A DNA stretch of 36,041 nt from Deltaproteobacteria bacterium (GTDB lineage Bacteria > Desulfobacterota > Dissulfuribacteria > Dissulfuribacterales > QOAL01). Below are positions 1-36,041 of the stretch, in pieces. Position 1 is the first letter of the stretch, and every line of letters begins with the position of its first letter. Below the pieces are notes generated by a model. It had not been told where the DNA came from. It worked only from the letters and a program-made list of their open reading frames with translations, and did no database searches. The position numbers and the translations under genes are program-made. The DNA lies in assembly GCA_024275145.1 (NCBI GenBank), contig JAJRZR010000108.1, positions 1-36,041 of the forward strand, read 5' to 3'.

Positions 1-77
1 CCAAGCATTGCCAGGCATGCGAAAAGTGACAGGATCAGTACAGTCAATACCACGCTCCTGCTCTTTAAATGTTTCAT
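1..77 (-). CDS. Exported protein, N-terminal fragment only
   Basis: Only the first 25 codons lie inside the window; the gene runs off the left edge. The visible peptide begins MKHLKSRS and continues with a hydrophobic stretch rich in V, L and I that reaches a Cys at residue 21, so it is a Sec signal peptide and perhaps a lipoprotein signal. The start is supported by a strong Shine-Dalgarno run (AAGGAGG at about 83-89 on the complementary strand) at suitable spacing from the ATG at 77-75. It is divergent from the beta-barrel gene at 564. Function cannot be told from what is visible. Confidence 0.7.
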   Translation of the reverse strand, partial: MKHLKSRSVVLTVLILSLFACLAML

Positions 78-563
78 CCTTTTCCTCCTTTTTTCCTCGG
101 GAAAAAATTTTGGCACATTGGCCTTAACTTTCATATGGAGCCTTCAAGATGCACATAGGGATTTATGTCCTTTCAACAAAAACCTCCCTGAATTTTTTAT
201 AGCAAATTCACCCCGGTGTCCAGAGAAAAAAATGAATACCGGATCATATCCGTGTACGGATATTGCAATATGCCCCTTTCAACGTGAAAATCAGTACCCG
301 GTCTCAGGGCGTGCATCCACTACGTTGTCAGTCACTTAAGGCATGGGAATTTGTATCCGCTGTGTCTTTTTGTCCTGGTTTGCGGCCTCGGGATGTTGGT
401 TGTGTTTGGTCTTGGAATGTTTGTTTCCTTTTGCCTCCGTCGGCAAAAAATGTTAAACCTGGATTGAATCCTGATTCAGGATTTTTCTTAATAAACAGAA
501 GGGCAGGGTGCCTTTGACGGCATGCCAGGACCCGTCCTTACTGTAAAGGGGAAGCCATAAGCC
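78..563. other. Divergent intergenic region, 486 bases
   Basis: No convincing gene is present; short open frames here lack ribosome-binding sites and coding character. The region must hold the promoters of the minus-strand exported protein and of the + strand barrel operon, but I could not fix either one. The one clear structure is a 17-base perfect palindrome at 467-483 (AATCCTGA-T-TCAGGATT) that runs into a T-rich stretch at 482-489. It could be a weak + strand terminator or attenuator in the leader of the barrel gene, or an operator. Confidence 0.4.
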
Positions 564-1892
564 GTGTCGTCAAGGATCGGGTTACTCATTGTTCTGGTCA
601 CACTTCTCGTGCCTTCCGTATCCACACTCTGGGCGCTTGATACCTGCGGTGAAGCGGATATGCTCTATAAAGAGGGAATGGCCTTGCTCGATGATTCGAG
701 GCAGGAGGCATCCCTTTATGAGAGGGCGTTGTCATTGTGTCCCGGGCTCTATAAGGCCCATGTAAGGCTTGGGGAGGTATACCTTGCCAGAGGTGAGGTC
801 TCAAAGGCCCTGGACCAGTTCCGCAAGGCCCTGGAGTTGAGGGACGCCATAGAGCCGCATCTCAGGATAGGGGAAATCTACAGGATTCTCGGGCGGTATA
901 AGATGGCCAAGAAAGAGTTCAGCCACGTGTTATCCGTGGTCCCTGATTGCCTGGAGGCAGCCGCTCAGCTCGAATACCTGAAGAAGGTGAGCGTTGTCTA
1001 CGACAAGATGATCGAGCCCTATCCTGGCCGCATTCCTCTGGCCATCTTTGCACGGATCCCCGGCATGAGCCTGCCCAGGGGGGCCATCCTGGCCGATGTA
1101 CAGTTCAATCATATCGTTCAGGACATAAGGACCTCTGTGCCGGCCTCCGAAAGGGTGGTACGGATAGATGCGTTTATACTGGGGCTCCGCTATGGCCTGA
1201 CGGACAGAGTGAGCGTGGGGCTCATGCCCAAATTTTTGTATAAGAAGGGCAATCTCTATTCACCGGAGCTTGACCGGCACATCGACCTAGGCGTAAGCGG
1301 TATGGGAGATACGGTAGTGTTTTTCAAGTACCGGCTCCTGCGAAGGGCAAGGCACGACCTGTCCCTGTTCCATCTCCTGAGTATCCCTACAGGCGATTCC
1401 AGTGCCATGGACAGGTCGCATCAGGTAGGCAGGTTGCTTCCGTTGGGCTCGGGGCATTTCGATTTCCAGCCTGGCCTTGCATATACTACGTTTACCGGGC
1501 GGGTTACGTTGCATTCAAGCCTTTCTTATCTGATTACAGGTTCCCGGAGCCAGGGTGACGAACTGCGTGCCAACCTTGCCCTGGAAACGAGGGTGTTTCA
1601 TGGCCTGATCGCATCCCTGGAGCTGAATTACAGGTGGAGAGGGGCCTCCAGGAGGAGACAGACCTACCAGGCGCTGCTTACTTCCCCGTATGAGAAACCG
1701 AAGGATTATTCCATTACCATAGATGAAAAAAGTGGCCATGCGTTGTTTATGGCCCCGGGGTTTAGGTTTCTCATGCCATGGGGCCTTCAACTGGAGTTGG
1801 GCGCAAGGTTTCCTGTAATCAGACCTGGGGCGGATAGCGGACCGCTCGAAAGATCCGTATTCCATATCGGGCTTGTCCGGGCGTTTTTCTAG
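564..1892 (+). CDS. Outer-membrane beta-barrel protein with N-terminal TPR repeats
   Basis: The 442-residue protein starts with a Sec signal peptide (residues 1-25, hydrophobic core LLIVLVTLLVP). Residues about 28-150 form TPR-like helical repeats: YKAHVRLGEVYLARGEVSKA is a textbook TPR helix pair. Residues about 160-442 show alternating amphipathic strands and a terminal Phe (ending VRAFF), as expected for a porin-like barrel inserted by the BAM machinery; the pattern resembles the MetA-pathway/transporter-like barrel families. The start is a GTG preceded by AAGGGG. It leads a unit with the beta-helix lipoprotein (61 bases downstream) and the decaheme lipoprotein, which suggests a channel or sheath for the cytochrome. 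Substrate and exact barrel family are not identified. Confidence 0.7.
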   Translation: MSSRIGLLIVLVTLLVPSVSTLWALDTCGEADMLYKEGMALLDDSRQEASLYERALSLCPGLYKAHVRLGEVYLARGEVSKALDQFRKALELRDAIEPHLRIGEIYRILGRYKMAKKEFSHVLSVVPDCLEAAAQLEYLKKVSVVYDKMIEPYPGRIPLAIFARIPGMSLPRGAILADVQFNHIVQDIRTSVPASERVVRIDAFILGLRYGLTDRVSVGLMPKFLYKKGNLYSPELDRHIDLGVSGMGDTVVFFKYRLLRRARHDLSLFHLLSIPTGDSSAMDRSHQVGRLLPLGSGHFDFQPGLAYTTFTGRVTLHSSLSYLITGSRSQGDELRANLALETRVFHGLIASLELNYRWRGASRRRQTYQALLTSPYEKPKDYSITIDEKSGHALFMAPGFRFLMPWGLQLELGARFPVIRPGADSGPLERSVFHIGLVRAFF

Positions 1893-1953
1893 GCCCGGAC
1901 CATGTCTTCATGTCCGGATGTGACGCAAGATTGCGGGCCGCACGAGGGCTTAT

Positions 1954-3135
1954 ATGAAAACTATGGAAAGAGCCACATGGATAGCAGCCATTGTCCTTAT
2001 GGCCTTGTGCCTGGTTCATCTACCCGCTTGCCGTGGAAGCGAAGGGGCTGCAACGGGGCGAGCTCAGGGCCGTCATGAGGCCGTTTTCGAGGACAACGAG
2101 ATCTTTCAAAACGATCTCGTGGGAATCAGGGTGGCCGGGGATCTTCCCGTCCATATAAGGGACAACGATGTCCATTTAAACGGCAGGGCCGGCATAATTC
2201 TGGGATGGGGGGCTCGTGCCAGGATTACAGGCACCAGGATTCATGACAACCACGACAGTGGCCTCAGGATCGGGGGGACTGGATGTGTGGATATCACTGG
2301 CTGCCGGGTATTTGCCAATTTGAGGTCAGGGCTGCTTATAGACCCCCTGGAAAGGGGGTTCCGTGGCAGGATAAGGCTGATGGTCTCAGATTCCAGGATC
2401 TATGCCAATCAAAGGGCGGGTATAAGGTCCAGGGTAGGTCCTGATACCATGGCCTTGCTTTCGGTTGCAGGCTGTTCCATATACCGGAACCTCGATGCCG
2501 GTATCAGAGTCAGGAACCATACCCATCTTACGGTGAGCGGATGCTGGATAAGGCGGAATGGGATGGCTGGCATTATATCCCTTGCGTCTCCAAACGATCC
2601 GGTACTGGACATAGTCAACAACAAGATATGTTTCAATTTAGGGCCTGGTATACTGGTGGTCCAGGGTCGGTCTGGAGAGGCAGGGATAAAGGGAAACTGG
2701 ATATACAACAACCTTCGCTCAGGCGTCGTGTGTGGCCTGTGGAAGGGGCATGACTACAAGGTGGGCGGTCTTTCCATCGCCGGCAATATCATAGTCTCAA
2801 ACGGCTCCGGCGACAAGGGTGCCGGAATCCGCTGGACTGGTAAGGGAAGGGTGTCCGTCAGGAAAAATGTAATCGCATACAATGTTTCTACAGGCATTCG
2901 TTCAAAGGGCTGCAAGGGATATGCAGGGAATCTGCTCTTCGCAAACGGTAAGGCCGCCAGATGCTGTGAAGACCCTGACACCGCTCCCTTTATGGTGGAA
3001 AGTATCCAGTACAGCGGATGTGCGGGAAGAGGAAAGGGGGATATAATAACTGATCCCCGGTTCCTGGACCCGGATGCCTATGATTTCCGGCTGGAGGAGG
3101 GATCACCGGCCAGAGGAATTCTGTATGGCAAGTAG
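1954..3135 (+). CDS. Right-handed parallel beta-helix lipoprotein (NosD/PbH1 type)
   Basis: This is a 393-residue protein. The N-terminus has a hydrophobic signal ending in a lipobox-like LPAC, so the mature protein is probably lipid-anchored at about Cys26. The rest is a ladder of about 22-residue PbH1 coils with the recurrent pattern N-x-I-x-x-N-x-x-x-G-I (for example NEIFQNDLVGIRV, NKICFNLGPGILV). The C-terminal block DPRFLDPDAYDFRLEEGSPA matches the end motif common in extracellular beta-helix proteins. Such folds bind polysaccharides, metals or partner proteins; NosD itself helps mature a periplasmic copper enzyme, but similarity of fold does not prove that role. The start is an ATG preceded by GAGGG. 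Its stop overlaps the start of the decaheme gene, so the two are translationally coupled. Confidence 0.75.
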   Translation: MKTMERATWIAAIVLMALCLVHLPACRGSEGAATGRAQGRHEAVFEDNEIFQNDLVGIRVAGDLPVHIRDNDVHLNGRAGIILGWGARARITGTRIHDNHDSGLRIGGTGCVDITGCRVFANLRSGLLIDPLERGFRGRIRLMVSDSRIYANQRAGIRSRVGPDTMALLSVAGCSIYRNLDAGIRVRNHTHLTVSGCWIRRNGMAGIISLASPNDPVLDIVNNKICFNLGPGILVVQGRSGEAGIKGNWIYNNLRSGVVCGLWKGHDYKVGGLSIAGNIIVSNGSGDKGAGIRWTGKGRVSVRKNVIAYNVSTGIRSKGCKGYAGNLLFANGKAARCCEDPDTAPFMVESIQYSGCAGRGKGDIITDPRFLDPDAYDFRLEEGSPARGILYGK

Positions 3136-4018
3136 TCTTCCGGGATGTTATATCCTATTGATGTTTCTGTGCCTCGTCTCGTCTTTGTTTCCAGGCTGTG
3201 CCCGCCATCACCGGTTATCTGCCGGTGACAACAAGACGGTTGTGCAGGTCTCAACGATTGGCGTTCCGGAAAGTAGCGCGGAGCGTCCGGCAAGGCATCC
3301 CGGTTTCTCTATGCACTGGGGTGGCAGGAAGGTTGCGAGCTGTATGGATTGCCATGTTGATCATACCCACCGCGCTGTCGCAGGCGAAAGGGGGGAGGGT
3401 GCCGGGGCGCAGCGATGCCTGTCATGCCATCAGGGCTGCGGCGCACGGCAGGCTCTATCCGGGGGTCCGCCTGGAGGATGCCTCAGGCCTGTTCGTTCTA
3501 GCGGTCCTGGCCCCATCCCGGCAAGGCCCCTTCTGATAACCGCCTGCAACCTGTGTCATCCAAAGGAATATAAGGAATTTTCCACCTATATCACCATGCA
3601 TTCCCAGTTCTCATGTACCACCTGCCACCACGTATGGCACGGGGTCATCCCCAGATGTACCCAGTGCCATCCGCGGCATGGCGCAGGATTGAACGGCATA
3701 GGTTGTACGAAATGTCACCCCCCGCACATGGTGTTGAGGATAAAGTTTCCAGCCAGATCGCCTGGGAATATATGCATTGGATGTCATCGTGGGGCATACG
3801 AGGACCTGAAGGAGGCGGGTGGTAGGCATCGTGGTCTGCGCTGTACCACCTGCCATCCTGGTGAACATGGAACTACCAAAAGGTGTATCCAGTGTCATGG
3901 GGATGTCCACAAGAGAGGCAAGGGAGGGGGGATAGCGCCGGAATATCACATGTGTACGAGATGCCATGGCCAGGCGCACGTCCTGATTATCCATCCCATG
4001 AGGTCTGCAAGCCCTTAG
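3125..4018 (+). CDS. Decaheme c-type cytochrome lipoprotein
   Basis: The 297-residue protein has ten CXXCH haem-attachment motifs: CMDCH, CLSCH, CNLCH, CTTCH, CTQCH, CTKCH, CIGCH, CTTCH, CIQCH and CTRCH. The last eight are packed into the C-terminal 170 residues with extra His residues available as distal ligands. I chose the ATG at 3125, not the upstream frame opening, because it gives a clean lipoprotein signal (CLVSSLFPGC) and has AGAGGA nine bases upstream. It overlaps the beta-helix gene by 11 bases. Residues about 115-145 are Gly/Pro-rich and look like a linker between a two-haem and an eight-haem part. Likely an envelope electron carrier; the donor and acceptor are unknown. It faces the lyase genes tail to tail with 34 bases between. 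Confidence 0.85.
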   Translation: MASSLPGCYILLMFLCLVSSLFPGCARHHRLSAGDNKTVVQVSTIGVPESSAERPARHPGFSMHWGGRKVASCMDCHVDHTHRAVAGERGEGAGAQRCLSCHQGCGARQALSGGPPGGCLRPVRSSGPGPIPARPLLITACNLCHPKEYKEFSTYITMHSQFSCTTCHHVWHGVIPRCTQCHPRHGAGLNGIGCTKCHPPHMVLRIKFPARSPGNICIGCHRGAYEDLKEAGGRHRGLRCTTCHPGEHGTTKRCIQCHGDVHKRGKGGGIAPEYHMCTRCHGQAHVLIIHPMRSASP

Positions 4019-4052
4019 GCACTGAGTCGATTTGTTGCCGGTGTTTGTGCGT

Positions 4053-5513
4053 TCAATACGGCGTCATAGGGCACGTGCCGTTATCTTCAAGGATTGGGCA
4101 TCGCCTTTCCCAGACTTTTTCGGGCACGGGGATGGTCTCCCTGGCCATTTTTAGAACCCGGTCTGCAATGTCCCTGGACAGTCCCGTATGTATGCCGGGA
4201 TTTAGCGCCATCTCCAGTGTGTCCTTTGCAAAGAGCCTTGACATATCTTTCTTTTCCAGCAATATGTCGATAGGTCTTTTGCCATGGGCCCTGGCAGACA
4301 TGGATGCCTCGTAGACCAGCCTATGGGCCCTGGAAAGGCCGATCTTTTCCGCGAGCAGGAACATCAAGGCCTCTGAGGATATGAAGGACGCCGCTTCGGC
4401 TAGGTTCGCCTCTATCCTTTTTTTGTGGATTACAATTCCCTGGAGTATCCTTTTCATGAGAGAGAGCATCCCCGAGAAGAAAAGACATGTGTCTGTAACG
4501 CTGACCCACTCCAGGCGAACTGCCCTGTAATCACGCTCGTGTTCATTGATCAGCCCCTCAAGGCCCAGCCCGGCGTTGGCCTTTATGAGCCTTGAGAGTA
4601 CCACCACCTGTTCGCACATCTCAGGATTTACCTTGTGGGGCATGGTGCTGCTTCCAACCTTGCCCATATGGAAGGGCTCTTCCATTTCTCCCACCTCGCT
4701 CCTGGATAGCGTCCTGATCTCATTGGCTATGCGGCCAAGCCCCCCTGCAACGATTCCCATCGTGCACAGGAGATCGGCTATTCGGTCCCTGGCTGCATGC
4801 CAGGAGCAAAGCGGTGGTTTCAGCCCCAGGTGATTGGAGAATACCTCAAGCAACCTCAAGGCCTTTTTACCCAGGGCGTCCATGGTTCCAACTCCACCGA
4901 ACAACTGGCTTACGAGCACCCTGTCCCGGCAGGCAAGGAGCCTTTCGTGGCCCCTTGACAATTCATCCAGCCAACCAGCGATCTTGAGGCCCAGGGTCAT
5001 CGGCAAGGCCTGCTGACAGTGGGTCCTTCCGGTTATGGGGAGTCCCTTGTATCTTTCGGTAAGGTCTATGAGGTTGTGCGCGATCAGTTCGATATCGCGA
5101 AGGGCGATTTCAAGGTAGTCCTTGAGTTCAAGGACAAGGCCGGTGTCCTGTATATCCTGGGTGGTGGCGCCATGATGCACGTAATTTCCCATGTCTTCAT
5201 CCAGGATTTCCCGCAGGGCATCAAGAAGTGGTACTAGGGAGTGGCCGGTATAGTTGATTCCTCTTTTTACCCTGGAAAGGTCTATCGACCTTATGTCGGC
5301 CTTCTCACTAATGGCCCTTGCGGCCTCGTTGGGGATGATACCGAGTTCTGCCTGGGATTTGGCAAGCACTGCCTCTACGCGGAGCCATCTCTGGAACCTG
5401 TAAAGGTGGCAGAATACCATCCTGGCCTCGCTAGTGGTATAGCTTGCCCCGTAAAAAGGCGAATCAACTATGTGACAGATGGGTTGGCAGCGCATTTTGC
5501 CATGAAAATACAT
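4053..5513 (-). CDS. Fumarase/adenylosuccinate lyase superfamily lyase (PcaB/PurB-like), copy 2
   Basis: Members of this superfamily eliminate or cyclise across a C-N or C-C bond to release a fumarate-like product. Visible signatures are the flexible active-site loop GSSTMPHKVNPEMCE, the helix motif HHGATTQDIQDTG and the acid/base region TGRTHCQQALPMTLG. The segment FGGVGTMDALGKK and the WHAARDRIAD block are closer to 3-carboxymuconate cycloisomerase (PcaB) than to classical PurB. The open frame extends further upstream, but the ATG at 5513 has GGGGCAGG just before it and gives about 486 residues, matching the paralogue immediately upstream (gap of 84 bases to the chosen start). Last gene of the minus-strand series. 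Substrate unknown; an aromatic muconate pathway is unlikely in this context. Confidence 0.75.
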   Translation of the reverse strand: MYFHGKMRCQPICHIVDSPFYGASYTTSEARMVFCHLYRFQRWLRVEAVLAKSQAELGIIPNEAARAISEKADIRSIDLSRVKRGINYTGHSLVPLLDALREILDEDMGNYVHHGATTQDIQDTGLVLELKDYLEIALRDIELIAHNLIDLTERYKGLPITGRTHCQQALPMTLGLKIAGWLDELSRGHERLLACRDRVLVSQLFGGVGTMDALGKKALRLLEVFSNHLGLKPPLCSWHAARDRIADLLCTMGIVAGGLGRIANEIRTLSRSEVGEMEEPFHMGKVGSSTMPHKVNPEMCEQVVVLSRLIKANAGLGLEGLINEHERDYRAVRLEWVSVTDTCLFFSGMLSLMKRILQGIVIHKKRIEANLAEAASFISSEALMFLLAEKIGLSRAHRLVYEASMSARAHGKRPIDILLEKKDMSRLFAKDTLEMALNPGIHTGLSRDIADRVLKMARETIPVPEKVWERRCPILEDNGTCPMTPY

Positions 5514-5597
5514 CCTGCCCCTGGGCCATGTCGTGCCATGCCCTGAGGGTGTGGTCCCGGCCATACTGGCCACGTGAAAGTCTGGGGCCGGCAGTGG

Positions 5598-6986
5598 CTA
5601 GGGTTTCCAAAGGGGTTCAGGGTCCTTGGCCCTTAGGGACTGGATCTCATTGAGGCAGTCTTCGACCATGTCTATAGCGCAGCCCGTATATAATTCCGGG
5701 TGATCAAGGAAGGACAAGTCCTTCCCGGACACGAGAGGCCCGATCTCCGGATCGGTCAGTATCATGTGCTTGAGGCTGGCGCCTGTATCCTGTGCCGCCC
5801 TAACAATGGTCCGCACCTTTGCCATGGCGTCCATCCTTCCCATTGTGTCGGCAAGGGCCATGACCAGTGCCTCGGATACCGCTAGGTCACCTTGAAGGCC
5901 AAGGTTTTTCAGCATCCTTTCCTCCTTGATCCTAAGACCTGAAAGGACAGTGATCATGTAGTGGGATACGGCCCCTGTATATATGCAGACTTGCGGCATG
6001 GCAAGCCATTCAGACCACAGTTTTCTGGGATCCCTTTCATGTTCATGCACCATTGCCTCCATGACCACCTGTGAAAGGTGCCTGATATGCCCTGCAATGG
6101 CCTGGACCCGTTGGCACAGGACCGGGTTGGATTTGTGGGGCATGGCGCTACTTGCAGGGGCATGCCCAGGAGGAGTGGGTTCTTCAAGCTCTCCGATCTC
6201 AGTCTTTTGCAGTTGATAGATCTCGTTTGCGATCTTTTCGAGGGTACTGCAATATATGGCGCACAGATTGGCTGCTTCGGCTATCCTGTCCCTGGAATTG
6301 TGCCACGGGATATGGGAAAGGGCAAGGCCCAGGCGCTTCAATGTCGCCTCTGCCACCGGTCTGGCCATATCCCCTAGGGATGCAAGGGTGCCGGCTGCGC
6401 CGCCAAACTGGCCCACGTTCAGGCGACTGGCTATCTCCTTTAGCCTTTCGATATGTCTCCTTGTTTCCATTGCCCATACAGCAACCTTCATGCCAAAGGT
6501 TGAGGGCAGGGCCTGTTGGCCGTGGGTTCTGGCCATGATAGGTGTATCTATCTTCTTACGGGCCAGGTCAATACATATGGTTTCGATACCTCTCATATCC
6601 CTGTATATCAACGAGAGACACTCACGCAGTTCCAGGACCTGGCAGGTATCTATGACATCCTGGGTGGTAGCCCCGAAATGAACATATTGGCCGGCCATTT
6701 GGCTACAGGTGTCTTTCAGGGCATTTATAAGCGGTATCAATGAGTTGCGGCTCTTTTTGTATCCTTCTTTTAGGGCATTGATGTCCAGCTGATCGATCCT
6801 TGCCTTCCTATTGATTTCCCTTGCAGCATCGGTAGGGATCACCCCCAACTCGGCCTGGGCCGCGGCAAGCGCCGCCTCGAAATCAAGCCAGCGTTGAAGG
6901 CGTTTTTCTTCGTCGAATATACGAGTAAACTCCCTGGTACTGAATACCAACGGGTTGATTTCGTAGTCAAAGGGATGACAGGGCAT
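5598..6986 (-). CDS. Fumarase/adenylosuccinate lyase superfamily lyase (PcaB/PurB-like), copy 1
   Basis: This 462-residue protein is full length for the superfamily. It carries HFGATTQDVIDTC, ARTHGQQALPSTFG, FGGAAGTLASLGD, WHNSRDRIAE and the catalytic-loop signature ASSAMPHKSNPVLC, plus the late HEHERDPRKLWSEWLAMP motif typical of PcaB-like members. The catalytic Ser and His positions are intact. It is a clear paralogue of the next gene downstream, so two diverged active lyases are encoded in tandem, possibly forming hetero-oligomers because active sites in this family are built from three chains. Its start overlaps the end of the JAMM gene by 20 bases, which argues for translational coupling and a shared pathway. 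A housekeeping PurB role is less likely given the neighbours. Confidence 0.8.
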   Translation of the reverse strand: MPCHPFDYEINPLVFSTREFTRIFDEEKRLQRWLDFEAALAAAQAELGVIPTDAAREINRKARIDQLDINALKEGYKKSRNSLIPLINALKDTCSQMAGQYVHFGATTQDVIDTCQVLELRECLSLIYRDMRGIETICIDLARKKIDTPIMARTHGQQALPSTFGMKVAVWAMETRRHIERLKEIASRLNVGQFGGAAGTLASLGDMARPVAEATLKRLGLALSHIPWHNSRDRIAEAANLCAIYCSTLEKIANEIYQLQKTEIGELEEPTPPGHAPASSAMPHKSNPVLCQRVQAIAGHIRHLSQVVMEAMVHEHERDPRKLWSEWLAMPQVCIYTGAVSHYMITVLSGLRIKEERMLKNLGLQGDLAVSEALVMALADTMGRMDAMAKVRTIVRAAQDTGASLKHMILTDPEIGPLVSGKDLSFLDHPELYTGCAIDMVEDCLNEIQSLRAKDPEPLWKP

Positions 6987-7563
6987 AACAAGGCCTTCTA
7001 GGATTACGTTCGATCGTTATTGGGACTTCCCTGTCCTTTATTCCTTCATGGAATGCCCTTATGACAGGATGTTTCATGTCTACCATGGACACGATAAATG
7101 TGAATAGGCCGCTGTTACGTGCCAGGACCGCATCGAGTTTCGTGGGTGTGTCCCGTTGGGGATCATGGCTCCATGCCACTGCATGTACGTGATATGATCC
7201 GGCAATTGTGAATCCTCGGGCATCACATATCGCGTAGCACTCCCTCAGTTCTTCCGGGTCTGTGATCCATCCCCTTTTGGATAGGGGCGTTTTCGATGGA
7301 ATGGCGCTTCGTTCCATGATACGGTCCATGTAGCTCTTGTACGGCTCCACGGCCCTGAGATTTCTCTTCAAGGGAAGGATCAGCTCTACCAGAAAGTCCG
7401 GCCCGTTCAACGCCCCGGCCACGAGACCGTAGGCCCTTTTCGTATGATCCTCTCCGGGCAGAAACCTGCCGGTGAGCTTTCTGCTGCAATGGTGGATGAT
7501 CTCCTCCCATTTTGAACAGGGCAAGTGAAATCTCCTTATCTCATGTATCCTTGTTTTTCCCAT
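6967..7563 (-). CDS. JAMM/MPN+ zinc metalloprotease-like protein
   Basis: The 198-residue protein matches the JAMM (JAB1/MPN/Mov34) layout: an early strand ending in Glu60 (DFLVELILPL), the DPEEL helix at 102-106, then GSYHVHAV with His125 and His127, and PTKLD with Asp144, followed by the core strand FIVSMVD. This reproduces the Glu, H-x-H and [S/T]-x-x-D zinc ligands and catalytic acid. Bacterial members trim or deconjugate ubiquitin-like sulfur carriers, or cleave small peptide conjugates. The spacing between HVH and the Asp is longer than usual, with a second SHDPQRD stretch between them. It sits 9 bases after the YjeF-C-like gene and overlaps the first lyase. A MoaD/ThiS and ThiF pair lies 16 kb away. 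Substrate not known. Confidence 0.72.
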   Translation of the reverse strand: MGKTRIHEIRRFHLPCSKWEEIIHHCSRKLTGRFLPGEDHTKRAYGLVAGALNGPDFLVELILPLKRNLRAVEPYKSYMDRIMERSAIPSKTPLSKRGWITDPEELRECYAICDARGFTIAGSYHVHAVAWSHDPQRDTPTKLDAVLARNSGLFTFIVSMVDMKHPVIRAFHEGIKDREVPITIERNPRRPCYALSSL

Positions 7564-7572
7564 TGGTCCTGC

Positions 7573-8436
7573 CTATAAACGGCCATTTAGAACCTTCTCC
7601 AGGGCCGCTGGTATGTGCCCGATTATCTCGCTCACCTGGGTGGCTGGGGTGGGATTGGCAAGCTCACCTGCTACGCGATTTACCCTGCCTGCGATTCCGC
7701 AGGCATCCACATGATCCCTGCCGGCCTGGACCATCGCACTTATTGTGCCTGTTACCATGTCCCCGGTGCCACCAACAGGTTCCAGTGTCTCGATATTCGG
7801 GCTGTCAATACGTTCTATTATATCGCCATCCCGGCATACATAGTCCGTTTTACCCTTTATGAACATGGTGGTTGCGGCATTTTTGAATCGGTATGCCTTC
7901 TTGACCAGCTCCGGTACGTCTTCCTCCATGTGGAATATGAAGCCCCTGGTATAGGTAGGATGTGCAGCCTTTTCATCCGCCAGAAACGCTGCCTCTCCCA
8001 GATCAGGTGTAAAAAGCTGATACCTGTGGGCATCTCCTCCGGCCTTGGCCACATACATGCCCCCTGCATCGGCCAGGAGTACAGGAGGATGTTCCATGGA
8101 ATCAATGGAGGCGAGTACCTTCTTGTTCCATGCTATATCAGGCATTATATAGTGAATAGTAACGGCGTCCGGCCCAAGATCTGGCAGATTCTTGGCCAGA
8201 AATTCGTAGATTTTTACGCTACCTTCCCTTGATCCTATATCCCCGGCCACCACTGCATAGGGTGCTTCCAGCCCCATGGCCAGGGTGATATGGCATACAA
8301 CCGAGATCATTGCCGCTGTTCCGCGGTCTATGTCCACAGATCTTCCGTCGATCGTTATTCCACGCTCTGTCAGCTGTGCCTTGCCTGCAAGTAGCGGTAG
8401 ATCCCTGTCAGGAATCGTGCCTGCCAGAAGAAGCAT
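7573..8436 (-). CDS. YjeF C-terminal / ribokinase-fold protein (NAD(P)H-hydrate dehydratase-like)
   Basis: The protein has about 287 residues from the ATG at 8436, which is preceded by a GGGG run; an upstream in-frame start would add 19 residues lying inside the DUF3343 gene. Hallmarks are TPDLGEAAFL (the TPHPGE-like block), the strand MFIKGKTDYVCRDGD and VGGTGDMVTGTISAMV, where GTGD holds the catalytic Asp and anion hole of the ADP/ATP-dependent dehydratase or kinase fold. The genuine family repairs hydrated NADH, usually joined to an epimerase domain that is absent here. In this operon, coupled by overlap to a Se/S-carrier-like gene, it may have been recruited as a kinase or dehydratase for another small molecule. 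Confidence 0.65.
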   Translation of the reverse strand: MLLLAGTIPDRDLPLLAGKAQLTERGITIDGRSVDIDRGTAAMISVVCHITLAMGLEAPYAVVAGDIGSREGSVKIYEFLAKNLPDLGPDAVTIHYIMPDIAWNKKVLASIDSMEHPPVLLADAGGMYVAKAGGDAHRYQLFTPDLGEAAFLADEKAAHPTYTRGFIFHMEEDVPELVKKAYRFKNAATTMFIKGKTDYVCRDGDIIERIDSPNIETLEPVGGTGDMVTGTISAMVQAGRDHVDACGIAGRVNRVAGELANPTPATQVSEIIGHIPAALEKVLNGRL

Positions 8437-8983
8437 TTTTTTCCCCCATGATTCTAAGTAATTCTTCCCGTGCCGTGCCAAGTGAATAGGCACAAAGGGA
8501 AAAGCCTATCTTTATAGGATCAGGTGCCTGCCCTATGGGTTTCCCCACCATCTCACGGGCCAGATAGGGCACATCCGGACAACCTCCACCGGAGATATTT
8601 ACTATGACGAGGCTCTCCTTATCTACCGTGATTTTCATATTGGCAGCCCGTACCATGAGATAACGACCAAAATCCTTCACCCGAACGAGCTTTAATGGTT
8701 CCAGGTTATCGGAGGATATGCGTATTACCTCGAGCGGCGAAAGTCCTATGGTGTCGAGCAGCCTTCTGATTCCCAATTCCTCTACCAGAGGATATTCTAC
8801 CGACAGATCGCAGCCGGTCCGGTATTTCGGCGGGGGGCTTACAACCTTTATATCGTATCCCTCTTCCTTCAGGATCTGCTCGACCTGCATCACAGAGCCT
8901 GTATCAGGATAGATAAGAAGCCCCCTGGTTGCCGGTTTCCCATTGCCAGGCGTCTTTTTTTTGTTCTTTTTGAACCACTTCAT
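8408..8983 (-). CDS. DUF3343 (Se/S carrier-like) protein with a second conserved domain
   Basis: The 191-residue protein has a Lys-rich start. Residues about 20-66 then match the DUF3343 pattern: GLLIYPDTGSVMQVEQILKE followed by PPKYRTGCDLSVEY with a conserved Cys58. DUF3343 proteins are described as putative selenium/sulfur carriers related to the DsrE/TusA world. Residues about 95-180 form a second compact part with Cys135 in ISGGGCPDVPY and Cys164 in IGFSLCAYSLG, which I do not recognise. Three well-placed Cys residues are consistent with persulfide or perselenide handling. The gene overlaps the next one by 29 bases. A YedE-type permease in the same gene series supports a Se/S role; the biochemical activity is inference. 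Confidence 0.65.
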   Translation of the reverse strand: MKWFKKNKKKTPGNGKPATRGLLIYPDTGSVMQVEQILKEEGYDIKVVSPPPKYRTGCDLSVEYPLVEELGIRRLLDTIGLSPLEVIRISSDNLEPLKLVRVKDFGRYLMVRAANMKITVDKESLVIVNISGGGCPDVPYLAREMVGKPIGQAPDPIKIGFSLCAYSLGTAREELLRIMGEKNASSGRHDS

Positions 8984-9032
8984 AGATTACCTACCATGCC
9001 TTTTCCAATCCGGGGATATAGTGGCCATGGTC

Positions 9033-10649
9033 CTAGATGCCGCTTAAGAAGAAGCTCCACCTTTCTTCAAGGTCCCTTCCTGGACCTATGCCCACAGGGC
9101 CAGTATATACGGGATCTGAGGGCGGAGGAATAGAAAGATCCATTTCTAGCACAAAGGCCCTCAGGAGTTTCCTGGTGCCATCGCCATACGGCTGTAGCAA
9201 CCTGGCATCCGTTACCCCACGAGGCCTCTTCGCAAGGATTACGAAGATACCCACCTGCGGCTGCCTGTTGTGTTCCCTGTACCAGTTCGGGCCAGGCCTT
9301 GGAAAGGCGACGGCCACCACGTCACCACCTGCCCCATACATGCGCAAGGCCCCAAGAAAGGTCCTTGAACCGGCAAGCCTGCCTACTATCTCCCTTGTAA
9401 AGGCCTCGTCGATCCTCGTCTTTACCAGGGGTGCCTTTACAAAGATGAGTTCAACCGGTCCCTTACCGGCTGCGCCTCTAACGGCAGGAAACCTCTCCAT
9501 TACACGTGAGAGCATGTTCTGAAACCGGTGTATCAGCATCCTATGGAAACATTTCTCATAATTGCCTATCGGGTCATGACCCTGGAGATCAAGATCAAGG
9601 ATACAGGTGAAGCCTGTGACCACACGGCGTTTCTGTGGGTCGCCAAGGAATTCCTCTGGTGACAATCCAGGAGCCTGGGGATGTATACGGGCCACCAGCA
9701 GTTTAAGTCTTCTGGCATTGGCATGTGGCCTGCCTGTCCAGCCTCCCGGAAGCCCTACCAATATGGCCGCTTTGTCATATCCCGTGATTCCAAGTCTTGA
9801 GATCTGATCAGGCAGACTAGTTGAGGAAACCACTGCCCTTTTTATCTTGTTCATCACGCCGTGCTGGCTGATTCCCCCATAGGGACCCTTGAGTAATATG
9901 ATCCTTCCGTTGTTCAGGGTGATGAACGGACTTGCCTCCGCCGGCATCCTCACCGGCAGGTTCGTAAGTTCCAGGCTTACGAAAGGCACCTTCATGGTCC
10001 TTGTCTTTATGTATTGTATGCCATGCCCTGCAAGAATGGCCAATCCTGTCACTGCGATAACCTGAAGAGGGATGAGTATCCAACCAGGTAGATTCATGCT
10101 GGGTGTCATTGAGATGATTCGGGCGATTTTTTCATCTCCCGGGACGATGAAGCTGGTTTTTTCCCTATAGCTTTCGTATGCCTCTCCAAATAATTTTTCG
10201 CATCTTTTTTCCTCGGAAAGCGCCAGGCGGTAATAGAGATACAGCATGAGGAAGAAGGCTATGAAGGTGATGAATCGGCCCCAGGTGATTATTATACCCA
10301 TGCCGAACAAGGCCAGGGCTATGTACTGTGGATGGCGGACCCTGCTGTAGAGGCCGGTGGTTACGAGTCCGCTATGCCTGATCTTTGCCGTGTATATCTG
10401 GGCTGCGCCTGTGAAAAAGATAGCTAGTCCAGCCACCATCATGACAGGGCCCAGGGGAAACAAGGTCAGGACAGGAAATACGAAGTGGGTGAGCCATGCA
10501 GTATGGGGGTTCTGGTTCAGGTAATGGATATGCAGGATAGAGCCGTAGAGAAACCCTGCAAAGGGAAGGAGCATCCAGATTACCTCTATGAGGATCAGGA
10601 ATACCCATAGATTGAGCAGTAGTTTTAGTAGGCGTTTCAGTGCGTGCAT
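9033..10649 (-). CDS. Integral membrane ICMT/PEMT-like methyltransferase with unknown soluble C-terminus
   Basis: This is a 538-residue protein. The N-terminal 200 residues hold about five transmembrane helices and the isoprenylcysteine carboxyl methyltransferase-type motif GLVTTGLYSRVRHPQYIA, followed by ALSEEKRCEKLFGEAYESYR; these are the SAM-binding and membrane-embedded catalytic landmarks of this family. One more helix lies near residue 190-215. The remaining about 320 residues are soluble and probably extracytoplasmic; I see no known domain in them. They include GGISQHGVMNKIKRAVVSS and a Pro-rich tail. The fusion of a small-molecule or lipid methyltransferase-like membrane domain to a large unknown domain is unusual. 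Gap to the 958-residue beta-helix gene upstream is 18 bases. Confidence 0.65.
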   Translation of the reverse strand: MHALKRLLKLLLNLWVFLILIEVIWMLLPFAGFLYGSILHIHYLNQNPHTAWLTHFVFPVLTLFPLGPVMMVAGLAIFFTGAAQIYTAKIRHSGLVTTGLYSRVRHPQYIALALFGMGIIITWGRFITFIAFFLMLYLYYRLALSEEKRCEKLFGEAYESYREKTSFIVPGDEKIARIISMTPSMNLPGWILIPLQVIAVTGLAILAGHGIQYIKTRTMKVPFVSLELTNLPVRMPAEASPFITLNNGRIILLKGPYGGISQHGVMNKIKRAVVSSTSLPDQISRLGITGYDKAAILVGLPGGWTGRPHANARRLKLLVARIHPQAPGLSPEEFLGDPQKRRVVTGFTCILDLDLQGHDPIGNYEKCFHRMLIHRFQNMLSRVMERFPAVRGAAGKGPVELIFVKAPLVKTRIDEAFTREIVGRLAGSRTFLGALRMYGAGGDVVAVAFPRPGPNWYREHNRQPQVGIFVILAKRPRGVTDARLLQPYGDGTRKLLRAFVLEMDLSIPPPSDPVYTGPVGIGPGRDLEERWSFFLSGI

Positions 10650-10667
10650 GTGTGCATATCGAATGCC

Positions 10668-13544
10668 TTAATCATAGGCCGGTGTAGGATAATGATAACC
10701 CATGTCCACCTTGCCAGTGTCGGGTTTGCCATCCACCCTGGTGGATGTCCATGAGAGGCCTGCCTCTTCTGCACTCACCGTGCCTGCATTCAGGCAAGGG
10801 CTGTCTAAGGGTTGACCTGTAGCCCTGTGGGCAAGATAATAGGCATTTCTTCCATCTCTACCCCTTAAGGAGACGAAACCAGGGTCCTTTGAAATATCGC
10901 CCTCTCCGAGGGGAAATCCTGTGGAGTCCTTCTGGTTTCCCCAGTAGTCATTGTGGCGGGAAAGGACAGTGGCACCCTTTGCATGCAATATTTCAGGGCC
11001 GGTATAGTTTACGACCCCTGTGGTTTCGTTGCGGGTTATGATGTTGTTTTCAAGTATCACTTCAAAGCTGCCTGGCGAAGGATAACCCAGTACCACACCA
11101 CCAGCCATCTCCTTCTTCTTGAAAACCTGGTTGTTGGAATCGATCGTGTTGCTCGTGATGACTATCTTACTGAGGTTGAGTGATGAGACCGAGATTCCGC
11201 TTTGTAGATTTGAGAATATCAGGTTGTTGTGGATCCTGATAGTCTGGCCGGAATACCTTCTTATGGTCGATACAGGGCTTATCACGATCCCTATGACGTT
11301 CTTATGGATCGTGTTGTCGGTGATATACGGGGCCGATACCTCCCTGCAACCTATGCCTACAAAATTGTCATGGATATCATTGGCCTTGATCCTTGGGGCT
11401 GCAAGTCCCATGCAACCTATGCCCGCTATCTTATTGTTATATATTCTGTTGTGGTAAATTAAGGGAGTGCCGTTCCTGCCGTTACCAATGCCCACCAGGT
11501 TGTCGTGGATGATATTGTCATGGACCTTGGTATCGCTGGTCAATACACCCCTTCCGTGGATACCTATCCCCACATGCCCATTACCCATGACCTGGTTGTC
11601 GAATACCTCGGGACTAGAATCCCAGATATTTATCCCGTGTCCCATATGCCCTTTTCCACCACCTGTAATGATGAATCCGTGGATCTTGCCTGCCCGGTTG
11701 CCCAGATAGGCAATCATCACTGCATTCACATCACCTTCCTTCCCACCGCCGTCTATCACGGGCCAGCATATACCGGTCAGGTCGATATTTTTATCTATAA
11801 CCACGTTTTCATGGTAGACACCCTTTTGTACCACTATTTCATCACCTGGCTCGGCCGAGTCTATGGCGGTTTGAATGGTTGGATACTGTTCTGGCACGCG
11901 TCTCTTTCCGTCAGGGGCCTTATTGGCCGTACATATATATATGGTGTCGGGAGCGCTTTTCGTTTTGCCATCACTTACTACGAGCTCTACGGCGAAACAG
12001 CCAGGTGCGTCCACAGTCAGGGTAGGGCTGACGGTGTCCGGCGAGGCCAGAGTGGCCTGGCTGCCCTGTGGCCTAAATGTGATCTCCCAGTGATAGGATA
12101 GGGAGGTTCCAGCGGGTGCAGTGCTGGAGCCGCCGAACAGGGTAATGGTATCCCCTACATAGGCATCTGAGATGACCTTGCCGGCATGGGCTACGGGACG
12201 ACGGGATGTGCCCACTGGGCCGGTTGAGGCTTTTTCACCTACCTGTGATGTCATTGGGCTGGTGATGTTTCTTTGCTGGGCATGTGCCTTTTCGATACGG
12301 CCAATACCCGGGCTTTCCTTGCTAGGTCCTTCTACGATATGGTCTAATAATGATCTTGTTATGGCCCATGGGCCGCCAAAGGCCCCGATATCGTTTCGGT
12401 TGGATCCATGCGATGGTGGGAAATGGGTATCGAAGAATGCCCTGCCAGGATTTCCATGATCTATGGCTGGTGAATCCGGGGACAGGTGGTAGTCATGCCG
12501 GGCAGGGTCCGTGAACAGAGGGTCCATGATCATGTTGTGATGGGTAGGATAGCTCTTTTCATCCTCGTATCCGCCAAACTGGCGCCTTACACACCACAGG
12601 TAGGCGGGGTCGCAATTACCTGTCATGCTGTTTGCAAAAAGGAGGTTGTAGGAGTACCCCTTGCCGGCTCCCCTTATGCCTGATTCCATGTTTTCGGCAA
12701 TGATGTTGTTCATTATGACAGGCATGGATTCCGGCACCTCTATGATGATCCCGGAACGGGTGTTTCCTACTATTGTATTGTTTATCACCCTAGTGGCGGG
12801 CAGGACACATTTGACCCCGGCATCCTTGTTTTCATAGATGATATTGTTGAAGGCATCGCCCCTGGCGTATTCTGCCTCGATACCTTCCATGCCGTTTCGG
12901 CATATGACATTTTGTCTTATATCAAACAGGGAAGGGGCCCCCTTGTTGGTGCCCATGCCCGCCATCTTGTTGTTACATATGCGGCTTGCCCTTATCTTGG
13001 CCCTGCATCCATTTACAAGGAGGATGCCCTGGCCGTCGTTTTCCTGTATCTTATCATTAAATACAGTAAGGCTACCGCCGTTACAATAGATGCCTGCCCC
13101 TTCATTTTCCTTGACAACGCAGTTGGTAACCTTGAATCCGTCTTCTTCACAGGCAATTCCGGCGCCCCCCGGCGCCTCCTTCTCATCGCCTTTCCTGCCG
13201 CCGGTTACAATGAAGCCATCGATTACAGCCCCCCTTGAACCGGTTACCACGTTACCACCTTTCCTCCCGCTGTCGATAACGGTCTTGAACCGGGCAATGT
13301 CTCTCTTGGTAAAATCCTTGTTCCATCCACCTTCCAGGATGATTCCTGGCCGCATGATCACGGGTCCTCTGTATGACCCACCGGCCACCTTGATAATGTC
13401 TCCGGGTTTTGCCCACGCAAGGGCCTTTGCAAGGGCACCGGCCCCATCGTTACGGGATACCCTGAAGGTCTTGGCCAAGACGGGTTGGACGTATTGGAAG
13501 GTAAGGCAGATAAGGAGAAAAATCGCAGCTAGGGGTGTTCTCAT
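10668..13544 (-). CDS. Giant exported protein: two beta-helices separated by a PKD-like domain
   Basis: The 958-residue protein has a Sec signal (LAAIFLLICLTF, cleavage near VLA). Residues about 25-400 form a first right-handed beta-helix ending in an SPAIDHGNPG ... NDIGAFGGP block, the choice-of-anchor-Q type terminus. Residues about 450-545 look like a PKD/Ig-like domain (PVAHAGKVISDAYVGDTITL, then SYHWEI and VELVVSDG). Residues about 555-930 form a second helix of PbH1 coils, many with the repeated VGIG/IAGIG signature (for example DNLVGIGNGRNG). Extracellular or periplasmic location is clear; ligand is not. It is the largest of five beta-helix proteins in the window and lies 8 bases after another one. 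Confidence 0.78.
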   Translation of the reverse strand: MRTPLAAIFLLICLTFQYVQPVLAKTFRVSRNDGAGALAKALAWAKPGDIIKVAGGSYRGPVIMRPGIILEGGWNKDFTKRDIARFKTVIDSGRKGGNVVTGSRGAVIDGFIVTGGRKGDEKEAPGGAGIACEEDGFKVTNCVVKENEGAGIYCNGGSLTVFNDKIQENDGQGILLVNGCRAKIRASRICNNKMAGMGTNKGAPSLFDIRQNVICRNGMEGIEAEYARGDAFNNIIYENKDAGVKCVLPATRVINNTIVGNTRSGIIIEVPESMPVIMNNIIAENMESGIRGAGKGYSYNLLFANSMTGNCDPAYLWCVRRQFGGYEDEKSYPTHHNMIMDPLFTDPARHDYHLSPDSPAIDHGNPGRAFFDTHFPPSHGSNRNDIGAFGGPWAITRSLLDHIVEGPSKESPGIGRIEKAHAQQRNITSPMTSQVGEKASTGPVGTSRRPVAHAGKVISDAYVGDTITLFGGSSTAPAGTSLSYHWEITFRPQGSQATLASPDTVSPTLTVDAPGCFAVELVVSDGKTKSAPDTIYICTANKAPDGKRRVPEQYPTIQTAIDSAEPGDEIVVQKGVYHENVVIDKNIDLTGICWPVIDGGGKEGDVNAVMIAYLGNRAGKIHGFIITGGGKGHMGHGINIWDSSPEVFDNQVMGNGHVGIGIHGRGVLTSDTKVHDNIIHDNLVGIGNGRNGTPLIYHNRIYNNKIAGIGCMGLAAPRIKANDIHDNFVGIGCREVSAPYITDNTIHKNVIGIVISPVSTIRRYSGQTIRIHNNLIFSNLQSGISVSSLNLSKIVITSNTIDSNNQVFKKKEMAGGVVLGYPSPGSFEVILENNIITRNETTGVVNYTGPEILHAKGATVLSRHNDYWGNQKDSTGFPLGEGDISKDPGFVSLRGRDGRNAYYLAHRATGQPLDSPCLNAGTVSAEEAGLSWTSTRVDGKPDTGKVDMGYHYPTPAYD

Positions 13545-13552
13545 AAGTTTCT

Positions 13553-14605
13553 TCAGTCCATGGCCAGCGGGCCGCCGTAGGCACCCATGTCATTTCTGGA
13601 GCCGTCTGGGTCCTTGTATATGGGATTGGGATTCCCTTTGTTCACGCAAGGAGAGTCATCCCGCAGGCGAAAGTTACCTGATTGGACGGCCACGAACAGG
13701 GGGGCGGCAGAGATGTTTCCGTTCGTTCCCCTGAAGTCGGCGTCTTTGATATCTGAATATTCGGGTCGGGATATGGCCTTGGTCCCCATGTAATAGAGGT
13801 CGTCCATGTTGGCCCACAGGATCAGGTTGATGAGCCTTGAGGCACCCTTTGCAAGGAATATTCCGCCACCATAGTTGGCCGAATTACCCACAATAGTACA
13901 GTTGATCAGGTTACAGTAGGATTCCTTGAGGTGTATGGCACCACCTGCAAGTGCATGGTTTTTCCAGAATATGGAGTTGGTGATTATGGAGCTATCAACT
14001 GATGCAAATACGGCGCCTCCAGCATTGTTTGCCCGGTTTTCCGTAAAGGTGTTTCGTGTGATGGTACAGGCAGACTTGAACAGGAACATGCCACCCCCGG
14101 CCCCTATGGCATGGTTTCCCTCTATCATGTTCTGGATGATCCTTGCATGTGAATCTTGGTCACAATAGATCCCGGCGCCGAATACAGCGGTATTGCCAAG
14201 GATCCAATTGCCCTTGATCACTGGGCGGGCCTCAACGGCCACGTATATGCCCCCGCCCCTCAGGGGCAGGTCTTCTGCCCTGGGGGCAGTATATGATCTT
14301 ATGGTGAAACCATCTATTCTGGGTGATGCCTTTTTCTCTACCAGTATGACAGGGACGGTGCCATTCCCCATCAATACCGTACAGCCAGGGCCCTTTTCCG
14401 ATCGTATGGTTATGTCCGCAGCGAGGCGCAAAGTTTTGTGCAGCCTGTAGGTGCCCGGTAATACTATTATCTTGTCCCCGTTTTTTGCCTTGGACACGGT
14501 CGACTCCAGTGAAGAGGCATCCCCGTTTATCCTTGTAGTCTTTGCTGCGGACGTATACGGATACGCAAGGAGCAGAATCAGTAAAAGGCGCCAGGTTCCC
14601 CTCAT
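13553..14605 (-). CDS. Exported right-handed beta-helix protein
   Basis: The protein has about 350 residues from the ATG at 14605, which forms an ATGA overlap with the stop of the preceding gene and opens a good signal peptide (MRGTWRLLLILLLAYPYTSA); an upstream in-frame ATG at 14629 would precede the signal with charged residues and is less likely. The body is a ladder of PbH1 coils with strong G-G-G-I/M-F/Y repeats (GAGGGMFLFKSA, NAGGAVFASVDS, NYGGGIFLAKGA), and the C-terminus carries SPCVNKGNP and NDMGAYGGPLA, the choice-of-anchor-Q-like end. Similar overall plan to the first half of the 958-residue neighbour, suggesting duplication. Function unknown. Confidence 0.75.
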   Translation of the reverse strand: MRGTWRLLLILLLAYPYTSAAKTTRINGDASSLESTVSKAKNGDKIIVLPGTYRLHKTLRLAADITIRSEKGPGCTVLMGNGTVPVILVEKKASPRIDGFTIRSYTAPRAEDLPLRGGGIYVAVEARPVIKGNWILGNTAVFGAGIYCDQDSHARIIQNMIEGNHAIGAGGGMFLFKSACTITRNTFTENRANNAGGAVFASVDSSIITNSIFWKNHALAGGAIHLKESYCNLINCTIVGNSANYGGGIFLAKGASRLINLILWANMDDLYYMGTKAISRPEYSDIKDADFRGTNGNISAAPLFVAVQSGNFRLRDDSPCVNKGNPNPIYKDPDGSRNDMGAYGGPLAMD

Positions 14606-15777
14606 CTTCTGCCTCTGTTTTTGCCCCATCCGGCAAAGTGGATGCCCGCTGTCACGTTTTGGTATATACGGTTTTTCCTTACCTTGACATCCGTGGCATC
14701 GACCAATCTCAGGCCTGCGTCGAGATTTCTGTATATCTCGTTTGATTCTACAAGCACCCTGTTCGGTTCGAACAGCGCCAGTCCAGAGGCCATGTTATCA
14801 TAGACCTTGTTTGAGATCAGTTCCATTACGTGTATATTGATGGCCATTATCCCGGCATCCAGATTTCCATATATGGTATTGCCCTGGATTATCGCATCGA
14901 GCCTGCCCTTTCTGTCCGGCAACGCCTTGAGGCGGATACCTGCACGCCTGTTTTCGAAAAGTCTGTTGTTTCGTATGACCAGAGGGTTCTCGTTTACGTC
15001 GAGATTGATCCCCCCTATTCCTGAACCATTACGGTAACAGGTGTTTTCCTCGATTACAGGCCTGGCGTATTCCCTTATGCCGATTCCAGGGGGAACCTTG
15101 CCCCTGTTCGTCCTGCTGGTGAAATGGTTGTCGAATATCTCGTTTCCCCGTATTATTCCCTCGGAGTTTGGTCCGTTTGATATGCCCGGCCCCAGGTTGT
15201 CGAATATGACGTTGTCCTTGATCAGGGGTCTGGCCGTAGTTTCAAGGGGAGGCCCCATGCCCCTGCCAAGGCCTGTAGAGAGTATTCCTCCCCAAGATCG
15301 GTTGCCATGGATGATATTGTTGACAAAGACCGGTGAACAACCCCTTATCTCTACCATGAACATCTTGGTCCCTGTATGGTAACGGGGCAGGTTTCTTAGT
15401 GTAAAGCCATCCACCTTCATAGGGGCAGTGGTATCCTTGGGAAAGCTCAGCAGATAGCCTGGTTCCTTGAGCCCGGTGCCATCGATTATGGTATCGAGCG
15501 ACCTTCGAAGCACCCTCTTTCTACCCGGCCCTCTTATTCGTTCATTTCCCTTCCTCCCGGCGAAACTTACAAGGCATATCCCCTTTTTCATCTTTATGCG
15601 TTCGTGATATACACCGGGCTTGACTACCACCGTATCCCCATTTTTTGCAGCAGTAATGGCCTGGCCAATGCTCTTGAAGTCATCGGGTACGGTGATCGTC
15701 CTGGATAAGGCTGCAGAGGCTATGCCCAGCAGAATGATAAGGGCCATTGCCACGGATCTGACGGTAGGACGCATCAT
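14602..15777 (-). CDS. Exported right-handed beta-helix protein (NosD-like)
   Basis: This is a 391-residue protein with a signal peptide (VAMALIILLGIASAALS) followed directly by a NosD-type entry strand TITVPDDFKSIGQAITAAKN and GDTVVVKPGVYHERI, the usual start of NosD/pectate-lyase-like helices. PbH1 coils then continue to the C-terminus with the pattern NxIYxNLDAGI. It lacks the anchor-Q-like end seen in its neighbours. The start ATG lies one base after the MFS gene stop with GGAGG in the end of that gene, and its own stop overlaps the next beta-helix gene. This packing indicates co-translation with both sides. Confidence 0.75.
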   Translation of the reverse strand: MMRPTVRSVAMALIILLGIASAALSRTITVPDDFKSIGQAITAAKNGDTVVVKPGVYHERIKMKKGICLVSFAGRKGNERIRGPGRKRVLRRSLDTIIDGTGLKEPGYLLSFPKDTTAPMKVDGFTLRNLPRYHTGTKMFMVEIRGCSPVFVNNIIHGNRSWGGILSTGLGRGMGPPLETTARPLIKDNVIFDNLGPGISNGPNSEGIIRGNEIFDNHFTSRTNRGKVPPGIGIREYARPVIEENTCYRNGSGIGGINLDVNENPLVIRNNRLFENRRAGIRLKALPDRKGRLDAIIQGNTIYGNLDAGIMAINIHVMELISNKVYDNMASGLALFEPNRVLVESNEIYRNLDAGLRLVDATDVKVRKNRIYQNVTAGIHFAGWGKNRGRR

Positions 15778-15778
15778 T

Positions 15779-16966
15779 TCAGGCCTCCTGTTTGCGGATG
15801 TACCAAAGCATATAGATTACCACCAGCAGGGATACGGTCGATATCGTACCAAGGACCGCAAACACGCCGGCTACCCCTATAAGATCGGTCACATAGCCGC
15901 CTACGGATGCGGCTATTGCCCCCACTCCCATTATGAGCAGGAAGTTTATGCCAAAGCTGAGCCCGTGGGCGGATCGGGCCGCATACTTGGCGATCAGGGT
16001 ATTTTGCACTGGTTGCCAGGCAAAGAAAAACATGGCAAACGCAAGGCTTGCGGCAAAGAGCAGCCAATTCTTCAGGAGCCAGATGGAGAAAAACAGGGGG
16101 GTAGAGGCCAAGAATACCAAGAGGTAGGCGTGCTCAGGCCTCTTGAGTTTGTCACACAGGATACCGCCCAGCAGTTGGCCAACGGTGCCTGCCAAGGTAA
16201 CGAAAGCCACCAGGGTACCTGCCCTTGCCACGTTATCCAGGGCAAAGTGGATATTTTGTACAAAGTGTTTGGGAAAGAACATCATGGAGCCACGGTAGCA
16301 GAGGCCATATAGCATGGAGTTGAAATAGATGAGAAGCAGCACGAACGGCATGCCGAAAAGTCCCTTTCCCCTTGCCGGTGTCTTGGTTTTCGAAGCCTTG
16401 GGGACATGACGTTCGATGCGCGTCCAGACGATGAGCAGGAACAGGACGAAACCAAGCACGGCAAATACGATGAATGCCCCTCTCCATCCCCACCTGGCTG
16501 CAGCTGCCCCGGAAAGCACGGGTCCAAGGGCAAGACCTACGTTACCGCCGACCCCATGTATCCCCATGGCTCGTCCCCTGACCCTTACGTTCCTCGAGAT
16601 GAAGGAAAGGCCTGATGGATGATAGATAGATGCGGCCAGGCCGAGAAGTGCCATGGAAGCAACGAAGGGCAGCAGGGAAGGGGACAGACCGGCTGCCAGG
16701 CTGGCAAGGGCCATGAAAAAGGCACACACTGCAAGCATACGCTGGGAGCCCAGCCTGTCTGCCAGCATTCCGGCAGGTATGGCCCCTGCACCAAACAGGC
16801 CGTAGCACAGGGTTCCTACCAGCCCCAGCCTGAAATAGCTGTTGGTGCTTAGGCCAGGATCCCTTGCCAAGAGGACCAGCACTGTGGGAAAGATCATCAT
16901 GTAGGCATGGGTGAGCATATGTGTGGCAGTGGCTATGAATACTACTCTGTTTTCCCGTCTGTCCAT
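15779..16966 (-). CDS. Major facilitator superfamily transporter, 12 TM
   Basis: The 395-residue inner-membrane protein has twelve predicted helices and the MFS loop motif between TM2 and TM3 (GMLADRLGSQRML). TM4-5 carries YHPSGLSFISRNVRVRGRAMG and GVGGNVGLALGP, a pattern shared with fosmidomycin-resistance-type and related exporters. A Lys/Thr-rich cytoplasmic loop separates the two six-helix halves. The gene begins 10 bases after the YedE stop and ends one base before a beta-helix start. Direction and substrate cannot be told from sequence; position beside YedE and exported proteins suggests traffic of the same compound or a product. Confidence 0.75.
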   Translation of the reverse strand: MDRRENRVVFIATATHMLTHAYMMIFPTVLVLLARDPGLSTNSYFRLGLVGTLCYGLFGAGAIPAGMLADRLGSQRMLAVCAFFMALASLAAGLSPSLLPFVASMALLGLAASIYHPSGLSFISRNVRVRGRAMGIHGVGGNVGLALGPVLSGAAAARWGWRGAFIVFAVLGFVLFLLIVWTRIERHVPKASKTKTPARGKGLFGMPFVLLLIYFNSMLYGLCYRGSMMFFPKHFVQNIHFALDNVARAGTLVAFVTLAGTVGQLLGGILCDKLKRPEHAYLLVFLASTPLFFSIWLLKNWLLFAASLAFAMFFFAWQPVQNTLIAKYAARSAHGLSFGINFLLIMGVGAIAASVGGYVTDLIGVAGVFAVLGTISTVSLLVVIYMLWYIRKQEA

Positions 16967-16976
16967 GATGGATTCC

Positions 16977-18035
16977 CTATGTCCTCCTGGTCTTTTGTCT
17001 TAAAAGATATGCAACACCAATGCTGAAGATCAACCCTGTTATGACTGCGATCTTACCGCCGAAGGCAGGGCCTGCCGAGGTGCTTCTGATGGACCAACCG
17101 AATACCAGAGCCCCTCCAACCAGCATCCCCATAGTGGTAATGGCGGCATCTACGTCCCCTGTACCTGCCTTAATCAGTTGTCTGAATGGACAGCCATCTA
17201 TCAATACGGATGACAATCCTACCAACAGCATGGCCAGGAAGGTCCAGCCGTGTGCCTGGTGTGAAGACGGCTGTGCATGGAGACCCAGATGGAACGAACC
17301 AAGCAGCAGGTTCAGGCCTGTGGCGGCAACAAGGGCCATGGCAATGCCATTGAACAACGTAAGGTCCCTGGCCAGGAACAGGTTCCTGATGCCGCCTGTT
17401 ATGCAAAGGCCTGAACGCTGTGCCAATGCACCGATACCCAGCCCAATACCCAGGGCAATCAGGATCGGGGCATGGTCAGCCGCCGGCCCTCTCTGCCCTA
17501 TGGCCAGGAACGCCGGGCGGAGCCACAGGAAAAGGAGCAGCAACAGCGCGAAGGCGGGCAGGAACAGCCCGTTTATCCCCGGCATTTCCCTTGGGATGTC
17601 CGGTCTGAATCCTCCCTTAAGGTATCTGACACCTATGTAAACCCCTGAGGCAAGGCCAATGGCTGCAGGAATGGCGGTGAGGTCTCCTGCGCCCAGCCTC
17701 AGGATCATCTTTACGGGGCATCCAATAAAAACGGCACATCCTGCAATCATGAAGAAGCCCAGCAGGAACCGAACGGCCGGCGATGAGCCTCCCCTTACCC
17801 TGAATCTGCCGGTGGAGACGGCCATTACTAAGGATCCAAGGATGAAGCCGCTGATTTCCGGCCGTATATAACTCATGCGGATCTCGTGATGCAGGGTAAG
17901 TGCACCAGCGATATTTTCAAGGAAGCACGATATGCAGATCCCTGAATTGGCGGGATTTCCAAGGTAGGAAAGTATGACCCCGCCCAGGCCCAGGGCCAGG
18001 CCCGTTGCTACGCTCAAATCGAACAGCCTGCGCAT
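16977..18035 (-). CDS. yedE: YedE/YeeE-family permease, selenium-metabolism type
   Basis: The protein has about 352 residues and ten or so transmembrane helices. Landmarks are NSGICISCFLENIAGAL near the N-terminus, IRPEISGFILGS, GCAVFIGCPVKMILRLGAGD and later RSGLCITGGIRNLFLARD and DGCPFRQLIKAGTGD. The duplicated GCP-x-[KR] Cys motifs are those of the YeeE/YedE fold, which moves thiosulfate-like species with Cys relays. The first Cys pair and overall plan fit the subfamily named YedE/FdhT in selenium metabolism. I chose the ATG at 18035, ten bases after the upstream stop; a TTG at 18065 is possible. With a DUF3343 gene downstream it gives the region a sulfur/selenium flavour. Confidence 0.75.
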   Translation of the reverse strand: MRRLFDLSVATGLALGLGGVILSYLGNPANSGICISCFLENIAGALTLHHEIRMSYIRPEISGFILGSLVMAVSTGRFRVRGGSSPAVRFLLGFFMIAGCAVFIGCPVKMILRLGAGDLTAIPAAIGLASGVYIGVRYLKGGFRPDIPREMPGINGLFLPAFALLLLLFLWLRPAFLAIGQRGPAADHAPILIALGIGLGIGALAQRSGLCITGGIRNLFLARDLTLFNGIAMALVAATGLNLLLGSFHLGLHAQPSSHQAHGWTFLAMLLVGLSSVLIDGCPFRQLIKAGTGDVDAAITTMGMLVGGALVFGWSIRSTSAGPAFGGKIAVITGLIFSIGVAYLLRQKTRRT

Positions 18036-18045
18036 CTTCAAGGTA

Positions 18046-18576
18046 CTACTCGCAGCCCCCTGCAAGCCTGCTCTGCAGGTAGTAGATGTCCCTCAGGGCC
18101 TGTCTTACTACGGGATCATCAGGCTTTAGCGCCTTTTCCCTGGAGAGTTTCTCCCTGCCCTCGCTCACCAGTGTCTTTAGACCGCTTCCAATGTAGAGAG
18201 GGGTTTTTTTGTCTACATAATCGGGATTTTTCTCCACTGCCATGCGGAAATAATGGATGCTTTTCGAGAGATCGCCGGTCTTTAGGTAGAGATCCGCCAG
18301 ATATTTGTAGCCGGATGCCCTGTCCGGATGGGCCTTTATTATCCTTTTAAATAATGCTACCGCCCTGGTATATTGCCCTTTCTTTTCCAGTGAAAGGGGT
18401 TTTTTGAAAATATTTTCATCCAGCTGGCGCTGGCGTTCATAGAAGGCCTCAAGCTTCTGCGAGGGATCAGTGGCTGGCACCAATGAGGCGTATATATGGT
18501 GACGCACCAGCATACCCGCCAGGATCACGGTAAGTATCCCTATCGCCGCAAGGCTTGTCCTGTCAATCCAATCCAT
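18046..18576 (-). CDS. Membrane-anchored TPR protein
   Basis: The 176-residue protein has one N-terminal transmembrane helix (about residues 8-25, LAAIGILTVILAGMLV) and a periplasmic remainder with TPR repeats between about 60 and 125 (YTRAVALFKRIIKAHPDRAS, then YLADLYLKTGDLSKSIHYFR). TPR domains of this kind scaffold protein complexes. It overlaps the upstream beta-helix gene by 14 bases and precedes yedE by 10, so it is probably an assembly partner of one of these. No enzymatic feature seen. Confidence 0.68.
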   Translation of the reverse strand: MDWIDRTSLAAIGILTVILAGMLVRHHIYASLVPATDPSQKLEAFYERQRQLDENIFKKPLSLEKKGQYTRAVALFKRIIKAHPDRASGYKYLADLYLKTGDLSKSIHYFRMAVEKNPDYVDKKTPLYIGSGLKTLVSEGREKLSREKALKPDDPVVRQALRDIYYLQSRLAGGCE

Positions 18577-19561
18577 TGGCCCTAAATGGAATTCCTGCCC
18601 CCTTTACCGGGGATCTGGCATAGGGATGGAACAGAAGCCTGCCCAAATCCTTTTCTTCATCCCTGTCCCAGGCCAGCTTCTTTATGCGTTTTTCGTCCGT
18701 GGTACCCCACCAATTGCGGGGTGCGTATACGTCATAACCCTGTCCTTCGAATAGTGAAACGTTGTAATCCAGGCTCCCATCAACATTGTTGTAGCTGAAA
18801 ATGACCATGGGCGTGGCATAAAGGGCAAGTCCTTTGCCGTTCTTTACAATATTATTATACCTGATCAGGGCAGGGCCTGCCTTTTTGGCAAATATGGCAA
18901 AGATCTTGTTGCCCTCCAGCAGGTTGTTTACGATGGTTGGGCTGGCACCGTTTCCAAAGAGTATCCCACCGCCATTATCCACGATGCGGTTATAAAGGAT
19001 GGAAGCCACGCACTTGGTATTATATTTTTTGACATTTTTCATCCCTATGGCCACGCCGTTGTTATGGAAATAGGACGAGGCCACCAGCACCTGGGCCCCG
19101 TGGCAGTGGACAGCAGTGTGGGCAAAGCTGAATTCACAGAATTCTATGATGTTGCCGGTGCTATCGAGCATATTTACAGCACCCCAGTCGGCCGGGCCAG
19201 GGACGTTGTCGGCAGAGGTGAACCTTATCGTGTGATCCCTGGTGCCCTGGGCTATTATCCTTCCCTTGACAATGAGTTCTGCCCTGGGAAAGTGCTCGCT
19301 ATGGTCTTCATAGAGCTTTCCAGTGCCCCACTGGTCGATCTTCACAAACCTGATCACTGTGCCGGGCATTATCGTAAGCACTGTTCCCTTTGTTACCTCT
19401 ACGTCACCTTTTATGAGGATCTCGCCCTGCCAGACGGTATCCCGCTTGATCAAGACCCGCTCATATACCTTGGGGCCTGCCTGGCATGTGGAGGGGGGCG
19501 TTCCCAACAGGAATAGGGCAGCGGAAACCATTATAGGGTATAGGAATCGGTTGTGATGCAT
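18563..19561 (-). CDS. Exported beta-helix protein, smaller divergent member
   Basis: This is a 332-residue protein. The signal peptide (YPIMVSAALFLLGTPPSTCQA) contains a Cys but no perfect lipobox. The start ATG at 19561 has GGGAGG ten bases upstream. The first 100 residues show the entry strands IKGDVEVTKGTVLTIMPGTVIRF and AELIVKGRIIAQGT, typical of parallel beta-helix proteins with a low-temperature, pectate-lyase-like start, then PbH1 coils (NNLLEGNKIFAIFAKK). The C-terminal NWWGTTDEKRIKKLAWD block is common to this subgroup. It differs from the four larger helices in lacking the NDIGAFGGP end. Encoded between a PhnD-like lipoprotein and a TPR protein. Confidence 0.7.
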   Translation of the reverse strand: MHHNRFLYPIMVSAALFLLGTPPSTCQAGPKVYERVLIKRDTVWQGEILIKGDVEVTKGTVLTIMPGTVIRFVKIDQWGTGKLYEDHSEHFPRAELIVKGRIIAQGTRDHTIRFTSADNVPGPADWGAVNMLDSTGNIIEFCEFSFAHTAVHCHGAQVLVASSYFHNNGVAIGMKNVKKYNTKCVASILYNRIVDNGGGILFGNGASPTIVNNLLEGNKIFAIFAKKAGPALIRYNNIVKNGKGLALYATPMVIFSYNNVDGSLDYNVSLFEGQGYDVYAPRNWWGTTDEKRIKKLAWDRDEEKDLGRLLFHPYARSPVKGAGIPFRANGLD

Positions 19562-19586
19562 ATCTTTTCTACCTCCCGCTGGGGCC

Positions 19587-20516
19587 CTATTCGTATCTCT
19601 TGTAGGGTGGCATGTTACAGCGTTTCAGGCGTTTTCTTATGGGATCGTAGTCCTTGTCGTCGGCCTTGACATATCCGTCTATCCAGGCCCTTTTCAAGAC
19701 CTTTAATACCTCTCCGTCTACAAGGACCGTCTCGTCCTTCTTGAGATCCAGGAGTATCTTCTGTACCTGGTCTACCAGCTTCGGGTCCACCCCGGGCATG
19801 GCCCCTATGGTGCAGTAAGGCATGGGCCTGCTTTCTGCTATGATGGTAAAATCATCGGGGTTGATCTTTCCCTCTCTGGCCATCTTGTCAAAGTCGATCC
19901 GTGGAGCAGCCCCCACATCGTAGCGCCCGAACATGACCCCATATATCACCTTTTCGTGTTTATAGGCACCCCAGGGGATGGCATAGTAGGCAAGGTCTTC
20001 TTCAGGGTTGAAATTATGGGTGAGCATGAGGTAATACTGAGCCATATATCCGAAGGGGGCGAGGGCAGGGCCGAAGACCATGGTCTTGCCCTTCATATCC
20101 TTGAAGGTCTTTATGCCGCTTTCCTTCCTGGCAATGATGAGGCCTGTCTCCTTGTAGCCATAACGACCGCGTTTTTCCACGGCAATGGGTTTTACCCCGT
20201 AGTTCTTCTCGAAGATCACCGCCAGGATGGAGTTGGAATGGGTGAAATCCACCTTTTTTGTCCTTACGAGGTCTTCAAAGTCAAAGGTGTTGACGTAGAT
20301 AGGGATGAATTTCCTGCCGGTTTTTTCAGAAAGATAGGCGGTCAGTGGGTCGAACCTGGCCTTGGATTCGGCAAGGCTGTTACAGATCATATAGCCTATC
20401 CTTACAGGTTTTCCTTTACTTGAAATTCCTTCTGGTCCTTTGTTGCACGAAGACAGGAGGCCCACCAGTATGGAGCACATGGATATGGCGAGTATGATCC
20501 TTAGGGTTGCCCTCAT
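19587..20516 (-). CDS. PhnD-like periplasmic substrate-binding lipoprotein
   Basis: The 309-residue protein has a signal with lipobox GLLSSC, so it is a lipoprotein. The body matches the phosphate/phosphite/phosphonate binding-protein family (PhnD type): VRIGYMICNSLAESKARFDPL, LTAYLSEKTGRKFIPIYV, VDFTHSNSILAVIF, GLIIARKESGIKTFKDMKGK and RPMPYCTIGAMPGVDPKLVD. No ABC permease or ATPase lies in this window, so it is an orphan binding protein. PhnD-fold proteins without transporters can act as periplasmic sensors (AioX for arsenite is one example). It overlaps the upstream TPR gene by 4 bases. Ligand unknown; phosphonate should not be assumed. Confidence 0.75.
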   Translation of the reverse strand: MRATLRIILAISMCSILVGLLSSCNKGPEGISSKGKPVRIGYMICNSLAESKARFDPLTAYLSEKTGRKFIPIYVNTFDFEDLVRTKKVDFTHSNSILAVIFEKNYGVKPIAVEKRGRYGYKETGLIIARKESGIKTFKDMKGKTMVFGPALAPFGYMAQYYLMLTHNFNPEEDLAYYAIPWGAYKHEKVIYGVMFGRYDVGAAPRIDFDKMAREGKINPDDFTIIAESRPMPYCTIGAMPGVDPKLVDQVQKILLDLKKDETVLVDGEVLKVLKRAWIDGYVKADDKDYDPIRKRLKRCNMPPYKRYE

Positions 20517-21055
20517 AGCTTGGCCCCCGGTAGCTTGCCCTTGCCCTCAACGAATTTCAGCTCCGCCTCTATCCTTGCAGCCGCCTTCTGATCCTTGCAT
20601 AGCCCCCTTGCCCTTTCCATTTCCGCCCCTGCCAGTGTATTTTGGCCAAGCTCCTTGTAGAGCACGTAGAGATGGAGATGGACCATTGGGTCATAAGGTC
20701 TGAGCCTTTCTGCCTGAAGCAGCTTGGTCTTTGCCTCATCCATATGTCCCTGCTTCATAAGTAGGATTCCAAGTCCGTCCAGGGCATCGAAGTTTTTACT
20801 GTCCTTTTGCAGTATGTAGTCCAGTTGTGCCCGGGCTTCCTCTAGCTTGTTTGTACGCAGCAGGACCATTGCCATCTTGTTTCTGGATACAAGGTCATCA
20901 GGATTCATATAAATAAGAAGTCGATACTGCATAATCTGAACAGGGGCTGGAAGATTGGATATGTTGCCGTGTGCCAATGCATCTCCTGGAATGGCGGAGG
21001 TGGTAAAAAGGCAGAGGATGAACAGATTGGCAGATAATCGGAACGAGCACTTCAT
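20513..21055 (-). CDS. Periplasmic TPR protein
   Basis: The 180-residue protein has a Sec signal (residues 1-28, LFILCLFTTSAIPGDALA) and three to four TPR units between about 45 and 150 (NKMAMVLLRTNKLEEARAQL, ALDGLGILLMKQGHMDEAKT, LHLYVLYKELGQNTLAGAEM). The ATG is preceded by AAGGA at good spacing. It ends inside the start of the PhnD-like lipoprotein gene, so the pair is translationally coupled and the proteins probably work together. Scaffold role inferred; no catalytic motif seen. Confidence 0.7.
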   Translation of the reverse strand: MKCSFRLSANLFILCLFTTSAIPGDALAHGNISNLPAPVQIMQYRLLIYMNPDDLVSRNKMAMVLLRTNKLEEARAQLDYILQKDSKNFDALDGLGILLMKQGHMDEAKTKLLQAERLRPYDPMVHLHLYVLYKELGQNTLAGAEMERARGLCKDQKAAARIEAELKFVEGKGKLPGAKL

Positions 21056-21086
21056 GAGATTTTTCCTTACAATTGTGGTCGTTGGC

Positions 21087-21953
21087 CTACAGGATGTGGC
21101 CCAGTGAGCCGTAAAGGGTAACTATCCCAATTATCACAATGAGAGCGGCACTTGCAACGGAGATCTTCTGTGCTAAGCGCCTTGAATCAAGGAATCTGCC
21201 TGCAATGCGGCCTGCGCTTACCACAAAGAGTCCTATAGAAATCAATACGATGGCAAGTCCCAGACTGAAAAGGAGTATGTATGTCAGTCCCTCGCCTATC
21301 TTTCCCGCACCAATGGCGGCTATGAGTATGGCTATCGCCGCCGGGCAGGGGACTACTCCACCGGATAGACCGAGCAGAAAGAGTTGCCAGGCACCTGATT
21401 TCCCGGCAGGCGCATGGTGATGGCTGTGATGTGTGTGGTGTCCAGCCAGGTGTTCATGGCTATGTTCATGGTGACCATGCTCATGCCCATGGGGGTGAAT
21501 ATGTCCTTCCCCATCTTTATGGCTATGAGAATGGTGATGTCCGTGTGGATGGAGGTGGAAATGAAATGGATCCCTTCCCTTGAGCCTTTGTATTAGCATC
21601 CAGGTGCCCACGAACAAGATAATCAGCCCGCCTATTATGCCCATGTATCCATGCAAGGCCTCTTCGGTGAGATTGATCCTGGTGGATACATACTTTGCTG
21701 CGATGGCCATAAGGATGACCGTGAAGGTATGTGTGAAGGTTACCACCAGCCCCAAAAAGACCGCATCCGTCTTCGTGCCCTTGGATCCCACCAGGTAGGC
21801 AGCCACCACTGTCTTGCCATGACCGGGTTCAAAGGCGTGCATACCACCTAGGAGCATGGCCGTAAGGTAATAGATTAGTTTCAGTGTCACGGCTCCTTTT
21901 ATTCTTGATATCGAGTGATTCCAAGTTCGCCTGGTCGCAAGGCTTAAAGGCAT
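21087..21953 (-). CDS. NicO/RcnA-type nickel-cobalt permease with a His-rich loop
   Basis: The membrane protein has about 288 residues. HAFEPGHGKTVVAAYLVGSK early on and VTFTHTFTVILMA are the two signature helices of the NicO family, and SGGVVPCPAAIAILIAAI begins the second half. A cytoplasmic or periplasmic loop at about residues 130-185 has roughly thirty His residues in short H-x-H and HGHHH runs, a typical metal buffer of RcnA-like nickel/cobalt exporters. ATG at 21953 was chosen; a GTG at 21890 preceded closely by AAGGAG is an alternative that removes 21 residues. The fold is shared with DsbD/CcdA-like and TauE-like proteins, so export of Ni/Co is probable but not certain. Confidence 0.7.
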   Translation of the reverse strand: MPLSLATRRTWNHSISRIKGAVTLKLIYYLTAMLLGGMHAFEPGHGKTVVAAYLVGSKGTKTDAVFLGLVVTFTHTFTVILMAIAAKYVSTRINLTEEALHGYMGIIGGLIILFVGTWMLIQRLKGRDPFHFHLHPHGHHHSHSHKDGEGHIHPHGHEHGHHEHSHEHLAGHHTHHSHHHAPAGKSGAWQLFLLGLSGGVVPCPAAIAILIAAIGAGKIGEGLTYILLFSLGLAIVLISIGLFVVSAGRIAGRFLDSRRLAQKISVASAALIVIIGIVTLYGSLGHIL

Positions 21954-21976
21954 CAACGCCTGCTTCTAACTGCCAC

Positions 21977-21998
21977 CCAATGCATGGCAACACATTGG
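21977..21998 (-). other. Intercistronic hairpin before the NicO gene
   Basis: A perfect six-base inverted repeat, CCAATG at 21977-21982 and CATTGG at 21993-21998, has a ten-base loop in the short gap between the OpuAC-fold gene and the NicO gene. No T-run follows it on the minus strand, so it is not a classical terminator. It might stabilise or process the transcript, or mark an operator for the downstream genes. No match to NikR or RcnR sites was seen. Confidence 0.3.
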
Positions 21999-22025
21999 CT
22001 GCGATGCCATCAGGAGGGTTTGTCG

Positions 22026-22634
22026 TTATATTAATCGAAGGGCCTTGAGGAAATCCCTTGCTGTCTTCTCGGGCTCCTGTCCCCCACTCTTGCTTCCGAG
22101 TCTTTCGAGGGTGTTGTTGTCAATCTTTCCGCCAAGCTTATTTATCAGCCTGTCAAGGACAGGAAACTTTCTAAGGGTTTCCACCGATACGACTGGAGCG
22201 GCCAGTGAAGCATCCTTGCCTGGAACGAGGTTGCCGTTCAGTGGCCCCTTGTATCCAAGCGGCCTGAGCCATACCAGTTTAAATCGGTCCAAAAAGCCCT
22301 GACTGACCAGTATGTATAGCTTTTGGGGATTGTCTTCACGGTCTCTTCTAAGATCCAGGATCTTCCCGGCCGGTTCGAGGTAATTTATATACAGATTGGC
22401 CTTGCCGGAAAGAACAGCCTGGTGGCAGGCCTGGATGTCCCCTGGATGTATCAGCTTTACCGTAGTACCTGTTCTTTCATTTATATATATAGATAATATC
22501 GCCCCCATGACCTGCTGATCAGGGGAGTTGGAGACTGCCAAGGTCAATATCCTGCCTACACAACCGCTTGCATTGGGTGCCAGGATGCCGAGGAATAAGA
22601 ACAAAATAAAAAGGCCCTGGATTATTCTCTTCAC
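22026..22634 (-). CDS. OpuAC/OsmF-fold periplasmic solute-binding protein, short
   Basis: The protein has about 202 residues from a GTG at 22634, which has GAGGA nine bases upstream and immediately opens a signal peptide (IIQGLFILFLFLGILAPNAS); a TTG at 22664 would add a polar extension and is less likely. The core LAVSNSPDQQVMGAILSIYI, GTTVKLIHPGD and SGKANLYINYLEPAG resembles the glycine-betaine/choline binding family, where the equivalent motif reads as a Tyr-containing EYTGT-like block. It is about 80-100 residues shorter than usual members and has no cognate ABC genes nearby. First gene of the long minus-strand series. Ligand not predictable. Confidence 0.55.
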   Translation of the reverse strand: MKRIIQGLFILFLFLGILAPNASGCVGRILTLAVSNSPDQQVMGAILSIYINERTGTTVKLIHPGDIQACHQAVLSGKANLYINYLEPAGKILDLRRDREDNPQKLYILVSQGFLDRFKLVWLRPLGYKGPLNGNLVPGKDASLAAPVVSVETLRKFPVLDRLINKLGGKIDNNTLERLGSKSGGQEPEKTARDFLKALRLI

Positions 22635-22707
22635 TTCAGGATGTCCTCGACCGGTTGATTTCAAAACGTTGGAATTTGCTATCTGCCTGAATGATCATTC
22701 ATTAAGG

Positions 22708-22764
22708 ACCTGAAACGGGTGAACCCGGTTTTTTTTCATCGGCCCCTTTTCCACGGTTTCAGGT
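22708..22764. other. Nested stem-loop with T-run
   Basis: A nine-base perfect inverted repeat, ACCTGAAAC at 22708-22716 and GTTTCAGGT at 22756-22764, encloses a small hairpin CGGG-TGAA-CCCG at 22716-22727 followed by eight T at 22729-22736. The inner part has the form of a short intrinsic terminator on the + strand, yet no + strand gene lies upstream. On the minus strand it would sit in the leader of the OpuAC-fold gene. It could be a small RNA end, an operator or a regulatory leader. Confidence 0.4.
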
Positions 22765-23040
22765 TGATTCAGTTATCAGTTTAGAAAAGAACTGTCAACT
22801 AAATTTTCATGCCGGCAGGTCGCTCGTGCAGACATCTCAGGCCGAGATAGATTCCTTGTTTCGGATAAAAAATGAATGGTCAATGTTTATGCCCTTGAAG
22901 GATACCATGAGGGCTGTCAGGATCCCGGTGTGCTAAAATTGTGAGGTCCTGGGTATGCTTGCATTTGGCATTGTATCCTGGTACCAATTTAGCGTGGAAA
23001 TGCGCCCTTCTAAATGCTGTATTTTCGTGTCCGGGGGTGT

Positions 23041-23063
23041 GTCTGTACGAGAGGCGTACAGGC
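23041..23063 (+). other. Leader hairpin upstream of the MoaD-like gene
   Basis: CTGTACG at 23043-23049 and CGTACAG at 23055-23061 form a perfect seven-base stem with a five-base loop, extendable by a U-G and a G-C pair. It lies about 115 bases before the MoaD start. A T5 run follows eight to twelve bases later, too far for a classical terminator. Likely a structured leader element or the dyad operator of a regulator. Confidence 0.35.
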
Positions 23064-23176
23064 ATGGAAGTTTTTAGAGAGCCCCTAAGGTGTGAAAGAT
23101 GTTGAAATGCCTGGCCTGGTATGCCCCATCCCGAGGGCGCCCTTGAAGGTGGCCATGGCTGAAGGATTGTCTTCGT

Positions 23177-23440
23177 ATGCCCAAGGTAATAATCCCTTCT
23201 CCTTTACGTGAATATGCGGATGACCAGTTCGAAATAAACCTAGATGGCGACAACCTCGCTGAGACCCTTGAGACCCTTGTATCCATGTATCCCGAGTTGA
23301 AGCCTGCAATTACCGGTTCGATGTTTTTGTCTGTTTTCATCAACGGTAAAAGGATCGATTCGGGAATGGAAGGATGGAATTCGGTGATCTTGAATAAGGG
23401 CGACGAGATTTCGTTAATAATTCCCATAGCCGGTGGCTAG
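23177..23440 (+). CDS. MoaD/ThiS-family ubiquitin-like sulfur carrier
   Basis: The 87-residue protein fits the beta-grasp fold of MoaD/ThiS: starting strand PKVIIPSPLREYA, the LAETLETLVSMYPELKPAI helix, SVFINGKRID, and the terminal KGDEISLIIPIAGG. The C-terminal Gly-Gly is exposed, as needed for adenylation by an E1-like enzyme and conversion to a thiocarboxylate or conjugation to a target. The ThiF-like partner is two genes downstream in the same operon. It could feed a molybdopterin/tungstopterin route (MoaD2-like) or a dedicated thiolation; no moaE is in the window. Start ATG has AAGGA about nine bases upstream. Confidence 0.8.
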   Translation: MPKVIIPSPLREYADDQFEINLDGDNLAETLETLVSMYPELKPAITGSMFLSVFINGKRIDSGMEGWNSVILNKGDEISLIIPIAGG

Positions 23441-23454
23441 GACAGAGGCTGAGG

Positions 23455-24696
23455 TTGTCTGGTTACCTGGTGCCCGATACGAGGAAGATGAAGGAAGAGA
23501 TATTCGAACGTCCTCCCGAGATCACGGTGGAGTATATCGATCCTGTGGAGGGATTCAGGGGATGGCTCGTCCTCGATGACCTGTCCCACAGGATAAATGC
23601 CGGCGGCTTTAGGGTTCAAAAGGGCTTGACGCATGAGAGGATTGCAGAGCTTGCAAGGAACATGACCTTGAAGATGCAGATAGCCGGCATACGCTGCGGC
23701 GGTGCCAAGTGCGGCATTGATTACGAACCGGCAGCACCTGGGAAGGCAGATGCCATGTACAGGTTTATGCGGGCCATTAAGCCCTATATCCTGGAACGTT
23801 ATTCCATGGGGCCTGACATGAATACCAGGCTTGATGAGCTTGATGACATTGCAGCACAGCTCGAAATACCCTGCGTGAAGGTCGCCATAGCCGCGGCCCA
23901 GGGGCTTGGCATGCCTGCTTTCATGGAACGTTATAACGTCTTGAGGGAGCATATCTACGATGGATCGGTAGGAAGGTTGCGTTCCGGGCAGGGCCTTGCC
24001 TCTGCATGTCTTGCCACACTCGAGTTCCTTGGCATACCTCCTAACAGGGCAACTGCCGTGATCCAGGGCTTTGGTGGTTTGGGTGGTTCCGCAGCCCTTT
24101 GCCTCCATGCGGCAGGGGTGAAGATCATAGGTATCGCAGACAGGGAAAAGGCACTTTTGGGCGGCAATGGCGAAACGCTCGACTTGGAAACCCTGTTTGC
24201 AGGTTCCAGGGGAGGGATCATCCCGATAGCCCGCGATCTTGGTCGTTATACGGACCGGGGCGCGATTTGGCAGGTGGGTTGCGATATATTCATCCCAGCT
24301 GCGGTAGAGTATGCAATAACCAGGCATGAGGCCCTCATGATGGATACGAAGGCCGTTGTCTGTGGCGCCAATCTTGCCATCTCAAGGGAGGCCGAGGCCC
24401 TTCTTCATGAAAAGGGGGTAATCGTGGTGCCTGATTTCGTGGCTGGCTGTGGCGGTTCAGTATCCATGGACGGGCTCTTCGGCCCCACTGTTGCCCCTTC
24501 AGGGAAAGATGTGCTTGGATACGTGGATGCGAAAATGAGGGCCATTGTTATGCAGGTGCTTTCACGTAGCCGGGAGAGGGGAATCGCGGTAAGACAGGCG
24601 GCTATGGAGATATGTTCGAGTGTACGCACAATATCCGGGGAGAGGCCCTATGGGCCACTTGGTGGGAGCAGCGCGCAAGGGGATGAATATCCTTGA
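23455..24696 (+). CDS. Glu/Leu/Phe/Val dehydrogenase-like protein
   Basis: The 413-residue protein has an N-terminal catalytic domain with IRCGGAKCGIDYEP, where Lys85 is the conserved substrate/catalytic Lys, and GPDMNTRLDEL with Asp121 as the catalytic Asp; then GQGLASACLATLEFLGI and a Rossmann domain with VIQGFGGLGGSAALCLHAAG. The usual GGxKGG is changed to GGAKCG, placing a Cys (86) in the active-site loop. The family reversibly deaminates amino acids with NAD(P). The TTG start at 23455 lies 14 bases after the MoaD stop with AGGCTGAGG before it; an ATG at 23488 is an alternative. The stop overlaps the ThiF start (ATGA). Location between an E1 and its ubiquitin-like partner is unusual for an ammonia-assimilating enzyme. 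Confidence 0.78.
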   Translation: MSGYLVPDTRKMKEEIFERPPEITVEYIDPVEGFRGWLVLDDLSHRINAGGFRVQKGLTHERIAELARNMTLKMQIAGIRCGGAKCGIDYEPAAPGKADAMYRFMRAIKPYILERYSMGPDMNTRLDELDDIAAQLEIPCVKVAIAAAQGLGMPAFMERYNVLREHIYDGSVGRLRSGQGLASACLATLEFLGIPPNRATAVIQGFGGLGGSAALCLHAAGVKIIGIADREKALLGGNGETLDLETLFAGSRGGIIPIARDLGRYTDRGAIWQVGCDIFIPAAVEYAITRHEALMMDTKAVVCGANLAISREAEALLHEKGVIVVPDFVAGCGGSVSMDGLFGPTVAPSGKDVLGYVDAKMRAIVMQVLSRSRERGIAVRQAAMEICSSVRTISGERPYGPLGGSSAQGDEYP

Positions 24697-25469
24697 TGCC
24701 CTCTCTTGATCGTTATAGGAGGCAGATGGATCTGCCTGGATGGGGAAAGGATGCCCAGGAGAGGCTTGGTCGTTCCCGGGTACTGGTGGCCGGCCTGGGA
24801 GGTCTGGGATCGGCTGTTGCCACGAACCTCGTACTGGCAGGGGTAGGAAAGATACGTATCTGTGATGCCGATACGGTAGATATTACGAACCTGAACAGGC
24901 AGTTTCTCCACAGCGAGGGGAGCATAGGCTCCCACAAGACCCGTTCTGCCATGGAGACCCTGGCTGCACTCAATTCAGGGGTAGAGATAGAGCCTGTTTT
25001 TTCATATATAGACTCCGGTAACGTTGCAGAGATAGCCAGCGGGGTATCCATAATAGTCGACTGTCTGGACAACTTCGAGGGTCGCTACGTCTTGAACCGT
25101 TGGGCCGTAGAGGCAGGCATCCCGTTGGTCCACGGGGCGGTTTGGGGCCTTGAGGGTAGGGTTACATTCATAGCACCGCCGTATACCCCGTGTCTTGCTT
25201 GTATCTTCCCCGCCGCGCCGCCTGGAGGCAGTGTGCCAGTCCTCGGTGCCGCCTCCTGTGCCATTGGTAGTCTTCAGGCCATGGAGACCGTAAAGTATAT
25301 CGTCGGTACAGGCCGTCTCCTGAAGGGGCGTATGTTCATATTTGATGGTTCTACCATGCGTTTTTGTGAGCTTGAGCTTGAAAGAAATCCACTGTGCCCT
25401 GTGTGCGGCAAGGTTGGACATGGTGGAAGCAGGCCGCTGAATGGATCCTGCAAGGCCCCTCCTGATTGA
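24693..25469 (+). CDS. ThiF/MoeB-family E1-like adenylyltransferase
   Basis: The 258-residue protein has the E1 layout: RYRRQMDLPGWGKDAQERL, nucleotide loop VAGLGGLGSAVATNL, DADTVDITNLNRQFLHSEGS, DCLDNFEGRYVLNRWAVE, and the helix GSLQAMETVKYIVG. Zinc-binding Cys pairs are visible as CLAC and CPVC. It would adenylate the C-terminal Gly of the MoaD/ThiS protein of the same operon. It overlaps the dehydrogenase gene by four bases. At its 3' end it overlaps the HEPN gene of the nif operon tail to tail by 119 bases, including the part that encodes the second CPVC pair, so its C-terminus is real on family grounds. Confidence 0.85.
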   Translation: MMPSLDRYRRQMDLPGWGKDAQERLGRSRVLVAGLGGLGSAVATNLVLAGVGKIRICDADTVDITNLNRQFLHSEGSIGSHKTRSAMETLAALNSGVEIEPVFSYIDSGNVAEIASGVSIIVDCLDNFEGRYVLNRWAVEAGIPLVHGAVWGLEGRVTFIAPPYTPCLACIFPAAPPGGSVPVLGAASCAIGSLQAMETVKYIVGTGRLLKGRMFIFDGSTMRFCELELERNPLCPVCGKVGHGGSRPLNGSCKAPPD

Positions 25470-25875
25470 AGATTTTCAAGGCAACGAAACACTTGATCTG
25501 CCTACCGATGGCCAGTATTTCCTCTACGTCTTTGGGTGTCGGGATCCTTCTCCTGTAATCGGATAGGCTGCATATATCCTGGAACGAATCTATATAGTCC
25601 AGCTTCTCGGCAAGCTCAGGCCTGATCTCCACATATTTTTTTGCAGATCTTTGCAGGTCGTGCATAGTGTGGTTTTCAGCAAGGTCTCCGTGATACATGA
25701 TCAGGGCCATGAGAAATTTTTCAATGGCCATGGCGGTAAGGTTGTATATGATCTCAGGCAGGAAGACATCGGGCCGCTTTGCCGCCCCGTTTCTTGCCGC
25801 GCGTAGATAACTTGTACCCTGGTCGAAAAATTCCTCGTATTCCCCCTTGGATTCCAGGTGGTGAAAGCTGTCCAT
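25351..25875 (-). CDS. HEPN-domain protein at the end of the nif operon
   Basis: This is a 174-residue protein. Residues about 12-135 fit the HEPN four-helix bundle, with the signature AIEKFLMALIMYHGDLAENH and HDLQRSAKKYVEI. The exact RX4-6H ribonuclease motif is not evident, so it may be a binding rather than nuclease member. The last 35-40 residues (after KCFVALKIFN) are Cys/His-rich but lie opposite the ThiF coding frame and may be incidental tail sequence. It begins 45 bases after nifK behind a hairpin, with CCGGAG as ribosome-binding site. Role in nitrogen fixation is inferred from position only. Confidence 0.6.
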   Translation of the reverse strand: MDSFHHLESKGEYEEFFDQGTSYLRAARNGAAKRPDVFLPEIIYNLTAMAIEKFLMALIMYHGDLAENHTMHDLQRSAKKYVEIRPELAEKLDYIDSFQDICSLSDYRRRIPTPKDVEEILAIGRQIKCFVALKIFNQEGPCRIHSAACFHHVQPCRTQGTVDFFQAQAHKNAW

Positions 25876-25889
25876 AGTTTTCTCCGGTT

Positions 25890-25911
25890 GGGGGAGCAGT
25901 TTCCCTCCCCC
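25890..25911 (-). other. GC hairpin between nifK and the HEPN gene
   Basis: Seven perfect G-C rich pairs, GGGGGAG at 25890-25896 with CTCCCCC at 25905-25911, and an eight-base loop lie directly after the nifK stop. No T-run follows on the minus strand. The probable role is to protect the 3' end of a processed nif message and lower the yield of the HEPN gene. Confidence 0.5.
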
Positions 25912-25920
25912 CGTTTCTGT

Positions 25921-27300
25921 TTACATTACTAGTTCAAAGTGTTCATCAGGATCATCCCGGTCCTTTCGATCCAGGATGGCACCTACCATCTTCTCAAGCA
26001 GTCTCATGGCGCCCGCGTATCCTACCGTGGGAAAGTAGCTATGCCCTATACGGTCCAGTATAGGGAAGCCGAAGCGGACAAAGGGGATATCCTCTGCCCG
26101 GGCGATGTATTTGCCGTAGACGTTACCTATCAGCAGATCGACAGGCGAGTTCTTTATCCACTGGTGCATGAGGAAGAGATCCGCTGCAGACCTTACGTTC
26201 ACATCCGGCACGGTGTCCTTCAATAAGGCCTTTATCCTACGTTCAAATTTTTTTCCTGGGGTGCCGGTAATGACGTGTACCGGTTTCATGCCCAGGTCCT
26301 TTACGAACTCTGTCATGGAGATCAGGTGGTCCGGGTCCCCGAAGAGGGCGACCTTCCTGCCGTAGAGATACTGGAGCATATCGGTCATTATGTCCACCAC
26401 ACGTCCCCGGTCGTCGGTAATGGAGGCCGGTGGCTCCTTCCCTGTTATGTCGATGGCCGCCTGGATGAAACGGTCCGTGGCAGAGATCCCGATGGGAAGA
26501 TCAAGGAGTTCATACGAGACCCCGCACTTTCGTTCAAGCTCGATGGCCGCATCTTCGCTTGCAAAGCCTCCCAGGGCCAGGGTGGCGGCCGCCTCACCCG
26601 TGTCCCTAAGCTCCTTTGTGGTGACCCCTCCCTTGGGGTAAAGCTCGAGCCTGCCCCTTTGAGGGGCATCCAGCACGTCAGAGGTGTCAGGGAATACCAC
26701 GGATTTTATGCCCATTTCGGCGGAGAGCCTCTTTATCTCCCTCATGTCGGAGGGCTCCACGTAGCCTGGGATTATGTTGATCAGCTCCCTTGTTTCTCCA
26801 TTTTCCCTGGAAAAATACCTGACCATGGACCTGGTCATGTTAGAAAAACCGGTTACATGGGAACCGACGAAACTCGGGGTGTTGGTGTGGATGACGGTCT
26901 TGCCCTTTGGTATGATCCCGTCTTCTGCTGCCTTCTTTATGAGGCTTGGAAGGTCGTCACCTATGGTTTCAGAAAGGCACGTGGTATGTACTGCCACTAC
27001 CTCCGGATCGTATACGGTGAACATGGTCTTCAATGCCTGCCGCAGGTTTGCCCCACCTCCAAATACAGCCGCCCCTTCCGTAAAGGAACTGGTGGCAGCC
27101 ATGATCGGTTCTTTGTAGTGCCTGGTCAGGTGGCTCCTGTGGTATGCGCAGCAGCCCTGACTCCCGTGGCTGTGGGGAAGGCAGCCGTGTATCCCCAGGG
27201 ATGCATACATGGCGCCTATGGGCTGGCAGGTCTTCGCAGGATTTATCCTGAGCGCCTTCCTCTTTGTAATTTCTTTGGGTGTAAGATCCAGCATGGTCAT
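25921..27300 (-). CDS. nifK: Nitrogenase MoFe protein beta subunit
   Basis: The 459-residue protein pairs with NifD to form the alpha2beta2 component that reduces N2. P-cluster ligands are in place: Cys25 (NPAKTCQPIGA), Cys50 (GSQGCCAYHRSHLTRHYKEP) and Cys108 (VHTTCLSETIGDDL). It lacks the N-terminal extension of the well-known aerobic-type NifK (about 520 residues), as is normal for the cluster III enzymes of strict anaerobes. The GSHVTGFSNM segment, which shapes the P-cluster side, is also present. It starts 14 bases after nifD, so expression is stoichiometric from one message. No nifE follows it; instead a hairpin and the HEPN gene. Confidence 0.95.
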   Translation of the reverse strand: MTMLDLTPKEITKRKALRINPAKTCQPIGAMYASLGIHGCLPHSHGSQGCCAYHRSHLTRHYKEPIMAATSSFTEGAAVFGGGANLRQALKTMFTVYDPEVVAVHTTCLSETIGDDLPSLIKKAAEDGIIPKGKTVIHTNTPSFVGSHVTGFSNMTRSMVRYFSRENGETRELINIIPGYVEPSDMREIKRLSAEMGIKSVVFPDTSDVLDAPQRGRLELYPKGGVTTKELRDTGEAAATLALGGFASEDAAIELERKCGVSYELLDLPIGISATDRFIQAAIDITGKEPPASITDDRGRVVDIMTDMLQYLYGRKVALFGDPDHLISMTEFVKDLGMKPVHVITGTPGKKFERRIKALLKDTVPDVNVRSAADLFLMHQWIKNSPVDLLIGNVYGKYIARAEDIPFVRFGFPILDRIGHSYFPTVGYAGAMRLLEKMVGAILDRKDRDDPDEHFELVM

Positions 27301-27314
27301 TGCTCTCCTTCTCT

Positions 27315-28940
27315 TTATACTTTGTTGGGCACCGCCTTGAGCAGTGGTGTCTTCTCCCAGGGGGCAGTAATCATGGACCAGGCCGGGCTGTTTACCAGCA
27401 TGTCGATCTCCCTTGCGAAGTTGACTGCGCCCTCATAGCCGGCATAGGGTCCGCTATAGTCGTAGCTGTGAAGCTGTTTGGACGGAACCCCCATCTTCTG
27501 TATGACGTATTTGTCCTTGATGCCAGAGCAGACTATGTCTGGTTTCAGGGTCTCGATAAGCCTTTCAAGCTCGAAGTGGCTTATATCATCCACCACTATA
27601 CTGCCCTTTTCCATGTCCGGTATCATGCCTTCATAGTTGTCTATGAGGCCCTTCCTTTTGAGTTCTTCGAGCACCTCCGGGGATTTTCTGGGGCGATACC
27701 TTTCAGGGTCAGGTCGGACTTCTATCTCGGGTATATTCTTGCTGTCTGCATCCAGCTTCAGGTTGGGAAGCACCTGCCTGCCCTCGTAGTCGTCCCGGTG
27801 GCCGAATTCATATCCGGCGACCACGGTCTTCATGCCAAGGTCACGGAATAGATCCTGGTAGTGATGGGCCCTGGAGCCTCCCACGAAGAGAAAGGCCGTC
27901 TTGCCATCGAGGCGTTCCCTATGGGGCTCGATGCCCTTCAAGGCCCTTTCTTCCTCCTCGGCTATGACCTTTTCCACCCTTTCGGTGAGGGCAGGATCAT
28001 CAAAGAATTGGGCAATCTTTCTGAGGCTCTTTGACATGGCCTTGACACCTATGAAATTCACCTTGATCCACGGGATTCCATAGGCGGTCTCCATCATCTC
28101 TGCCATGTAGTTTATGGAGCGGTGGCATTGAACCAGGTTTAGGCTGGCCATGTGGGCACGGCGCATCTCGTCGTAGGAGCCGTTACCACTGAAGGTAGAC
28201 ATAACCTTTATGCCACAGCGTTCAAGAACCCGTTCTATCTCCCATGCGTCTCCGCCGATGTTGTATTCCCCGAGGCAATTTACCGTAAAGCCCTCTTCTT
28301 CGATGTCATCCTTGCCCACCACCTTTTCAAAGAGTCCATTGTTGGCTATGTGGTGGCCAGCAGATTGACTCACCCCGCGGTAGCCTTCGCAGTTGAAGGC
28401 GATTATGTCTATGCCCAGTTTTTCGGACATCATCTTTGCGACGTGTTGGATATCGTCTCCTATAAGCCCCACCGGGCAGGTGGCGTGTATGCTTACGGCC
28501 TTTGGGTGGAAGATCTCGTATGCCTCTTCTACCGCAGCCATGAGCTTCTTTTCCCCGCCGAAGATGATGTTTTCCTCCTGCATGTCCGTTGAGAAGCAGT
28601 ATTGGAGGTAGTTCTGGCCGTCCTCACGGGCCTTGCCAAGGTTGCGTCTGGTCATCCAGGAATAGTAAGAGCAGCCTATGGGCCCGTGCACTATGTGAAC
28701 CATGTCTACGATAGGGCCGATGACCACGCCCTTACAGCCTGCATAACAGCAGCCTCTCTGGGTGATGATGCCCGGTACCGTCCTCACGTTGGCCTGGATC
28801 TGTTGGGGTTCGTCAGGGTTTCGTACCAGCATGTGGTTTCGCCTTTTCCTGGCCACCTTGGTGGGGTAGCTCCTGACTATCTCCTCCAGCAGATCCTCTG
28901 GATTTATTCTGGATATGTTGGATAGGGCCTGTTCACTCAT
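27315..28940 (-). CDS. nifD: Nitrogenase MoFe protein alpha subunit
   Basis: This is a 541-residue protein. P-cluster Cys64 (RGCCYAGCKG), Cys90 (HGPIGCSYYSW) and Cys155 (HATCPVGLIGDD) are present, as are the FeMo-cofactor ligands Cys272 (LVQCHRSINY) and His491 (QLHSYDYSGPYAG); Gln192 and His196 (VSQSAGHH) near the cofactor are also kept. Relative to the Azotobacter enzyme there is an insertion of about 50 residues at 388-440, a hallmark of cluster III NifD from anaerobes such as Desulfovibrio and Clostridium. No delta subunit gene is nearby and the sequence lacks the V/Fe-only features, so it is a Mo nitrogenase. Follows nifI2 by 13 bases. Confidence 0.96.
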   Translation of the reverse strand: MSEQALSNISRINPEDLLEEIVRSYPTKVARKRRNHMLVRNPDEPQQIQANVRTVPGIITQRGCCYAGCKGVVIGPIVDMVHIVHGPIGCSYYSWMTRRNLGKAREDGQNYLQYCFSTDMQEENIIFGGEKKLMAAVEEAYEIFHPKAVSIHATCPVGLIGDDIQHVAKMMSEKLGIDIIAFNCEGYRGVSQSAGHHIANNGLFEKVVGKDDIEEEGFTVNCLGEYNIGGDAWEIERVLERCGIKVMSTFSGNGSYDEMRRAHMASLNLVQCHRSINYMAEMMETAYGIPWIKVNFIGVKAMSKSLRKIAQFFDDPALTERVEKVIAEEEERALKGIEPHRERLDGKTAFLFVGGSRAHHYQDLFRDLGMKTVVAGYEFGHRDDYEGRQVLPNLKLDADSKNIPEIEVRPDPERYRPRKSPEVLEELKRKGLIDNYEGMIPDMEKGSIVVDDISHFELERLIETLKPDIVCSGIKDKYVIQKMGVPSKQLHSYDYSGPYAGYEGAVNFAREIDMLVNSPAWSMITAPWEKTPLLKAVPNKV

Positions 28941-28953
28941 AGCTTCCTCCTTC

Positions 28954-29349
28954 CTATTTGTTCATCTCATCGATGGCCGTCTCACCGGTCTCGCCGGTCC
29001 TTACCCTGGCCACATCGGAGACCGGAAGCACGAAGATCTTTCCGTCACCCGGGTTGCCGGTCTGGTTGGCCCCGATGATTGTCTCTACCGCGGCCTGCAC
29101 CCGCTTCTCCGGCACTACCAGGCTGAGCATCCGCTTCGGCATGAGCCTTGGCCCCATGGCTATGAGGGACAGGGCATCGGCACTATCCTCAGGGGATTCG
29201 GATATCGCCTGGACGTATTCCTTGTCCAGTGCCTTCTTACCCCTACCCATCACCTTGCAGGCGGTAAAGGCAGGAAATCCCGCTTCCACCAGGGCCTTTT
29301 TGGTGGCATTTATCTTGTTCATGCGTATTATTGCCATTACTTCCTTCAT
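28954..29349 (-). CDS. nifI2: PII-like nitrogenase regulator NifI2
   Basis: The protein has about 131 residues starting at the ATG at 29349, which follows the nifI1 stop by one base; a longer frame reading back into nifI1 is not the real start. MKEVMAIIRMNKINATKKAL, FTACKVMGRGKKA and the C-terminal TGNPGDGKIFVLPVSDVARVRTGE are typical of the PII fold with the B and C loops. It has the long, poorly conserved T-loop region (about residues 38-75) seen in NifI2. Together with NifI1 it binds the MoFe protein and blocks nitrogenase in an ATP/ADP and 2-oxoglutarate dependent way, the post-translational ammonium switch of methanogens and many anaerobes. Confidence 0.92.
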   Translation of the reverse strand: MKEVMAIIRMNKINATKKALVEAGFPAFTACKVMGRGKKALDKEYVQAISESPEDSADALSLIAMGPRLMPKRMLSLVVPEKRVQAAVETIIGANQTGNPGDGKIFVLPVSDVARVRTGETGETAIDEMNK

Positions 29350-29350
29350 A

Positions 29351-29677
29351 TCAGGCCTCCCTGGTGCCGCTGCTGACGGTGTAGACCTCATCGACGGTGG
29401 ATACGAAGATCTTTCCATCCCCGAAGGCGCCCTTTTCACCTGTTCTGGCGCTGTCCAGGATGGCCCTTATCACAAGATCCTTCTCCTCGTCAGGCACCAC
29501 CGTGATAAGCATTTCCTTCGGAAGCTCATCATAGGTGACGTTGCCCACCTTGAGCCCCCTCTGTTTGCCACGTCCAAAGACCTCCATCTTCGTAATTGCC
29601 GGATAACCTGCATCGAGAAGCGCTGACATTACCTCTGATGTCTTTTCCGGGCGTACAATCGCTCTGACCATTATCAT
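29351..29677 (-). CDS. nifI1: PII-like nitrogenase regulator NifI1
   Basis: The 108-residue protein is a PII fold beginning MIMVRAIVRPEKTSEVMSAL, with MEVFGRGKQRGLKVGNVTYD in the T-loop and the nucleotide-binding C-terminal block TGEKGAFGDGKIFVSTVDEV. The start has GGAGG eight bases upstream. The T-loop lacks the uridylylated Tyr context of GlnB, as usual in NifI1. It lies 100 bases after nifH, behind a nested hairpin, and is followed by nifI2 after one base. The pair gives direct switch-off of nitrogenase and makes DraT/DraG-type control less necessary. Confidence 0.93.
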   Translation of the reverse strand: MIMVRAIVRPEKTSEVMSALLDAGYPAITKMEVFGRGKQRGLKVGNVTYDELPKEMLITVVPDEEKDLVIRAILDSARTGEKGAFGDGKIFVSTVDEVYTVSSGTREA

Positions 29678-29698
29678 GTGAAGTTCCTCCTTTTTTGT

Positions 29699-29771
29699 CC
29701 GAAATGCCGCCCTTACCAGGGTTGTTTCATGCCCTGGGCTCGCACGATGGGCCGGGCGGCCGAAGTTTCGG
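29699..29771 (-). other. Nested nifH-nifI1 intergenic hairpin
   Basis: Three perfect stems are stacked: CCGAAA (29699-29704) with TTTCGG (29766-29771), GCCGCCC (29706-29712) with GGGCGGC (29754-29760), and CCAGGG (29716-29721) with CCCTGG (29732-29737). The element starts seven bases after the nifH stop and ends thirteen bases before the nifI1 ribosome-binding site. No T-run follows on the minus strand, so it is not an intrinsic terminator. It probably stabilises a processed nifH message so that Fe protein is made in excess over NifDK. Confidence 0.65.
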
Positions 29772-29777
29772 GATGTG

Positions 29778-30629
<852 letters not shown>

Positions 30630-30701
30630 TCAACCTCCGCGGCCTCTACCCGCATAGGATGAAAATCCGGGCCGTTTCAGGTTCGTTGGTGTGCTATACA
30701 T

Positions 30702-30717
30702 GGCAAGGCCCGTGCCA
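30702..30717 (-). promoter_or_regulatory. Sigma-54 (-24/-12) promoter of nifH
   Basis: The minus strand reads TGGCACGGGCCTTGCC, preceded by C. It keeps the invariant GG at -24 and GC at -12 with the correct spacing of the consensus YTGGCACG-N4-TTGC. The predicted start of transcription is near 30691, giving a leader of about 88 bases before nifH. Confidence 0.88.
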
Positions 30718-30745
30718 GCACGGAAGATATGCAGGCGATGAGAAT

Positions 30746-30758
30746 TAACAGTTTGATA
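30746..30758 (-). promoter_or_regulatory. IHF-like binding site in the nifH promoter
   Basis: The minus strand reads TATCAAACTGTTA, a full match to the IHF consensus WATCAANNNNTTR. It lies about 30 bases upstream of the -24 element, where IHF usually bends nifH promoter DNA between the activator site and the polymerase. The surrounding DNA is AT-rich. Confidence 0.55.
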
Positions 30759-30822
30759 TTAAAGAGGTTTAGCCTAGAACAAAGGGTGTGGTGGGATTGA
30801 TGAGGAAACAAAAATGTAGCTC

Positions 30823-30836
30823 TTGTTTTGAAACAA
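30823..30836. promoter_or_regulatory. Dyad at the expected activator-site position
   Basis: TTGTTT and AAACAA are inverted around a two-base centre, about 130-145 bases upstream of the predicted nifH start. A canonical NifA site (TGT-N10-ACA) was not found between the promoter and about 30910, so this dyad is a candidate non-canonical activator site in the nifH-nifA intergenic region (30603-31162). I found no clear promoter for nifA itself in that region. Confidence 0.35.
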
Positions 30837-31095
30837 AGATTACAAAAAAGTAAATATCATGAATTGCAGGGCAGAATATCCAAGTTGATTATATGTTACA
30901 TATTTGTAAAATAGGGCTCACTTTTTCGCTAATGATACTTCAATTTTGTAAGTTAGTCTGATTTATCTGCGGTTGTCTTAGATATATAAAAGCTTATTAT
31001 CTCAATAAGATAGGTCTTAAAAGAAACCTCAAGGGGTATGTGGAATACTATTTGCTTTTGTAGGTAGTGGCTGTCAGCTGCCATGCCCTGTTTGA

Positions 31096-31123
31096 ACAGA
31101 CACGGGTCTGTCTTGCCAGACAG
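31096..31123 (+). promoter_or_regulatory. Two mutually exclusive hairpins in the nifA leader
   Basis: ACAGAC (31096-31101) pairs with GTCTGT (31106-31111) around ACGG. CTGTCT (31108-31113) pairs with AGACAG (31118-31123) around TGCC. The two stems share bases 31108-31111, so only one can form at a time. The element ends about 40 bases before the nifA start codon. It could be a simple RNA switch or repeated operator half-sites. Confidence 0.4.
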
Positions 31124-31162
31124 GCTTGAGGCTTCAATGCTCTTTAAAGAACAGGAAAGAAG

Positions 31163-32755
31163 ATGACCATGGATATCGTTTACCACACGGGCACGAAACA
31201 TCTCGAAGTGCAGGCCATGTACGAAATTGCACAGCTCATAGGCTCTGCCCTTGACCTTGACAAGGCACTGTCAGAGATACTCAGAATCCTTCATGATACC
31301 CTCAAGATGGAAAGGGCCACCCTGGTTTTGCCTGACAAGGATGGGAGCCGTTTGGTTATCAAGGCATCCTATGGAATTACAAGCGAGGAACGCCGTAGGG
31401 GGGTCTACAGGCTGGGTGAGGGCGTGATAGGAAAGATCTTTGAGAGTTGCTATCCCTTTGTCGTACCGGATATCAACAAGGAACCGCTGTTTTTAAACCG
31501 GACTGGTGCCAGGAGGGATCTGTCAAAGGGGACCATATCCTTCATAGGGGTTCCGGTAAAGCTTCTTGATAAGCCGGTCGGCGTATTGACAGTAGATCGT
31601 CTGTTCGGTCCTGACATATCCTTCGAGGAGGATATACGTTTTCTGACCGTGGTGGCCATGTTGATAGGTCAATTTTTGAACCTGCACGAGGCAATAGCAG
31701 ACAAGGAAAGGCTGCTCATAGAGGAGAATCAGACACTGAGGGCAGAGCTGAACAGCCGATATAATCGTCATAACATCATTGGCCAGAGCAAGATAATGCA
31801 GGATGTCTTCAAGTATATCGACAAGGTTGCTGCCAGCCGTGCCACGGTTCTCCTGTTAGGCGAATCCGGTACCGGGAAGGAATTGGTGGCAAGGGCGATC
31901 CACCTTGCAAGCCCCAGGAAGCAGCGTCCCTTCATCAAGGTAAACTGTGCAGCCTTGCCTGACAATCTCCTTGAGAGCGAGTTGCTTGGGCATGAAAAAG
32001 GGGCCTTTACCGGGGCTATAGCTACTAAGAAGGGCCGTTTCGAGCTGGCAGATAGCGGCACCCTGTTCCTGGATGAGATAGGCGAGCTACCCTTGCAATT
32101 GCAGGCTAAGCTGTTGAGGGTCTTGCAGGAGAGCCAGTTCGAAAGGATAGGTGGTACCAGGACCATTACAGTAGATGTCAGGATTATTGCAGCAACCAAT
32201 AGGAGCCTCGAGCAGTGTGTGGCTGCCAATACCTTTAGGGAGGACCTCTACTATCGTCTGAACGTAGTCCCTATCGTGTTACCGCCGCTAAGGGAACGAA
32301 GAGAGGATATCCCCCTGCTGCTGGACCATTTCATGGCACGCAGCAACAAATATCACGGCAGGAGGGTCCGCTTTTCAAGACCTGTGATCGAATTTCTTAC
32401 GGATTACAGATGGCCTGGAAACGTCAGGGAATTGCAGAACCTTGTTGAGCGCCTCGTGATCATGACCGATCGTGATCTGGTCAAGATGACTGATCTGCCT
32501 TCCTCAATGTTGGCTGAACCTGAACCGGAGCCCATGCATGTGAAGGATGCCGGTTCCCATGATGTCCCTGTACGAAGGGTGGGGCCCAGGAGGCATCTTC
32601 GTCGTCTTTACGACATAGAAAGGGCCGAGATAGAAGCTGCTCTCAAAAGACACGGATGGGTCCAGGCAAAGGCTGCCAGGGAACTGGGCCTTACCCAGAG
32701 ACAGATAGGTTATCGTATAAAGAAATACGGCCTGCAACCCCCGGAGTATTATTGA
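31163..32755 (+). CDS. nifA: Sigma-54-dependent nitrogen-fixation activator NifA
   Basis: This is a 530-residue protein. A GAF sensor domain spans about residues 18-175; the AAA+ domain about 203-435 has Walker A GESGTGKE (233-240), the sigma-54 contact loop GAFTGA (280-285), Walker B LFLDEIGE (301-308) and the R-finger region; the C-terminal Fis-type helix-turn-helix is at about 485-523 ([20 protein letters not shown]). The interdomain linker between AAA+ and HTH has no Cys, so the Cys-based oxygen-sensing motif of rhizobial NifA is absent, which suits an anaerobe. No nifL is adjacent. Divergent from nifH across 560 bases. AGGAAAG precedes the ATG. Confidence 0.9.
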
Positions 32756-32960
32756 TTCCATCATATGACGTCGTGTTCGTCATGGCATGAAGACATGGAT
32801 CGATGGTGGGATGTGTCTGCGTGGCAAAAAGCGTCCTGGTTTTGAACGGGAATAGTTGCGTTTTCATGGATCCCTGATAGGGTAAGGCTATGGCCAATGC
32901 CAGTATCCATTGAGGATAGCAATTTGACTCACCAATCCTTCCCGTCTACCATCATATTTT

Positions 32961-33785
32961 ATGAAACCTACCATAGCCATACCGAATATCTTTGGAAAAG
33001 ACGCTGAAAGGCTGGCATCCTTTGCAAGAAGGCACGGAATAGGGGGGATAGAATGGTCATTGGACCCGTTGGATTTCGATGAATTGCCAGGGGTCATGCA
33101 GGCCCTGGAAGGGTTCGAGGTACGGTTTCATGCCAGGTTCTTCGGTGTGGACCTTGCCTATAATGACCACCATCGCTCCAATGTCTCGATGAAGCTGTTC
33201 AGATCCGCAGCAGATCATGCCGCTTCTTCAGGAAAATCATATCTGACTATCCATATCGGCCTGGGTCACAGTTCCATGGGGCCTCTGAGCTGGAAAAGGG
33301 CGCTGGAGAACCTCGCAGCGCTGGCAGATCACGGGGCGGAAAACGGGGTGACGGTATGTCTGGAAAACCTTGCTACAGGCTGGACGAGCGATCCTGATCT
33401 TTTCTCTCAATTGATACGGTATTCAGGTGCCCGCGTCACGTTAGATATAGGCCATGCCCATGCAGCAGGAGAAGGGCTGGATAGGATCTTTCGTCAGTTC
33501 TTTTTCCAGAACAGGGAAAGGATTGCTGGTGCCCATATATATCATACAGAGATTGATGGCATAGGACATGTTCCACCGGGTGATATCGATGACATAAGGA
33601 CCAGGCTCGACCTGTTGTCTCTTTGTGGATGCAGATGGTGGGTAATTGAGCTGTTCAGCCCAGGGGAGGTGCTTCAAGCCAGACAACTGCTGGAAGAATA
33701 TTTTGATGAAAGGGAAAGCCAGGTTGAAGGCGGGGCTGATCAGGGGTATAGCTCCTTTATGGAAGGGAGTTCTGCTTCGGTTTGA
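32961..33785 (+). CDS. Xylose-isomerase-like TIM-barrel protein (AP endonuclease 2 superfamily)
   Basis: The 274-residue protein shows the sugar-phosphate isomerase/epimerase fold: strands ending in metal ligands VRFHARFF, LTIHIGLGHSS, VCLENLATG, VTLDIGHAHAAG, GAHIYHTEIDG and WWVIELFSP, giving the His, Glu, Asp, His, Glu set used to bind divalent metal. No clear ribosome-binding site precedes the ATG. It is coupled by overlap to the phosphoglycerate mutase-like gene. Substrate is not predictable; a sugar or sugar phosphate isomerase is the most likely class, a nuclease is less likely because of small size. The C-terminal 20 residues look disordered. The 205 bases between nifA and this gene hold no evident gene. 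Confidence 0.72.
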   Translation: MKPTIAIPNIFGKDAERLASFARRHGIGGIEWSLDPLDFDELPGVMQALEGFEVRFHARFFGVDLAYNDHHRSNVSMKLFRSAADHAASSGKSYLTIHIGLGHSSMGPLSWKRALENLAALADHGAENGVTVCLENLATGWTSDPDLFSQLIRYSGARVTLDIGHAHAAGEGLDRIFRQFFFQNRERIAGAHIYHTEIDGIGHVPPGDIDDIRTRLDLLSLCGCRWWVIELFSPGEVLQARQLLEEYFDERESQVEGGADQGYSSFMEGSSASV

Positions 33786-35083
33786 GATGTATCCTTATCA
33801 TATTAGATGGCCTAGGTGACAGGGGATATAGTGGATTTCAGGGCAGGACACCGCTTGAAGTAGCCAGCACCCCTTGTCTCGACCGGATAGCCTCGCTGGG
33901 TATGAATGGCCTCTATCATGCCCTGGAGCAGGGGGTTCCTCTCCCGAGCGAGATAGCCCATTTTCTCATGTTTGGGTACGGGCTCAAGGAGTTTCCTGGA
34001 AGGGGTATCCTGGAGGCTATGGGTGAAGGGATAGAGGTAGGCGCTGGAGACGTGGTATTCCTGGCCAGGTTGGTGTCGGTTACAATGTCTGGAGGCCTTG
34101 CCATCCTTACCAGTGAATCCCCCAGGATACAACAAAAGACCTTGGAAATCCTTGCAGGTTCCATCGGGTACTTTGAATCAGAAGGACTCCAGGGTGAATT
34201 GATTCTTACGAAGGGGGTACAGGGGCTCTTCAGGATCAAGGGCGGGGCCTCGCATGCCGTTACTGATTCAAATCCGATTCTTGAAGGAAGGCCCCTCATG
34301 GAGATATCCCCATTGGAGGGGGCTCGACACGACCCTGACGCCCTAAGGACCGCTAGGTTTTTGAATGACTATCACAGATGGGCCATGGAGAGGCTCTCAA
34401 GGCATCCTGTCAACAGAAAAATTGGGGTTGAGGGTCATCCCCTGGTAAATGCTGTAGCACTCCAGCGGCCCGGAAGCTCATGTGCCCTCAAACCATTTTC
34501 TGAACGCTGGGGTCTTGGAGGACTCTCCATCTCCTCGTCCCCTGTTTTCTGGGGGTTGAGCAGGTTGCTCAAGATGGATTTTGTCAAGGTTTCAGACGGC
34601 CCTGATCCCTGTCAGGACCTTGAAGATAGGATTGAAAGGGCTTATAGGGCCAGGGGATACGATTTCATACATGTTCATACTAAGGTGGTTGATGCAGCGG
34701 CCCATACCAAGGTACCGGCACGGAAGAAGGATGTCATAGAAAGACTGGACAGGGCCTTTGAAGGCCTGTTGAAATACTTCATACATGATAAAGAGGTTTT
34801 GTGGGTTATCACATCAGATCATTCTACGCCGAGCAGCGGGTCCATGATCCACTCTGGGGAAACCGTTCCCGTAGCCATATTGGGTAGACATGTACGCAGG
34901 GACCGCGTTGACGCATTCAACGAGGTGGATTGCGCCCAGGGTGCCCTGGGAATGGTCAAAGGACGGGAGCTGATGCAGCTTATACTCAATTTCCTGGACA
35001 GGGCCAAACTCAAGGGCCTTATGGACGCCCCTTGGGATCAACCCTACTCACCAGGACCGTATACCCCTCTCAAGACAGGTTGA
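33782..35083 (+). CDS. apgM: Archaeal-type cofactor-independent phosphoglycerate mutase-like protein
   Basis: The 433-residue protein belongs to the alkaline-phosphatase superfamily. Metal site and nucleophile are recognisable: LDGLGDRG with Asp9, GRTPLEVASTPCLDRIASLG, then LPSEIAHFLMFGYG where Ser56 is in the nucleophile position (usual form PGSDxAHL), and late VHTKVVDAAAH and TSDHSTPSSGSMIHSGETVPV with metal-binding Asp/His. The change of PGSD to LPSE departs from the family, so it may act on another phosphate ester. The TTG start overlaps the stop of the preceding gene; no ATG is possible in this frame nearby. The next gene starts two bases after its stop. Confidence 0.72.
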   Translation: MRCILIILDGLGDRGYSGFQGRTPLEVASTPCLDRIASLGMNGLYHALEQGVPLPSEIAHFLMFGYGLKEFPGRGILEAMGEGIEVGAGDVVFLARLVSVTMSGGLAILTSESPRIQQKTLEILAGSIGYFESEGLQGELILTKGVQGLFRIKGGASHAVTDSNPILEGRPLMEISPLEGARHDPDALRTARFLNDYHRWAMERLSRHPVNRKIGVEGHPLVNAVALQRPGSSCALKPFSERWGLGGLSISSSPVFWGLSRLLKMDFVKVSDGPDPCQDLEDRIERAYRARGYDFIHVHTKVVDAAAHTKVPARKKDVIERLDRAFEGLLKYFIHDKEVLWVITSDHSTPSSGSMIHSGETVPVAILGRHVRRDRVDAFNEVDCAQGALGMVKGRELMQLILNFLDRAKLKGLMDAPWDQPYSPGPYTPLKTG

Positions 35084-35085
35084 CA

Positions 35086-35874
35086 ATGGAACTGTATAGA
35101 CGGATGGAGGCCCTGTTTGCCGAGCGGCCGAAAATAGTGGACCGTTTCCCTGGCTGGATGCTCTCGGCCGAACGTATCAGTTCGTTGAGAGCCATCCAGG
35201 ATCTGGCTGTAGCGGAGATTGCAGGCAGGGACAGCTTTGCTGCGATCTTGAAGGCGGTCGAGGAGGAATCCATAAGGGCAGTCCTGCCTTCTATAGCCTA
35301 TACCGGTACGGAATATGGCAACTGGCGGACTCCTTTTGAAAAGCTGGCTGGCCTGAAAGAGAGGCTCGGCAGGATGGGGGTCGAGATCCTGGACCCGGTT
35401 GTCCTTGGAGATCCTGCTACCTGGAATCTCCTTTGCGGAAGGTCTGTTGTCTCCCACATAAGGGCCTATGGCTTTTACTCTCCATGTATAGGTTGCCACT
35501 TCTATCTTCATTCTCTCAGGGTTCCTTTGGCCAGTTTGTTGAATTCCAGGACGATAATAGCAGGGGAACGGGAGCGGCACGATGGCAAGGTCAAGTTAAA
35601 CCAGATCCGTGTGGTTCTCGATGCCTATACTGCTCTTCTCGATGGTTTTGGAGTGAGGTTGCTACTTCCTTTGAGATACGTGAATTCAGGTGATGATATA
35701 AAGGCAATCCTCAAGGATGACTGGAAGGAAGGAAAGGAGCAACTAAGCTGCGTCTTCAGTAAGAACTACATCGACAACAAGGGAAGGATCACCTATGATG
35801 AAGGGTTGATCAGGCGGTTCCTTGATGGATTTGCCATTCCCACCGCCCGTTCTTGGTTGGAAGGAATCGTCTAG
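35086..35874 (+). CDS. Conserved protein of unknown function, possibly PP-loop derived
   Basis: The 262-residue cytoplasmic protein has no signal peptide. The ATG at 35086 is two bases after the apgM-like stop; an earlier in-frame opening inside that gene is not credible. Visible blocks are IAYTGTEYGNWRTPFEKLAG, YSPCIGCHFYLHSLRVPLA, IIAGERERHDGKVKLNQ and the C-terminal FAIPTARSWLEGIV. The CxxCH plus HxxR pattern and the GTEYGN strand recall ATP-pyrophosphatase (PP-loop) enzymes that modify tRNA or sulfur compounds, but I do not see an SGGxDS loop, so this is a weak suggestion. Last gene of the three-gene operon, 29 bases before the intron end. Confidence 0.6.
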   Translation: MELYRRMEALFAERPKIVDRFPGWMLSAERISSLRAIQDLAVAEIAGRDSFAAILKAVEEESIRAVLPSIAYTGTEYGNWRTPFEKLAGLKERLGRMGVEILDPVVLGDPATWNLLCGRSVVSHIRAYGFYSPCIGCHFYLHSLRVPLASLLNSRTIIAGERERHDGKVKLNQIRVVLDAYTALLDGFGVRLLLPLRYVNSGDDIKAILKDDWKEGKEQLSCVFSKNYIDNKGRITYDEGLIRRFLDGFAIPTARSWLEGIV

Positions 35875-35903
35875 CCCTGGCATGAAGGACGTAGCCCTTT
35901 TTT

Positions 35904-36041
35904 GTGTACGCCCGGCATGGGCGTGAGCTTATGGGGTTAGAGTCCTCTGTATGTGAATCCCGTTGCCTCTTGTTTTGAGGTTAACGAAAATACTAGCTGA
36001 AGGCAAGGGCGTCACCGTGAGGTGGGGTCTGAAGGAAGCCG
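35904..36041 (+). mobile_element. Group II intron, 5' part (domain I), cut by the window edge
   Basis: The sequence starts GTGTACGCCCGGCATGGGCG, which fits the group II 5' boundary GUGYG-like start and the first stem of domain I. Further in are GGTTAGAGTCC, AAGGCAAGGGCG, ACCGTGAGGTGGG and TCTGAAGGAAGCCG, blocks that recur in domain I of bacterial introns. A T6 run lies directly before the boundary. The reverse transcriptase/maturase and 3' end would be to the right of the window. Subclass not assigned. Confidence 0.75.

Follow-up and report, generated by a model that had tools for sequence, protein, structure and literature searches.

Gene content of the locus

The locus lies in a contig of a Desulfobacterota bacterium, the whole of which (36,041 nucleotides) was analysed and is called the window here. 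It comprises a series of 17 minus-strand genes, all of which were recovered by ORF calls on the window, between 4053 and 22664 (Table 1). The series is as tightly packed as a preliminary description had claimed (gaps below about 85 bases, with overlaps): the largest gap between longest ORFs is 69 bases, and several adjacent pairs overlap. The longest-ORF starts are too far upstream for lyase A, the kinase-fold protein and the NicO protein. More likely starts are near 5495 for lyase A, near 21890 for the NicO protein, which is the RcnA-type exporter (longest ORF 21087-21956), and, judging from the position where homologues start, near 8436 for the kinase-fold protein.

Protein families were assigned by Pfam and NCBIfam profiles, and an AlphaFold2 model searched with Foldseek confirmed the JAMM fold. 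These assignments back the families that had been named earlier, and uphold the view that small-molecule enzymes and exported proteins are combined in one unit. The unit extends past 22634, the end that had been proposed, into three divergent plus-strand genes (23177-25469) that were overlooked in the preliminary description and encode a ThiS/MoaD-like carrier, a GDH-like enzyme and a ThiF/MoeB-like E1. Another plus-strand trio (564-4018) encodes a TPR/beta-barrel protein, a beta-helix protein and a deca-haem cytochrome. The divergent intergenic region has no Rfam match for a nickel or other riboswitch, and a viral-contig scan with NifD gave no match.

Table 1. Genes of the locus, with positions in the window and the evidence for each assignment
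Feature	Position	Strand	Evidence
TPR + outer-membrane beta-barrel protein, accessory module	564..1892	+	Pfam TPR, Phenol_MetA_deg
Right-handed beta-helix lipoprotein-like protein, accessory module	1954..3135	+	Pfam Beta_helix/NosD
Multihaem cytochrome c, 10 CXXCH motifs, accessory module	3116..4018	+	Pfam Cytochrome_C7; motif count
Lyase A, fumarase/aspartase superfamily (CMLE-like)	4053..5495	-	Pfam Lyase_1 1e-45; catalytic motifs intact
Lyase B, fumarase/aspartase superfamily	5598..6986	-	Pfam Lyase_1 2.5e-44; catalytic motifs intact
JAMM-fold metalloprotein	6967..7563	-	AlphaFold2 pLDDT 90.6; Foldseek; alignment
Ribokinase/NAD(P)HX-dehydratase-fold enzyme, GTGD motif	7573..8436	-	Pfam Carb_kinase 4.5e-9; start from homologues
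DUF3343 Se/S carrier domain + conserved C-terminal domain	8408..8983	-	Pfam Se_S_carrier 3.7e-14; alignment
ICMT/PEMT-like membrane methyltransferase, genus-only insertion	9033..10649	-	Pfam PEMT
Beta-helix protein g, large, exported	10668..13544	-	Pfam Beta_helix
Beta-helix protein h, exported	13553..14629	-	Pfam Beta_helix
Beta-helix protein i, exported	14602..15777	-	Pfam Beta_helix
MFS transporter	15779..16966	-	Pfam MFS_1
YedE-family putative selenium/sulfur transporter	16977..18065	-	NCBIfam TIGR04112 376.6 bits, cut-off 200
Membrane-anchored TPR protein, conserved C-terminal Cys175	18046..18576	-	Pfam TPR
Beta-helix protein m, exported, core in both clades	18563..19561	-	Pfam Beta_helix/NosD
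PhnD-like lipoprotein	19587..20516	-	Pfam Phosphonate-bd; alignment
TPR protein o, exported	20513..21055	-	Pfam TPR
RcnA-type nickel/cobalt exporter	21087..21890	-	Pfam NicO; NCBIfam PRK10019; loop count; co-occurrence
OpuAC-like exported binding protein, invariant CVGR motif (Cys35)	22026..22664	-	Pfam OpuAC
ThiS/MoaD-like carrier, 87 aa, ends IPIAGG	23177..23440	+	Pfam ThiS 3.6e-9; alignment
Glu/Leu/Phe/Val dehydrogenase-like enzyme, core in both clades	23455..24696	+	Pfam ELFV_dehydrog
ThiF/MoeB-like E1 adenylyltransferase, two CxxC pairs	24693..25469	+	Pfam ThiF 1.6e-68

Features of the encoded proteins

Both lyases keep the invariant residues of their superfamily. They are not housekeeping adenylosuccinate lyases, because they are more similar to CMLE and fumarate lyases (the closest solved relatives of lyase A), and because Electrothrix-type genomes hold a separate homologue that is 27% identical. 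The two lyases score 437.7 and 420.6 bits on the model for XcbD of bacterial coenzyme M synthesis (XcbB-E). However, these scores are below the cut-off of 600, the lyases are two in number, and no other Xcb gene was found in the window, so a coenzyme M cluster was rejected.

The ThiS/MoaD-like carrier (Pfam ThiS 37.5 bits, cut-off 22.5) has an IPIAGG end that is invariant in 15 sequences, and the E1 scores 230.8 bits on Pfam ThiF. A GG-ended carrier, an E1 and a JAMM-fold protein also occur together in protein-thiocarboxylate pathways (CysO-Mec+-CysM, HcyS-HcyD-HcyF and MoaD-MoeB). The cassette differs from these in having lyases and an ELFV dehydrogenase in place of a PLP sulfhydrylase or MoaE partner. 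Its JAMM protein, whose model matches 2kks, 8tyx and JAMM proteases in Foldseek, also departs from the usual pattern in the alignment: H125-x-H127 and T141-x2-D144 are retained, but Arg43 occupies the expected Glu site and the spacing is longer.

Alignments reveal invariant Cys58, Cys135 and Cys164 in the DUF3343 protein, and a fold search with its C-terminal domain gave no significant structural relative. The phosphonate-site motif of the PhnD-like protein is replaced, and Cys45, His93, Met158, His187, Cys235 and Met302 are invariant. The exporter has a 66-aa loop with 26 His, and scores 155 bits on PRK10019 (nickel/cobalt efflux), under the cut-off of 195.

Conservation in Desulfobacterota

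A search of 84,980 species recovered 16 named Desulfobacterota contigs with this cassette in identical gene order, which shows that it is a unit far beyond chance. The claim that the series has no known counterpart thus holds for the literature, in which no description of the gene set was found, but not for genomes, in which homologous cassettes exist. Independent occurrence of the 4-9, 9-15.8 and 15.8-22.6 kb blocks had been named as grounds for refuting a single unit. Instead, 14 of the 16 named loci have the two outer blocks, apart from the MFS gene, side by side, which supports one functional unit. The middle is not supported as an integral part of this unit: the stretch from 9.0 to 17.0 kb is an insertion that was seen in no genus but the window's. 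Its ICMT/PEMT-like gene is otherwise found only at a sister-genome locus (L017/L037). Homologues of beta-helix proteins g (L046), h and i (both in L046 and L047) lie downstream of the E1, and MFS relatives are located beside YedE and beta-helix genes in two clade-2 loci (L093, L094).

JAMM proteins of these cassettes form two clades. The core common to both comprises the dehydrogenase, two lyases, JAMM and binding proteins, often with RcnA, and does not include ThiS or DUF3343; beta-helix m is present in 14 of 16 named and 11 of 13 clade-2 loci. The cassette ThiS gene is found in 14 and the E1 gene in 11 of the 16 named loci. The cassettes of cable-type genomes and of the second clade yielded neither gene, those genomes have no ThiS of the cassette type at all, and clade 2 lacks DUF3343 and the kinase. 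The sulfur relay is therefore not universal.

Association with a nickel exporter

JAMM is patchily distributed among 258 Desulfobulbales genomes (51 are positive) and almost always occurs with the PhnD-like gene: 48 genomes have both, 203 neither and 7 only one (48/3/4/203), counts for which Fisher tests ignore shared ancestry. Strong RcnA matches occur in 34 of the 258, and all 34 have JAMM or PhnD. RcnA is often unlinked to the cassette, and is missing from 18 of the 51 JAMM-positive genomes. In the window's family, it is present in four of seven cassette genomes and in none of the rest. Because even the unlinked strong matches all come from Desulfobulbales that carry the cassette, the exporter, to which the preliminary description gave no weight, is the strongest functional clue. 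The gene series is not a one-off but a conserved set accompanied by a nickel exporter.

Uptake and processing as the main theme, as suggested previously, is not supported, although the proposed sulfur/selenium transporter and carrier were confirmed as YedE and DUF3343, both of which exceed curated cut-offs. In such a scheme, YedE would import sulfur or selenium, DUF3343 and ThiS would carry it, and the lyases and JAMM would make a Se/S amino acid in the style of CysO/Mec+ or HcyS/HcyD. YedE scores 376.6 bits on a selenium-transporter model, and the literature lists YedE, YedF and DUF3343 as candidate selenium genes (PMC5322559). A separate YedE-DUF3343-kinase trio is located near selD in one locus (L024). 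Of 17 cassette genomes, 15 have a SelD match above the cut-off, but SelD is a general selenocysteine gene and hence not specific evidence. Moreover, the cassette contains no SelD, SelA, Sec lyase or YedF (SelD is elsewhere in the genome), its DUF3343 is fused to an extra conserved C-terminal domain, and the second clade has no DUF3343. The RcnA association and the beta-helix/TPR/PhnD core would be unexplained. Because the nickel link is left out, Se/S uptake alone is insufficient, and we regard this scheme as improbable.

The cassette in cable bacteria

Cable bacteria conduct electrons via the sulfur-ligated nickel cofactor of their conductive fibres, nickel bis(dithiolene) (NiBiD), which is recognized by Raman bands near 371 and 492 cm-1. 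Eleven genomes that form one JAMM clade (support 100/99) were identified as cable bacteria in part from their RcnA loops, which have 109-136 aa and 39-56 His by boundaries wider than those of the published values (100-123 aa, 33-53 His; PMC11247825). The window's loop is shorter than the published range. One further candidate (G472) was dropped on the JAMM tree.

The core is kept in all 11 cable-type genomes. JAMM, PhnD and DUF3343 are present in 11 of 11 and RcnA in 10; because the JAMM clade was used to delimit these 11, the presence of JAMM follows from the definition, and two small genomes (G461, G469) lack it. Electrothrix-type genomes retain the whole core although its genes lie at loci far apart, and the association therefore cannot be put down to linkage alone. 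About ten core genes are conserved in cable-type genomes, are kept through dispersal and co-occur with a nickel exporter. Relatives outside the cable bacteria have the core set as well, and many of the non-cable carriers are not known to hold NiBiD. One of the 11 matches Ca. Electrothrix scaldis, which has a closed genome of 5.09 Mbp (PMC10926707); in it, RcnA adjoins an ABC ATPase, a TonB receptor and two homologues of nicotianamine synthase. NiBiD is present in a cable strain with no rcnA, YB6 (PMC12093952), which indicates that RcnA is not essential.

Possible functions

We tentatively favour, at somewhat less than an even chance, the explanation that the cassette makes an organic nickel ligand, probably rich in sulfur, and installs the nickel complex in the envelope. 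The dehydrogenase and two lyases, to judge from the chemistry of their families, would act in the cytoplasm to produce a small polyfunctional acid. In cassettes of the window's type, YedE would import sulfur (or selenium), and DUF3343 and the E1-activated carrier may supply sulfur as a protein thiocarboxylate, the biological sulfur donor for the dithiolene of molybdopterin. The JAMM protein could then free the product from the carrier. RcnA, by homology, would move nickel out to the periplasm. Binding, assembly or scaffolding of the complex might fall to the PhnD-like lipoprotein and the OpuAC-like protein, together with the TPR and beta-helix proteins. This explanation is suggested by the ordered cassette in 16 contigs, the co-occurrence of JAMM, PhnD and RcnA, the core in cable-type genomes, the ThiS and ThiF scores over Pfam cut-offs, the invariant soft-metal residues of PhnD-like proteins and the E. 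scaldis RcnA neighbourhood. It is weakened by carriers beyond cable bacteria, gaps in RcnA and the non-universal sulfur relay.

Alternatively, the product may be a nickel chelator, a metallophore-like aminopolycarboxylate with no redox role. The dehydrogenase and lyases would couple amino acids to fumarate-like acids (EDDS-type), and the binding proteins would capture the nickel complex. C-N bond formation is common in this lyase superfamily, the core of both clades runs without ThiS/DUF3343 and often with RcnA, and the nicotianamine-synthase homologues beside cable RcnA are in keeping with such a product. However, the partner exports nickel rather than importing it, and the cassette has no ABC permease or ATPase. 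YedE, DUF3343 and ThiS point to sulfur, and beta-helix and TPR proteins would be unexplained. A chelator is therefore rather unlikely.

Under the favoured nickel-ligand explanation, the sulfur-ligated NiBiD of cable bacteria is a candidate product of this gene set. No report of genes that make this cofactor was found in the literature, in which earlier searches listed nickel transporters and cytochromes; this question now has a short candidate list. A stronger version, that the cassette is the synthesis and assembly pathway of a nickel-dithiolene-type conductor, complete both in cable bacteria and in non-filamentous Desulfobacterota, is possible but on the unlikely side. If so, nickel-based envelope conduction would predate cable bacteria and reach beyond them, and the genes behind it would now have been named. 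The window shares the core set and RcnA with cable-type genomes, but its JAMM protein lies outside the cable clade, and a nickel cofactor in its organism is hypothetical. Should the product be something other than NiBiD, the cassette would still represent an undescribed envelope system tied to nickel.

Finally, the cassette could belong to the sulfur oxidation or disproportionation energy metabolism of Desulfobulbales and cable bacteria. Its carriers include Desulfocapsa and cable bacteria, its transporter is of the YedE type and a multihaem cytochrome is nearby. However, its enzymes are of biosynthetic types, its presence is patchy, and the series has no TusA or DsrE gene, which are next to YedE in the published YTD cluster (PMC13047784). 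The YTD cluster was accordingly rejected as a match, and a role in energy metabolism is very improbable. Of the 16 named loci, 5 have the TPR/beta-barrel, beta-helix and cytochrome trio next to the cassette, as does one other locus (L100).

Conserved gene set

The seventeen tightly packed minus-strand genes of the preliminary description are present among ORF calls in the window (22664 down to 4053), a single contig of 36,041 bases from a 2.65-Mb genome, and the family assignments made there hold in Pfam and NCBIfam. Three adjacent genes had been overlooked (see table). This ThiS-dehydrogenase-E1 trio is divergent from the series in the window, and in relatives it belongs to one collinear run together with the minus-strand genes. 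The order in close relatives (L019-L023) is OpuAC, PhnD/TPR, beta-helix m, TPR l, YedE, DUF3343, kinase-fold, ThiS, JAMM, (dehydrogenase), lyase B, lyase A, E1.

Positions of cassette genes and RcnA in the window and in genome G471
DNA	Feature	Position	Strand	Basis
Window	ThiS-family protein, 87 aa, C-terminal IPIAGG	23177-23440	+	Pfam
Window	ELFV dehydrogenase	23455-24696	+	Pfam
Window	ThiF/MoeB-like E1	24693-25469	+	Pfam
G471	DASS-OpuAC-TPR-PhnD-beta-helix-TPR-YedE run	4.665-4.672 Mb		
G471	Kinase-DUF3343	4.598 Mb		
G471	JAMM-dehydrogenase-lyase B	0.891-0.894 Mb		
G471	Lyase A	0.375 Mb		
G471	RcnA	0.485 Mb		

The JAMM alignment, scanned against 84,980 species genomes, yielded 16 loci, every one labelled as a Desulfobacterota lineage. 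Lyase B is found at 15 of them, as are DUF3343 and the kinase; YedE, TPR l, beta-helix m and ThiS at 14; lyase A, PhnD and TPR o at 13; the dehydrogenase at 12; and E1 at 11. Several of the missing genes reflect contig ends. Because the cassette genes recur together across these loci, the series behaves as one unit, as had been proposed, and not as independent blocks. The 9.0-17.0 kb block is no integral part of it: in this genus the block is inserted between YedE and DUF3343. Downstream of E1, L046 has three of its beta-helix genes again and L047 has two of these. Its MFS gene adjoins the YedE-beta-helix pair in L093 and L094.

A separate YedE-DUF3343-kinase trio occurs with the rest of the cassette absent (L024, L025, L028, L030, L031), close to selD in L024, and may be a selenium module.

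No description of the gene set was found in open-access PubMed Central, and the cable-bacteria papers searched there leave it unmentioned under the terms used.

Distribution and nickel exporter

By profile search, 51 of 258 Desulfobulbales genomes have the JAMM protein, but few genomes do in broader samples at phylum level. The JAMM tree has two clades, with the window in clade 1. DUF3343 is found in 23/23 clade-1 Desulfobulbales genomes and in no clade-2 genome; clade 2 keeps JAMM, the dehydrogenase, both lyases, beta-helix m, the binding proteins and often RcnA. Among the 258 genomes, 48 have both JAMM and cassette-type PhnD and 203 have neither, with 3 and 4 exceptions (Fisher p = 1e-43, shared ancestry ignored). 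At L083, the clade-2 cassette is adjoined by a multihaem cytochrome-like ORF (2,909 aa, 798-9527).

The window NicO gene is of the RcnA nickel-exporter type, although it scores below the NCBIfam cut-off. Its alignment, used as query, gave strong matches in 34 of the 258 genomes; 33 of these have JAMM, and the other, G607, has a cassette-type PhnD adjoining RcnA (RcnA x cassette, Fisher p = 2e-28, shared ancestry ignored). Seven more genomes gave weaker matches (E 1e-24 to 1e-38) that look like other NicO subfamilies; adding them makes the table 33/18/8/199. Within the family to which the window belongs, 4/7 cassette genomes have RcnA, and none of the cassette-negative members examined has it. 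RcnA is frequently distant from the cassette, and the association is therefore more than linkage. Two readings, each less probable, rival the ligand proposal below. If the lyases produced a nickel chelator, this association and the clade-2 core would be explained as well. The second reading, a route for selenium or sulfur, accounts for YedE and DUF3343, but leaves RcnA unaccounted for.

Possible sulfur-rich ligand

In molybdopterin synthesis, the dithiolene sulfurs are supplied by a MoaD thiocarboxylate activated by MoeB. By analogy, the ThiS/MoaD-like carrier, MoeB-like E1, YedE transporter, Se/S carrier, two lyases and dehydrogenase would make a sulfur-rich organic ligand, a synthesis that this gene combination suits. 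Cable fibres contain a sulfur-ligated nickel cofactor resembling nickel bis(1,2-dithiolene) (PMC8238962, PMC10959288). The ligand proposal is weakened by cable-type and clade-2 genomes, which lack cassette-type ThiS and have no E1 in their cassettes.

The PhnD-like lipoprotein retains the fold family of phosphite/phosphonate binders. Whereas PtxB has an STS-type loop as binding motif, the lipoprotein has GPALAPFGYM in its place, and Cys45, His93, Met158, His187, Cys235 and Met302 are invariant in the alignment of both clades. These features would suit a soft metal or sulfur compound as candidate ligand.

The window JAMM protein has no match in Pfam. Its AlphaFold2 model (pLDDT 90.6) resembles JAMM metalloproteases, the best matches including 2kks, a bacterial Ubl-deubiquitinase complex (8tyx) and BRCC36. 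His125, His127 and Asp144 are invariant among 17 aligned sequences, and invariant Arg43 appears, in our reading of the motif alignment, to occupy the position of Glu in other JAMM proteins.

Cable-type genomes

Eleven genomes form one JAMM clade (support 100/99) in two groups: four genomes measure 2.1-2.8 Mb, the other seven 3.6-5.1 Mb. From size, RcnA and the clade, we infer that these are cable bacteria of Electronema (smaller) and Electrothrix (larger) types. The Ca. Electrothrix scaldis genome is closed, at 5.09 Mbp (PMC10926707), and is matched by one JAMM-positive genome, the Ca. E. scaldis type, which consists of one contig of 5,089,909 bp. The RcnA loop of this contig, by our own boundaries, is ~136 aa with 56 His. 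Published cable-bacterial RcnA loops have 100-123 aa and 33-53 His; of the Desulfobulbales in that study, cable bacteria alone were reported to have them (PMC11247825).

The cassette is mostly linked in the small-genome type (L098, L099, L146-L148) and split over separate places in Electrothrix-type genomes, such as G471 (see table). That its genes are kept there despite dispersal argues for joint function.

In the small-genome type, a diacylglycerol-kinase-like gene takes the usual place of ThiS (L147 574-957, by Pfam match; L148 9121-9507, by sequence similarity). In the Ca. E. scaldis type (L136 4473-10839), RcnA adjoins genes for a TonB receptor, an ABC ATPase and two homologues of nicotianamine synthase, and cable bacteria may thus have an operon for a nickel metallophore here.

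Other genes in the window

On the strand opposite E1 lies a HEPN-like ORF (25351-25875; weak Pfam score, below cut-off), which overlaps the end of E1. An ORF with zero Pfam matches (34930-35874, start probably ~35086) adjoins a phosphoglycerate-mutase-like gene. A minus-strand nitrogenase cluster, nifK, nifD, nifI2, nifI1 and nifH (25921-30602), directly adjoins the cassette, and a GAF/sigma-54 activator (31163-32755, plus strand) lies next to the nif genes.
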